Under the pieces are notes generated by a model. That model was not told the origin of the DNA and searched no databases. It worked only from the letters and a program-made list of their open reading frames with translations. A stretch of 64,000 nucleotides of DNA from Allacma fusca (lineage: Eukaryota > Arthropoda > Collembola > Symphypleona > Sminthuridae): positions 74,015,067 to 74,079,066 of the forward strand of contig OX359245.1 in the NCBI GenBank assembly GCA_947179485.1, in the 5' to 3' direction. Made by a program: the position numbers and the translations under genes. Position 1 is the stretch's first letter. Each line of letters opens with the position of its first letter. Shown piece after piece: positions 1 through 64,000 of this stretch.

Positions 1-842
1 ATAGCTCGGGCTAACTCGCATTTGACAAAAAACACGTTCATGTAATTTTAACAAAATAAAAACTGTTTTTATACATCATATTACTTTCTTTGCACGTAGT
101 TAATTTGGCGTTTAGAAAGTCTTGTATCATTTTGCTTACATTCAAAAATGTATTTACACCGTTTTGTCTCTTTGCTACCCGGAAGCTTAAAGTGTGAAAT
201 TTTTTGAACACATCCTAACCATGAAATGCTTACACGTTAAATTGGTTGTAACTTGTAAAAAAATAAATAAATAATATAAATAATAATTTCATGAATTTGA
301 AATTTTTTTAGCTCTGGAAGTTGTATGATGTAATTTCATATGCTTTTAAAATAGCTTTTTACATATTCAATAAATATTGCTCAGAAACTATCACTGGCTA
401 AATCAAATAAAATATCATGAAAATATTGGCGTCATACATAACTTTGAGAGGAATATTGAATATTCCGGTTCCGGTCATTATATTGTCATCCTCATAGCTT
501 ATAACCAATAACAATCAACTGTATATCCGAGACCTTACAAATTGGATAGGATAATTCCTATATGTATAGGTATTTTTGCGTTCAGTCGCGTTCACTCAAA
601 TTAACAGTTAAAATGGAAAATTCAATTCACGTTCAGTTTATCCGTCTTGCCAATTCATACAACCCAATCATGGAGATTTAATTTGAAGTTCGTGTTTGAT
701 TCCTAAATCTTATTTTCAGCTGAAAATTAGACATTTCAGATATATGTATCTGCGAAAACATCTTGTTTCTACTGTTTTGGTTTAGTTCAAACATTGTTGA
801 CATACATATTTGCTAAATACGAAATTTACATCTTATGCTCTA
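1..842. other. AT-rich DNA without recognisable genes
   Basis: No reading frame, RNA gene or repeat that I can name is visible here. The sequence is AT-rich with short A and T runs. Confidence 0.6.
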
Positions 843-945
843 TTTTCTTAACGTCAGGCCGTAATTTAAAACAACTTAAACTTCCATTGTTCCCCACGCA
901 TACCACCATTACTCTTTACACAAAAATTATAGTTGCTGATAAAAC
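843..945. repeat. Inverted dispersed repeat, left copy
   Basis: A stretch with AACGTCAGGCCGTA (about 851-864), followed by a segment with CATACCACCATTACTCTT (about 899-916), recurs in reverse complement at 63590-64000. In the right copy the two segments are about 340 bp apart, so the left copy looks internally deleted. It may be a relic of a dispersed transposable element. No terminal structure or protein identifies it. Confidence 0.5.
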
Positions 946-974
946 TATAATTAGTTAAAAATGCGGCATAATAA

Positions 975-1115
975 TCTCCGAAGCAATTTTCTCCGCGTAA
1001 ATTTCTCTCACCAGGCGTAAAATTCTCCGCGTAAGAATCTCCGCGTAATAATCTCCAAACGGGCATAGTAATCACCAGTGGAATTGTCTCTGCGTAAAAA
1101 TCCCCGGCGGAGTTT
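975..1115. repeat. Degenerate short tandem repeat, TCTCCGCGTAA type
   Basis: Variants of TCTCCGCGTAA recur several times between about 975 and 1110, with irregular spacing of 13-30 bases. An apparent minus-strand reading frame across this block (866-1075) is best explained by the repeat and is not called a gene. Confidence 0.5.
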
Positions 1116-1380
1116 TATTGAGTGCTGTTCTTACACTTTAATATATATAAAAAGCTACACATACGTAGTTTGTGTAGGTGCTCCCGTAAACCCAGTGTTG
1201 AAAGCTATTTTGTAAGTCACTGCATAACACGCGGTTGGAATTTTTCCGCTTCGACCAGATACCTCGGCTTTAAAATCATCCCCTTGAATCATCCTAGGCA
1301 GGGACTCTCAGTGTTTTTTAATGCTGGTCCCCGTTGTCAAATGTTGCGATCCAAAACGGGCAAACAAATTTGCTTTACAA

Positions 1381-1985
1381 GGAACCCAGTCAACAAATAG
1401 TACAAGTATATATTTTGACCATTGGCAGTGTATTTTATTAATTGCAGACTTGCTACCGGAAAAAATGAAGTTGAAAAAGAAAAGTAACGTCGGTGTAATG
1501 ACCAGCTGGCGTTATCTTGACTTTCCGATTGCACACACGTGTTGTCTTTGACACCATTATTTCCAGACAAAAAAAAACGAAGCAAATAGCAGACAAAAGC
1601 GATAACGTGAAAAATAATGCTTAAATGAAATCTGACTCCAAATTTAGTCCTCCAATTGATCTTGGTAAACTCTGCAAGTATACTTCAAGCTAGACTTCGG
1701 TTGGTATAATTCAGCGAACCTGACCCGAACCCTGAGGAATATCCAACTTTCCATTAATTTCCCCTGAAACTCGAATAACTTACTCCAGTAGAAATCGGAT
1801 ATTCAACAACCATACAGTCCATGCAAAATAAACTCCTTTCCCATAACAAAATGGGTTTCTCAGTACGGTACTTCGTCGCTGTTTTGGAACATACAAGTTC
1901 AGAATTGAACTCCGGAAATCTATTAAAGCCACGTTGTTGCATCCGGAAACATGTTGTTCGATGCTAACGTAAGGTTACGTAGTTT
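1381..1985 (-). pseudogene. Truncated IR relic (3' end only)
   Basis: On the minus strand this matches the last exon-sized part and 3' flank of the intact IR genes at 11059-13182 and 22177-24300. The match covers the segment around TCTGCAAGTA...CTTCAAGCTAGACTTCGG, the C-terminal transmembrane segment, and the flanking block near 1381-1460 that matches about 10690-10780. It stops abruptly near 1985, where sequence belonging to another part of the unit begins. The ligand-binding part, pore and first two membrane segments are missing and the frame is broken. The extended C-terminal region (ACACACGTGTTG) is shared with the third, disrupted IR rather than with the two intact ones. Confidence 0.65.
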
Positions 1986-2520
1986 GTGTTCGACACAAGT
2001 ATCCATCTGAAGCCAATCCTGGTAAACTCAAGTTTCCTTCCAGATATATCAAAGGGACAATTTTCCCTCGTTATGGAAAAGATAATGGTCCATTTCAAAT
2101 TTTTATTATAAATGTGTTATTAGATTGAAACTACAGTATTTCAAATAAGAATTTAACTTAAACTGCAGTCATGTTCAACATCCCAATTAATTTCTTTATT
2201 CAATCTGAATCATTCAGTTTATAAGCAAATGTATATCAAAGGTATCCATCGTTTGTTAGAAAATTCCTCGGAGATCCGCCTAGTCCAGAGTGAACGCTTA
2301 ACAGTCAAACCCGCACATGTTCACAAAACAATAGTTTTTTTTAGAGCTCACGTGCATTCTGGGACGCTGTGGTTCAAATGCTCAGTTATTTGTACTAAAG
2401 CTAATTGCAAAATAATACTTTCATAACATAATGATAGACTTCCATCGAGGGCTTGACGTCTCCCCCTGAACATCTTATTCAGGATGATGATAAAAGGTAA
2501 TTGTATGTTCCAAATTGCAG
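1985..2520. repeat. Diverged partial copy of unit segment 5250-5810
   Basis: This stretch aligns by eye with 5250-5810 and 16370-16930. Shared blocks include AACTCAAGTTTCCTTCCA, the poly-pyrimidine block near TTTCTTTATTCAATCTGAA, and GACTTCCATCGAGGGCTTGA. It is more diverged than the two main units are from each other, so it is an older duplicate. No gene is supported. Confidence 0.6.
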
Positions 2521-2759
2521 GGCAGTACTCGTCATTCTGGTTAACGGAGATATGCCAACTTTATTCCGCAAAGTCAAGAAGCCTTCAAATTTTGCTATTT
2601 AAAAAATTTCCCATTATTGTGACATTTCAAGATTTTATTAGAAGCGTGTTTGGCTCAAGCAAGAGTGTTTGAAATTATAATTTACAATTACATTCATGAT
2701 CCATGCTCCAGTCGATTTGTGGATTGTTCAACTTAAAATCAACTGTATTACAAAGATTT

Positions 2760-3105
2760 CTAACGCACGTCCTATCTAGCAAAACAGATTACACGATTGC
2801 ATCATTTGTTGGAAATTTTTTTGTAGATCCCCCTAGTTCAGAGTGAAGACTTAACACATAACAGAGGCCAAAAAAGTTTACAAGTAAATACGTTTTAATT
2901 ATCTCGGAGCATTTTAGGACGCTGTTAATCAAATGTTTAATATTGTGGGCACTAAAAAGCTAAATACAAAATAATATTTTCAACCGAAATCTCCTTCGAG
3001 GAATTGACATCCCCCCTGGTCATCTCATGCACAATGATGATAGAATGTAATTATCTGTTCCAAATTACAGTGTATATGCTTTCTATAGATGAGATTGCCG
3101 TTCAA
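2760..3105. repeat. Second, more diverged copy of unit segment near 5560-5850
   Basis: The blocks TAGATCCCCCTAG, CATCTCATGCACAATGATGA and TCTATAGATGAGATTG repeat the order seen at 2270-2520 and 5560-5850 with many substitutions. Together with 1985-2520 this shows at least two old local duplications before the clean tandem units begin. Confidence 0.5.
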
Positions 3106-3658
3106 AACAGTACGAGGCGGAATAATTGAAAACATTTACAGAAAGGGATATTCATCTTCTCTTTAAAAGGCTTTGTAATGATAAAGCATCATTATTTATA
3201 AAAATCTCAATGGATTTGAATAAAACTTTTTTTGGACATTCACTGATCCGACTGTTGAATGAGACTAATTATAAATAGTTCTGGTCCTGGAATTCCTTTG
3301 TACCATGTTTTTTGGTCCAAGTGTTAAACAAACCATTTTAAATTGTCCTGGTGAACCGGAGCGGAACATTCTCAGAACAAGTTTCAGGCCAGAAAACATA
3401 AATACAATCTTTTGAGTAATATTACTAAGTTGAAACTGCAAATAAAAAGAAATAATTTCTCAATCGGGAAAATATCAAAAGCACATGATCAGATCCAAAA
3501 TACTAAGATCAAAATGTTTATAAGCGTGCAAGACCACTTTACCGTTTTAAAATTTGTGTCTTCAGGCTGTCTCTTTTTAAATAAATATTATTAGAATGGT
3601 TTAATAATTATAACTTTGTCCAAATATTATAAGCGCTAATTACAACAAAAGAATAATT

Positions 3659-4099
3659 TTACGTGGTAAAAGTATTATTCAATAATTGTATGAGTCTTTG
3701 CCTATAGATCTGCAGTTTCCTTCTCGTAACTGTAATTTGGATCAGCTCCAGATTGTTTACAAACCGATTTGTTGACAAATCGTCCATAACAAATGTACTA
3801 ATAAAGTGTATTAGTAAAGTAGCAGAAAATAAAAGTTGGACTGCTTCTGCGGTCATCTTTGTACACAAATTTGAGTGACATATTCCAAGCAATTACTTTA
3901 TGAAAATTTGAGATACTTTTTGGGAATATTCTGGTCCAAGGGTCAACACGGATGCCCTCAATGGGAAAATATTAAAGGACTCATTTGATGTACCTTCGAT
4001 TGCTAATGGAATTACGGAAGAAAACAATTTTATCCCTGATATTCTGACGTGTAAAAAAATTCTCCGAAATCGGAAACAATTGCACAAAAAGACCTGCAA
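3659..4099 (-). pseudogene. Decayed membrane-protein fragment, unit A
   Basis: Read on the minus strand, 4099 down to 3659 is one open frame of about 146 codons broken by a single in-frame stop (3893-3895). The second half has a hydrophobic segment (VQLLFSATLLIHFISTF) preceded by a short amphipathic stretch. This is reminiscent of the C-terminal end of an ionotropic-receptor-like protein, but I cannot confirm the family. The same stop is present in unit B (14621-15061), so the decay predates the duplication. An unspliced exon boundary is the alternative explanation. Confidence 0.35.
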
Positions 4100-4479
4100 C
4101 TATTTACACAAATTTAGCAAATAAACTAGAATAAAGATAATATACTTGTAATCAGAAAATATTACTTAAAAAAAATTAAGTGAGAGTTTGAGGATTTATT
4201 TCTGCGGATTTGCATATTAATTTCAACAACTAAAAGCAAACCAAAGCATCATAGCGCTTTGCATTGTCTTGGAGATATCAAGGTCTATTGTAACAATAAA
4301 TTTTGTATGGAGTACGACTTTTCTAACTTTGCGATGCTTGTTAAGTTAACTGTAAGGTTATTCTATAGTTTCAAGTTTGTAGGGTGTTCATTGGTAAAAC
4401 GACCATAATACATTCCAAAATGAGATTCATTTTTACTTCTGATATAAATTACGTCGTAAAAGTGCAGCGGATTTTTTAG
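4100..4479. other. Intergenic AT-rich sequence, unit A
   Basis: There is no gene or defined repeat between the decayed fragment and the minisatellite. The same sequence lies at 15062-15441. Confidence 0.6.
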
Positions 4480-5030
4480 CCTGACCCCAAATATTTCACC
4501 CTGACTCCAAATACTTTATCATGACCCCAAATATTTTACACTGACCCCAAATATTTTACCCTGACACCAAATATTTTACCTTGACCCCAAATATTTTACC
4601 CTGACACCAAATATTTTACCCTGACACCAAATATTTTACCATGACTCCAAATATTTTACACTGACCCCAAATATTTTACAATGACCCCAAATATTTCACT
4701 GTCACCCCAAATATTTTACTGTCACCCCAAATATTTTACTGTCACCCCAAATATTTCTTTGTCACCCCAAATATTTCACCGTGACCCCAAATATTTTACC
4801 ATGACCCTAAATATTTTACCCTGACCCAAAATGTTTCATCGTGACCCCACATATTTTACCCCGACACCAAATCATTTACCCTGACCCCAAATATTTCACC
4901 GTGACATCAAATATTTCACCCTGACATCAAATATTTCACCCTGACATCAAATATTTCACCCTGACCCCAAATATTTTAAACTGACCCTAAATGTTTTACC
5001 CTGGCACCACATACTTTACCCTGACGGTGT
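4480..5030. repeat. 19-bp minisatellite, unit A
   Basis: This is a tandem array of about 29 units with the consensus TGACCCCAAATATTTTACC. Variants differ mainly at CCCC/CACC/CATC and TTTTAC/TTTCAC, and the TGTCACCCC variants cluster in the middle. The CATC variant occurs three times near the right end. The corresponding array in unit B is about 160 bp longer. Confidence 0.95.
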
Positions 5031-5342
5031 CAGATGGGCCACCCTGCAAATCCCAAAGAAGCCGCCGGATTGGAAACCCATCTTCCATGATAATTTGTAA
5101 TCTTCCGATTTAATACAGAGTGCATCATCAAAATCAAACAACATAATGACAGTTTCTATGGATTCACTTTCTTTAGAGGCTTTGAAGTCTAAAGTAAAAT
5201 TGGGCTGATCCCACCAACGAATCCGTGCCAACAATTTTACAAATTTTTCGTACGTATATTTTGTTCGACAAAAATATCCATAAGAAGCCAATACTGGTAA
5301 ACTCAAGTTTCCTTCCAAATATATCAAAGGGAAAATTAGCAC
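5016..5342 (-). other. Open frame of 108 codons, unknown, unit A
   Basis: This minus-strand frame has no ATG start (the first usable codon is GTG) and runs into the edge of the minisatellite. It has an ordinary globular-looking composition (for example RIRWWDQPNFTL and ETVIMLFDFDDAL). The second of these distantly recalls the hydrophobic strand in the N-terminal domain of the nearby IRs. It is preserved with one substitution at 16138-16464. It may be an exon relic; function not recognised. Confidence 0.25.
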
Positions 5343-6536
5343 TCGTTATGGAGAAGATAACGGATCATTTCAAAGTTTTATTATAAATCTGTTATCAGGT
5401 TTATAGTATTTCAAATAAGGATTTGCAACTACATTCATGTTTCACACCCCAATTGATTTCTTTATTCAATCTGAACCATTCAGTTTTTGAACAATTGTAT
5501 ATCAAACGTATCTAAGGCATTTTCTTCCAAGAAAAGCAGATTACCCGAATCCATCGTTGTAGAAAAATTCCTTGTAAATCCCCCTAAGAGTGAATGCTCG
5601 ACAGCAAAACGCCCACATGTTCACAGAACAATAGTGTTTTTAGAGCTCAGGTGCATTTTGGGATGCTGTGGTTCAAATGCTCAGTTAGTTGCACTAAAAA
5701 TAAATGCAAAATAAACTTCCAATAGACTTCCATCGAGGGCTTGAAATCTCCCCCTGATCATCTCATTCACGATGAGGATAGAAGGTAATTGTATGTTCCA
5801 AATTACAGAGCATGCTCTCTACTATAGATGAGATTGACGCCAAAAGCTGGAAAGTTTAACAACCGTATGTTTGTATGATGTGATATCTTTATTCTGGTTA
5901 ATGGAGATATGTCAACTTTATTCCGCAATGTCAAGGAGCTTTGACATTATGTTATTTAAAAAATTTCCATTATTGTGGCATTGTTGCAATTATACATAAC
6001 TATAGCAGCATTTCCACGGATGGTTATTTAGTTTGATAAAAATTCCCATTAAAAGGGCTCTTTAGAAGTTTCCTTATAAAATGAGACAACTCCGCATCAA
6101 ACGGGTTGATTCCATTGGGCTTCCGACTCTGTCCCAGACACAAATCACAACTGTCCATGAAAATATAGAATTTTACAATTTTCAGGCGGATTCGTTTTAG
6201 GTTCTATTTAACTGCAGTAATATTTCAGTTCCTTCGCTGTCTCTCAAACTCTGCACACAGAGTCCGTGATCTAGCCCTTGGAAGCTGACAAATGTAGTTC
6301 AAGAGCATTGCAAAAAAAATCGACTTACTGGAAACTAAACGTCTTTTGTAAGTTTTTGTGAATTTTGACTTTTTTACATTTTGAATTTTAACATTTTGGT
6401 TTTCTGTTCAGCTTGTCAAATGTACATTTTACATATTTTATTAATTCCACAGAATTCCCAACGTGCCCCACTCTGACTAATTATTACTCCAAAGCATTAG
6501 GTATTACCGGACTGTTCTTAGGAACATATTCGCATT
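5343..6536. other. Non-coding unit A sequence
   Basis: The first 500 bases are the parent-like version of the diverged copies at 1985-3105. A 75-codon plus-strand frame at 5487-5714 has no family features. The rest is AT-rich with no visible gene. It is nearly identical to 16465-17658. Confidence 0.5.
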
Positions 6537-6758
6537 TTAAATACAATTTCTTGATAAATCATTACAGCAATAGATCATATGTTCAGTGAGAAAATAACAA
6601 ATATTTGCTCCTTCACAATCTTGCACAATAGTATTCATATACCAATCAGCAGTATCTATTACTTTTGCTAATTCCATAATGAAATTCGTATAATTACTGT
6701 AAGGCAGGGGCGGGATTTTTGTCCGAAGACGGCAACATTCTTCCCAGGAAAAATTCAT
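6537..6758 (-). CDS. Small cysteine-rich ORF, unit A (hypothetical)
   Basis: An ATG-started frame of 73 codons with seven cysteines (one near residue 8-9 as CC, then QDCEGANIC, IYCC and RNC) and an acidic helix-like middle. It could be one exon of a secreted cysteine-rich protein, but there is no signal peptide and no partner exon that I can identify. It is unchanged in unit B (17659-17880). This is only weak evidence of selection, since the flanking non-coding DNA is also almost identical. Confidence 0.25.
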   Translation of the reverse strand: MNFSWEECCRLRTKIPPLPYSNYTNFIMELAKVIDTADWYMNTIVQDCEGANICYFLTEHMIYCCNDLSRNCI

Positions 6759-7817
6759 TTATAGCATAGAAAATTCAAAGGGAATAGATTTATTTTAACG
6801 AGCATGAACTTTTAAATTTACTGACATTTTTCAGGGAAATGTATTATTCAAGCGGGGGTCTTTATACTGGTTGACCAGATTTGGCTTGGGTTTGACGTCC
6901 TGTTTTTCAACTCCTAGAACTTGTTTTCTGTAGGGACTTTTTAAATCGTTGAACTTTGTTTTCAGCAGGGAATTTTTAAGTCTTGGAGGACCTTCCTGCA
7001 GGGACATTTGATTCAGCAGGGAAATTCGGACAGTCTTCCAGGGAGATTTATAACAATCCAACCCCGCTGTGACGTAGTGGAAATCCTATTGAGAAAATAT
7101 TTTCAATTAGTAAATATTCCTCTCCGGTCCTCCCATATAATAAATATGTATTAAGATTAGAACCCTTAAAAAATATTTTGTACCGGGTACTTTCATTTCT
7201 ATTGCTGAGAAGATTTTCTCACCTCGATGTTAAAAAGGTTCAAGTTTTTAATTTTAAGTTAAATCAAAAGTAGTCTTGATACGTTTTTACAAAGCAAATT
7301 TTCTATTTTCAGAAATCCATTCCTCAAAAATGTAATTTAACACAACACAGTCCTTTTATTGAGAGTATCCACAAGTTTCAGGGAGTTTCCCTCCATTCCT
7401 TAAAACGACACGCTTCTTACCTGGTGAGATTTTAGAGCCACAAATGTCAAAATAATCCTTGCTTTTTGCAGCTGAAATTCATTTTAAATTTTCCAGATGT
7501 TAACATTTTTTAAACGCCTGTCCTTCACAACTCAAAATTTAAAGACAACAATGGAAGCAAATTTTTATTTTGCTAGACTTTTAATCACTAATTGTGGAAC
7601 GATTGTCGAACTAAATTGAGGTTTGGATTTAGGTTAAAAATTTTTAAGGACAAAACATAGTAATTGGAACATTTGCAGAAAAGAGTATCTCTCTCTTTGA
7701 TATGCATTGTAATATGGATAAACTAAAAACATTATGCACAATGTTGATCCCTAATCAATATTAACAGGAATATTTGACGCAATGGATTGATTTCAAACCT
7801 GGTATATCAAATGTATC
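6759..7817. other. Non-coding sequence upstream of the 7TM gene, unit A
   Basis: Around 6870-7060 the minus strand carries irregular repeats of TCCCTGCTGAA and TCCCTGCAGG, which explain an apparent 76-codon frame. The rest is AT-rich and probably includes the promoter of the 7TM receptor gene. No core promoter could be assigned. Confidence 0.5.
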
Positions 7818-10138
7818 ATGGAGCTGGAATACCCAGGGGAAAGTAATTTCTTGGAGTATGAGAACGGAAGAAATGATTCTTCACCGCCCTTTTTGAACCC
7901 CACTTTCACACACATTTCCTTCATTCTTTTTCTGTTGTATGTTGTCTCAGTGGGGGTGAATTTGATGGTTTTCATGTCTGCTTGGTGGTGCAAGCGACCA
8001 ATTCCTCCTGGATTGATTCTAAATTTTTCCCTTGTTTTTGCAAACCTATTGATAGGAATTTCGATTACTCTTGACTTATTATTGAGTGGTGCTTTACCAG
8101 TCTTATTTCAAAATGAAGGGGGGGGGGGATTTTTGCTTAACTTTAATTTTAAGTATTTTTTTTCAGAGATGCACTTTGATTTCCGTACTTCATTTCCCTG
8201 TCATACAAATTAACGCATGGATGACCGTATCAAAAACAAACTACACCAGTCTTATGACTTTTGGAACGGTTCGAAAACTTGTTTGTGTAATTTGGCTTGC
8301 TGTGCTTCTTGGAACCTTTTCATATTTCTTTGTATCAGTAATTTTGACTGGAAAAGAGGAATGTATGGGCTTTGATGCTTTGCAAGGATTATTGTGGAAA
8401 ATTATATGTTTCCTCTGCACCCTCATTTCCTTCATTGCAGTCCTATTGTTTTACGTCTTCTTTCAACAACATATTATGAGGCGTATTAGGACTACTGCCC
8501 AATTAAAGGTAATTGAGATGTCGATGTTTTATATCAGTTTAATATCTATGTTTCAAATTTTGGCCAAAAAAACCACCAAAATGTGAAACTTTGAATAAAC
8601 GAAACCCAATTTTTTTTACGACATTCTTAAAATTCTTTGTAATCTTCCTTCTTATTGGTGGATAATGTCGCCACAATATTTCCCCTGATTAATTATGATG
8701 ACAAAATCCCATTGAAATATTCTATCAGGATGCTTTTATAGTTACGTGATAAAATCATTCATTTCGCGTTATTCCCAAATGCACTTTTCAAGGATAATTT
8801 AATTACCTTTGAGCTTGTGACATCATAAATACGTTAGTCAAATAACTTCTTCCAATGACTTGAGTAAAAAACATACATGAAGACGAGGCAGCATCTGCTT
8901 ATCTTTTTTGAACTTTGTCCTCAAATCATTACTCAGGTCAAATAAACAAACTAACTACACTAACTTTTTTGTTAGTTGAGTTGTTATTTTGGTAGTAATT
9001 TATATAAGTATAAATAAAAACAATATGTAGCTTCATTTATTTCAAGCTAATTAACATGTTTAGCATTAAAGTCATAGTATTTCTACAAGTTTGTGTTATT
9101 TAGGGGGTCTTGAATAAAAACATTTTGTTGTGATATATACGATACGAAAATTCCAGCTAAAATGTTTGCTGCATGCTTGAATTATATTTACAGAACCCTG
9201 GAACTCCAACTACAAAGAGATACTCCAACTTAAATGCTACCTGTATTTTGCTTCTCTTGACTTTTATAATTGGAATTCTACCAGAGTCGTTGCGGAGTTT
9301 GCTTTTCTGCAAAGAGTGTCCTATTAATGATGTAAGCAAGTTAGCAGTTTTTAAATATTATACATATGTATATAATGCTGTAATTTGACAAGGTATAGGT
9401 ATATATATACATATATGGCTGAATGAGATCCTTGTTTTGTAAACAAATTTCACCGTAACACGTCAACATATTAAAAAATCCCAGGCATAAAAAATGACAA
9501 CGAATTTCAAAATCGCTGCATATATTCCCTGCCAGAAATATTTGTCACTGGGAAGAATCTTCCCAAAAAAATCCAATCCCTGACTTTTAGTTGGAAATAT
9601 TATGATTCGTGTTCATACCTTTCTGCATATATTAGATTCCTGGGACCATGCACACATATGGACACTTAATTTTGCGAACCATCTGCGTACTGAAGACGTT
9701 GGCAATTCCGATTATTTTTGCAGTGCAAATATCCGATGTTGCGGTGAGTTTTTACTACTATAATTATTTATTCCCATAAACTTATTATTTAAGCAGCCCA
9801 AAAATTTTATTTTACATTCAATTAATGCTTGTAATTGTTATGCTTGGATTCGTTGGATTACTTTAGATCGTGGTACTGTGTATAGATTACCAATTATGTT
9901 CTTCTTTGCAACTACCGGTTTTGTAACTGGTTTATTTGGTTGTATAACTTCCGGTTGAAAAACTACTTTTGAGAAAACCTAGATTTGACAAAGTTAATAA
10001 ATCTTGGGAACCCTGGAATGAAAATAGCACTTACATTTTTTTTCCCCGCAGGCCAGTTTGGGACGCATGACCTGTGGGCTACTACCCTATGCATGGAACT
10101 TATGCGATTCTAAAGGACGACCTTTACTACCCGTTTGA
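7818..10138 (+). CDS. Divergent rhodopsin-like 7TM receptor, unit A
   Basis: I infer five coding exons: 7818-8099, 8167-8508, 9194-9331, 9636-9743 and 10052-10138, all joined in phase 0, giving about 318 residues. The ATG at 7818 starts a short N-terminus with an NDS sequon. TM1 holds VGVNLMVF and TM2 LVFANLLIGI. RCTLI supplies a cysteine at the start of TM3. TM4 is WLAVLLGTFSYF and TM5 CTLISFIAVLLFY. TM6 is in the 9194 exon (CILLLLTFIIG) and TM7 in the 9636 exon (TLAIPIIFAVQI). Donors at 8509 (GTAATT), 9332 (GTAAGC) and 9744 (GTGAGT) and their acceptors fit the consensus. The first intron (donor GTCTTA at 8100) is weak, but it removes a poly-G tract that would otherwise break the frame. No DRY or NPxxY motif is present. 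The ligand is unknown. The gene could also be a lineage-specific chemoreceptor. Confidence 0.6.
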
Positions 10139-11058
10139 AAGGTCAATTAAAAATACAGTATTACTGAGGTATAAAGCGAACCATCCGAAGGTAAACTAGA
10201 CACAAAGGTTTACGTCTTCATGTGTCCTACTAAACATTGTATCTATACATGTATAGTTTACACGTTGTTAGAATTTAGTGAAACACTTATAATTGTAATT
10301 AAATTAAATTGAAATAAATTAGAGTTCATTACTAAGGATTATTTTCGGACTGAGTCCATATCATCAATCTTATATCTGATATATTTGTTTATATCCAAAT
10401 TGGATTAGTTTAGGTAATCTACGGAGGTGAGAAAGCAAGGTAGATCTTGACGTAGTAGATCTTTGCGTTGTCAGATAATACATATTATATGTTCTTATGG
10501 AGCTAAGCACAGCGGATTGTTGTAAACAACAATAATTTTAGAAATAATTACCAACTAATTTGAAACGAAATCATCTTACTGTCGTATTAAACTTCATACT
10601 ACGGGGTTTAAATTCTGCCAAAAAATACACAATTATTTGAAGTGGTTTCGTGATATGCAAAAACAAATATTTCCCTTAGTTGGAAGTTGGAACCTGGCCA
10701 ACAAATAGGACGACTATATATATTTTGTCTGTTGGCAATGTATTTGAATAATTGCAGCTTTGCCTACTTGTAAAATGTTTTCATCCGCCTAAACCTACAT
10801 CTAGCTTATTTGTATGCTCTACAAATTGGCTAGGCTCCACCTTCTGACGAAATGTTTACATACCTATTCTTTGTTAGTTCATTTATGTATATGGATACAG
10901 TAGAGCCTGGTGACAAAGTTGCAGCAAACATGATCTAAGACAATAACTTCATCTTCTTCTGAGATTCTTAATTAAAAGAACAGCTGTTTTAAATTATGGC
11001 GCTCTGCTGACGTTCATCAGAAGAATCAAATGAGTTCGAAACACTTCCCTCACTGGAA
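10139..11058. other. Intergenic region between convergent 7TM and IR genes, unit A
   Basis: This separates the 3' ends of two convergent genes. It is AT-rich, with several possible polyadenylation signals for both strands. Its part around 10620-10780 recurs in diverged form at 1381-1460 and 27780-27850, showing that the IR 3' flank belongs to the ancestral repeat unit. Confidence 0.5.
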
Positions 11059-13182
11059 TCATCTGACATTATCTTGACTCCGATGACACGCACATTTTAC
11101 TGACGTCATTACTTCCGCCAAAAGAAACCCAAAGCAAATTGCAGATAGAAACGAGAACATGAAAAACAATGCTTGAATGAATTCTGACTCTAAATTTAGT
11201 CCTCCAACTGATCTTGGTAAACTCTGCAAGTGCTTCAAGCTAGACTTCGGTTGGTATAATTGAGCGAACCTGACCCGAACCCTCAGGAAAATCCCACTTT
11301 CCATTAATTTCCCCAGGAACTTAAATAACTTACTCCCGTAGAAATCGGATAATCCCCAACCATACAGTCCCTGTAGAATAGACTCCTTCCCCATAAAAAA
11401 CTGGTTGCTCAGTACAGTTCTTCGTCGAGATTTCGGAACCTTGAAGTTCAGAATTGCACTCCGGAAATCAATTAGTGCCACATTGTTGCACCCAGAAACA
11501 TCTTCTTCAACGCTGACGTGAGGTTTTCCAGGTAAGACTAGCTGGCCCAAAATTTTATAAAACATTGATTTTTCTTTCGTAAAAAAATTAGGTGGTAACA
11601 CATTTGATCCTCCCTCCTCCCTGTCATCTTCATACGTTTCCCTCTGCAGCTGCAATCTTTCGCCAACAGATGTTGCCAATGTCATCGGATATTTCACAGA
11701 TCCTCGACCAAGGGGCCCAAGTGGAATTTTATAAACTCTGAACAAATTCGGTATTCTGTGAGCTGCTCCTGACCAAGTTGGCTTTAATGGCGGAATCAAA
11801 TCCACCCCATGTAGGTCATCCCATGTGTCCATACCGGTTACGGACTTTGGAGCTGCCAGATTGGATGTTAGAATCCCTTTGTATGCATTGCTCAAAACAA
11901 TCGTTAAGAACAGCCAAATCGATATGGTAACGTTGAACCCTTTTGTTTTTGTGATTTCATTTCCCGAAACATTCATGTTTCCCAATAAAGTCTGGAATGG
12001 CAAAATGAAAACATCCCATCGTTCTGCCAATCCAAGTTTAGAGCGGATTTGAATGAATATTCCTACGAAGGTCGCAGTTACGATGATAAGAATCCACACG
12101 GATGTTTCAAAGGTTTTCAAGTAAAAGGTGTAAGTGAGGGAGCTTTTGGTTTTGCAGCAGGACATGAATGTAATTCCATCCGAAAGTACTGGTAAAAATA
12201 CAGTAAACATTTGGTTTCTCATACCGAGAAAAACAACAGGGATTGGGGCATCTCGAAAAAAATGACCCGGCTCCAAAGGAAAAGTTGAGTTGGAAAATCT
12301 CCTCGATACAATTGAAAGGATTATGAATTCATAATGTTCAATTGATAAGATTTGTTGCGTAAAAACATTTCTTTCTGCTTCTTCTATTTGCAACCCCGGA
12401 ACCGGAAAATCTATTTTCGTGAATTGCGCCAAGCTGTAACCCATTGCGCGGTAGGTTAGATGATGGCTGAACTGTTCGTGCATATTATCCAAATAGTTGC
12501 GAAAAATTCTAGCATCCTTTTCCGCCTGGATCCAAGGCAAGGGGAAAACCTTCCCATGGAAAATGAAACAAGTTAGGCAGACTGTGTACCATTTGTGGAT
12601 TGTGATTACTTCCGGGATTTTTTCTTTCAAATGTGCTTTTTCATCCTGCTGACGTGATCCTTTAATCATTACAAGGAAACTTAGCCAATTTAGTTCAAAC
12701 CTTAGTGAATTTTCCTTTGCCGATTTTAGTACGGACTGGATGCGCGAACTTAAATTTTCCTCTCCGACTGCGACATTCGTGTGCATTTTGCAACGACATG
12801 CCCTGTAATACGGGAGCAGTTTAATAAACTGATCCACAAAATAACCTCTGGATTCAATGATTGACAAATCATCGAAAAACAAAACTACGCGACAGTTAGA
12901 GCTCCTCCAGAAAAGCCTCTGAAGTCGAACGTTTACGGAAACTGAAGCATTTTCGGGGCTGTTTTCATTAGAAAGTAATAACGGGTGCCGTGTTTCGTAT
13001 AAATTCACAATACATATCAATGGGACATGCAGAATTTGTAAGCAGCCCTCAAATATTTTCTGCCAAACGATCAAATCTGAAAATCTGACCCAACTCTTAC
13101 ATTTTACAGAGTCAACATTATGAACGCAAATGAAAGATAAAATACTGACTTTAATAACGAAGGAAATTCTAAGTGTCCACAT
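11059..13182 (-). CDS. Divergent ionotropic receptor (IR), unit A
   Basis: An intact single-exon frame of 707 residues from ATG at 13182. It has a signal peptide (residues 1-25) and a ligand-binding-type extracellular region to about 355. TM1 is at about 360-380 (WILIIVTATFVGIFI), the pore loop at about 390-402, and the second transmembrane helix at about 418-437. This runs into SNAYKGILTSNLAAP (431-445), the IR counterpart of the glutamate-receptor SYTANLAAF gating motif. A second ligand-binding lobe follows (450-640) and the last membrane helix is at about 668-692. The order matches arthropod IRs, which are ligand-gated cation channels of chemosensory neurons related to ionotropic glutamate receptors. 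The ligand cannot be read from sequence. It is convergent with the 7TM gene. The paralogue at 22177-24300 is equally intact. Confidence 0.88.
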   Translation of the reverse strand: MWTLRISFVIKVSILSFICVHNVDSVKCKSWVRFSDLIVWQKIFEGCLQILHVPLICIVNLYETRHPLLLSNENSPENASVSVNVRLQRLFWRSSNCRVVLFFDDLSIIESRGYFVDQFIKLLPYYRACRCKMHTNVAVGEENLSSRIQSVLKSAKENSLRFELNWLSFLVMIKGSRQQDEKAHLKEKIPEVITIHKWYTVCLTCFIFHGKVFPLPWIQAEKDARIFRNYLDNMHEQFSHHLTYRAMGYSLAQFTKIDFPVPGLQIEEAERNVFTQQILSIEHYEFIILSIVSRRFSNSTFPLEPGHFFRDAPIPVVFLGMRNQMFTVFLPVLSDGITFMSCCKTKSSLTYTFYLKTFETSVWILIIVTATFVGIFIQIRSKLGLAERWDVFILPFQTLLGNMNVSGNEITKTKGFNVTISIWLFLTIVLSNAYKGILTSNLAAPKSVTGMDTWDDLHGVDLIPPLKPTWSGAAHRIPNLFRVYKIPLGPLGRGSVKYPMTLATSVGERLQLQRETYEDDREEGGSNVLPPNFFTKEKSMFYKILGQLVLPGKPHVSVEEDVSGCNNVALIDFRSAILNFKVPKSRRRTVLSNQFFMGKESILQGLYGWGLSDFYGSKLFKFLGKLMESGIFLRVRVRFAQLYQPKSSLKHLQSLPRSVGGLNLESEFIQALFFMFSFLSAICFGFLLAEVMTSVKCACHRSQDNVR

Positions 13183-13759
13183 TGTAGCAAGGAGTTAGAG
13201 AAACAGTAGAAAGTAAGTCTAAGTAACTTTAATTATTTGTAAAGTTTTACGTAAGTAATTTTATTAAATTTTTGTAGGGTGAGTATCGCGCGCTTCTTTC
13301 ATCCGTGATCCGGAATTAATGAAACCCATTTGTCTATATTGTGGCGAAGAGTTAGAGAAACTGTCCAAAGCTTCTAAGAAACTTTGATTGCTGCCTTTTG
13401 TAATTCATTAAACATTTTGTAACATCGCGTGCTTTTTCATGCGTGATTCGTAATTTAATGGAACCCATTTGTCGTACAAGCGTAGTTTGTTCTTTCAACC
13501 ATATTAAATGAGTTTAAATTGTGTAAAATTAATTACGTGAAAGTTCAACTTGGAAATTTTCATTAATGATTGAAAACCTGTAAGCAGTTTCCAAAGCAGC
13601 TCGTCAAAAAAACAGCTTTAAAACTGTTTTTCTTTACAATCTCTCTTTGCACAGACGCTAAAATTCAAGAGCCTTTGCTTCAGTTATTTTAATTTTCATT
13701 TGGTATAGTCATTAGGATGCTATTTCTCCGATTCGAACATCAATGATACGAGAAATAAT
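13183..13759. other. 5' flank of the IR gene, unit A
   Basis: This holds the presumptive IR promoter. Two local near-repeats of a block containing GTGATCCGGAATTAATGAAA and TTAGAGAAAC lie side by side here and again in unit B (24301-24878) and at 58154-58290. No TATA box is convincing. Confidence 0.4.
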
Positions 13760-14240
13760 CCTAGCTGCAGTTAATATTTGTTTGCTTTTTCTCTTGCGGA
13801 AATACTGCGTGTGTATAATTTCTACTCTCCAAAAGCGACATCTGTTTACATTTTACAACGACAGATTTCAAAATACTGGAACAGCTTAGTGCTGTAAAAA
13901 TAACCACAAAATTCACATAAAAACCGAAAAGCAACAAAATGACGCAACAGTTCAAGTTGGTCCAAAAATCCTGACACGAATCTGTAACAATTCAGTACAT
14001 TCTTCAGGACTCTTCATTAAAAAATAAGAATGGGCGTCGAATTTCGTAGATATTCTCTGTACAAATGAAGGGGTGTACGTAGTTTTCATGCAGACCTCAA
14101 TATTTTTTGCAATTTGTCTATACTAGAAAATCAGAATAAATGTATGCATTTTCCGGGGTCAACATTGTAAACGCAAATTACAAGTAGAAAACTAACAACA
14201 ACAACAAAATTCGGAAATATAGGAAAGAACATGGGAAAGT
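13760..14240 (-). pseudogene. N-terminal IR relic, unit A
   Basis: Reading from 14240 down, pieces of the IR N-terminus appear in order. They are a hydrophobic leader, a counterpart of HNVDSVKCKSWVRFSDL, an ISTKFDAHSYFLMKSPEE-like stretch, and a counterpart of CRVVLFFDDL, followed by frameshifts and stops. Everything after about residue 150 is missing. The relic sits directly upstream of the IR gene, as it does in unit B and at 58990-59530, so it belonged to the ancestral unit. Confidence 0.6.
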
Positions 14241-14620
14241 CAATACGAGATTTTCTAAATTGTTCGTTAGTATAATTAGTAAAGTGTTAAACAAACCATT
14301 TTAAATTGTCCTGGTGAACCGGACGGAACATTCTCAGAACAAGTTTCAGGCCAGAAAACATAAATACAATCTTTTGAGTAATATTACTAAGTTGAAACTG
14401 CAAATAAAAAGAAATAATTTCTCTATCGTGAAAATATCAAAAGCACATGATCAGATCCAAAATACTAAGATCAAAATGTTTATAAGCGTGCAAGACCACT
14501 TTACCGTTTTAAAATTTGTGTCTTCAGGCTGTCTCTTTTTAAATAAATATTATTAGAATGGTTTAATAATTATAACTTTGTCCAAATATTATAAGCGCTA
14601 ATTACAACAAAAGAATAATT

Positions 14621-15061
14621 TTACGTGGTAAAAGTATTATTCAATAATTGTATGAGTCTTTGCCTATAGATCTGCAGTTTCCTTCTCGTAACTGTAATTT
14701 GGATCAGCTCCAGATTGTTTACAAACCGATTTGTTGACAAATCGTCCATAACAAATGTACTAATAAAGTGTATTAGTAAAGTAGCAGAAAATAAAAGTTG
14801 GACTGCTTCTGCGGTCATCTTTATACACAAATTTGAGTGACATATTCCAAGCAATTACTTTATGAAAATTTGAGATGCTTTTTGGGAATATTCTGGTCCA
14901 AGGGTCAACACGGATGCCCTCAATGGGAAAATATTAAAGGACTCATTTGATGTACCTTCGATTGCTAATGGAATTACGGAAGAAAACAATTTTATCCCTG
15001 ATATTCTGACGTGTAAAAAAATTCTCCGAAATCGGAAACAATTGCACAAAAAGACCTGCAA
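14621..15061 (-). pseudogene. Decayed membrane-protein fragment, unit B
   Basis: Duplicate of 3659-4099 with the same in-frame stop at 14855-14857 and only a few substitutions. Identity is as uncertain as for the unit A copy. Confidence 0.35.
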
Positions 15062-15441
15062 CTATTTACACAAATTTAGCAAATAAACTAGAATAAAGAT
15101 AATATACTTGTAATCAGAAAATATTACTTAAAAAAAATTAAGTGAGAGTTTGAGGATTTATTTCTGCGGATTTGCATATTAATTTCAACAAATAAAAGCA
15201 AACCAAAGCATCATAGCGCTTTGCATTGTCTTGGAGATATCAAGGTCTATTGTAACAATAAATTTTGTATGGAGTACGACTTTTCTAACTTTGCGATGCT
15301 TGTTAAGTTAACTGTAAGGTTATTCTATAGTTTCAAGTTTGTAGGGTGTTCATTGGTAAAACGACCATAATACATTCCAAAATGAGATTCATTTTTACTT
15401 CTGATATAAATTACGTCGTAAAAGTGCAGCGGATTTTTTAG
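15062..15441. other. Intergenic sequence, unit B
   Basis: Counterpart of 4100-4479; nothing recognisable. Confidence 0.6.
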
Positions 15442-16152
15442 CCTGACCCCAAATATTTCAACGTGACCAGAAATATTTTAGCCTGACCCCAAATATTTCA
15501 CCCTGACACCAAATACTTTATCATGACCCCAAATATTTTACACTGACCCCAAATATTTTACCTTGACCCCAAATATTTTACCCTGACACCAAATATTTTA
15601 CCTTGACACCAAATACTTTATCATGACCCCAAATATTTTACCCTGACACCAAATATTTTACCATGACTCCAAATATTTTACACTGACCCCAAAAATTTTA
15701 CAATGACCCCAAATATTTCACTGTCACCCCAAATATTTCACTGTCACCCCAAATATTTCTTTGTCACCCCAAATATTTCACCGTGACCCCAAATATTTTA
15801 CCATGACCCTAAATATTTTACCCTGACCCAAAATGTTTCATCGTGACCCCACATATTTTACCCCGACCCCAAATATTTCACCGTGACATCAAATATTTCA
15901 CCCTGACATCAAATATTTCACCCTGACATCAAATATTTCACCCTGACATCAAATATTTCACCCTGACATCAAATATTTCACCCTGACATCAAATATTTCA
16001 CCCTGACATCAAATATTTCACCCTGACATCAAATATTTCACCCTGACATCAAATATTTTACCCTGACATCAAATATTTCACCCTGACATCAAATATTTTA
16101 AACTGACCCTAAATGTTTTACCCTGGCACCACATACTTTACCCTGACGGTGT
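15442..16152. repeat. 19-bp minisatellite, unit B, expanded
   Basis: Same array as 4480-5030 but longer. About ten nearly identical CTGACATCAAATATTTCAC units run in a row at about 15880-16100, where unit A has three. The flanks on both sides are otherwise nearly identical, so this is a homogeneous expansion after the duplication. Confidence 0.95.
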
Positions 16153-16464
16153 CAGATGGGCCACCCTGCAAATCCCAAAGAAGCCGCCGGATTGGAAACC
16201 CATCTTCCATGATAATTTGTAATCTTCCGATTTAATACAGAGTGCATCATCAAAATCAAACAACATAATGACAGTTTCTATGGATTCACTTTCTTTAGAG
16301 GCTTTGAAGTCTAAAGTAAAATTGGGCTGATCCCACCAACGAATCCGTGCCAACAATTTTACAAATATTTCGTACGTATATTTTGTTCGACAAAAATATC
16401 CATAAGAAGCCAATACTGGTAAACTCAAGTTTCCTTCCAAATATATCAAAGGGAAAATTAGCAC
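16138..16464 (-). other. Open frame of 108 codons, unknown, unit B
   Basis: Duplicate of 5016-5342 with a single residue change (K to I near the middle). Not recognised and lacking an ATG start. Confidence 0.25.
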
Positions 16465-17658
16465 TCGTTATGGAGATGATAACGGATCATTTCAAAGTTT
16501 TATTATAAATCTGTTATCAGGTTTATAGTATTTCAAATAAGGATTTGCAACTACATTCATGTTTCACACCCCAATTGATTTCTTTATTCAATCTGAACCA
16601 TTCAGTTTTTGAACAATTGTATATCAAACGTATCTAAGGCATTTTCTTCCAAGAAAAGCAGATTACCCGAATCCATCGTTGTAGAAAAATTCCTTGTAAA
16701 TCCCCCTAAGAGTGAATGCTCGACAGCAAAACGCCCACATGTTCACAGAACAATAGTGTTTTTAGAGCTCAGGTGCATTTTGGGATGCTGTGGTTCAAAT
16801 GCTCAGTTAGTTGCACTAAAAATAAATGCAAAATAAACTTCCAATAGACTTCCATCGAGGGCTTGAAATCTCCCCCTGATCATCTCATTCACGATGAGGA
16901 TAGAAGGTAATTGTATGTTCCAAATTACAGAGCATGCTCTCTACTATAGATGAGATTGACGCCAAAAGCTGGAAAGTTTAACAACCGTATGTTTGTATGA
17001 TGTGATATCTTTATTCTGGTTAATGGAGATATGTCAACTTTATTCCGCAATGTCAAGGAGCTTTGACATTATGTTATTTAAAAAATTTCCATTATTGTGG
17101 CATTGTTGCAATTATACATAACTATAGCAGCATTTCCACGGATGGTTATTTAGTTTGATAAAAATTCCCATTAAAAGGGCTCTTTAGAAGTTTCCTTATA
17201 AAATGAGACAACTCCGCATCAAACGGGTTGATTCCATTGGGCTTCCGACTCTGTCCCAGACACAAATCACAACTGTCCATGAAAATATAGAATTTTACAA
17301 TTTTCAGGCGGATTCGTTTTAGGTTCTATTTAACTGCAGTAATATTTCAGTTCCTTCGCTGTCTCTCAAACTCTGCACACAGAGTCCGTGATCTAACCCT
17401 TGGAAGCTGACAAATGTAGTTCAAGAGCATTGCAAAAAAAATCGACTTACGGGAAACTAAACGTCTTTTGTAAGTTTTTGTGAATTTTGACTTTTTTACA
17501 TTTTGAATTTTAACATTTTGGTTTTCTGTTCAGCTTGTCAAATGTACATTTTACATATTTTATTAATTCCACAGAATTCCCAACGTGCCCCACTCTGACT
17601 AATTATTACTCCAAAGCATTAGGTATTACCGGACTGTTCTTAGGAACATATTCGCATT
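16465..17658. other. Non-coding unit B sequence
   Basis: Counterpart of 5343-6536; no gene supported. Confidence 0.5.
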
Positions 17659-17880
17659 TTAAATACAATTTCTTGATAAATCATTACAGCAATAGATCAT
17701 ATGTTCAGTGAGAAAATAACAAATATTTGCTCCTTCACAATCTTGCACAATAGTATTCATATACCAATCAGCAGTATCTATTACTTTTGCTAATTCCATA
17801 ATGAAATTCGTATAATTACTGTAAGGCAGGGGCGGGATTTTTGTCCGAAGACGGCAACATTCTTCCCAGGAAAAATTCAT
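17659..17880 (-). CDS. Small cysteine-rich ORF, unit B (hypothetical)
   Basis: Identical in translation to 6537-6758. See that entry for the cysteine pattern and doubts. Confidence 0.25.
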   Translation of the reverse strand: MNFSWEECCRLRTKIPPLPYSNYTNFIMELAKVIDTADWYMNTIVQDCEGANICYFLTEHMIYCCNDLSRNCI

Positions 17881-18940
17881 TTATAGCATAGAAAATTCAA
17901 AGGGAATAGATTTATTTTAACGAGCATGAACTTTTAAATTTACTGACATTTTTCAGGGAAATGTATTATTCAAGCGGGGGTCTTTATACTGGTTGACCAG
18001 ATTTGGCTTGGGTTTGACGTCCTGTTTTTCAACTCCTAGAACTTGTTTTCTGTAGGGACTTTTTAAATCGTTGAACTTTGTTTTCAGCAGGGAATTTTTA
18101 AGTCTTGGAGGACCTTCCTGCAGGGACATTTGATTCAGCAGGGAAATTCGGACAGTCTTCCAGGGAGATTTATAACAATCCGACCCCGCTGTAACGTAGT
18201 GGAAATCCTATTGAGAAAATATTTTCAATTAGTAAATATTCCTCTCCGGTCCTCCCATATAATAAATATGTATTAAGATTAGAACCCTTAAAAATATTTT
18301 GTACCGGGTACTTTCATTTCTATTGCTGAGAAGATTTTCTCACCTCGATGTTAAAAAGGTTCAAGTTTTTAATTTTAAGTTAAATCAAAAGTAGTCTTGA
18401 TACGTTTTTACAAAGCAAATTTTCTATTTTCAGAAATCCATTCCTCAAAAATGTAATTTAACACAACACAGTCCTTTTATTGAGAGTATCTACAAGTTTC
18501 AGGGAGTTTCCCTCCATTCCTTAAAACGACACGCTTCTTACCTGGTGAGATTTTAGAAATACAAATGTCAAAATAATCATTGCTATTTGCAGCTGAAATT
18601 CATTTTAAATTTTCCAGATGTTAACATTTTTTAAACGCCTGTCCTTCACAACTCAAAATTTAAAGACAACAATGGAAGCAAATTTTTATTTTGCTAGACT
18701 TTTAATCACTAATTGTGGAACGATTGTCGAACTAAATTGAGGTTTGGATTTAGGTTAAAAATTTTTAAGGACAAAACATAGTAATTGGAACATTTGCAGA
18801 AAAGAGTATCTCTCTCTTTGATATGCATTGTAATATGGATAAACTAAAAACATTATGCACAATGTTGATCCCTAATCAATATTAACAGGAATATTTGACG
18901 CAATGGATTGATTTCAAACCTGGTATATCAAATATGTATC
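17881..18940. other. Non-coding sequence upstream of the 7TM gene, unit B
   Basis: Counterpart of 6759-7817. The apparent 76-codon frame of unit A loses its start here, supporting the view that it is not a gene. Confidence 0.5.
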
Positions 18941-21256
18941 ATGGAGCTGGAATACCCAGGGGAAAGTAATTTCTTGGAGTATGAGAACGGAAGAAATGAT
19001 TCTTCACCGCCCTTTTTGAACCCCACTTTCACACACATTTCCTTCATTCTTTTTCTGTTGTATGTTGTCTCAGTGGGGGTGAATTTGATGGTTTTCATGT
19101 CTGCTTGGTGGTGCAAGCGACCAATTCCTCCTGGATTGATTCTAAATTTTTCCCTTGTTTTTGCAAACCTATTGATAGGAATTTCGATTACTCTTGACTT
19201 ATTATTGAGTGGTGCTTTACCAGTCTTATTTCAAAATGAAGGGGGGGGGGATTTTTGCTTAACTTTAATTTTAAGTATTTTTTTTCAGAGATGCACTTTG
19301 ATTTCCGTACTTCATTTCCCTGTCATACAAATTAACGCATGGATGACCGTATCAAAAACAAACTACACCAGTCTTATGACTTTTGGAACGGTTCGAAAAC
19401 TTGTTTGTGTAATTTGGCTTGCTGTGCTTCTTGGAACCTTTTCATATTTCTTTGTATCAGTAATTTTGACTGGAAAAGAGGAATGTATGGGCTTTGATGC
19501 TTTGCAAGGATTATTGTGGAAAATTATATGTTTCCTCTGCACCCTCATTTCCTTCATTGCAGTCCTATTGTTTTACGTCTTCTTTCAACAACATATTAAG
19601 AGGCGTATTAGGACTACTGCCCAATTTAAGGTAATTGAGATGTCGATGTTTTATATCAGTTTAATATCTATGTTTCAAATTTTGGCCAAAAAAACCACCA
19701 AAATGTGAAACTTTGAATAAACGAAACCCAATTTTTTTTACGACATTCTTAAAATTCTTTGTAATCTTCCTTCTTATTGGTGGATAATGTCGCCACAATA
19801 TTTCCCCTGATTAATTATGATGACAAAATCCCATTGAAATATTCTATCAGGATGCTTTTATAGTTACGTGATAAAATCATTCATTTCGCGTTATTCCCAA
19901 ATGCACTTTTCAAGGATAATTTAATTACCCTTGAGCTTGTGACATCATAAATGCGTTAGTCAAATAACTTCTTCCAATGACTTGAGTAAAAAACATACAT
20001 TAAGACGAGGCAGCATCTGCCTATCTTTTTTGAACTTTGTCCTCAAATCATTACTCAGGTCAAATAAACAAACTAACTACTCTAAATTTTTTGTATGTTG
20101 AGTTGTTATTTTGGTAGTAATTTATATAAGTATAAATAAAAACAATATGTAGCTTCATTTATTTCAAGCTAATTAACATGTTTAGCATTAAAGTCATAGT
20201 ATATCTACAAGTTTGTGTTATTTAGGGGGTCTTGAATAAAAACATTTTGTTGTGATATATACGATACGAAAATTCCAGCTAAAATGTTTGCTGCATGCTT
20301 GAATTATATTTACAGAACCCTGGAACTCCAACTACAAAGAGATACTCCAACTTAAATGCTACCTGTATTTTGCTTCTCTTGACTTTTATAATTGGAATTC
20401 TACCAGAGTCGTTGCGGAGTTTGCTTTTCTGCAAAGAGTGTCCTATTAATGATGTAAGCAAGTTAGCAGTTTTTAAATATTATACATATGTATATAATGC
20501 TGTAATTTGACAAGGTATAGGTATATATATATATGGCTGAATGAGATCCTTGTTTTGTAAACAAATTTCACCGTAACACGTCAACATATTAAAAAATCCC
20601 AGGCATAAAAAATGACAACGAATTTCAAAATCGCTGCATATATTCCCTGCCAGAAATATTTGTCACTGGGAAGAATCTTCCCAAAAAAATCCAATCCCTG
20701 ACTTTTAGTTGGAAATATTATGATTCGTGTTCATACCTTTCTGCATATATTAGATTCCTGGGACCATGCACACATATGGACACTTAATTTTGCGAACCAT
20801 CTGCGTACTGAAGACGTTGGCAATTCCGATTATTTTTGCAGTGCAAATATCCGATGTTGCGGTGAGTTTTTACTACTATAATTATTTATTCCCATAAACT
20901 TATTATTTAAGCAGCCCAAAAATTTTATTTTACATTCAATTAATGCTTGTAATTGTTATGCTTGGATTCGTTGGATTACTTTAGATCGTGGTACTGTGTA
21001 TAGATTACCAATTATGTTCTTCTTTGCAACTACCGGTTTTGTAACTGGTTTATTTGGTTGTATAACTTCCGGTTGAAAAACTACTTTTGAGAAAACCTAG
21101 ATTTGACAACGTTAATAAATCTTGGGAACCCTGGAATGAAAATAGCACTTACATTTTTTTTCCCCGCAGGCCAGTTTGGGACGCATGACCTGTGGGCTAC
21201 TACCCTATGCATGGAACTTATGCGATTCTAAAGGACGACCTTTACTACCCGTTTGA
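18941..21256 (+). CDS. Divergent rhodopsin-like 7TM receptor, unit B
   Basis: Same structure as the unit A gene. Exons are inferred at 18941-19222, 19289-19630, 20316-20453, 20754-20861 and 21170-21256, all phase 0. The ATG at 18941 is the equivalent start; an upstream in-frame TTG is not used here. The poly-G tract in the first intron has 10 Gs against 11 in unit A. As a result exons 1 and 2 happen to read as one continuous 266-residue frame in this copy only. Coding differences from unit A are few (for example MRR to KRR and QLK to QFK before the third intron). Both copies look functional. Confidence 0.6.
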
Positions 21257-22176
21257 AAGGTCAATTAAAAATACAGTATTACTGAGGTATAAAGCGAACC
21301 ATCCGAAGGTAAACTAGACACAAAGGTTTACGTCTTCATGTGTCCTACTAAACATTGTATCTATACATGTATAGTTTACACGTTGTTAGAATTTAGTGAA
21401 ACACTTATAATTGTAATTAAATTAAATTGAAATAAATTAGAGTTCATTACTAAGGATTATTTTCGGACTGAGTCCATATCATCAATCTTATATCTGATAT
21501 ATTTGTTTATATCCAAATTGGATTAGTTTAGGTAATCTACGGAGGTGAGAAAGCAAGGTAGATCTTGACGTAGTAGATCTTTGCGTTGTCAGATAATACA
21601 TATTATATGTTCTTATGGAGCTAAGCACAGCGGATTGTTGTAAACAACAATTATTTTAGAAATAATTACCAACTAATTTGAAACGAAATCATCTTACTGT
21701 CGTATTAAACTTCATACTACGGGGTTTAAATTCTGCCAAAAAATACACAATTATTTGAAGTGGTTTCGTGATATGCAAAAACAAATATTTCCCTTAGTTG
21801 GAAGTTGGAACCTGGCCAAAAAATAGGACGACTATATATATTTTGTCTGTTGGCAATGTATTTGAATAATTGCAGCTTTGCCTACTTGTAAAATGTTTTC
21901 ATCCGCCTAAACCTACATCTAGCTTATTTGTATGCTCTACAAATTGGCTAGGCTCCACCTTCTGACGAAATGTTTACATACCTATTCTTTGTTAGTTCAT
22001 TTATGTATATGGATACAGTAGAGCCTGGTGACAAAGTTGCAGCAAACATGATCTAAGACAATAACTTCATCTTCTTCTGAGATTCTTAATTAAAAGAACA
22101 GCTGTTTTAAATTATGGCGCTCTGCTGACGTTCATCAGAAGAATCAAATGAGTTCGAAACACTTCCCTCACTGGAA
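21257..22176. other. Intergenic region between convergent genes, unit B
   Basis: Counterpart of 10139-11058, nearly identical; no gene. Confidence 0.5.
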
Positions 22177-24300
22177 TCATCTGACATTATCTTGACTCCG
22201 ATGACACGCACATTTTACTGACGTCATTACTTCCGCCAAAAGAAACCCAAAGCAAATTGCAGATAGAAACGAGAACATGAAAAACAATGCTTGAATGAAT
22301 TCTGACTCTAAATTTAGTCCTCCAACTGATCTTGGTAAACTCTGCAAGTGCTTCAAGCTAGACTTCGGTTGGTATAATTCAGCGAACCTGACCCGAACCC
22401 TCAGGAAAATCCCACTTTCCATTAATTTCCCCAGGAACTTAAATAACTTACTCCCGTAGAAATCGGATAATCCCCAACCATACAGTCCCTGTAGAATAGA
22501 CTCCTTCCCCATAAAAAACTGGTTGCTCAGTACAGTTCTTCGTCGAGATTTCGGAACCTTGAAGTTCAGAATTGCACTCCGGAAATCAATTAGTGCCACA
22601 TTGTTGCACCCAGAAACATCTTCTTCAATGCTGACGTGAGGTTTTCCAGGTAAGACTACCTGGTCCAATATTTTATAAAATATTGATTTTTCTTTCGTAA
22701 AAAAATTAGGTGGTAACACATTTGATCCTCCCTCCTCCCTGTCATCTTCATACGTTTCCTTCTGCAGCTGCAATCTTTCGCCAACAGATGTTGCCAATGT
22801 CATCGGATATTTCACAGATCCTCGACCAAGGGGCCCAAGTGGAATTTTATAAACTCTGAAAAAATTCGGTATTCTGTGAGCTGCTCCTGACCAAGTTGGC
22901 TTTAATGGCGGAATCAAATCCACCCCATGTAGGTCATCCCATGTGTCCATACCGGTTACGGACTTTGGAGCTGCCAGATCGGATGTTAGAATCCCTTTGT
23001 ATGCATTGCTCAAAACAATCGTTAAGAACAGCCAAATCGATATGGTAAAGTTGAACCATTTTGTTTTCGGGATTTCAATGTCCGAAACATCCACGTTTCC
23101 CAATAAAGTCCGGAATGGCAAAATGAAAACATCCCATCGTTCTGCCAATCCAAGTTTAGAGCGGATTTGAATGAATATTCCTACGAAGGTCGCAGTTACG
23201 ATGATAAGAATCCACACGGATATTTCAAAGGTCTCCAAGTAAAAGGTGTAAGTGAGGGAGCTTCTGGTTCTGCAGCAGGACATAAATGTGATTCCATCCG
23301 AAAGTACTGGTAAAAATACAGTCAACATTTGGTTCCTCATACCGAGAAAAACAATAGGGATTGGGGCATCTCGAAAAAAATTACCTGGCTCCAAAGGAAA
23401 AGTTGAGTTGGAAAATCTGCTCGTTACAATTGAAAGGATTATGAATTCATAATATTCAATTGATAAGATTTGTTGCGTAAAAACATTTCTTTCTGCTTCT
23501 TCTATTTCCAACCCCGGAACCGGAAAATCTATTTTCGTGAATTGCGCCAAGCTGTAACCCATTGCGCGGTAGGTTAGATGATGGCTGAACTGTTCGTGCA
23601 TATTATCCAAATATTTGCGAAAAATTCTGGCATCCTTTTCCGCCTGGATCCAAGGCAAGGGGAAAACCTTCCCATGGAAAATGAAACAAGTTAGGCAGAC
23701 TGTGTACCATTTGTGGATTGTGATTACTTCCAGGATTTTTTCTTCCAAATATATTTTTTCATCCTGCTGACGTGATCCTTTAGTCATTACAAAGAAACTT
23801 AGCCAATTTAGTTCAAACCTTAGTGAATTTTCCTTTGCCGATTTTAGTACGGACTGGATGCGCGAACTTAAATTTTCCTCTCTGACTGCGACATTCGTGT
23901 GCATTTTGCAACGACATGCCCTGTAATACGGGAGCAGTTTAATAAACTGATCCACAAAATAACCTCTGGATTCAATGATTGACAAATCATCAAGAAACAA
24001 AACTACGTGACATTTGTAGCTCTTCCAAAAAAGCCTCTCGAGTCGAACGTTTACGGAAACTGAAGTATTTTCGGGGCTGTTTTCATTAAAAAGTAATAAC
24101 GGGTGCTGTGTTTCGTATAAATTCTCAATAGATATGAATGGGACATGCAGAATTTGTAAGCAGCCCTCAAATATTTTCTGCCAATTGACCAAATCTAAAA
24201 ACCTGAATAAACTCTTGCATTTCACCGAGTCAACATTATGAACGCAAATGAAGGATAAAATAGTGACTTTAATAGCGAAGGAAATCCGGAGTGTCCACAT
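22177..24300 (-). CDS. Divergent ionotropic receptor (IR), unit B
   Basis: An intact 707-residue paralogue of the gene at 11059-13182, the same length with no indels. The signal peptide, TM1 (about 360-380), pore loop, SNAYKGILTSDLAAP (431-445) and last helix (about 668-692) are all kept. By eye about 19 of the first 110 residues differ from unit A but only about 7 of the last 250. Changes cluster in the outer N-terminal part and around the pore (for example FQTLLGN to FRTLLGN). It is a ligand-gated cation channel of the IR family by architecture. N-terminal divergence could reflect altered ligand or partner use, or simply the end of a gene-conversion tract. Confidence 0.88.
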   Translation of the reverse strand: MWTLRISFAIKVTILSFICVHNVDSVKCKSLFRFLDLVNWQKIFEGCLQILHVPFISIENLYETQHPLLLFNENSPENTSVSVNVRLERLFWKSYKCHVVLFLDDLSIIESRGYFVDQFIKLLPYYRACRCKMHTNVAVREENLSSRIQSVLKSAKENSLRFELNWLSFFVMTKGSRQQDEKIYLEEKILEVITIHKWYTVCLTCFIFHGKVFPLPWIQAEKDARIFRKYLDNMHEQFSHHLTYRAMGYSLAQFTKIDFPVPGLEIEEAERNVFTQQILSIEYYEFIILSIVTSRFSNSTFPLEPGNFFRDAPIPIVFLGMRNQMLTVFLPVLSDGITFMSCCRTRSSLTYTFYLETFEISVWILIIVTATFVGIFIQIRSKLGLAERWDVFILPFRTLLGNVDVSDIEIPKTKWFNFTISIWLFLTIVLSNAYKGILTSDLAAPKSVTGMDTWDDLHGVDLIPPLKPTWSGAAHRIPNFFRVYKIPLGPLGRGSVKYPMTLATSVGERLQLQKETYEDDREEGGSNVLPPNFFTKEKSIFYKILDQVVLPGKPHVSIEEDVSGCNNVALIDFRSAILNFKVPKSRRRTVLSNQFFMGKESILQGLYGWGLSDFYGSKLFKFLGKLMESGIFLRVRVRFAELYQPKSSLKHLQSLPRSVGGLNLESEFIQALFFMFSFLSAICFGFLLAEVMTSVKCACHRSQDNVR

Positions 24301-24878
24301 TGTAGCGAGGAGTTAGAGAAACAGTCGAAAGTAAGTCTAAGTAACTTTAATTATTTGTAAAGTTTTATGTAAGTAATTTTATTACATTTTTGTACTGGTG
24401 AGTATCGCGTAGTTCTTTCATCCGTGATGCGGGGTTAATGAAACACATTTGTCCACATTGTGGCGAAGACTTAGAGAAACTGTCCAAAGCTTCTAAGAAA
24501 CTTTGATTACTGCTTTTTGTAATTCATTAAAAATTTTGTAGCGTCGCGTGCTTTTTCATCCGTGATTCGTAATTTAATGAAACCCATTTGTCGTACAAGC
24601 GTACATAGTTGGTTCTTTCAACGATATTAAATGAGTTTAAATTGTGTAAAATTAATTACGTCAAAGTTCAACGTCGAAATTTTCATTAATGATTGAAAAC
24701 CTGTAAGCAGTTTCCAAAGCAGCTCGTCAAAAAAACAACTTTAAAACTGTTTTTCTTTACAATCTCTCTTTGCACAGACGCTAAATTTCAAAAGCCTTCA
24801 GTTATTTTAATTTTCATTTGGTATAGTCATTAGGATGCTTTTTTTCCGATTCGAACATCAATGATACGAGAAATAATC
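24301..24878. other. 5' flank of the IR gene, unit B
   Basis: Counterpart of 13183-13759 but visibly more diverged than the units are elsewhere. Presumptive promoter region; no core element assigned. Confidence 0.4.
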
Positions 24879-26290
24879 TTAGCTGCAGTTACCATTTCTT
24901 TGCTTGTTCTCATGCGGAAATACTGCGTGTGTATAATTTCGACTCTCCAAAAGCGAAATCATTTTACATTTTACAACGACAGATTTCCAAATACTAAAAT
25001 ATCTTAGTACGGTAAAAATAACCACAAGATTCACATAAAAACCGAAATGCAACAAAACAATGCGGCAGTTCAAGTTTATCCAAAAAAAACTGGTGATAAT
25101 CTGCAACAATTCAAAAAATTCTTTAGGACTCTTCATTAGAAAATAGGACGGGTGTAGAATGTCGTTGATATTCTCTGCACAAATGAAGGGGTGTCATCAC
25201 AGATCGCAAATAAAACCGTTAGAAATAATGCTAGTAATAATTATGAAAACATAGCTGACATTCCCGTCTCAGATACAGAGAAAAGGACAGAGTTGGCAAT
25301 AGGAGCCAATAAGGAGACAGCACCAACGGGCAATGGCGAAGGTGGAACTATAAATACATTGTGCAATGCCTCCGGCAATGGAATGACCAGGAACGCTGGA
25401 GGAGTTGGAGAGAAGGAACGTTCTGAGAATACAATGCTACTTCGTTGAGGGCCAGGTGTTCAAGCCCTTGGGGTATAAGGCTTACCTAGGAATGCAGTTC
25501 TAATAATAAGTGTGAATATTGTAATGACAATGATAATTATTGTTAAGGGCTGAACGTTTGTGATGCGACGTGGACACTTATTAGGGTCCACTTTGAAATT
25601 AACTTGATAAAAATTAATCATTCATCGTCCTAAAGCCGGAGAGTCGAGGTGAACTCTTAAATCTCTCCGCACTTTCCTAATTATTTTTCCTGAAAGCTAT
25701 TTATTTTATTTGACTTGTATAATTTTGAAAGTACATTTTTACTAAGAAGTTTGTCAAAGTATTTGTTTTGCTGATTTAAATATAAATATCTTTTTTTCCT
25801 GTTTGGTAAACTATTTGTTTAAAATGGTCTGAAGTGTAAACTTATAGTTAATTTGTGAAATCTTAAATGAAGTTAGATAATTAAATTAAACACTAATTTT
25901 CTCAAAACACCTAGTGGATTCTACACCCATTCATTATCCACACAGAGTAGGAAAGAATTAAAGTAATTTTTCCTACAGTTCTACAATGTTTGTTCTTTGT
26001 CACTCTACGCTAGTTATTGCAGGTCGAGTGTTGTTGTCCTGGAGTCTGTCGACGACAAGGGGTGTACGTAGTTTTCAAGCAGACCTCAAATATTTTTTGA
26101 AATTTGTCTATACTGGAAAATCTGAATAAATATGTGCATTTTACGGGGTCAACATTGTGAACGTAAATTAGAAGTAGAAAACTAACAACAATAACGGAAT
26201 CCGGAAATATTGGAAAGAACAAGAGAAAGTCAATACAAGATTTTTTAAATTGTTCATTAGTGTCATTAGTAAAAAAGAATCGCGTTTTTA
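24879..26290 (-). pseudogene. N-terminal IR relic, unit B, split by a solo LTR
   Basis: Counterpart of 13760-14240 in two pieces, 24879-25191 and 26058-26290, separated by the 866-bp solo LTR. The outer piece still reads as a leader plus HNVDPVKCTYLFRFSS-like N-terminus. The inner piece holds the LLHFGFYVNLVVIF strand and a cysteine-lysine region. Frames are disrupted and the rest of the receptor is absent. Confidence 0.6.
25192..26057. mobile_element. Solo LTR, 866 bp
   Basis: The insertion begins TGTCATCACAG, ends GTCGACGACA, and is flanked by a perfect 5-bp target duplication AGGGG (25187-25191 and 26058-26062). Unit A carries the empty site at the corresponding place in its relic. A TATAAATA box lies at 25349-25356. 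TGTC/GACA ends and a 5-bp duplication are usual for LTR retrotransposons, and with no internal region this is a solo LTR left by recombination. An 85-codon frame at 25191-25448 is incidental. It is unrelated in sequence to the giant element's LTR. Confidence 0.8.
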
Positions 26291-27780
26291 GTCGATTCAT
26301 GATTAATCAAGCCAATTTGTTGTGGACATGAGTTTGTTGTGCTGAATACGATCACTACCATACCAGAGCTGGGTTCAGGTCAAATGAATCGAGGATCCAA
26401 ACTAGAACTTCATAAGTTAAAGTATAATTCGTTATCGACTCATACGTGGTGATTTGGATCTGGTTAAGCATCAGTTTTGCATTCGGGTCAATTTTTTTGA
26501 GAATCCGAACTTGAACTTGACCTGCATTGGAACTTTCAAGTAGATAGTTGTCAGTTACATGTTGGCTGTTTGTATGCAGTTTACTAAGTATATTTTCTAC
26601 TAGTAATTTTACAAATTACTAGTAGAAAATGGTGTTATTTTGAATCTGGATAAGTAGCCGACATGTCGAGTATAATTATCCTTCGGTTACCAATTATTGA
26701 ACCAAAAGTTGAAAACATACTTGCATACCGTGTCCCAAAACGTTTTATGTACACCTGAATTTGACTTTCAAGTACTTTGAATTGATTACATTAAATGGCG
26801 TTTCTAAAACCTGTGAGCTGGTCGTAACATGAAAAATCCATAAATTCGAAGCTGTTTCATTTTAAAATTTTAAATAATGTAGAAGGTTCGATAAAAATTG
26901 TGCTGTTAAGGAATATAAACATCCAGCGTCCGATGAAATGAAAAAAGATGCACAGTGCAGCGTGTTTAAACGTTTTGACCACTTAAGTAATTGTAAAATC
27001 ATCTGTAATATTAGAAGTCTCCGTGACGACTATTATCCTACGACTTGTAAAGTAACTACGTAATTGTACTTTATTAGAGCAATGCTTTTGTGTAATTATT
27101 TAAATTTAATGGAAGGAAATATGACGCTAATTTAGTAGCCTCAGCTAAAATTCACATGCAACGTGTTAACATAGGGACAACAATTTCCAAAAATAAACTA
27201 CTTTTTAATAAAATTGTTTTATTATGAATGATTGCATACACAAAGCTATAGCACATTTACAAATGATGGAATGAATTCGGAAGTACGTAAGTTACGGATA
27301 GCAATGATATATTATTATACATCTTGGTGCTATAGACAATTAACGAAAAATTAAATAAAAATAATTATAATATTGTAATATTAATAATAAATTATTATAA
27401 CGTAAAAATCTGCTTCATTCATACCATATTGTTCAGAATTCTTTTCAGTTATTCTATTCTGTTGAGAATTTTAGATATTAAAAAAGGAAGGGTTGAGTCA
27501 AATTGATTCACCCGTTTTCAATTGTTTCCCATTTCTATGTACTATTTCCCGTTTTTTGACTCCAGTATCATTTATACGAACAGTAATTATTTAATATTTC
27601 AACACAAGATTTACAAATTGAATGGTTATATTTCGACTTGCATATTTACCAGAGATAATATTTATGCAGCAAAGGACACTGGGTTTTAGGGAGCAACAAT
27701 TATTTATAAACAACTTTCAAATAATATTTTTTCTGAAATCACATTACCACCATCTTAAAATACTCCGCGTTTACATTTTT
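26291..27780. other. AT-rich region without genes
   Basis: No coding sequence. The part at about 26280-26640 is an old diverged duplicate of about 59590-59800 (shared AAGCCAATTTGTTGT and TTGACCTGCA blocks). From about 27780 on, sequence related to the IR 3' flank begins. Confidence 0.5.
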
Positions 27781-27980
27781 CAAATAAAGGCGCAATTATA
27801 AGAAGTGGTTTCGTGATATATCAAATATTTCCGAAAACTTAATCTATTTTTAGATGTGATGATCTATCAAATTTTTAAAGACTTACTCTTGGTGAATTTA
27901 TTTATATGAATATAGTAATTCTGCGACAAAGTTGCAGCAAGCACGACATAAGACGTTGACTTTATCTTTCTCTGAAAATC

Positions 27981-28618
27981 TTAATCACTTGAACAGCTGC
28001 CAGCATTAATTACGCTCTGGGGACGTTCCTCTGAAACGTCTAATGCGGTCAAAATGCTACCCTCAGTGGAATGATCATCTGGAGTTACCTTCACTTTCCG
28101 ATTGCACACACGTGTTGCCCTTGACACGATTATTTCCCCCAGAAAATAGCAGAAGCAAATAACAGATAGAAGCGACAACATGAAAAATAATGATTGAATG
28201 AATTCTGATTCCAAATTTAACGCTTCAACTGATCTTGGTAAACTCTGGAAATACTTCAAGCTAGACTTCGGTTGGTATAATTGTGCAAACCTGACTCGAA
28301 CCCTGTTGAAAATCTGCTTATGGTTCTGTAGCAGGACATGAATGTGATTCCATCGAAAAGTACGGGTAAAAATACCGTAAACATTTCGTTTCTCATACCG
28401 AGAAAAACAACAGGGATCTCTCCTCAAAAATCTCCTCGATACAATTAAAAGGATTATGAATTCATAATGTTGAATTGATACGATTTGTTGTGTAAAAGCA
28501 TCTCGTCCTTCTTCTTCTATTTTCAATCCCGGCACCGGAAAATCTATTTTCGTGAATTGCGTCAGGCTGTAACCCATTGCACGGTAGGTTAAATGCTGGC
28601 TGAACTGCTCGTGCATAT
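27981..28618 (-). pseudogene. Third IR, C-terminal part, broken by the giant element
   Basis: From 28618 down the frame starts at the counterpart of MHEQFSHHLTYRAMGYS (residue about 234 of the intact IRs) and follows it to about residue 295. A frameshift follows, and then the sequence jumps to the counterpart of RVRVRFAQLYQPKSSL (about residue 635). The deletion removes TM1, the pore, the second helix and most of the second lobe. The last helix is present, followed by a longer tail than in the intact genes. The N-terminal part lies 28.8 kb away at 57453-58153. The deletion and a nonsense codon there show that the gene was already dead or dispensable apart from the insertion. Confidence 0.8.
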
Positions 28619-29187
28619 TGTTACGGATATATTATAAATAGAGTAGAATAAGCATAATCTAAGTCAGCAAATAGTTTGGAAGGTCGTAAGCAGAGGCTAC
28701 GTGATGCCAAACGCTGACATAACATAATTATAAGGAAATGATTTAGATTATTTAATAAACAATAAACTAAGAATAGGATAAGATTAGATTTAGATTAAGA
28801 CACGTAGACTAGGTACAAGTTCTAATCTCGACTTCAAGCAAGCAACATCAGAGGAGCCGCACCTAGAGTCCATTCCCTCCGGGATGGATCTCAACAGGTA
28901 GCAAGCGGGGTGACATGAAATCGGAGATTTCATGAAGAAGAGATTCAGACTTCAAATTCTATTTGTGTTAAATGTTAATTGTTCAGTGTAAATTGTATCA
29001 GTTTAGGAACAATAAATCGGATCAATAAATTATAAAAACGAACTACACACAGAATTCATTAGTTCCATTTATTCATGCGTTTCCAACAACATCGGATTCC
29101 AGGAATTCAGGGGATGGAACACCCGAACCTAGGCTACATTATTATTACCCACACACCATCAATACCCGGGTAATACCATACATAACA
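28619..29187 (+). repeat. 5' LTR of the giant element
   Basis: 569 bp, TGTTACGG...ATACATAACA. A TATAAATA box sits at 28633-28640, only 14 bases in, with a TCAGCA initiator-like site about 33 bases downstream (A at 28666). AATAAA signals lie at 29011-29016 and 29024-29029. If these are used, U3 is only about 47 bp and R is about 370-380 nt, an unusual division. Confidence 0.95.
28633..28666 (+). promoter_or_regulatory. LTR core promoter: TATA and initiator
   Basis: TATAAATA at 28633 and TCAGCA around 28664-28669 have canonical spacing for a TATA/Inr RNA polymerase II promoter. The same TATA octamer and spacing recur before ORF5 at 53291. Confidence 0.45.
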
Positions 29188-29197
29188 TGATGTTTCT

Positions 29198-29258
29198 GCC
29201 AGGCCTTCGGGTTTTTTGGTAAGGACCCGGAGGATCCGTAGGTCGGGGACCTGCGGAT
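29198..29258 (+). other. Two leader hairpins just after the LTR
   Basis: The first hairpin is CCAGGCC-TTCG-GGTTT (about 29198-29216), with a UUCG tetraloop. The second is ATCCGTAGGTC-GGG-GACCTGCGGAT (29234-29258), an 11-bp stem with one G-U pair. Position suggests dimerisation, packaging or primer placement; this is inference. Confidence 0.6.
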
Positions 29259-29866
29259 GACCCTGTGACAAAAGACCGAACTTTGTAGCAAGTAAGGTCG
29301 TTAGTCAAACAAAATTCATGAGATGGAAGTATGGGGTCCGAAACGGAGGTGATGTTTCATTTCTCTCCAGGGCCACCCGAAACTTCTCGTGAAAGGCAGT
29401 CATAACATGCAACAATGTTACCTCAAGAAAGAAAATTTGGCCATTATCATCACGCGCGGATTCAAATAACAGTTCAGAAGTCCTAGTGCGGCACTAGAAG
29501 AAGAACTATTTTGTGGCCAGAAATATTATTTTAAGTGACCAGTGAAATTGGGACTCTTTCCATCCGGAAAATTAGGGGAAGAGGACGTCCAATAAGGTAA
29601 TACAATTTTTCTTTAAGGTTCATGAATTTCATGTTTAGGAGCATATTAATTTTGTCATGTAGTTACGACGCGTAGCTAATATTCAGGAGTAATTAACCAG
29701 AGTTTAGATACAAATCATATGTGTAAATTAGAAAAATTGCGCATATATGTATATGTATTTTGTGGTTTTCAGAGTACATAGTAGGTGTATGTGCATTAAA
29801 AATTTTTTCACCAAAATTAGCTTCTTCCAGTAAAATAAGTCTTCTTCTATCTTTTTAGACGCCTTA

Positions 29867-31610
29867 AGTGCCGTTGTGAGCGGAGGCATAAACAGTGTTC
29901 GTATTGTAAAGGGAACTATTCCGGCTGAAGGGCCGTTTCTGTGCGCAGTATAATAGTAATCTTTCTCTTCGTAAGTTTTAAGTTCTTAATTTCAAAAAGG
30001 CCGTTTTGAGCGTTGAAATTCTTTTAACTCTTCAAATTACTTTCCAAAGTTTTGGGAAACCCCAGGCTAGGGGATAGGAACCCAAAACACAATTAAAAGC
30101 TTTCAATTAATTAGGACATTTTTTTATTAATACCAGACTCTCAAAATTAACTTTCCAAGCTAAGTTTAAAGCAAAATACGATCTATCTTTTCAGTAAATA
30201 ACTCAAAAATAATCTTTCACTCTCTTCTTTTTCTACATCTTTCTCCTTCTAGTATAAGTACATTTGAAGGGCCGTTACTGAGCGCAAATGCCTTTAAAGT
30301 CTTTATCTCCAAATTACGTAATTAAGAGCCCCATGGCAAGGTGGCAAAACCCAATTAAAACCCTTTCGCTGAAAATTACTTTCTTTACCTGATGTGTAGG
30401 TTTACACGGGTAACAATAGGACCTATCATAAACTTTTCACAAACTTCTTTTCTTCTTCCATCTTTCCATTTCTACCAGAAATGCCGTTTTGTGCGCTGGG
30501 TAATTAGGACATAATTCGTCATGGTTTTGGCAAATATTAGGATTTCAAAATCAATCCGGAAGGCCGAATGTGAGCACGGAGCATATCAGATTTCAGTTAG
30601 TCATTTTTGCAAATCAAAACCTATATAGCTCAGTTAGAGAGCATAGGTAGATCAGACCATCTAAAGACTATAGTATGTAAGGTGAGCAAAATTACTCGGG
30701 ACGGCCGAATATGAGCACCGAGGCGATTAGGACAGTTTAATTAAGGTTTGAACAAAATTTAGTCCAAAGGGCCGAGGTACATTGAGCGTGGACACATTGG
30801 CATAGTATATAAGCATACATATAAGAAAATTCTCATCTACGTAGTTTTAGGGATTCAAGGGCCGAAATGTGAGCGGAATCATTGTTGTGTATAAGTTTTA
30901 GTATACGTAGAATCCGAGAGGCTAGGAAGATTATGAGGGACCTTATGGTTCAGTAGGGTTCGAGTCATTCCAAGCACGGAGGTGATCGGATGGAGTGCCG
31001 ACAAAAGTACCGATAAGCCTGTGACCTACTAGAGGTAATCGGAGAGGCTATGATTGACGCACCGATATAGGTATATGTTTGTAATGTGCCCGAGCTAGCG
31101 GATAGGTAACAGCAATGACTATTACTAGTAAGGAGGTCCATGGTTTAGTGGATAGGATAACAGGGGACATTCCAAAGCACGGATGTTCACTTTAAAATCT
31201 ATGTATGCGGTTTCCAGCTATGGCCATACATAGGGACTTTCATATTTATTACTTCTTCCATAGATGACTCATGGTTTTGAGTGCATCATAAGTTTAGCCA
31301 TTCTCGAAGGATTTTGCTAGAGTAGAGAGAATTGGCATAAGAAACCACAGGCTCATGGTTTTTGAGAGTTGGTTATAGGGATAGGAATTCAGTAAATTCT
31401 GGTGCTTTCAGTTTTTGCTGTCTACGTCAGATACAAGCCTTGCTGATGGTAGGATCGGTTCAAGGAAGTTCTTAGGTACGAATTAGGACGCGAAACATAT
31501 CCTTTGGGGCAGAAGGGTAATTAGTAGCGAGGAATACAGTCCTTATTAATTCTGGGAATCATTACAGGAGTATTTAGGGAATTTAGGCAACACCGGCCCG
31601 AATGTGAGGA
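29867..31610 (+). repeat. Dispersed leader motif array GGCCG...TGAGCG
   Basis: About ten degenerate copies, at about 29867, 29928, 29997, 30266, 30479, 30559, 30698, 30766, 30857 and 31593. Early copies read GCCGTT(N)TGAGCG and later ones GGCCGAATGTGAGC. All have the same orientation, spaced about 50-730 bp apart. The core is conserved while the sequence between is not, as expected of a bound DNA or RNA motif. Confidence 0.65.
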
Positions 31611-31689
31611 GTGTTGATTGACAAAGACTGATAATTTAAGGAGTTAGACGCAACTAGCCATTGCAAATAAGTTATTGTAAAACGGTTAA

Positions 31690-31920
31690 GCTTTAAGGTG
31701 AGTAAGTTAAAGAGCGCTAAGTTTTAAGGAGGATAGGATTAAGGAGACTAAGTTTAGGGAAGTTTAAGTTTTAAAGGACACTAAGTTTTAAGGGGAATAG
31801 GTCTTAAGGAGTTTAAGTCTAAAGAAAGTAAGTTTACGACAGTCTAGGTTTAAAAGGATTAAGTTTTAAAGGAAATTAGGATTAGAAAAGTTTAGGTTTT
31901 AAGGAAATTCAGGTGGTAAC
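31690..31920 (+). repeat. TTAAGTTTTAAGG-type quasi-tandem repeat
   Basis: Ten or more variants of (T)TAAGTTTTAAGGA follow each other at roughly 15-30 base intervals. This makes a purine-rich low-complexity stretch before the poly-A run. Confidence 0.6.
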
Positions 31921-32308
31921 ACCAGGAGGTACTTATTGGAAACGTTAGGATTACAGAGATTAAGTTTTAAGACGATTCACAGCTAAGGTTAGGGACGTTC
32001 AGGGATTGAACATTTAGATTATAAGCACAGAAAATTCCTTTTCCAGGTTATCATCACCTATTGGCACAATTAAGTTTAACAACTAGAGTTATATAAGCAT
32101 AGGCATACAAGGCAAAAAAAAAAAAAAAAAAAAAAAATTTTTAGGAAACGGTTTAAGTTGAAATTTGGCATAAGTTTTAAGAAGGTTTTCAGGATTGGAA
32201 TTGACAAACGAACTCTCACAACCGTCAAAACAAATTCATAAAACCAAACTCTACGAAACGCCTTAGCATTTTTCAGCCCATCAAGAAAAAGTTAGGACGT
32301 TTACAGGT

Positions 32309-35300
32309 ATGGAACCCGAAAAGAACCAACATCCATCAAGAAGGGAACCACCACCTGCACCTTCAATACCATCTCGAAGGACTACGCGATCGGCAGGCCC
32401 AGTGCCACAGAACGAAACAGGCTTGGAGGAAATCCTCGCCCGCAGGAAAGAAGAGAGAAAAGCAGCAAAAGCCAAAGCTAATACAGCAACGGCAGGTGTA
32501 GACCTCTCTTCAACATCGTCAGCTTCGACATCTACAGTCATGGAAGAATCCGGCAGTACAACCCTGGCATTATCTGCACAAAGTCCATCGGGCTCGCAGG
32601 CCATGGGGCACGGAGATAATCCTGACAATAATGATGAAAGCATGGACGTGTTCTTGGACACGGTGTCAACACCTGCAACAGGTACGGCAACCAGTCCTAG
32701 ACGAACACCAACAGTATCGACAGCACAAACACCAAAGTTTTCAAAAACAAAGGTGGTGCAAGGACAAAATCTCCATAGACTAGCTATGCAACGAGAGTTA
32801 CGCGACCTCGAGGTAACCAACCTGGAGGGCCAACAGGTCCAACGAGACCAGGAGGTTGAGGCCACAGGCGAATTCATGCTAAATGCTAGAGGAGACATGG
32901 TTTTTGTCAGTCACGACGCTGACCCCACGATCAAGGAAATCCTGTCGCAGTTCAATCAACCTGAGGAAAGACCAACTAGTAGCGCTGCCACGTCATCATT
33001 TGAAATCATCACGGATCCTGGAAGCAATCATACAAGCGTAGAGGAGGGCGAGCAAGGATTCGCAACTCCAGAAAGTGAGATGGAAGACCTGACCAATGAA
33101 TCAGCCAACAATGTGGTTGTCAGCAACCTGACAAACCCAGTTGGCAACGGAGACATTCCTCAAGACACGAGCATACAATCCCAACAGGATGTACAAAGTC
33201 AAGGAATGTGCAGCAAAGCTACTGGACAAACAGAACAACAGGTTAATCAGCAAAGCTCAACGGAATTGGATGATGTGGAGGATTCCAATAGACCAATTGC
33301 TATAGCAACAAGTACACCAGAGATTATCCAGCAAGGGAATCTCAGTACACACTCATCATTTAGGGACAATTTAGCAATAACTCAATCGGACGAGTCAACC
33401 GAACAGAGCGAACAAGGTGACTCACCAACAGGAGTGCCACGTACTAATAACAGTATAGGGAGTGATCGTGACCAGGTCACTACTCAATTAAATCAGCAGT
33501 TATCAAACTTAAGCATCAGTGACCACCGTAAGGCTTCACAGTCAAATACTACAGTTTCCCAACAACCAGACATACAACAACTTGTACGAGACAGGTTTCT
33601 ATCAAGACCATCTCCAGGATTTTCCAATAGAGGAGACGTAGGCTTTCAAAGGACACTCAGCCGGGTGTCTGAGTCTACAGAACAGGAAGGCCCGGTCGAG
33701 GATCAGTTACCACCGATCAGAGAAGGGCAAGATAACATCCAAAGAGTAGAAGAAAATTTCGTACAATTAGTGACAGGGACAGGTGTGATAGTACCAGCAG
33801 GTTCGTTTCAACAATTAGTGACCACCGCAGGCTTCCAACGGAACTCAGTGGAAAATTTTCTGGTAGTTCGAGGATTGGAAGGACAACTGATAGAGGTGTA
33901 TCACAGGTTAGCTCAAAATCTTTATACAGGTACAGTCCAGTGGACACATTTTTTCCTTAGTTTAGCTGAAGTCACCCACAGACGGGACAATAACAGAGAT
34001 CCGAATAGGGAAGAAAGGGAAGTGTTACGTACACGTGCCTTCGAGTACGGTCGGAACGTCAGGGACAACATTTTCATCCCCACAGACGTCATCCGAAACC
34101 TTTTAGAGCACCGGGTATTGTCGTTGAGAAGTCACCAGGCACACCAGGATAGCCAGATTTTCTTCAACGATACACCTAGGTACACAACCGTGATACAATC
34201 CGGACGACTTAGCGAAAATCTAGAATTTGGTCAACCACGACAAGAAAGACGAGTCAGCGACGAGAGTAGGCCAGGCCCAGAACAAGATTCAAATAACAAC
34301 GGGACCACCCAACAAAGTGTAATCGACTCCAGTGCTGACGACACCATTAGCAGGTACCTTAGGTACGACCAAAGAAACCCACCAGTAACACGGAATCCGG
34401 TTACGGGTTTATTAGAACCAGCATCTAGATCTACGCTAAGGACCATCTCGGGTGAACCTACAGTACAACCCGTTACGTCACGAAGGATTTCACCGGAAAG
34501 CTTGAATACCAGCTCAAGCTCGATCAACAAGGCTATAGCCCAGGCAATAGCCTCAGCGACACTTCAAGCAGGATTAACAACCCCTCGAAATCGGAAGTTG
34601 AGTAACTCCGATCGTGACCATCTCAGACCCAGTAACCAGGTGACGGACAGTAACCAGGTAGATTACTCATCACCTAGGTCACAACTTTTCCAGAAATCGG
34701 TGAAAAGACACTACAGGGTAAATAGTGCTGAGGAAAACAGCAACTTAAATCCCAGAACCAGTCCGCAAGGGATTACGACACGTGAGAGACCAAGCAACAG
34801 CCGTCGCGAGACAGCCATTCAGAAGGGTAGCCCAAAAGCACCCACTACATCACCTACAGTCCAGACAGGTAATCAAACACCAGCAGGGAGCTCTACGGCA
34901 CAACCGAGAGTGACCCCGAGGTCCAGTAATTCCTGTCGCTCAGCACCTACAACAGGTGACAGAGGGCAGTCAAGCCGACACAGCAACTCTCACGAGATAA
35001 CACAGCAAATCAACCCAGTACACATCTCACCTACTAGTCAAAATAGACAGGTTTCAACGGAAAATACGCCGAGGAACCGACCAACTCAACCTAACCTGCA
35101 ATTCAGACCACAACCCACCCAAAACGATTTGGAGACACCAACCGAGGAGGTCGAGACCACCCAAATTGGTAGTACATCACAGGCTAACGTTAAGAAGGAT
35201 TTAACAACAACAAAGTTGTACGTCAACACAGATTCCACCCAGGCCAACACTAACGAGCAACTGGTACACCGAGTTTACCAGTCACCGGGAGGTCGAATCT

Positions 35301-38300
35301 ACGTACATCCACCCGTGCATGCGTTACGAGCACCGCCACTTGACGTTAGTGAGACAGCTTTAAGAACATTGGTGCAAGTAGGGAGACAACTAAGAGAACA
35401 GAATCCGTCATTAACTATCGCAAATACAATCAGAAATTCTGACACAGGTACTTACTATCAGGCATTTAGACCCCAGGACAGATTTACCGTCTATCAATCA
35501 CCGAGAGGCTCGTTATATAACAGCCTACCGATAGGACGCACAGGTATACACCGCCACAGTTTACGAGGTCGAGACATCCTGCAGCGAGCAACCAACAACG
35601 ACAGGACCATCATAGAAGGTGGAGAGCTTGTAACAGCACCCCAACCACCACCTTCGGAACAGACATCTAGAAGCAACGAGTCTTACGTCCAAGGTGACAC
35701 CCTAAGGTCACGGACGGCAACACCTGCATCAACTACACGTGCAGCAACGACTTTTGCAGTACCAGCTAGACCAACCGGAAGGTTCATAACCAGGTCAGCA
35801 AACCGACCAACGACACCGACAGCTCCAGCTGTCCCCGTCAGACCAAATTCAGCAGTAGCAGGACCATCTCGAGTAACAACAACGCCAACCACAAGTCAAG
35901 GTACAGTCAATTGGCTTGACGACTTACGATACGGAGTTGACATTTGGACAGGACCCAGTGGCAGAGTATACACCAGTGAGAACGAAGCTACCGAAGACGA
36001 GTTAGTACCAAGCAGAGTAACAACGAGACAATACTCTAAGATCGCGAGACAACAAGACAGATTCAGAAACCAGGGGGTAGAGAACGAAGCAACTTGGACA
36101 GGTCAAGTGAGACGCCTGATCTACTATAACAGAAGGGACGGAATCATACAACGAAGGTTTAGACCAGCTAGAGATTCAAATTTTGAAGCATTTGCAGCCA
36201 CAAGAGCTGAACACGAAGAAATTGTTCTGAGTGAACACCCGATATTTACCTTCTGGAATATAATTACCCGAAGATCTTTAGACCCAGGACAGATCTCCAG
36301 CTACATCGCACCTAATTTCAGACTTTACCATCGACACATCAGTTTACCAAACGGCGTTCGCAGACAAAGGGTACCACCAGGCTTCTTGGAAGAAATTGAG
36401 AACGAACACGACCACCAAGAGGCATTGAATAGATTAATTCACGACCCTAACGTAGAAATCTTGAGTGACACGTCCAGCGAGGAAGAAGAAGAGCAGGTAG
36501 TACAGAGAGACACTCCAAGACGTGAGAGTGGTCAGCATAACAGTACACAGTCTAGTGAAGAGACAGACCACATTTTTATTGGAGTTGACGAAGAGGACTT
36601 CATTATTCCAGAAGTACCAGGTCAATTTACCATAAGAATCTCTATAGACGACGCCTACGACGCAGCGTTCAGAGCAATTGAAAGAGACGAAGAGATACAA
36701 GAGGAAGTCCGATTTGTGGATAATACCGGAGAAACCCACTTCTTCCCAAGAATCCGACTCCGAGACCTTAGTCCGGAAACTCAAGTTGTACTCACTCAAG
36801 TCAGAAAGAGACGTAAACCCTTACGAGCACGCCGTCAAATTGGAAATAACCAACCCAGACCACCAGGCCCAGGACCAAGTGGATCAGGGAGAGGAAACCA
36901 GCCGAGAGGGGCTAATAACAACAATTCCCACAACCAGCGACCATCTCAATCAAGGTCAAACCCAGGTCGAAGAGGCTCAAGAGGAGGTAGACACATCGGA
37001 GGCAGACGGAGAGCAAGGAGCGACCCCGGAAGTTCCGGAGGAAGTAGCTCATCATCCAGCTCCAGTAGTAGCAACTCAAGTAACCCTCACGACTTTGAGG
37101 CCTTCGACAACTGGAGGAATAGACAGATTGTGAACAGAAATAATTTCTTTAACCAGGTCAACGTTAACATCATCAACCCATACGTACCACTCAATCGCAA
37201 TCAGGGAATACGTATTGAGGAAGTTGCAGACCAAGAACAAGTACGAATAATTCCAAGGAGACATCTGGACGACGACATGACCGCCCTCATGTTTCCCAAA
37301 GTAGAATTCAAACCGGGTGTAGATGACCCAGAGACAGCTTTCGCAACAGCCGAACTCCAAACCAACAGGTTCGGAGGAGATACCATCATAACTAGGATGC
37401 AATACGTACAGATCATCTTTGACCCACCCGTCAGGGATTGGATCAGAAATTGGATTGCCGAACGAAGATTACATGAGGAACTACCCTACGACACCATTAA
37501 CTGGGACGAATTCAGGGAGGAATTTCTAATAAGGTACAGTATCACCGACCAAATGATACGTACACTAATGGAAAAGCGAAAGATGAATACGGATGAAGAT
37601 CCATGTGCATACATAGATGCGAAATTAGCACTAATCAATAGAGTCGACAGATTTATGCCCGAACTGGAGAAAATCAGACTCTTACGCGCAGGTTTAACAT
37701 CCGAATACATAGTTTTCTGCCGAGGATGGACAGCAGGGACTGTAGCAGATTTCATAGAGGGAATCAAGCAGTATGATGAAGACCGAAAGACGGACGGCGC
37801 AGAATCCATTGAGACAAGATTTGCCAAAGTCCAAGAAATGTTGGAGAAATTGACCTCCGGAATGAAACCAGTTCCAGCAGAAACAACTGTAGTGAAAATA
37901 GCTGCAGTGAGAGAACAACAGGATTATCGGAGACCCGAAAATAGACCCAATGACCAACGAGGACGAAGTCCAGGTCAGGGAAACTTCAATAACTCACGAA
38001 ATTCCAGCCCAGGTTACGGTAACAATAACAACTACCCGGACAGGGGACGTAACAACCAAGGGTATGAGGACCGAAGAAATTATGGGAACCGAGGTAGATC
38101 TCCAACACCTGAGAGATTCTACAATAATCAAGACAGGAGTAGGCCTCAGTACAGAAATGATGGCAACAGCTCCAACAACCAAGGTTACCCGCAGCGGAAC
38201 CAAAATTTCGGACCCAGACAAAGTCCGAACCGACAATACTACAACAACAACCCTAACAATCAGGGAAATCGTCAGTGGAATGACCAACAGATGAACCAAG

Positions 38301-38875
38301 GATACAATCAATCCTACAACGGCTATAACAGCCAAGGATTTAATCAAACTCAAGGCTTTATGCCACCCCAAGGATTTAATCCGAATCAAGGATACCCACC
38401 ACAACAAGGTTATGCACCATTTCAAGGTTATGCACCTACCCAAGGGTATGGACCATCTCAAGGATACGTACCTCAACAAGGATACGGTCAAGGGCAAAAT
38501 GCAGGGTACGCCAACCCTGGCATGCAACAAATTCAGGCCAACCCACAAGGTTACCAGAACCAGGGTTACCAGCCAAACAATAACCAAGGAGGTCAGCGAC
38601 CCCAACAGTACAATAACAATAACAACAGGAGTAGAACTAACTCCAGGGACCGGAACAGCCAAAGCAATGACAGAAACAACTCTTGGAGAAATCAACCAGA
38701 CCGCCAGGAGCAGTCACAACCAATACCGGGACAATTGGCGCTAGAATCCACTCAAACCGACCTAAAGTGTTTCGGATGTGGAGAGATGGGCCACCTGAGG
38801 AGAAATTGCCCACACAAAAGACAATCTAGCCCATATCCGTCGGGAAACTCACAGAGGGGGACGCACCCCCAGTAA
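32309..38875 (+). CDS. gag: Gag polyprotein, 2188 aa
   Basis: ATG at 32309. Residues 1 to about 1600 are a very long disordered extension rich in S, T, N, Q, R and E, with no known domain. A motif of the form YQSPGGRIY recurs near residues 990 and 1060, with a looser version (WTGPSGRVY) near 1210. A basic RG/serine tract lies at about 1530-1590. Residues about 1660-1850 form a capsid-like domain of the retrotransposon Gag type (FGGDTIITRMQYVQII, WDEFREEFLIRYS, ACILTHR-free). An N/Q/G/Y-rich segment follows (about 1865-2150) with QGYxP repeats. A CCHC zinc knuckle ends the chain, CFGCGEMGHLRRNC at 2154-2167, which in this family binds genomic RNA. Usual Ty3/gypsy Gags are 300-600 residues. The frame ends nine codons after the frameshift site. 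Intact. Confidence 0.93.
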   Translation: MEPEKNQHPSRREPPPAPSIPSRRTTRSAGPVPQNETGLEEILARRKEERKAAKAKANTATAGVDLSSTSSASTSTVMEESGSTTLALSAQSPSGSQAMGHGDNPDNNDESMDVFLDTVSTPATGTATSPRRTPTVSTAQTPKFSKTKVVQGQNLHRLAMQRELRDLEVTNLEGQQVQRDQEVEATGEFMLNARGDMVFVSHDADPTIKEILSQFNQPEERPTSSAATSSFEIITDPGSNHTSVEEGEQGFATPESEMEDLTNESANNVVVSNLTNPVGNGDIPQDTSIQSQQDVQSQGMCSKATGQTEQQVNQQSSTELDDVEDSNRPIAIATSTPEIIQQGNLSTHSSFRDNLAITQSDESTEQSEQGDSPTGVPRTNNSIGSDRDQVTTQLNQQLSNLSISDHRKASQSNTTVSQQPDIQQLVRDRFLSRPSPGFSNRGDVGFQRTLSRVSESTEQEGPVEDQLPPIREGQDNIQRVEENFVQLVTGTGVIVPAGSFQQLVTTAGFQRNSVENFLVVRGLEGQLIEVYHRLAQNLYTGTVQWTHFFLSLAEVTHRRDNNRDPNREEREVLRTRAFEYGRNVRDNIFIPTDVIRNLLEHRVLSLRSHQAHQDSQIFFNDTPRYTTVIQSGRLSENLEFGQPRQERRVSDESRPGPEQDSNNNGTTQQSVIDSSADDTISRYLRYDQRNPPVTRNPVTGLLEPASRSTLRTISGEPTVQPVTSRRISPESLNTSSSSINKAIAQAIASATLQAGLTTPRNRKLSNSDRDHLRPSNQVTDSNQVDYSSPRSQLFQKSVKRHYRVNSAEENSNLNPRTSPQGITTRERPSNSRRETAIQKGSPKAPTTSPTVQTGNQTPAGSSTAQPRVTPRSSNSCRSAPTTGDRGQSSRHSNSHEITQQINPVHISPTSQNRQVSTENTPRNRPTQPNLQFRPQPTQNDLETPTEEVETTQIGSTSQANVKKDLTTTKLYVNTDSTQANTNEQLVHRVYQSPGGRIYVHPPVHALRAPPLDVSETALRTLVQVGRQLREQNPSLTIANTIRNSDTGTYYQAFRPQDRFTVYQSPRGSLYNSLPIGRTGIHRHSLRGRDILQRATNNDRTIIEGGELVTAPQPPPSEQTSRSNESYVQGDTLRSRTATPASTTRAATTFAVPARPTGRFITRSANRPTTPTAPAVPVRPNSAVAGPSRVTTTPTTSQGTVNWLDDLRYGVDIWTGPSGRVYTSENEATEDELVPSRVTTRQYSKIARQQDRFRNQGVENEATWTGQVRRLIYYNRRDGIIQRRFRPARDSNFEAFAATRAEHEEIVLSEHPIFTFWNIITRRSLDPGQISSYIAPNFRLYHRHISLPNGVRRQRVPPGFLEEIENEHDHQEALNRLIHDPNVEILSDTSSEEEEEQVVQRDTPRRESGQHNSTQSSEETDHIFIGVDEEDFIIPEVPGQFTIRISIDDAYDAAFRAIERDEEIQEEVRFVDNTGETHFFPRIRLRDLSPETQVVLTQVRKRRKPLRARRQIGNNQPRPPGPGPSGSGRGNQPRGANNNNSHNQRPSQSRSNPGRRGSRGGRHIGGRRRARSDPGSSGGSSSSSSSSSSNSSNPHDFEAFDNWRNRQIVNRNNFFNQVNVNIINPYVPLNRNQGIRIEEVADQEQVRIIPRRHLDDDMTALMFPKVEFKPGVDDPETAFATAELQTNRFGGDTIITRMQYVQIIFDPPVRDWIRNWIAERRLHEELPYDTINWDEFREEFLIRYSITDQMIRTLMEKRKMNTDEDPCAYIDAKLALINRVDRFMPELEKIRLLRAGLTSEYIVFCRGWTAGTVADFIEGIKQYDEDRKTDGAESIETRFAKVQEMLEKLTSGMKPVPAETTVVKIAAVREQQDYRRPENRPNDQRGRSPGQGNFNNSRNSSPGYGNNNNYPDRGRNNQGYEDRRNYGNRGRSPTPERFYNNQDRSRPQYRNDGNSSNNQGYPQRNQNFGPRQSPNRQYYNNNPNNQGNRQWNDQQMNQGYNQSYNGYNSQGFNQTQGFMPPQGFNPNQGYPPQQGYAPFQGYAPTQGYGPSQGYVPQQGYGQGQNAGYANPGMQQIQANPQGYQNQGYQPNNNQGGQRPQQYNNNNNRSRTNSRDRNSQSNDRNNSWRNQPDRQEQSQPIPGQLALESTQTDLKCFGCGEMGHLRRNCPHKRQSSPYPSGNSQRGTHPQ
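38842..38870 (+). promoter_or_regulatory. Gag-Pol -1 ribosomal frameshift signal
   Basis: The heptamer G GGA AAC (38842-38848) is in the gag frame. It is followed by a 7-nt spacer and a GGGGG-ACGCA-CCCCC hairpin (38856-38870). The pol frame is the -1 frame and is open from 38830, upstream of the site. GGGAAAC is a known slippery sequence in retroviruses and plant viruses, and spacer and stem fit the usual rule. Confidence 0.85.
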
Positions 38876-38895
38876 CTGAAGATATCCAAGAAAGA

Positions 38896-41800
38896 ATGAA
38901 TGCAATTATAGCAACTAGAGTAGAAAGTCAGTCAAAAGACGACGAAGAATTAGAAATTATTGATCTCAACCCATGTCGTTTATCAAACGGCAACAAGTCC
39001 ACTTTACAAGTACAAATATGCAGTATGATGATACCAGCCTTACTAGATTCAGGAGCAACAAGATCCTGTATCCAAAGAAACTTAGTACCCAGATGTGCGG
39101 AAATAAAAGAAGTTCCAAGCGCGCTGCGAGTAGCAGTAGCAAACGCGGAATTGGTAAAACCAATTTGTCTCACCAAATTTACAATGATGATCGAAGGTGA
39201 AAAACTTTTATTCAAAGGTCTAGTGATGGAAACACTAGAACCACGAATGATTATAGGTGAAGATCGTCTATCACGCTACGGAATAACGTTGGATTACAAG
39301 AATAATGAAATACGGAGTGATCGATTTCAAACTGTTCCAATGACTAGAGATACTCATCTCTATGTCGGGGAGAAAAAGGCCGACATAGAATTTGTCAGGT
39401 CAATATTTTCATTTCATGAAGTCAAAGGACCGAAGAACATGATGTGCAGAACTCGAAAAGCAGTCACAATACCAGCTTATGGACACATGAAAGTGCCCAT
39501 ACAAATTCCAAAACGTATCAAAAAGGATTTTTATTTACAACCATCAGAAAAACTTTATACCAGTAAGCGACTTTTAATAGCCGCAGGTGTAGTACCGAAT
39601 GAAGAACCTTTCGCATATGTATTTAATCCAGCTCCATGCCCACAGACGATGTATGGACGTACAGCTATAGGTCATGCTGAGGAAAATTTTGATCTCATCA
39701 AAATCAAGCGCAATCAATTACGTGATGCTCATAAAAGGCTTACACAAGAACAGCTCGATTGTTTCGACGTCAATGAAGAGCTCGATGAAGAAGGAAGAGC
39801 TAAGTACCGAGCATTGTTGACAAGATATCCAGAATGTTTCGCATTTAACAAGGGAGATTTGAAAGAACCAGCGTGGATTGACCCCATTCGGATCCATACG
39901 GGAAATAATCCACCCGTTCAGGCAAAACCTTTCCCTTGCTCACCTATGGAGCGACAAAAAGTACGTGAGGAAGTACAAAAGATGTTAGATGCGGACATAA
40001 TAAAGGAAGTAAACGGACCTTACAGCAGTCCACTATTTCTCATCAAAAAGAAAGACGGAACATTTAGATCAGTTGTGGATTATCGAGCGTTAAATAAAAC
40101 CATCACAGACCAAGTTTACCCTTTAGCAAGAATAGATGACATACTTATGCAATTTGGAAAATCTGCAATGTTCGACACTCTTGACATGGAATCAGGCTTC
40201 TTTCAACTATTAATACACGAGGATGATCAAATTATAACCTCTTTCATTACACAGGACGGATTATATGCATTCAAACGACTACCTATGGGAGTCAAGATTG
40301 CACCGTCAGCTTTTCAGCGAGCAGCAGATCAAATGCTGGGCTCACTCAAATTTAGGGGAGCCATGGTATATTTAGATGATGTAATCTCTTATGGAATTCA
40401 TCTTTTGGACAAATTAGCATCACTCGAAGAATTGATGTTAAGAGCCAGCAACAAGAACTTCAAGTTCAAGCCAAAGAAATGCAAATTCGGATATTTTGAA
40501 GTAATTGTTTTAGGATTCAAAGTATCTAGGGAAGGCACCAGTCCAGATCCTGCAAAGGTGGACGCTATTAGACATGTGCCAATACCAAAATCTGAAACAG
40601 AAGCAAGAAGATTCTTCGGAATATGCAGTTTCTATAGAAAATACATCAAGGACTTCGCAAAAATAGCTAGTCCCATCTCACAATCATGGATTGGCAGTAA
40701 AGGAAAATCTGAAGGTCAAAAACGCATAAGATGCTTCCAATGGAGTGCAGATGCAACAATTGCCTTCAACATTCTCAAAACCAAATTAGTGACACAGCCA
40801 GTCCTAGCTCATTTCAACCCAGAGTTGGATTGCATACTACATACAGATGCATCAATTTCAGGACTAGGATGCTGTATACTTCAAGATGATGGAGGAGAAC
40901 ATCCAATAGCTTATGCTTCAAGGACACTAATTCAGTCAGAAAAGAATTACTCAGTCACAGAATTAGAACTAGCAGCAGTTGTATATGCAGTTCGCAAATT
41001 CAGACAATATCTTTATTTGAGAAAATTTTTAATCAGATCAGATCATTTAGCATTATGCTACCTACGATTACAAAAAGATCCAAACCATCGAATAAGTAAG
41101 TTTGTAAATAAACTACAGGAATTTGACTTCCAAGTTACATACAAGAAAGGAGCATTACACTTGGATGCAGACTTTCTATCAAGAGCTCCATTACCCTATA
41201 CAAAGGAAGATTTGGAGGATACAGAGGACCGAGTGATCGAATTTGAACCAGATCCGGTCAAGGAACACAAAATTGCTTTGGAAGAGCGAAAACAAATCCC
41301 TCACGGAAATACAATAATGCCACCACCAGCGTGTGCAGCCAGCCTTACGACCAGGGAAAGCTATAAGGGAAAATATTGGACGGATGACGAAAGTCAATCC
41401 TCAGACGAAGAGGAAGCCATAATCCCACAGCGACAAAATCCATGGTCAGGAAGATTGAAAGGTCAACCCAGGCGTAAAGTCAAATCACAAGTGGAAATTT
41501 TAGCACCTCAACCGAATTTGGAGGAAACGGATTGGGAAAACCATACAATGAGCGTAAAGAGCCGTGTTAATGAAGTTACACACAGCTACTCAGCGCTCAA
41601 AGAATGGAAATTATCCGTAGATGACATCATTACAATACACAAATTTCGGGAGGATGATCCACAAGAGGATGAAAATACCTGGAAATATACCAATGAGTAT
41701 ATCTACGAGAAGAATCTCAAACTAATACAGGAAATAGAGCTTCACAATGCCACAATAAATGAACTAGACATGAAGGAATTTTTATCACCAGATAAAGTTC

Positions 41801-44800
41801 AAAATGAGAATGAAGATTTTGACAGAAATACTATCATTGACATTGGAATGGGGACGGATTGGTCTCCTACCCCAAAGTCAACGGCAGCAACAACGTCACA
41901 AAGTCCAGCCAACGGGAAGGTTGACATTGATTCACCAAAATCCCAAGGGCAGATGACACGAAGTACAATGGAATTCACAACAATGGATGGGGCAGGTGAG
42001 GCTGAAACTAAAGCTGTACATCTACCACCAGCCATAATTGTAGACTCCGATATGGAAGTCCATGATCAAACATTGAAGAATCAGGAGACAGCGGATCTGG
42101 TGAGCCAGGCAGCTGAGACTACACAAAAGAAGTCCTCAACTAACCCGCCCACCCATCCCGCCAGTCCTACAGAGGCCAAGAAATTGGTACTCACGGATGA
42201 AGATAGGAACGTCCAAAAGGAATGCGACCGACCGACACTGAGACAGGAAAAGTTCAGTGTGGAAAATCACATTCCATCCGGACACGATCCCACAGATGAA
42301 GAGAAATGGTTTGCATTTGAAGAAATTTGGAGGAATCCAACGCCAGCAAAAGGTGATGAATGGAAGCTCAAACAGGAAGTTATTTCGCAATTGAAGACAT
42401 ACACTGCACAATCTGCCAGGAAGATTGATCAAGTTCCTGATGCAGAAAGTCCAGGATATGCTAACAATCCGGATCTTGATACCCCACAGCGGATCAAGGC
42501 GATGAAGATTTCCAAAGATGTGGATGAATGGATGAGAAATATCCAACGAAGATCTGCAGCATGCGAGTCGGAGGAAAACAAAAACCCTCCGCCGTCGCAT
42601 ACGTACATATCCACAGAGAATCCAGATAATGAAGATAATTTCTCTCTACTGGCGACCACAGTAGAAGAGCTGAGGAAAAATATCCGGGAAGGTGAAATCA
42701 AATTCACCGATGGAAGATCATGGAAGATTCAACCTCTGAAAGGGCAGGGTGTTGTGACAAGTAAAAAGACGTCACATCCACTATGTCTTTCACAGGATGA
42801 AGACCCAAGGAATAAAGACGCTCAGGAAACTGAGGACATGTCATTAAATAGAGCAATAAAATTTGTTCCAGGAGCTCACGCACTACAGGGGTGCGAAGGG
42901 AGCAAAGATACTTTTTCCACACACAAGCCTGTGTGTAGGATACTTGAAGATGAAGAGCAAGTTACTATGTTAGAGGAACATAACATGCAGGAGATGCAAA
43001 GGGACGATCCAGACTGTTTATTCATCATGGACAAAATAAAGATGCGGCATACGTTAAATTGGAAGGACAAAGAAAAGTATAGCCGATATGACATTGATGA
43101 AGAAGGGATTCTTACTATAGTACATAAAGATGGACGTAAGCTATACGTACCCCGAGTACTTAGAAATTTCCTACTATCAAAAGCCCATGATGGGATTCTA
43201 TGCGGAGGACATTTAGGATTCCAGAAAACTCTTCATAGACTCAACAAAAATTATTTTTGGAGAAAAATGAACGTCTCAGTAGCAAAATATGTCATGTCAT
43301 GTGAAAGTTGCCAAGCAGCCAAATCCATGAGAATGAAGCCAGCAGGACTACTTCATCCAATCAGGATAGAAAATGTAGGAGATGCATTATGTATTGATCT
43401 CATTGGACCCATGCAAATTAGCATAAAAGGGAATAAGTACATTATAATCGCACAGGATTATGTTTCAAAGTTTGTGATCGCAGAAGCAATTCCAGATAAA
43501 ACTGCTGACAGGATAGCAGAATTTTTGCTTCACAAAGTAGTTTTAAAATACGGACTGTTCAAAAACTTGCTGAGTGACGGAGGATCCGAATTCAGAGCGG
43601 AAATCACTCAAGCATTACTTCGTAGATTAGGCATGAACCATTCTACATCTACAGCACTAAGACATAATAGTGTTGGACAAATAGAAAGAATGGTCCAGAC
43701 TATAAGCACTATGCTGAGTCATTATACTCAAAAAGAGCAGGCATTATGGTGCAGTTGTTTACCGTTTCTAATAAATGCTTACAATTGCAGTCACCATGAC
43801 GTGACCAAAGAAACTCCTTATTTTATGATGTTTAGGCGACAACCTATATATGATTTTAACTTACAACTGTGTTTAAGCAGCGTCGACACTAATTTTATGA
43901 GTGCTGAGGAAGCCACTACTAGAATAGAAAAGGCTATTGCTAAGATAAGGGAACGTCAGGACTACAGTAAGGATTGGTATGATAGGAAAAGAAGGTTCGT
44001 TAAATTCAACATCGGAGACACAGTGCGAGTATTTACACCGACCAGGATAGTTGGAAAGAGCGAACGCTTTCTTCATCCTTACAAAGGACCCTTTGTAGTC
44101 ATAGAAGTTTTAGCCAAAGACAATTATATCATTCAAGACCTTAGGAATTCTAAAAAGAGACAGAAAGTCCATGTGGAGAGGCTTAAGAAGTGCCTACAGC
44201 GAGAACACATTGAGGACGAGTATAGTTACGATTTAGATTCCGATATAGTGGAATTGGTGACAAAACGAAACTGGAACAGGTGTGAAAAAGTTATAGTGAG
44301 TCAGCCACGGTCAATTCTTAAGAGTTCGACCACTTCAGATAACAGTTCAACTACGAGCAAGAAGGTGACTTTTAAAGTTCAACCTGCTCAAACCGAAGAA
44401 ATAACTAGAGAATTTTCATCCGAAAATTACTCAGACAGTTCAAGTGAACAAACCCAGCCAGTACAACAGAGAGGAGAATTTTGTGACAAAAATTACTCAC
44501 ACTTTCAAATTACCCCAAGTGAAGGAGGGAGATCAAACCAGGGACCACGTCAACACAAAGAGAACACTCAAGGAGGAAAACGTACTACTAAGCAGTCAAG
44601 TACACAAGTAAGAGAATTTTCGTCAGAAAATTATTCAGATAATCGGGAATTTTTAGATAAAAATTACCCATATTTCACTCGCTCGAAAGTAAATGAACAC
44701 CCTAGAAGAAATCAGGGACGAGATAAGGGGATTGAAACAACAGAGGAATTTAGTCCAAATAAAAATCTGGAAGTACGCAGCTCAGGAAGAGTACATCAAA

Positions 44801-46086
44801 CAGAGAATCGCAGACTTAGAACTGCTAATTCAGGAGACAAAACCTCAAACGTCAAGTTTCTGCCCACAAGTGGAGAAATCACAAGACGAGGTTCAACCAG
44901 AATAACTGATGACACATACAAAGAGAGAACTAATCCTAATCATCCAGGGATTACAAGCCCAACTAATCAAGGCAAAGGAGAACGAAATTCGTCTCAAACA
45001 AAGAATTTTACATCAGATTTCGGAACAACAGGAAATACTGAGCAAATTGAAACAACTCGAGGGAGACCACAAAGCAACCCTCCAGGAAACCCAGAAAGCC
45101 AAAGAAGATATTTCGGATTTAATAAACCAGCTGAAAATAGCTCAGGTGTAATATCCGAAGGTGAGGAAGAAACTCAACCACTTATTGACGAGAGTGACTT
45201 TAAAACACTTAAAGAATTAAGTAGTTCAGGGATAAGTCCAACAGAATTTGATGTGGACGACAGCAGTGAGTGTAGAGAGACAAATTCTTACAATTCGGGA
45301 TCAGAACCGAGAATTAATCAACCGCCTACGACAGAGAGAGGGAGACCTGGACAAATTGAAACAGGAAATCAAGGACCTTCAGAAGCGACTTCACGAGTTG
45401 AGGTGCCTTGGCCCTCAGTAGCGGCGGACATCTCAACCCAATTGCTTCACTCAGATGAGCAAAAGGCCTTGGAAGAGCCCCCCTTTGTGGAACTCAACAC
45501 CAAGCCCACCCAGCGAAGCTCAGAGACAGACACTGCAAAGCCTACAAGCGCAAGGCAGTCGGATCAGAGAAGCAATAGCACGAGTGGAGAGAGAAATAGA
45601 ACAAACCGAGAGAGCCAAGAATATTCTGAAAAATCAGATACGAGCAGCAAACAGTCTAGCCAACAATTCAAACAACCCCCGGAACGAGAAGTCCCTGTAG
45701 AAAATTCTACAGAAGAGGACGAAGAGTTCCAGGAAGTCCCAGTGGAAGAAAACGGACAAGACTCTGTAGATACTCATACAGAAGTCATTAACATACCTGT
45801 AGAATTTTCTACAGAAGAGGACAGGTCATTGGATGTCATCACGAAAGACAGTCCCAGAAGGCCTGAGAGAATTAGAACAAATACGTCAAAGCACCGAGAG
45901 ACATTCAGCGACCCTCAGAACCCGACGAGTACAAATCCAACAGGAACTTCAACAAGTTCAGGAGGAGATTCGGGAGTTAAAGAAGCAAGCGAAACACCTC
46001 AAGAAGGAAGCGCGGAAGAAACCGGAGAAAGTAGACGATACCCAACTCGTACCCGAAAAAGGACGAGAAGATTTGGATCAGTCTGA
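38896..46086 (+). CDS. pol: Pol polyprotein, 2396 aa: protease, RT, RNase H, integrase
   Basis: Numbered from the ATG at 38896, although entry is probably by frameshift at 38848. Aspartic protease DSGAT is at residues 51-55. Reverse transcriptase has its catalytic aspartate in LDMESGFF (430) and YLDD at 492-495. RNase H has D651, E691, D716 and D759. A 650-residue acidic disordered insert (about 765-1415) precedes the integrase. Integrase has zinc-binding H1431, H1439, C1469 and C1472, then D1501, D1561 and E1597 (DD35E), and a GPF module at 1731-1733. The order is that of Ty3/gypsy and retroviruses. A further 620-residue tail is disordered, has repeated EFSSENYS-type motifs, and overlaps coiled-coil ORFs in the +1 frame. 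All catalytic residues are present and no stop interrupts the frame. Pol of this type is normally about 1000-1200 residues. Confidence 0.95.
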   Translation: MNAIIATRVESQSKDDEELEIIDLNPCRLSNGNKSTLQVQICSMMIPALLDSGATRSCIQRNLVPRCAEIKEVPSALRVAVANAELVKPICLTKFTMMIEGEKLLFKGLVMETLEPRMIIGEDRLSRYGITLDYKNNEIRSDRFQTVPMTRDTHLYVGEKKADIEFVRSIFSFHEVKGPKNMMCRTRKAVTIPAYGHMKVPIQIPKRIKKDFYLQPSEKLYTSKRLLIAAGVVPNEEPFAYVFNPAPCPQTMYGRTAIGHAEENFDLIKIKRNQLRDAHKRLTQEQLDCFDVNEELDEEGRAKYRALLTRYPECFAFNKGDLKEPAWIDPIRIHTGNNPPVQAKPFPCSPMERQKVREEVQKMLDADIIKEVNGPYSSPLFLIKKKDGTFRSVVDYRALNKTITDQVYPLARIDDILMQFGKSAMFDTLDMESGFFQLLIHEDDQIITSFITQDGLYAFKRLPMGVKIAPSAFQRAADQMLGSLKFRGAMVYLDDVISYGIHLLDKLASLEELMLRASNKNFKFKPKKCKFGYFEVIVLGFKVSREGTSPDPAKVDAIRHVPIPKSETEARRFFGICSFYRKYIKDFAKIASPISQSWIGSKGKSEGQKRIRCFQWSADATIAFNILKTKLVTQPVLAHFNPELDCILHTDASISGLGCCILQDDGGEHPIAYASRTLIQSEKNYSVTELELAAVVYAVRKFRQYLYLRKFLIRSDHLALCYLRLQKDPNHRISKFVNKLQEFDFQVTYKKGALHLDADFLSRAPLPYTKEDLEDTEDRVIEFEPDPVKEHKIALEERKQIPHGNTIMPPPACAASLTTRESYKGKYWTDDESQSSDEEEAIIPQRQNPWSGRLKGQPRRKVKSQVEILAPQPNLEETDWENHTMSVKSRVNEVTHSYSALKEWKLSVDDIITIHKFREDDPQEDENTWKYTNEYIYEKNLKLIQEIELHNATINELDMKEFLSPDKVQNENEDFDRNTIIDIGMGTDWSPTPKSTAATTSQSPANGKVDIDSPKSQGQMTRSTMEFTTMDGAGEAETKAVHLPPAIIVDSDMEVHDQTLKNQETADLVSQAAETTQKKSSTNPPTHPASPTEAKKLVLTDEDRNVQKECDRPTLRQEKFSVENHIPSGHDPTDEEKWFAFEEIWRNPTPAKGDEWKLKQEVISQLKTYTAQSARKIDQVPDAESPGYANNPDLDTPQRIKAMKISKDVDEWMRNIQRRSAACESEENKNPPPSHTYISTENPDNEDNFSLLATTVEELRKNIREGEIKFTDGRSWKIQPLKGQGVVTSKKTSHPLCLSQDEDPRNKDAQETEDMSLNRAIKFVPGAHALQGCEGSKDTFSTHKPVCRILEDEEQVTMLEEHNMQEMQRDDPDCLFIMDKIKMRHTLNWKDKEKYSRYDIDEEGILTIVHKDGRKLYVPRVLRNFLLSKAHDGILCGGHLGFQKTLHRLNKNYFWRKMNVSVAKYVMSCESCQAAKSMRMKPAGLLHPIRIENVGDALCIDLIGPMQISIKGNKYIIIAQDYVSKFVIAEAIPDKTADRIAEFLLHKVVLKYGLFKNLLSDGGSEFRAEITQALLRRLGMNHSTSTALRHNSVGQIERMVQTISTMLSHYTQKEQALWCSCLPFLINAYNCSHHDVTKETPYFMMFRRQPIYDFNLQLCLSSVDTNFMSAEEATTRIEKAIAKIRERQDYSKDWYDRKRRFVKFNIGDTVRVFTPTRIVGKSERFLHPYKGPFVVIEVLAKDNYIIQDLRNSKKRQKVHVERLKKCLQREHIEDEYSYDLDSDIVELVTKRNWNRCEKVIVSQPRSILKSSTTSDNSSTTSKKVTFKVQPAQTEEITREFSSENYSDSSSEQTQPVQQRGEFCDKNYSHFQITPSEGGRSNQGPRQHKENTQGGKRTTKQSSTQVREFSSENYSDNREFLDKNYPYFTRSKVNEHPRRNQGRDKGIETTEEFSPNKNLEVRSSGRVHQTENRRLRTANSGDKTSNVKFLPTSGEITRRGSTRITDDTYKERTNPNHPGITSPTNQGKGERNSSQTKNFTSDFGTTGNTEQIETTRGRPQSNPPGNPESQRRYFGFNKPAENSSGVISEGEEETQPLIDESDFKTLKELSSSGISPTEFDVDDSSECRETNSYNSGSEPRINQPPTTERGRPGQIETGNQGPSEATSRVEVPWPSVAADISTQLLHSDEQKALEEPPFVELNTKPTQRSSETDTAKPTSARQSDQRSNSTSGERNRTNRESQEYSEKSDTSSKQSSQQFKQPPEREVPVENSTEEDEEFQEVPVEENGQDSVDTHTEVINIPVEFSTEEDRSLDVITKDSPRRPERIRTNTSKHRETFSDPQNPTSTNPTGTSTSSGGDSGVKEASETPQEGSAEETGESRRYPTRTRKRTRRFGSV
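44411..44665 (+). repeat. Four self-complementary motifs in the pol tail
   Basis: AATTTTC-ATCC-GAAAATT (44411-44428), AATTTTG...CAAAAATT (44477-44494), AATTTTC-GTCA-GAAAATT (44615-44632) and AATTTTTA-GA-TAAAAATT (44648-44665) each fold on themselves. The third base pair position differs between copies yet stays paired. In the Pol frame they encode EFSSENY, EFCDKNY, EFSSENY and EFLDKNY, so protein constraint could also explain the pattern. Confidence 0.6.
44693..44905 (+). CDS. Coiled-coil mini-ORF 1 in the +1 frame under pol
   Basis: 70 codons from ATG. The product is dominated by a charged heptad pattern (LEEIRDEIRGLKQQRN, then YIKQRIADLELLIQE), as in coiled coils. It lies wholly inside the Pol tail in the +1 frame. 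Its TAA is followed three bases later by the ATG of the next ORF in the same frame. No homologue is recognised. Expression would need reinitiation, leaky scanning, splicing or an internal promoter. Confidence 0.45.
   Translation: MNTLEEIRDEIRGLKQQRNLVQIKIWKYAAQEEYIKQRIADLELLIQETKPQTSSFCPQVEKSQDEVQPE
44909..45151 (+). CDS. Coiled-coil mini-ORF 2 in the +1 frame under pol
   Basis: 80 codons from ATG at 44909, three bases after the previous stop (TAACTGATG). Heptads run almost from end to end (LIIQGLQAQLIKAKENEIR, ISEQQEILSKLKQLE, ISDLINQLKIAQ). Same frame and same kind of product as its neighbours. Function unknown; assembly with the other mini-ORF products is plausible but unproven. Confidence 0.45.
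   Translation: MTHTKRELILIIQGLQAQLIKAKENEIRLKQRILHQISEQQEILSKLKQLEGDHKATLQETQKAKEDISDLINQLKIAQV
45251..45421 (+). CDS. Coiled-coil mini-ORF 3 in the +1 frame under pol
   Basis: 56 codons from ATG at 45251 to TAG at 45419-45421. After a short leader it is a near-ideal heptad series (RDQNRELINRLRQREG, LDKLKQEIKDLQKRLHEL). Two short stop-delimited stretches (to 45220 and 45235) separate it from mini-ORF 2. I found it by reading the +1 frame through the gap. The regular coiled coil continues the series on either side. Confidence 0.4.
   Translation: MWTTAVSVERQILTIRDQNRELINRLRQREGDLDKLKQEIKDLQKRLHELRCLGPQ
45455..45700 (+). CDS. Coiled-coil mini-ORF 4 in the +1 frame under pol
   Basis: 81 codons from ATG at 45455. 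The first 18 residues are proline- and serine-rich. Heptads follow (SLQAQGSRIREAIARVEREI, then TERAKNILKNQIRAA). The TAG at 45698-45700 falls inside the first CTGTAGAA...TTCTACAG palindrome. It starts 33 bases after mini-ORF 3 in the same frame. Confidence 0.4.
   Translation: MSKRPWKSPPLWNSTPSPPSEAQRQTLQSLQAQGSRIREAIARVEREIEQTERAKNILKNQIRAANSLANNSNNPRNEKSL
45695..45814 (+). repeat. Pair of mutually complementary 18-mers
   Basis: CTGTAGAAAATTCTACAG (45695-45712) and CTGTAGAATTTTCTACAG (45797-45814) are each self-complementary over 8 bp. Each is also the exact reverse complement of the other. Both are preceded by C and followed by AAGAGGAC. In the Pol frame they encode PVENSTEED and PVEFSTEED. 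Confidence 0.7.
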
Positions 46087-46096
46087 AAGCGAATGA
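45833..46096 (+). CDS. Coiled-coil mini-ORF 5 in the +1 frame, ends beyond pol
   Basis: 87 codons from ATG at 45833. Heptads occupy the middle (ELEQIRQSTERHSATLR, VQIQQELQQVQEEIRELK), followed by a lysine-rich stretch and an acidic tail. Its TGA (46094-46096) lies 10 bases past the pol stop and overlaps the next ATG (46093-46095) as ATGA. Such overlaps are typical of termination-reinitiation coupling. This end beyond pol argues that the frame is selected in its own right. Confidence 0.5.
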   Translation: MSSRKTVPEGLRELEQIRQSTERHSATLRTRRVQIQQELQQVQEEIRELKKQAKHLKKEARKKPEKVDDTQLVPEKGREDLDQSESE

Positions 46097-46419
46097 ACAC
46101 AACCAGATATTTAACAACAATACCAAACTGTGTTAGTTTTGGTCAAAGCGAGATTGATCTCAAGATTGGAGACCGTATAAATCTCATTAGTTACCTCATA
46201 CGACAAGGTCGAAGGAGAATCCGATACGTAGGTACGTACACAATCATTAAATCAGATTACTGCAAAGTATTTTATCTTCAACCAGATGTCAGAGAACAGA
46301 GGATCACGTGCATCCGGGTCTCGAACCAACGAGACTCCACGCCAAGACGCCCTACCCGCCGTCGACAGGGACGACGACGATCGACCACGTTATTGGACCC
46401 AATACGTGAGCCAAACTGA
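46093..46419 (+). CDS. Small ORF resembling an integrase GPY/F module
   Basis: 108 codons from ATG, starting two codons after the pol stop in the pol frame and overlapping mini-ORF 5 by ATGA. Residues about 20-80 (LKIGDRINLI, then RYVGTYTIIKSDYCKVFYLQ and ITCIRVSNQ) match by eye the spacing of the integrase C-terminal module of this same Pol (FNIGDTVRVF, YKGPFVVIEV, VHVERLKK). The protein ends in an arginine-rich tail overlapping ORF3. It may be a diverged second copy of the SH3-like DNA-binding module. This rests on eye alignment only. Confidence 0.4.
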   Translation: MNTTRYLTTIPNCVSFGQSEIDLKIGDRINLISYLIRQGRRRIRYVGTYTIIKSDYCKVFYLQPDVREQRITCIRVSNQRDSTPRRPTRRRQGRRRSTTLLDPIREPN

Positions 46420-48346
46420 AGTGGAAATACCACAAGCGAAAATTTTACCAAACTCAGATACGGGACGACTGGAAGTTGTTCTCAGAGTAGACGGGAAGTT
46501 ACCCCACAGGATTATCATCCAAGGACGAGATGGACGAGAAATCGTAACCCATTCAGTATTAATTGGAGCTCTCAGGAAACCTAGAGAGTTAACATTAGAT
46601 TACCGCATATTACGACGAGAACCGCACTTTTGCGGGTCAATAAATTTTCCGGAGCAGCAGGTGGAAGTTGACAAAGGCGAACGAGCGCCAGATGATCTTG
46701 TTTACCTTTTCAAAGGACAAGAGTTTAATCCCACTCCCATACGACGACAGATCCCCATCTGTAGAACACGTAATAGACAGCCAGATGATCCATGGCTAGT
46801 CCAAAATTACAGGCAAGAAAAGGATGTGCCCGGACAAAAGAATCCAAGGGGAGATTATGAACATGACCCCTGGGCATTTACTCCAAGCCTTCAGTACGAA
46901 CGAGGCAAGACAAGTCGAAGCTCATCCCGGAAAGTGATGGGAGCCGACCCCATTTGTGGAGTGACCCGAGTCAACATCCCCGACATCAGTGAATGGTTAC
47001 CGCAACATGAAGAACAGGTCGAGGACGTAACCCATAGAATCAACAGACGTATTGATGACAACTATGGACCCGATCTGAGACGAGGAAACTTGGAGGACCG
47101 ACGAAGGGAGCCTCCGAGATTCGCAGCCTACTCGGCACATATGGTACCAGCCGGGAGAGGCCGCGGGCGGGCCATCACTACCGGAGAAAGTTCGAGCAGA
47201 CACCACAGAAGCTCAAGAGAAAGTTCAAGGGAAAGACACAGCTCTAAAGACAGTAGGACCAGGAAGCGGGAGACAGAGTCGTCATCAGAAAGGAAGAAGC
47301 GACGGGAGGACGACAGGTCAAGGAGCCGCTATGACAGTCCAGCGCGGTCAAGGAGCAGGAGAGAGTCAACCCCACCACCCTCACCATTTCTATCACCAGC
47401 AGCGAAAGATTATAAGGATCGAATGGAGAGGGAGTCAATACTGACAGCACCCATAGCAGCTCCAGCTTCAAGCTACACAGCGGTCACAAAGATGCCGCCG
47501 CCAACAATACCGGTCAATAGTGAACCACCCAAACCACAGCGTGCAGTTTGCATCGCTCAAAGAGAAAGACCAGTGGAAGTACCTGTAGTGACTCCACCAT
47601 CAGTAGCTGTGACATTATGGAGCGAGGAAACTGCCACGGACACAGCTACAACAGCGGACAGAGATACCGCCAATGAATCTTCTTCAGACTCAGAAGAGGA
47701 AGAGACAGTACCCATCCAAACCTGTAGTAGGAAAGGATGTAAAAGGGTACGACAAGTAATTGCAACCGACAGTGGACCAGTGGTACAACAGGAATGTGAA
47801 CATCATGCAAAGAAACGTGCAAAGAAGGAGAAGAAGGTCAAGAAGGAGGCTCAGATGACCATCTTAGAGCTATTCGGACAGAGCACAGCACCAACCCAAC
47901 CACCGGCGAAATGGCAGTCGAACATCCTAAAGATCGGAGAGGACTCCAGGAAAGCAGGGAAGCACGAGGAGATGGTAAACCGAATTAAAGATCTCGGGGA
48001 AATCATCCGCAACCTTGCCAGACAAAACGTCAATGCAGACAGTGCGAAAAAGCAAAAGGAAGAATTAATGAAAGAACTAGCACGCCACCGCCAGGAATGG
48101 ATAAAGTGGAGAAATGATAACGACTTTCACTTGGTATGTGCTGAGTCAAAGATAGACCTTCAAACCAGAGAATTGCCTCCAGCACATTTTGAACCAACGA
48201 ACATTCCAACGTCAACAGCTACATCCGGAGAGCTAGAGCGTTTGCTCGCTCAGGAAAAGCGAAATGGTCCAGAAACTGCAAACCCAACAGGAATGGCAAC
48301 GGAAATGCCACCCTCGTCGAAGTTGCAACATCCGAGCTATCTATAG
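46286..48346 (+). CDS. ORF3: RS-rich basic protein, 686 aa, unknown
   Basis: ATG at 46286, overlapping the previous ORF by 134 bases. Residues 1 to about 290 look partly folded (strand-like RLEVVLRVDGKLPHRIIIQG). An arginine-serine domain lies at about 300-375, resembling those of splicing factors. A C-x4-C...C-x-H-H cluster (C480, C485, C504, H506, H507) could bind zinc, directly before a lysine-rich nuclear-localisation-like stretch (KKRAKKEKKVKK). A coiled coil follows at about 560-620. There is no signal peptide or membrane segment. A nuclear or RNA-binding accessory role fits, but no family is recognised. The last 154 bases overlap the open ORF4 frame. Confidence 0.75.
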   Translation: MSENRGSRASGSRTNETPRQDALPAVDRDDDDRPRYWTQYVSQTEVEIPQAKILPNSDTGRLEVVLRVDGKLPHRIIIQGRDGREIVTHSVLIGALRKPRELTLDYRILRREPHFCGSINFPEQQVEVDKGERAPDDLVYLFKGQEFNPTPIRRQIPICRTRNRQPDDPWLVQNYRQEKDVPGQKNPRGDYEHDPWAFTPSLQYERGKTSRSSSRKVMGADPICGVTRVNIPDISEWLPQHEEQVEDVTHRINRRIDDNYGPDLRRGNLEDRRREPPRFAAYSAHMVPAGRGRGRAITTGESSSRHHRSSRESSRERHSSKDSRTRKRETESSSERKKRREDDRSRSRYDSPARSRSRRESTPPPSPFLSPAAKDYKDRMERESILTAPIAAPASSYTAVTKMPPPTIPVNSEPPKPQRAVCIAQRERPVEVPVVTPPSVAVTLWSEETATDTATTADRDTANESSSDSEEEETVPIQTCSRKGCKRVRQVIATDSGPVVQQECEHHAKKRAKKEKKVKKEAQMTILELFGQSTAPTQPPAKWQSNILKIGEDSRKAGKHEEMVNRIKDLGEIIRNLARQNVNADSAKKQKEELMKELARHRQEWIKWRNDNDFHLVCAESKIDLQTRELPPAHFEPTNIPTSTATSGELERLLAQEKRNGPETANPTGMATEMPPSSKLQHPSYL
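48280..48310 (+). promoter_or_regulatory. Possible second -1 frameshift site, ORF3 to ORF4
   Basis: A AAC CCA (48280-48286) lies in the ORF3 frame. It is followed by a 7-nt spacer and a TGGCA-ACGGAAA-TGCCA hairpin (48294-48310). The ORF4 frame is the -1 frame and is open from 48193, but has no ATG until 48586. Heptamers with C in the second triplet are poor sites in known systems, so this is tentative. Confidence 0.3.
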
Positions 48347-48585
48347 CCGAACAACACAACGAACAGAGCAGTAGTTCAGAGGATTTTGAGGTGATCAGAT
48401 CGAAGAGAAGACCCAAAGTTCGAGAATCATCAATAACGTCAGATACAACGGAGATTGTTAATCACCACCAGCTTTCATTGGCTGATTTTGCCAATTCACC
48501 CCAGGACGGAACCGTCATACTCAGTGACGACGAGGAACCAAGACAGTCAACCTCATCAATTCAAACGCCACCTCACACGCCGGAG

Positions 48586-51500
48586 ATGGGACGTGGAGGA
48601 GGAGGAAGACGAGGAGGACCCATACCTTACCTCGGTAACAGTTGGTTATCATTTTTATTAATGTTCGGTTTAATAACATCTGCTGTAGGACAATCCACCT
48701 TGAGAAAAGAATTGACGGGACACTACGGACCATATCCAACAACCAGGGCCTCACATTACCAGTGGTGGACCCGATTGGAAACCGAGAATCTAACCAGTCC
48801 AAGAGGCTTTGACTATGTCAGCCTAGACTTTGAAAACAAGGAAGACTCAGAGGAAATCGGACACTATGACCCTTACGGCCAACGGGATTGCCCACCTGTC
48901 GGAAATTCAGCCGTACGGTACCAAGGTTTCGGTTCAGCCACAGTGCACCGACTCTGGCAGAACGGAGTAGTACGAGGAGTAGCAGGAGCCGTAGGCATGT
49001 GTACCACGGGAATGGTCATAGTAGGAGTCTACACCAGCTCAATCCTAGACGCAGTCAGGAGATGGAATAAACCACTCAAAACAGTCAAAATACCACAGGA
49101 CTGGGTACTCATTGAGTCCCAACTACCAGACCAACGACCCATCTGGATGATAATGCCCGTCAACGCCAGTGAGGAAAAAGAATTAGAAGATTTTCTTAAG
49201 AAAGATCCAACAGCAACAGAAATATCTCCGAATTTAATAACATTACCAGGTGATATCCAAAGGAATGCTCATTACCTCAACGAAACTTCTGTAGCCAAAG
49301 TATGGAATCAAGCTTTAGGCAAGGAAGTGGAAGAGGAAGAATCCGAAAACGGGAGAGTGCGACGACATGCTCCTGAACCCACCTCGGAGGAAGAGGAACG
49401 AAGACAGAAAATTCGAGACCAACGGAAATTACCGCAAGCTATTTGGTTAATGTCACAAGCAATACGTGACGGTTACCATCTTACAACAAGAACTTTACAG
49501 TCAGTCGCAATGGACTTAATAACAAAACCAATTCAACTGCCACTACAAACCAAATATGAAATTTGGAAGGAATATGAAATACAATACGGGAAATTCATTG
49601 ACAAAGTCATCCAAATTTTGGGACTCAAAACCATACATAAACGCACCAGGCGGAGTATCTTGGCAAAAGACCAGATAAATAACCTACAACGCCAGATGCA
49701 AAACAACCCTCACAGGATCACAAAAGGGGAAGACTATGTTCACCCCACCGAGGAAATTGCAATAGGTGAAGTCGTACACTTCGCACTAGCAACGACAATT
49801 ACGGAAGCAAACTGGACGATAGTTTTGCTCATACCACACATATACAACGGAGTTGACCATCTCGAAGAAGAAGAACTCAAGGGATGGGAGACAAAGGCAC
49901 ACGCCAACGTCTCACAAACCCACCCACTCTTCCAGCGAACGTCGGAACGAGCAGCCAGAGAACGGCAGAGGCGAGATGCATTCGTAGGACCGACCAACGC
50001 ATGGTCACCCGTCAGTTATAGCAAACAATTCTTAAAACAACAGCTACAGCTTATGCTGGCACGGATTGAGGAAGAGGAGGCTCACTCATCGTCAGGAAGA
50101 CCTACAGGGATTATTCAACAGCTTGTACGATTTACTCTCAGAATGGTAATCTATATTGGCACGTCCGTCGGAATGGACTTCGGAGAGAACCAGGATCCAA
50201 TACGGAAGAGTGACCCCGGAAGAAGCCACCCACGAAGGACAGAGGGAGCAGAAGGACCGGTTTTGGCCTCAGAAGAGGAACCGGCTGTGCCAACGGAACA
50301 AGCTATGGAAGCTCAAGAAGAAGGAGCCGGAACATCATTGAACGTAATCAAGGAAGAAGTCTTAGACGACGAAGAAAAGCCACCATTGGAACATCAGGTA
50401 GATAGTTCGTCAGACAATGAGACAGACAGTAAGTGGGTGCAGACCAGATGCGAATACTGCCCACTCAAACATGGCCATAAGCCACCCGTACGACCAAAGA
50501 CCAAGTTAGCAGCACATGAAGCTTGGCAAAGACAAAAGGACATTCCGGTACAATACATCCGAAGGAGTAGACCCGAGTTGGACAGGTTGTATGGAAGAGA
50601 CAACGCTCCAAACTGTACATTCCAGTATAGAGGACGACGACGAGGTCCAGAGCCAGAAAGTGAACGACCCAGGGTTAGAGTATACTCACCCATTAGGACT
50701 GTAATATTTAACGATACAAGGGACAGACGAGGATCAAGGTCACCATCACCCGGACCATCCGCGATAGCAGGACAATCCATACCACCCATTGAAGATAACC
50801 TGAAGTCCAGACGAGCTAGACAACGTCAACGAAAAGTGGAGTCTAAGGAAGAACGCCAGGAAGACCCACCAGCTCCAGCACCGGAAGATCCACTGGCACA
50901 ACCCGACTCACCTGATGTAAGATTCGTCGACTTAGCTCACGTATCATTTTACATAGGAGTCCGTGGATGGATGGTAGCACCAAGTTGGGAAGATGAGGAT
51001 GCGGAAATAGTCATCTTTACCAACCCAAACAAGACACAGCTATACAGCCAACTGGATCCGGTACGACTTCAAGTGAAAAAGATGGTGGAAAGGGCCAATG
51101 ACCCATTGGACCACTCACCACCGCCAAGATTTCCGGACCAAGTGATGGAAGATATATCCGGAGACGAACGCCACAGCCAGATAGAAGCGCAGTACTCCAG
51201 GAGAACGAACTACTTCAGTAACAACATGGACACCCGAGAAAGATCCACCATGTGTCCTCATTGTTACCAGAAATCTACCATCGACCCAGAGAGATTTCCA
51301 ACATATAATATCTCACATCGTTCAACCAACAGTCCGGAGCAAAATTTAGTGAGATGGCTCAACAGAATGTACAGAGAGACATTTATCGAGAGACTTGACA
51401 TCCACCAACAACCCACCCAACCACCTCAACTACGACTCGAGCAGTTACGAAGGGCGCTTAGCACTTTAAGCGAACCTAGAACAGATGCTCACGAATCAAA

Positions 51501-52842
51501 TATAGAATACGCCGAACACCAGGCAGGAATAGACTACAACAATCACGGAGAATTAATCCGGGAAAGAAGGGCATTGCTGTATGATGCAATGGACCATCCC
51601 ACAGATTATCGCAGACTAGACCCAAGGGAGCGAGACCTGCTCATCCTATACGGGCAAAGTCGAAGAAACGTACCAATGGAAAACACCCGTCTGGAAACGA
51701 TGGCAGGAGACATGAACATCTCACCAGGGGAAATGATACCGAGACTTTGGACAACATTGTTCAATGGTCAAAGAGGTATTGACAATCACCAAGTACCAAC
51801 ATATCTAACATGTCGGGAACATCAAGGAGTAATGCAAGGGCTAACAGGAACCGAGCTACGCAGATTGATTACTCAGATGTGGTTTGACATAGGAACTCAG
51901 CCAACCTGGCGAGAGCAAGAAATGTGGATAAATAGTTTCCTACTGAGAGGAGACGCCATCACCGGACGTGGAGAGAAAGCTTTACAACAACTAGCAAGTA
52001 TACCAATACACATGCTAAGTTTTCAAGAATTTGCGAGTATGACCGAAAGGCTCATAACTCTTTATCATCAGGACGAGGCAATTCAGGAGTGGCGACAATT
52101 TGGAGCGATGAACCATAGCGGCAGAAGTCAACCCAATCCAATAGACGACATAGAAGAAGAACTAGGACAATGGGAAGACTGGATATTCGCAATGAAATTA
52201 GCAGGGGAAGGCCAAAAGCCAACTACCCTATACGCTAGAAAACTAAAAGGAGGAGTAGCCACCCTAAGACAACCCCGGAGGACAGGTTCTTTCAGAGACC
52301 TAAACGAACTTGTCACGATACGAATCTGGCAAAGAGAACATTTTCACAGGATTCGGGAGCAAATTAGCAACCGTGGAGACGGACCAAGTTACAAACCATA
52401 TCAATTATCGCCAAGAAATGAAAGACGACCAGGAATAACACCAATACATATGGTACCAAGCGCTATAGATCGATTCCAAACACCCCAATGGCGATCAGTT
52501 GTCATTGATGGAAGACCAGATGAACCCGATATAATAAATCTCATACGAACCCTCAGAGGTCGAACAGGAATCGAAATAGTTTTTCGAGACCTTGGACATG
52601 ATTTTATTCAGGAAGAACTCAGGAGAGACCCAGTGACACAACAAAGAACCAGTTATCTTTCCATAACAAACCCTGTGGAGCATAGAAGACTAATGGATCA
52701 GTTATGGGAAAGATCAGAACGGGCAAGATGGGACCCGGAAATTTTATCCGAGAATAGATTCGCAGTTATATCATTCAGAACACTAGCGGAAGGAGAGGAG
52801 GAGACAGGCACCCTCAGAGGGCCGTCCGAGGAAGACGATTAG
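48586..52842 (+). CDS. ORF4: envelope-like membrane glycoprotein candidate, 1418 aa
   Basis: The ATG at 48586 gives an arginine-rich start, a hydrophobic stretch (LSFLLMFGLITSA, about 21-33) and a plausible signal cleavage after VGQ. The frame is open upstream to 48193 without an ATG, so a longer form by frameshift or splicing is possible. Five N-glycosylation sequons lie in the first 450 residues. Three furin-type sites (RVRR about 257-260, RTRR 353-356, RQRR 460-463) would cut it into pieces. Hydrophobic segments lie at about 127-151 and 508-530. The second half (from about 540) is hydrophilic, with C-x2-C zinc-like clusters (CEYC, CPHC) and a folded-looking C-terminus. The architecture suggests an envelope polyprotein, but no known fusion protein family, fusion peptide or anchor is certain. 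The second half may be internal. Intact. Confidence 0.7.
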   Translation: MGRGGGGRRGGPIPYLGNSWLSFLLMFGLITSAVGQSTLRKELTGHYGPYPTTRASHYQWWTRLETENLTSPRGFDYVSLDFENKEDSEEIGHYDPYGQRDCPPVGNSAVRYQGFGSATVHRLWQNGVVRGVAGAVGMCTTGMVIVGVYTSSILDAVRRWNKPLKTVKIPQDWVLIESQLPDQRPIWMIMPVNASEEKELEDFLKKDPTATEISPNLITLPGDIQRNAHYLNETSVAKVWNQALGKEVEEEESENGRVRRHAPEPTSEEEERRQKIRDQRKLPQAIWLMSQAIRDGYHLTTRTLQSVAMDLITKPIQLPLQTKYEIWKEYEIQYGKFIDKVIQILGLKTIHKRTRRSILAKDQINNLQRQMQNNPHRITKGEDYVHPTEEIAIGEVVHFALATTITEANWTIVLLIPHIYNGVDHLEEEELKGWETKAHANVSQTHPLFQRTSERAARERQRRDAFVGPTNAWSPVSYSKQFLKQQLQLMLARIEEEEAHSSSGRPTGIIQQLVRFTLRMVIYIGTSVGMDFGENQDPIRKSDPGRSHPRRTEGAEGPVLASEEEPAVPTEQAMEAQEEGAGTSLNVIKEEVLDDEEKPPLEHQVDSSSDNETDSKWVQTRCEYCPLKHGHKPPVRPKTKLAAHEAWQRQKDIPVQYIRRSRPELDRLYGRDNAPNCTFQYRGRRRGPEPESERPRVRVYSPIRTVIFNDTRDRRGSRSPSPGPSAIAGQSIPPIEDNLKSRRARQRQRKVESKEERQEDPPAPAPEDPLAQPDSPDVRFVDLAHVSFYIGVRGWMVAPSWEDEDAEIVIFTNPNKTQLYSQLDPVRLQVKKMVERANDPLDHSPPPRFPDQVMEDISGDERHSQIEAQYSRRTNYFSNNMDTRERSTMCPHCYQKSTIDPERFPTYNISHRSTNSPEQNLVRWLNRMYRETFIERLDIHQQPTQPPQLRLEQLRRALSTLSEPRTDAHESNIEYAEHQAGIDYNNHGELIRERRALLYDAMDHPTDYRRLDPRERDLLILYGQSRRNVPMENTRLETMAGDMNISPGEMIPRLWTTLFNGQRGIDNHQVPTYLTCREHQGVMQGLTGTELRRLITQMWFDIGTQPTWREQEMWINSFLLRGDAITGRGEKALQQLASIPIHMLSFQEFASMTERLITLYHQDEAIQEWRQFGAMNHSGRSQPNPIDDIEEELGQWEDWIFAMKLAGEGQKPTTLYARKLKGGVATLRQPRRTGSFRDLNELVTIRIWQREHFHRIREQISNRGDGPSYKPYQLSPRNERRPGITPIHMVPSAIDRFQTPQWRSVVIDGRPDEPDIINLIRTLRGRTGIEIVFRDLGHDFIQEELRRDPVTQQRTSYLSITNPVEHRRLMDQLWERSERARWDPEILSENRFAVISFRTLAEGEEETGTLRGPSEEDD

Positions 52843-53290
52843 GACGTCACAGAGGATAATAACCTGACCATCCCATCCAGGTCATGGCATAATAAGAAGG
52901 AGAACTAGCGGGGAAAAGCAGAAGCCAAATTACCTGATGACGGAAGAAATTCCCGAAGGGAATGTAAAGTGTGGATTATTTCGCAAGAGATGATCTACGA
53001 TAAAACATTTTTAAGATCTTATGTAGCATCAACCATTGGGATTACGGCGGATGTTACATAATGATCACCATAACAGAATAGTCAGAAAAGAAAAACAAAT
53101 AAAAATAAAATACAAAATAGAAAACAAAACAAAAATATTTCACTTACTAACACATTTCATAGAGTTCATAGGATAAAAATACTAACAAAAGATTATGTCA
53201 CCGGAAGTGGGACATACGGATTACAACATTGGAATTAGGAAAAGAATTCTCTTTCGCAATCGGAAGATGAAAACATAAACAATATACTGA
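52843..53290 (+). other. Spacer between ORF4 and ORF5
   Basis: No reading frame. It is A-rich, with AATAAA-like signals around 53097-53110 that could end an upstream transcript. Confidence 0.5.
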
Positions 53291-53326
53291 TATAAATAAG
53301 AGACTCTTAAACCAGAGTACTCATTA
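53291..53326 (+). promoter_or_regulatory. Candidate internal promoter for ORF5
   Basis: TATAAATA at 53291-53298 and an initiator-like TCATTA with its A at 53323 have 32-base spacing, as in the LTR. The predicted start is 86 bases before the ORF5 ATG at 53409, with no intervening ATG seen. This would give ORF5 its own mRNA, unusual for a retroelement. Confidence 0.4.
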
Positions 53327-53408
53327 TAATCTCAACACCCACAGAGAGCTCAAATACTTGAGGTTACCCAGAAATACGGAACCAAAAATAGATACAAATT
53401 TTCCAAGG

Positions 53409-54155
53409 ATGGAATACAAGTGGTATATTCTTTTGAGCCTTACAATAATTCTAATTGCAATGGACGTTTCCGAAACCAGGCCGATAGCACAACCAAGTCC
53501 AGAACCATGGCAAGGACCACTGATGGCAGCCCTAGGAACTCAAGTCGGAAAATGGTTCGCAAATTACATGGTACCAGCCATAACCGTCGGAAGCGGAGCT
53601 ATCACAGCATCAGTGTTATCACAAAAGGACCCAATAGTACACATACTACACCACAAAGATGACGGGAAACTAGCCGTAGTGCAGTATGACCCGAACGACC
53701 CAAACGTAGAAGCCCAGAGAATCATGGAGAGGAATCAACAAATGGCTCTACTACAACCCCAACAACAACTTATACAACCCCAATTCATACAAAACCAACA
53801 GCCCACGATGCTGAAGGATAGCAGACCACCATGGATGGAGCAATTCAACGAAATTGATTGGAAATCCAATGAGGTTCCAACATCAGACACGGATTATACC
53901 GTAGTCATTATTAGTTCATTCGGTTGTATTACCACAGTAGTGATATTTATATTCACAGTAATACTGTACCGAATTCGAATGAAGAAAAGAAAAACAGATC
54001 AACAAAAACCGAATGAGAGAGAATTAGACAATGTTGCAGACACGCAGGCATTAGTCCAAAATTCTATAGAGCAGCTAGTCGGATGCAGAATTGTGAGGCC
54101 CAATACACAACAACAAGCCAGCCGACACACAACCAGAGCAACCGTACAACTATAA
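53409..54155 (+). CDS. ORF5: single-pass membrane protein, 248 aa
   Basis: The ATG at 53409 is chosen because an N-terminal hydrophobic signal follows at once (WYILLSLTIILIAM, cleavage near residue 22). The open frame extends 51 bases upstream from a TTG. The mature part has a glycine/alanine-rich amphipathic stretch (about 38-70: LMAALGTQVGKWFANYMV, then ITVGSGAITASVL), reminiscent of a membrane-active peptide. A glutamine-rich linker follows (105-135). The transmembrane helix is at about 164-187, followed by RIRMKKRK and a 55-residue cytoplasmic tail. There are no N-glycosylation sequons and few cysteines. It could act with ORF4 at the envelope, or be a viroporin- or fusion-associated protein. 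No family is recognised. Confidence 0.7.
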   Translation: MEYKWYILLSLTIILIAMDVSETRPIAQPSPEPWQGPLMAALGTQVGKWFANYMVPAITVGSGAITASVLSQKDPIVHILHHKDDGKLAVVQYDPNDPNVEAQRIMERNQQMALLQPQQQLIQPQFIQNQQPTMLKDSRPPWMEQFNEIDWKSNEVPTSDTDYTVVIISSFGCITTVVIFIFTVILYRIRMKKRKTDQQKPNERELDNVADTQALVQNSIEQLVGCRIVRPNTQQQASRHTTRATVQL

Positions 54156-55339
54156 CACCGACCCAACCGGGAAGGATCAACGCAAGAAAGAAAACAACGA
54201 AGAAAAATATACACAAAACCATAAAATTGTATGGAAAAATATTTAAAAACATTTAATAGTTATAAGATAGTATTAGCAAAATAATAGGATAAGTAGTTAT
54301 AAGTAGAATAAGGTTAGGAAGAGAAAACACAGAAAATCAAGTTCATATACAACAAAAATATAAAAATGAAATGAAAATAATCAAAGTTCAAATAACGAAC
54401 GAAAAGTTCCATTTAGTTAAAGAGACAGATCCCCAATAGGAGTAAAAGGAAGAAAAGTCTAAAGATTGTGATTCAAATCAATATATCTTTCGTGTCTCGA
54501 TGGATTCATTATCCATTTTCTTTCCAATTTCCTTTTCACCCCATTGATTCCAGTGATTAGGTTTTTATTAGATATCAACACTATCAAGTCAGGCTGTGTT
54601 TTCAAAACAAACACTGATTTGTTAACGAGACGAAATTGTTTCAAGATAAGGTTCAGTTCTAACAAAAATTTTAGGCAATATCATAATTCCTTGAGGCTTG
54701 TTCACTCAACAGCCAATGAGTGATGATTGTAATGCCTTGTGACTTATTAGGTCATTCGACTCCATATGAGAAGAATAAAAATTAAATTTCCAACCTACTC
54801 ATCGTTTGGGATGAGCGGGATACCAAATTTCCAGCAAAAATCAGAACCCCTGTATAAGCAAGTTCTCTACGATCAGGATCAGTTTACCTTTTAGCTTCAG
54901 TTTAACCAAATCTATTTAGCTAGATGTGCTAATATTTTAGGTACCTAGAAAGACAGATTAAGTAAAACAAAAGTCCAAAGGATAGATTCTTCCAAAAGAA
55001 TTTCTGTGTGTAATTCTTTTTATTTACTTGCAAATTGTATCGCATTTCAAATGATAGTTAGAAATAAATTTTGTCAAAATTATTGACATGAATGTACCCA
55101 GATCAGAAGGATCCTAATGTCGTTTGAGAGCAAGGACCTTCACCTATTCCAAGGGCCTACATAAATGATCTAGGGACTAGAAGAATAAACAAAAATATAC
55201 CACGAATAGGTAGGAGGAACTTTAAATAATAAAAATATAAAAAGTAAGAAAATTACAGTAATGGAGACATTATATGACATGATTAATATGTCATCGACGT
55301 ATGCGAGTGCTGTTTCGTATTCTAAATCGCAAAGTTTAA
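54156..55339 (+). other. Element 3' region without genes
   Basis: AT-balanced sequence, unlike the A-rich coding part. A run of stop codons in all frames and no structure that I can name. Confidence 0.5.
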
Positions 55340-56080
55340 AGGCAACTAAGATCTACATTGCAAACAGTGTTGACATCTTTTTACAATCTTGAGTACATAC
55401 ATTTGACATTCACTCATGACAAATACTTTATACACGACAAAATCAAAGTTTACGGAATCGTTAAATTCACTTCGTTTATCCAGTACAAAGGATCAGTTTT
55501 AAATCTTAAAAGATCAAACGTCTTATTTTGCTTGTTACATTCCATAGTTTCCCAAGATAAATTGTGTTTTCTTAATATAATTTGTCCAACAATTCAGAAA
55601 GGAATTTTAAACAGAAAATTTAACTTACAAATTCGACACATTTCATCAAATAGGATTTTTTTTACAGATCAAGGTATATATATATATATTTATGATTATC
55701 GCCAAAATACATTCCTATCTCAGTTGAGGAAATAGCTCACGGTACAATATGATTTTATGTCTTATGGAGTAGTAAGAACCGCTTACAGAACTTCATGGAG
55801 CACGATGTTTTCACATTTGGTGAAATTGCCAACAGTTGTGCATGAGAAGGACATAATTCCTAATTTAGCCACCGAAAAACAACTCAAATATTTCACAGGC
55901 AAAAATAAAAAGATTCTTCAAACTTTCTGTAGAGACCTCAGGAGGTTTCAGCGTTGTTTTTTTTCAAATAATTGTGTTCAAGAGCGACACTACTGCGCTC
56001 AAGACAGTCACTTCAAACCGTTGATAGTGATATTGGATAATCACACATTTCCCCACAACGATTTGTCTGTGACACGTTAA
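55340..56080 (+). pseudogene. Open frame of about 247 codons with one TAG
   Basis: One frame is open from 55340 to the stop at 56078-56080 except for a single TAG at 55733-55735. The second half has an ATG at 55757 (107 codons) and is basic and cysteine-containing (RDLRRFQRCFFSNNC). The first half has no ATG. It may be a decayed or readthrough accessory gene, a spliced exon, or chance. No family is recognised. Confidence 0.25.
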
Positions 56081-56873
56081 ATTGTTTCACAAGGAAACTC
56101 ACGGGATTTTACAAGCTATAAATTAAAGATACCTTTAAAAATACATTAGGCCACTACCCTAGAAATAGCAATAACTGACAGTAATCACAAATTGTTGCAA
56201 CAACTAGAATTGAGTATCAGATAATTAGAAAGCAAATGAGAATAGAAACAAGAGTCAATAGTTTCATATCTGCCTTCAAGTAATCTTTGCTGATCTTTCC
56301 TAATATGTTTGGAGAGCAGTCAAGACAGTTTTACAAACAAATTCTTTTCAAAACATGTGTACAAAATTTTCAATTCTGCTACGATGTTTCTAATCTTAGA
56401 TATGATAAATAACATTAGAAATCAAGTTAAATCATGATGTCAATATGATGTATTCCATGTAAATATTGTGTATGCAAATTGTAAAGGTACAAGGATTGTA
56501 TGATTTATATACAACCTCGTTCATCAAAAGTTATGTGTTTTACTTGTTCCATGTATTTGTTGTACTCTAATACCCATAGTCTGTAATTCTTGTATCATTT
56601 ATAACAAGTATACAAACAGTAACACCATCAAATATTGTACAGCGTTACAAAAGTATACACACATATGATGATGAACATGTATGATAAATTGTATGAAATG
56701 CTTTAACAATATAATATGCTCATGATCATAACATGCGAGGGGTTTGATAGAAGCAAACTATACGACCATGCTACGACCAGACTAGCTACAAAGTACGGTA
56801 ACAAAAATATAACTAGAATAATTATATGATCTTGAACTTCGACAGATGACATTGTCGAGGACGACAATTACCC
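56081..56873 (+). other. 3' untranslated region of the giant element
   Basis: AT-rich, rich in GTATAAT/ATGATGT-type short words, with no reading frame. Leads into the polypurine tract. Confidence 0.5.
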
Positions 56874-56883
56874 AGAAGAGGAA
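56874..56883 (+). promoter_or_regulatory. Polypurine tract
   Basis: AGAAGAGGAA lies immediately before the TGTTACGG start of the 3' LTR, the position required for plus-strand priming in LTR elements. The same ten bases also occur at 47692 and 50271 inside ORF3 and ORF4. Confidence 0.85.
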
Positions 56884-57452
56884 TGTTACGGATATATTAT
56901 AAATAGAGTAGAATAAGCATAATCTAAGTCAGCAAATAGTTTGGAAGGTCGTAAGCAGAGGCTACGTGATGCCAAACGCTGACATAACATAATTATAAGG
57001 AAATGATTTAGATTATTTAATAAACAATAAACTAAGAATAGGATAAGATTAGATTTAGATTAAGACACGTAGACTAGGTACAAGTTCTAATCTCGACTTC
57101 AAGCAAGCAACATCAGAGGAGCCGCACCTAGAGTCCATTCCCTCCGGGATGGATCTCAACAGGTAGCAAGCGGGGTGACATGAAATCGGAGATTTCATGA
57201 AGAAGAGATTCAGACTTCAAATTCTATTTGTGTTAAATGTTAATTGTTCAGTGTAAATTGTATCAGTTTAGGAACAATAAATCGGATCAATAAATTATAA
57301 AAACGAACTACACACAGAATTCATTAGTTCCATTTATTCATGCGTTTCCAACAACATCGGATTCCAGGAATTCAGGGGATGGAACACCCGAACCTAGGCT
57401 ACATTATTATTACCCACACACCATCAATACCCGGGTAATACCATACATAACA
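56884..57452 (+). repeat. 3' LTR of the giant element
   Basis: 569 bp, read as identical to the 5' LTR. AATAAA at 57276-57281 and 57289-57294 would end the genomic transcript. Flanked on the right by the ATAT duplication at 57453-57456. Confidence 0.95.
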
Positions 57453-58153
57453 ATATTTTCCAAATTCTTGCGAAAAATTTTGACATATTTTTTTGCCTGG
57501 ATCCAAGGCAAGGGGAAAACCTTACCATGAAAAATAAAGCAAGTTAGGCAAACTGTGTACCACTTGCGGATTGTTACTATTTCGGGGATTTTTCCTTCGA
57601 AATGTGTTATCTCGTTCGGCGGAAGTTGCCTATTTTTCATTTCAAGTAAACCAAGCCAATTTAGTTCAAATGTTAGTGAATTATTCTTTGCCGTTTGTAG
57701 TACGGACTCGATGCGCGTACTTAAATTTTCCTCCCTTACTACGACATTCGTCTGCATTTTACAACCACATGCTTTGTAATACTAGAGCAGTTTTGTGCTT
57801 GCACCCAGAAAATAACCCCTTGATTCATTGATTGGCAAAGCGTCAAAGAATAACACTACGCGACAATTGGAGCTTCTCCAAAAAACCTTCTCGAGTCGAA
57901 CGTTTACTGAATCCGAAGAATCTCCGGGGCTGTTTTCATTAGAAAGTAATAACGGGTGCTGCGTCTCGTAGATATTCTCAAAACAAATGAAAGGGGCATG
58001 CAGATTTTGCAAGCAGCCCTCAAATTTTTTCTGCCAATTGACCAAATCTGAAAACCTGACCCAACTCTTGCATTTTCCAGAGTCAACATTATCAAAGCAA
58101 ATTAGAGAGAATAAACTGACTGTTATAACGAAGGAAATTCGGAGCGTGCACAT
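57453..58153 (-). pseudogene. Third IR, N-terminal part, broken by the giant element
   Basis: From ATG at 58153 the frame follows the intact IRs: signal peptide, then KCKSWVRFSDLVNWQK, to the CRVVLFF strand. It reaches a TAG (57782-57784) where they have a proline codon. The same frame then continues to 57453 through VCLTCFIFHGKVFPLPWIQ and ends at about residue 233, exactly where the retroelement begins. The rest is at 27981-28618. This piece is otherwise well preserved (one nonsense codon), so inactivation is not very old. Confidence 0.85.
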
Positions 58154-58989
58154 TGTAGGGAGGAATAAGTGAAGCAGTCGAAAGCTTCTAAGAAACTTTG
58201 ATTATTTCTAGCGTTTTCTGTAATTTCATTAAAATCTTGTAGTGGAAATTATCGCGTGCTTCTGTGATTAATGAAACCCATTATTTGCTATAGAATTGTT
58301 TTTAGTTCTGCCAACATCTTGTGTGTATAAATTGTGTAGAATTAGTTGCGTGAAAGTTCAACTTCATGAGCAAAGTGTATGAATTATTAAACCTTCACTA
58401 ATTAATTAAAAAATCATTATCATTAAAATTGTGGACGGAGCTCGCCACAATAAAGAATATTAAAACTGATTAATTAATTGTGTACACAGCCTTTCTTTGC
58501 ACTGACACTAACTTTCATGAGCATTTGCTCCAATTATTGTATTTTTTATATATTAGATATTTAAACGTGGGAAAAATATTTGCATATACCTTTAGCCCTA
58601 ATTACATATTTATAGATTCTTAAGTAAAGCCCACATTTTAGCCTACATAGATCACTCCCAAAATTTGTCCCTACCAACTAAAAGTGAACAAAAGTAAAAA
58701 CAATAGTTGTGAAAAAAAAATCTAGATGGGGCTTTTATTCAGCGCTTTGAAATACCTAAGGTTCGAACGTACTGTACTACGTTTTCATGCTTAAGTATAC
58801 ATATATTTGTTTCTTTGTCTGTATACTGATGACTCCCAGGATACATAAATGGGCGAATTGTTTCCGCGAAATTTGAAGCCTGCTTAAATGGCCTACAAAA
58901 TATGTGAAGGTTTCAGTATAACCAACAATTTTGCCTACTTGCTGGCATACATTTAGGACATGCGCCCAGCTTTGTATTAGGATGTTATT
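58154..58989. other. 5' flank of the third IR, non-coding
   Basis: The first part resembles 13183-13600 (AGCTTCTAAGAAACTTTGATTA, ATCGCGTGCTT), so the ancestral unit extends here. The remainder is AT-rich with nothing recognised. Confidence 0.5.
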
Positions 58990-59530
58990 CTTCGCAATCA
59001 AAAATCAATACTAATAGAAATAATTTCTAGCTTAAAAGAACAATTCATTGCTGTTTGTCTTAATGAATTTTTAATTTTTCCTCGACAACAGCGATATTTG
59101 TATAGGTATATTTTACAACAGGTTTTAAAATACTGGAGCAGTTTAGTCCTGTGACCTAGAAAATAACCACAGGATTCCCTGATCTGTAAAACGTAAACCA
59201 ACATCCCAATGCGGGAGTTGAAGTTTGTTCAAAAACACTTCTCGATTTGAATCTGTATCAAATCATTAAAATCTCCAGGATTGTTCACTAAAACGTTAGA
59301 CCGGATGTCGAATTTCGTATTGAAATTCTCAATACAAACGAATAGGGAATACATAATTTGAAAGATAATATAATATATTTCATATATATATATATATATA
59401 TATAATAATATTTGCAAATTGACTAGATTTGCAAACCTGAATAAATGTATCAATTTTTCAGCGTCAACTTTGTGAACGCAAATACAAGTAGAAAACTGAC
59501 ATTAAATAAAATTTTGATTGCATAACGTAT
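58990..59530 (-). pseudogene. N-terminal IR relic upstream of the third IR
   Basis: On the minus strand, pieces in order match the IR N-terminus: a leader, LFRFANLVNLQ, then CIENFNTKFDIRSNVLV, RESCGYFLGHRTKLLQYF and SFKLEIISIS. A TA microsatellite (about 59379-59404) interrupts the early part, and frames shift. It occupies the same place relative to the IR as the relics at 13760-14240 and 24879-26290. Confidence 0.6.
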
Positions 59531-61345
59531 ACGAAAGAATATGAGAGACGGGCGAAATCTTAAATCTCAAACTTTAATTATTTCGAACACATTTTGTAAT
59601 TTTATAAATCGTTTACTGGTAAAAAAGGCTTTTGTGGTTGATTCGTGTACATTAAAGCCAATTTGTTGTAGATACGTTGTTTTTGTGTTGAATACAATCA
59701 CTAATAGAGCTGCGCTAGTGTCAAGTAAATCCAGGATCGAAGGTTGAACTTGACCTGCACCTTGAAATTGCAAGAGTAATTCTCTATCAATCCGAGATTG
59801 GTTTGTTAGAATTGGTTAAGTGCCCGATATGTAAATATGTATGTTATTATATTAACATATAATATTTCAATCAAGTAATTACTAATCAAGTAACCAAAAT
59901 TTGAAAAAAATATATATCGGTTAAACGTTGCACGTGAGTTCGTGGATGTTACGGAATAACTGAAATGATCGCATTCTGCAAAGCATAGCAATAATAATTA
60001 TTACATATTAGCGAAATTTACTTCCTACGCTGTATATTAGGTAGATTAAAAAATAATATTTTTAGGTGATTGGAAAAAAATGTGACGATGCTGTGAACTC
60101 TGCATAGATCTTGAATTCATATGATTTTACCCTCAAGTGTAGTATGCCACTATTTACAGATAAACTAAAAATGATAAGACGTAAACCTACGTTTTCTTCC
60201 TACTTGCAATCTAACGATTTTCGATTTGAGGTAACAACTTGAAAGTGATTAGTAGGCAGAGGTATGTTTGTATTTTATTAAAATTTAGAAAAATAGACCA
60301 GGAATATCCATGTATCTCCTAAACGTTGTAAGGTTTAAACATTTCTCAAACTGAGTAGTCAAAAAAAATGTTTTTTTCTTGTGCACTAGTACTGCCTGAT
60401 ATTATGTGCATTAAGCAGAAATTTTCTCTAAAAAACTGTTATCAGTATAATACCTTCACATGGTGTCTGCTTGCGAACTCCCAAAGGTTTCGCACCCCTA
60501 AAACTAATTTTGGATAGCGTGTTTATTACACCGAGATAAACAAATCATATTTGTAACGGAACTTGTTAGATGATAAATTAGATAAATCTGGGAAGATGTT
60601 CATATTATACACCCTGGTGGTACCTATACGCTAGAAAACAATTGTAACTTAAGCAGATAAGCAAATGAGAGTACTATTATCTTAGAGAAGATTATTGTTG
60701 TAATTTTAACGTGTCGGAGGATACATGTTATCTCCAAATATTTTATTATCTGTTCCACGATCACCAACTGATCGCAGTACAGGCTACCAAAGTGCAATAG
60801 TGCTTGAAAAGCACAAAATGTTCCCATTCAATAAAAAAAAGTTTTCATTGTGCAAAAGTTGAACCATGACTCAAACGATTAGCGTTTTGAATTTGGTCAT
60901 TTTGAAATAGAAAAGTTATTGATCTCCCTGAAAACAACAGGAAATTCACGGACCAGTTGCATCAAACTAAAATTATTTAGAATAATTACATTTAATATCA
61001 GCAATTAAATCCAACCCAATCAAAAAATAATTTCGTCAATCACAGACGTCGAAAGTGGGTGCTCATGTACTAAACGGAATAAAACCTGATTACGGCCGAA
61101 AGTTCCTTGCAAAGAAAATGGATTGCCTAGCTGGAATTGTGCACGCGCTCTGACACAATTGCCAAAAAATGTATTATTACATCATGACCAATAAATCATA
61201 ATTTTGTCTGAATAAAACATTAGATTTACGTACGTAATCGTGTAATAATTATTAAAATAGATATCAGACTTTCAAGAAAATATTTTGCCTCTTTTACTAG
61301 CTCGCAAGACTTGTTTCGTAAAGGAATAGCAAAAGTTGCTCCAGA
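59531..61345. other. Non-coding region before the chemoreceptor gene
   Basis: 59590-59800 is an old duplicate of 26280-26640. The rest is AT-rich without genes; small frames here lack any protein-like character. Confidence 0.5.
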
Positions 61346-62725
61346 ATGTTGTCCGTGCATGAGTTAAAACTTAATTTGACATATTTCAAATTCTATTCCT
61401 TATTTTGTCTGCTCCCTGTAAACGTAAATAAAAAAACTGGGAAGATCAAACCTTGTAACCCGAATCAACAAAAGATCTGGAATGCACTCTACACTTGTTT
61501 CGTTGGTCATATAATTTTTGTCACTGGGCGTTTTCTGCAGTCCTTGACCCAGGATGAATTTGTAGCATCTCCACATTTATCCTTTCATTATTTTTTCACG
61601 TTTGGCTTCATTCTTGCTGGATTTTGGTATGGTGTATTTTTTGTGCACTGGCCAGGAACTTCGTTCACAATTTTCAATGAATTACTGACGACTGGTAAGT
61701 GGCACAATGTGGACATTTAATTTCAAATCAAGTCTTCTCAAAGACGTTTTCCTCAAAATGCATTCTAGTGATAGGCGTGGTCCTAGCATTTTTTTACAAA
61801 GACTTGTTTAGAAATTTTTTCCGGTTTGAATTTGTTTCGTTTTGGATTTTATTTCAGAGCACAACAATTTTAACTGGCGTAAATACACACTCCAGGAACT
61901 TTTAGCTATCATGGTGTCAAATCTTCCATGCTGTTTTGTATCTGTTTACATTGCAGTCTACCTCCAAGAACCCAAATTACTCTTTCATTATTATTCCCTT
62001 CTAAATTCGGATCAACAATCATCAACCAAATATTTCCTGGGATGTTTAATGCTGGAAACAGTTTTTGGTGCCCTTCTTCTGCCTATTTACAGCTTCTGTT
62101 TTTTTGTACAACTTGCTTTCTTCCTGAAAGTATTTTCAGACAGCAAGGAGCAACTGGGTTTACTGAAGCGAGTATAGATGCATGCTTTTAAGGAATTATG
62201 AGTGCACCTCAAATTTTGTATGCTTTGATGTGTTTAAAATATTTAGAATCGACAAATCAAACAAATATTTGGAGATTGTAGCAGCCGTGAAAGCTTGCCG
62301 AAGAATTCAAATTTTAACGAGATTATTTAACCATAACTTTGCAGCCGTCATTTTTAGCTTCAAGCTACTTTGCATTAGTAGCGCTATCATAAATTTATTC
62401 TACGCTTTTCGGTATTGGCATGTGAACCCGATCATTGCGGGGATCAATGCTGGCATTGCCTTAAATTGTATAATTGTTTTCAATGTGATGTACGACAATG
62501 CTTTTAGCATTCCGAACAAAATGAAAGAATTGATGGAAGAGATACGTTTCCAAGCCGTGCTGTTAAAAGGCGATTCATTTTGCAAGGTGGTTCAAAGGCA
62601 GTTAATATCAATTCCGAATGTGGCTGTGAAGGTAGGGAATTTCCATTCCTTCGAGCGCATATCCACACCAATTATGATTGATTTCACGACGAGGAACACG
62701 TTGTCTTTGCTAATTACGTTCAGGT
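61346..62725 (+). CDS. 7TM chemoreceptor, gustatory-receptor-like, 3' end unresolved
   Basis: Exon 1 runs from the ATG at 61346 to 61694 (donor GTAAGT). Exon 2 starts at 61858 after TTATTTCAG, reading EHNNFNWRKYTLQELL in phase, and ends near 62171. Exon 3 is open from about 62200 to a good donor (AG-GTAATA) at 62725, so at least one further exon is expected. The product has several hydrophobic helices (YFFTFGFILAGFWYGVFF, CFVSVYIAVYL, LLLPIYSFCFFVQLAFFL, FAAVIFSFKLLCISS). It also has the CRRIQILTRLFNHNF segment, typical of the intracellular loop before TM5 of insect gustatory and odorant receptors. This family forms ligand-gated channels with an intracellular N-terminus. The exon 2/3 junction and the C-terminal TYhhhhhQF region are not resolved. 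An odorant-receptor or orphan 7TM identity remains possible. Confidence 0.6.
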
Positions 62726-62727
62726 AA

Positions 62728-63589
62728 TACATACAGGACACTGGATTATAACGCATGGGATGGAACGAGTTCAAAGTTGGAAGGATTTTTTTACATAATT
62801 ATAAACACCTCTTCCGATGATGTCATATATTATGTGTGTTTGCGTTTATAATTTAATTTACAAATGTGTAAAACGTGAGCAAAAACAAAATGACGGTGAT
62901 TGTGTTTTTAAATTTTGAAAACTTAGAACACCAAGTATTGTTGGAATTAACTATGTACATACATGCTGTGTATTCCAAAACACGATATGGTGGATTTTAA
63001 TTCATAAGTATTCCTTCTGTTGCTATTGTTACTGGGATAGATTATGGATTACAGATAATGTGGCAAGATAATGAATGGCGCTTGTATTTCGTTTATAAAG
63101 TTATGTCCAATTTTGAAAAGCAATTTAGTGTTATTGTACGATTGCTGGATGAAGTCAGAATATTTATGTGTAGTATGCGTATAATTGCGTATGATAAGTT
63201 GCGTATTGATAATTTGGAGAGGCGGAGCCAGGATCCCACTTATTTGGGATTGCATTACCCCTGAATTTACGTTACCCTCAATATATCACCATAATCCCCC
63301 AGATAAAATTTTACCACTTATATACTTATAAAATTACCTCCGGCATTTTCTAACGCCCTCGGACCCAAAAGGTTTTATTCCCAATTTACAATATTAATCC
63401 CATCCATACCCAAAAGCAATTTTCCCATTAAGCCACCACTACCATTAAATAAAATTATTAATATCTATGCGCAACATTTGTTGATTTCATGACACTTACA
63501 TTTAGTTTCCATGACAATTGAGCAATTCGTCAGCAAAATTTTTAAAGTAACATTTCCGAGAATTCAAAAGAGTTCTAACACATGCAGCA
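62728..63589. other. Downstream region, no complete gene seen
   Basis: The last exon of the chemoreceptor may lie here but could not be placed. Small frames at 63049-63264 on both strands have no support. Confidence 0.4.
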
Positions 63590-64000
63590 ACTGCAATTTT
63601 TGTGTAAAGAGTAATGGTGGTATGCTTGGGTAACACTGGAATTTGTAGAGGTAAAAGGGTCTAATATATTATATCCGCAGTGACTTGGTCTAGTAACGTA
63701 TTTGTAAAGTTCCGAAAACAAAATTTGATTGAAAAAGAATTCTTTTAATTCGTAATTCTTCTCTCTCCTCCATAGATAAAGAAAATTAGGTTAAGATTGA
63801 ACGGGCTGCGTCCCAAATATATTAACATGGAATGTAAAAACTAAATGCAAAATTGTAATATACTGAAAGATAATAAATGTTGCTTTGCTTTAAACGCATG
63901 CTCAAAATATCCACTGCTGGAAATCAACATTGTAGGAATCTAGTGAAAAAGCATGTTTTTGCGCAATTGTTTTGAGATACGGCCTGACGTTGAGAAAACA
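63590..64000. repeat. Inverted dispersed repeat, right copy
   Basis: Reverse complement of the two blocks at 843-945: the segment with AAGAGTAATGGTGGTATG (about 63607-63624), and the TACGGCCTGACGTT block (about 63976-63989). About 350 bp lie between them here. The unit may continue beyond the window. Confidence 0.5.

What the first reader, a model, noticed from the sequence alone, without database searches (positions are those of the whole stretch)
28619..57452. A 28.8-kb LTR retroelement with intact giant ORFs and apparently identical LTRs
LTRs of 569 bp with TGTTA/TAACA ends, a 4-bp ATAT duplication, a polypurine tract and all catalytic motifs are directly visible. Ty3/gypsy-type elements are usually 5-10 kb. 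This one has a 3.1-kb leader, Gag of 2188, Pol of 2396, and three further long ORFs. Identical LTRs and open frames suggest a very young, perhaps still active, retrovirus-like element. I know of giant LTR elements in some plants and flatworms, but none with this gene set. Novelty is inference.
Basis: partly seen in the sequence, partly recalled or inferred. Interest (0 to 1): 0.95.

Follow-up and report, generated by a model that had tools for sequence, protein, structure and literature searches.

The report
Giant young retroelement with hairpin array
This is one copy of a virus-like jumping element, several times the usual length, that has spread very recently through its host genome and carries two genes without recognisable relatives and a row of matching RNA hairpins that may mark its RNA for packaging.

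Summary
The element at 28619-57452 is real: 28,834 bp, identical 569-bp LTRs, ATAT duplication, an empty site in a paralog. Pol is Ty3/gypsy-type; the closest listed RT-RH is 45% identical. The genome holds a large family: 144 ORF5 matches scored, in two families about 52% identical. All 20 LTR pairs scored are identical inside the pair; 15 of 20 are 28.07-28.29 kb apart. The one family-2 copy measured spans 32,264 bp. Correction: ORF3 and ORF4 are one gene, open in 28 of 31 scored copies; the window copy is frameshifted there. For this gene's ORF4 part and for ORF5 I found no relatives; both are under purifying selection. New: the leader holds nine hairpins sharing a GCCG...TGAGCG loop, with covarying stems, also present in family 2 and not found elsewhere in the sequence searched. 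They follow a conserved donor-like GGTAAGG, so I propose a repeated packaging signal. It resembles planarian Burro in class and size, but differs in gene layout: a new variant of a known kind.

The parts
28619..29187 (+). 5' LTR, 569 bp; TATAAA at LTR position 15, AATAAA at 136, 143, 393, 406
28615..28618 (+). target-site duplication ATAT, left copy (right copy 57453-57456)
29188..29203 (+). putative primer-binding site; family 2 has TGGTGTTTCTGTCAGG here, the window TGATGTTTCTGCCAGG; tRNA-Val-like by recall, not tested
29218..29224 (+). GGTAAGG, splice-donor-like site present in both families
29857..30884 (+). array of nine hairpins (29857-29891, 29919-29954, 29987-30021, 30258-30293, 30470-30504, 30550-30585, 30691-30726, 30758-30797, 30848-30884); loop most often AAGGGCCG-N3..10-TGAGCG
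29188..32308 (+). 3.1-kb leader without long ORF on the plus strand; first 2 kb 67-75% identical to family 2
32309..38875 (+). Gag, 2188 aa; sub-threshold Retrotrans_gag match in the capsid piece and C-terminal CCHC knuckle
38896..46086 (+). Pol, 2396 aa: PR, RT, RNase H, about 650-aa insert, integrase, about 600-aa tail; frame open from 38830, overlapping the end of gag by 46 nt; 20 of 20 scored copies open
48646..50190 (+). middle part of the third gene: signal-peptide-like segment, second hydrophobic segment, three furin-like sites conserved in family 2
52920..53070 (+). conserved intergenic RNA region (fold z -5.4) with a 14-pair hairpin at 53019-53061
53409..54155 (+). ORF5, 248 aa: N-terminal hydrophobic segment, second hydrophobic segment, C-terminal transmembrane segment; dN/dS 0.20
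56874..56883 (+). polypurine tract AGAAGAGGAA, identical in the family-2 copy
56884..57452 (+). 3' LTR, identical to the 5' LTR

Best explanation
A member of a giant, recently and probably still mobile lineage of Ty3/gypsy-type LTR retroelements (family 1 about 28.8 kb, family 2 about 32.3 kb in the one copy measured). Shown: LTR provirus architecture, integration at ATAT, many copies, conserved genes under purifying selection, a covarying hairpin array in the leader. Inferred: a full-length RNA from the LTR is either left unspliced (Gag, Pol by frameshift in the 46-nt overlap, and genome) or spliced from the donor-like site at 29218 to express the third gene and ORF5, which carry secretory and membrane signals and probably act at membranes as an Env-like module. 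The nine hairpins lie between that donor and gag, hence only in unspliced RNA, and most likely are repeated Gag/nucleocapsid binding sites that select this very long RNA for packaging.
For: LTRs, TSD and empty site; Pfam domains, and Ty3 as best PDB match at E 1.8e-101; 144 ORF5 matches scored of 214 candidates, two families; LTR pairs 20 of 20 identical plus one family-2 pair 728/728; Pol open in 20 of 20 scored, third gene in 28 of 31 scored, ORF5 in 30 of 30 fetched; dN/dS 0.20 (ORF5) and 0.078 (end of third gene), n = 30 each; hairpin stems 93.7% paired against 55.0% shuffled, 39 double-sided cells against 11.3, 0 of 500 shuffles as high; all 38 model hits fall in leaders, in 12 sources of 105,865 bases of which three (L001, L002, L047) repeat window sequence; donor-like GGTAAGG in both families.
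Against: No expression, splicing or particle data. Packaging is a guess from position; the hairpins could serve export, splicing control, translation or stability. The loop pattern was defined after seeing the two leaders, so the shuffle count (mean 0.045) is post hoc, and repeats within a leader share descent. The signal-like segment lies inside a long frame; the ORF4 part has only two cysteines before residue 600 and no similarity to a known envelope protein. The LTR sample favours LTRs like the window's (40 of 281 candidates scored). 23 of 144 ORF5 matches hold a stop, and the window copy itself has a broken third gene. The window family lacks the usual TGG start of a primer site. LTRs of the two families share only a 27-bp match, and the 3' noncoding part gave no blastn match between them.
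Confidence: 0.7

Rival explanations
1. A giant but purely intracellular retrotransposon: the third gene and ORF5 act inside the cell (for example on membranes used for particle assembly or against host silencing), not in entry.
For: No similarity of the third gene's ORF4 part or ORF5 to an envelope protein by Pfam and PDB, and of the ORF4 part by protein search; ORF3 part only by Pfam; few cysteines, no N-glycosylation sequon in ORF5; all copies seen are in one genome.
Against: Conserved signal-like segments, transmembrane segment and three furin-like sites in both families.
Confidence: 0.35
2. The leader hairpins are translation or splicing/export control elements, not packaging signals.
For: A 3.1-kb leader must be bypassed to translate gag; a second conserved structured region stands before ORF5.
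Against: Nine like hairpins with one loop motif look like repeated protein-binding sites; the ORF5-leader hairpin is not a hit of model R1.
Confidence: 0.3
3. Assembly artefact or chimera of several elements.
For: Unusual size.
Against: 15 of 20 LTR pairs at 28.07-28.29 kb at separate sites with own flanks; ATAT on both sides in 17 of the 19 fetched and in the window; same gene order in pieces of a second family.
Confidence: 0.01
4. A dying family: a recent burst now silenced, the window copy being a defective passenger.
For: Window copy frameshifted; 5 of 20 pairs shorter than 28 kb; 23 of 144 ORF5 matches with stops in the matched stretch, of which five seen in loci have the stop before the true ATG.
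Against: Zero LTR divergence in all sampled pairs; most scored frames open.
Confidence: 0.25

Closest known systems
Burro (GYPSM1) giant gypsy-like elements of planarians (PMC6431247, passages read)
   Same: Ty3/gypsy-type Pol, total length about 30 kb, many copies, extra coding capacity, possible provirus nature.
   Different: Burro has a 4,873-aa ORF with MATH, BIR, ankyrin, BCL2-like, dUTPase-like and env-like parts and an internal region up to 25 kb; here Gag and Pol are separate, none of those domains was found by Pfam, internal regions are 27.7 and 30.8 kb, LTRs are short.
Ogre (dicot plants; same review)
   Same: Giant Ty3/gypsy element with extra ORFs.
   Different: Ogre is large mostly through 1.9-6.5-kb LTRs with an 11-13-kb internal region; here LTRs are 0.57-0.73 kb.
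Errantiviruses (insect gypsy, 17.6/297 group; recalled)
   Same: LTR provirus, 4-bp duplication; an ATAT/TATA-type target preference is recalled for 17.6 and 297.
   Different: About 7 kb with a baculovirus F-like Env (recalled); no such Env was recognised here by sequence.
Ty3 of yeast (PDB 7q5b)
   Same: PR-RT-RH-IN; best PDB match to Pol.
   Different: 5.4 kb, no extra genes, no long leader (recalled).

Membership tests
Ty3/gypsy (Metaviridae) | Pol order PR-RT-RNase H-integrase with H2C2 and DD35E | tested here: met
Ty3/gypsy (Metaviridae) | RT closest to Ty3/gypsy RTs | tested here: met
   in PDB Ty3 scores far above retroviral and caulimovirus RTs. The tree held only hits of this Pol, so it tests no other RT family
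Ty3/gypsy (Metaviridae) | LTRs TG...CA, 4-6 bp duplication, polypurine tract, Gag with CCHC | tested here: met
Ty3/gypsy (Metaviridae) | tRNA primer-binding site next to the 5' LTR | tested here: inconclusive
   The family-2 copy begins TGG, the window TGA; host tRNA search not answered
Burro | Giant gag-env-pol ORF with MATH/BIR/ankyrin/BCL2-like domains | tested here: not met
   against PMC6431247
Burro | Close kinship of RT | not tested
   No Burro sequence was at hand
Errantivirus | Env related to baculovirus F protein | tested here: inconclusive
Infectious retrovirus | Fusogenic Env and particles that enter cells | not testable with these tools
   Only indirect signs: signal-like, transmembrane and furin-like sites

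The most novel reading that the evidence does not exclude
A lineage of giant reverse-transcribing viruses of an arthropod, with provirus genomes of 28.8-32.3 kb, a membrane/secretory gene pair unrelated to known envelope proteins, and a multivalent packaging code of 9-11 hairpins with one loop motif that lets capsids choose an exceptionally long RNA. The 20 LTR pairs are 94-100% identical to the window's LTR while each pair is identical inside, as expected if many insertions are fresh samples from a diverse circulating pool.
Probability: 0.3. Interest if true: 0.92.

Novelty: new variant of a known kind. Interest (0 to 1): 0.8.

Why it matters
It would put LTR retroelements with short LTRs near 32 kb, i.e. 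an internal region of 30.8 kb against the 25 kb quoted for Burro, which asks how capsids and reverse transcriptase cope with such RNAs. The repeated hairpin array gives a concrete, testable candidate for how a giant RNA is recognised. Copies are young and open enough to ask whether the element still moves, by observation alone.

Tried and rejected
Self-priming by the LTR instead of a tRNA: only an 8-nt match, about what chance gives; not pursued. A relation between ORF5 and the ORF4 part: hhalign probability 0.8 (%), rejected. Weak Pfam matches below cut-off (ECSCR for ORF5; DUF3905 E 8.7e-4 for a family-2 piece of the third gene; OCIA in flanking ORFs) are not used as identities; Lig_chan, also below cut-off, is used only to suggest ionotropic-receptor-like neighbours. 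Rfam: nothing at gathering, two sub-threshold hits on the leader. IMG/VR scan with Pol: 6 pattern matches, no relative. Phage tblastn with ORF5: none. Paper searches aimed at giant LTR elements: in the rows listed (0, 15 of 2,673, 20 of 56, 10 of 10, 10 of 10, 1 of 1) I saw titles and abstract beginnings only and none announces a giant LTR element of an arthropod; passages were read in two papers, PMC6431247 and PMC12440569; the primary Burro paper is not held. Search for repeated packaging hairpins (7 listed): listing only, none matching. First ORF5 dN/dS was wrong because minus-strand loci were not reversed; replaced. Rows dropped: L093 (LTR sequence fused near the ORF5 leader) was in the alignment but left out; one search used 13 of the 45 hairpin rows (mostly distinct ones); L095 (frameshifted C-terminus) was left out of alignment A5 (5 of 6 used).
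Full report
What is there. The two 569-bp LTRs at 28619-29187 and 56884-57452 are identical, end in TGTTAC/ATAACA and stand between two copies of ATAT.

Domain make-up. Gag (2188 aa) has a CCHC knuckle and, in its capsid piece, a sub-threshold Retrotrans_gag match, E 0.0059. Pol (2396 aa) has protease, RT, RNase H, integrase zinc domain, integrase core (E 1.4e-7, just under its cut-off) and a C-terminal domain, with about 650 residues inserted between RNase H and integrase. Its best PDB match is Ty3. Two protein searches gave 297 and 461 hits, of which the best 120 each are listed; among the 237 listed hits that align over RT-RNase H the closest is 45% identical. In a 59-row tree of the window and 58 of those hits the window row has an end branch of 1.12 and one unnamed sister, P0126 (98/93), on a contig of 5.3 kb.

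The family. The window is part of a 392.7-Mb genome. An LTR search scored 40 of 281 candidates and the 40 fall into 20 pairs; 15 of 20 pairs lie 28.07-28.29 kb apart, the others 27.0, 25.5, 19.9, 14.4 and 3.6 kb. I fetched the 19 pairs other than the window's: 19 of 19 have no mismatch and no gap between partners, while the LTRs are 94-100% identical to the window's; 17 of 19 have ATAT on both sides, one is cut 12 bases short by the match, and one is part of an LTR-interior-LTR-interior-LTR tandem. With 22,978 LTR bases and no change, the 95% upper bound on mean age times rate is 1.3e-4 per site, under about 50,000 generations at a fly-like rate of about 3e-9 (recalled). The sample favours LTRs like this one, and gene conversion could also keep LTRs alike.

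ORF5 gave 144 matches scored of 214 candidates: by my count of the rows 119 at 63-100% identity (family 1) and 25 at 51-54% (family 2); 121 of 144 have no stop in the matched stretch. In 30 fetched copies (the best 30, the window's own among them) the frame is open from the ATG at 53409 and dN/dS is 0.20; the end of the third gene gives 0.078 in the same 30.

Correction of the reading. The third and fourth ORFs overlap in different frames. Of 31 scored copies (321 candidates), 27 have an open frame of 2207 codons there and one of 2206, enough to span both; one has 2105, one 1923, and the window 1549. So this is one gene, and the window copy is broken in it by a frameshift between about 48193 and 48346. 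Copies with the frame open exist. Pol is open in 20 of 20 scored copies (3,517 candidates). The search with the ORF3 protein itself did not complete, nor was the one with Gag.

Family 2. Pieces of one copy show the same order: RNase H to integrase 57% identical to the window (86% in RNase H, 45% in the insert, 89% in integrase), ORF4 part 50%, ORF5 53%. Its LTRs are 728 bp, identical, with the same purine tract AGAAGAGGAA and ATAT on both sides; the copy spans 32,264 bp, interior 30,808 bp. Only this copy was measured. Its LTR shares only a 27-bp match with the window's, and the 4 kb behind its ORF5 gave no blastn match to the window.

The third gene and ORF5. No Pfam family above cut-off for ORF3, ORF4 or ORF5, no PDB match at E 1 or better for ORF4 or for profiles of ORF4 and ORF5 (ORF5 alone gave only E 0.17 or worse), and no protein at E 0.1 or better among 7,996 scored candidates for ORF4; ORF3 and ORF5 were not put to the protein search. 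Both families conserve a signal-like hydrophobic segment, a second hydrophobic segment and three furin-like sites (RVRR/RERR, RTRR/RTRR, RQRR/RKKR) in the ORF4 part, and an N-terminal and a transmembrane segment in ORF5. I read this as a membrane or secretory module, Env-like in place, not shown in function.

The leader array. Aligning the two families' leaders (67-75% identical without any long plus-strand frame) showed a recurring motif. The pattern GYCG-N3..13-TGWGCR occurs nine times in the window leader (mean 0.045, maximum 1, in 1000 Markov samples), not on its reverse strand, not on the plus strand of the rest of the element (32309-56883), not in 35 kb of flank on either strand, and ten times in the family-2 leader piece; each of the 19 is flanked by a stem of 3-9 pairs. 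On the 19 aligned hairpins five stem pairs are formed in 93.7% of cells (55.0% after shuffling; 26-45% when slid), with 39 double-sided cells (11.3 shuffled), 0 of 500 shuffles as high; the number of pairs with a double-sided change, 5, is no better than shuffled (4.5). A covariance model found 38 hits in 12 sources of 105,865 bases: the nine of the window, the first six again in L002 (the window's own leader), six each in two other family-1 copies (L004, L006, of which only 1.5 kb of leader is held), and eleven in family 2, one of them new (L100:3313-3350); none outside leaders. Repeats within one leader are related by descent and the motif was chosen after the fact; the slid controls and the second family are the stronger evidence. 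Rfam has no family reaching its threshold there.

How it probably works. GGTAAGG at 29218, some 30 bases behind the LTR, is present in both families and looks like a splice donor. The array lies between it and gag, so it would be present only in unspliced, genomic RNA. Repeated sites for Gag/nucleocapsid that select the genome are the simplest reading. A second conserved structured region (52920-53070, z -5.4) precedes ORF5; its hairpin at 53019-53061 is kept in both families, with a double-sided change at one of 14 pairs and two broken cells; its role is open.

Comparison. Burro of planarians (PMC6431247, passages read) is the nearest in size and class but has another gene layout; Ogre owes its size mostly to its LTRs (same passages); errantiviruses are small with a known Env (recalled). 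The paper searches listed no giant LTR element of an arthropod in the rows shown; the library lacks most subscription journals. Verdict: new variant of a known kind, interest 0.8.

Noticed in passing
window 3362-25086 (copies about 11.1 kb apart): A tandem duplication of about 11.1 kb carrying 707-codon receptor-like genes on the minus strand (11059-13182 and 22177-24300), with a 20-bp minisatellite in each unit (from 4371 and 15333).
   Followed up: no
window 879-938 and 63585-63644: A 60-nt inverted repeat, 90% complementary, 62.6 kb apart, near both ends of the window.
   Followed up: no
G000:C1:24.77-24.83 Mb: Apparent tandem LTR-interior-LTR-interior-LTR: the left flank of one LTR is the internal purine tract, and ORF5 occurs twice 28,192 bp apart.
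   Followed up: partly
G000:C12:12604930-12609060: A short derivative (LTRs 3.6 kb apart) with identical LTRs and ATAT duplication, which may have been mobilised in trans.
   Followed up: no
window 52937-52963 and the same place in 13 of 14 other copies aligned (L093 left out): A short conserved stretch reading ATG ACG GAA GAA ATT CCY GAR GGG AAT before the ORF5 hairpin: a tiny frame, an exon or part of an RNA structure.
   Followed up: partly
window about 55000-55650: The 3' noncoding part is far more variable among 30 family-1 copies (0.08-0.27 per site) than the coding parts (0.01-0.06).
   Followed up: no
G000:C9:42983724-42992879 and C8:35497493-35499860: Matches of 72-89% to the family-2 3' region without an ORF5 row nearby: perhaps a further subfamily.
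   Followed up: no
window 29188-29203: The window family has TGA where a tRNA primer site should begin TGG, whereas the family-2 copy has TGG.
   Followed up: partly
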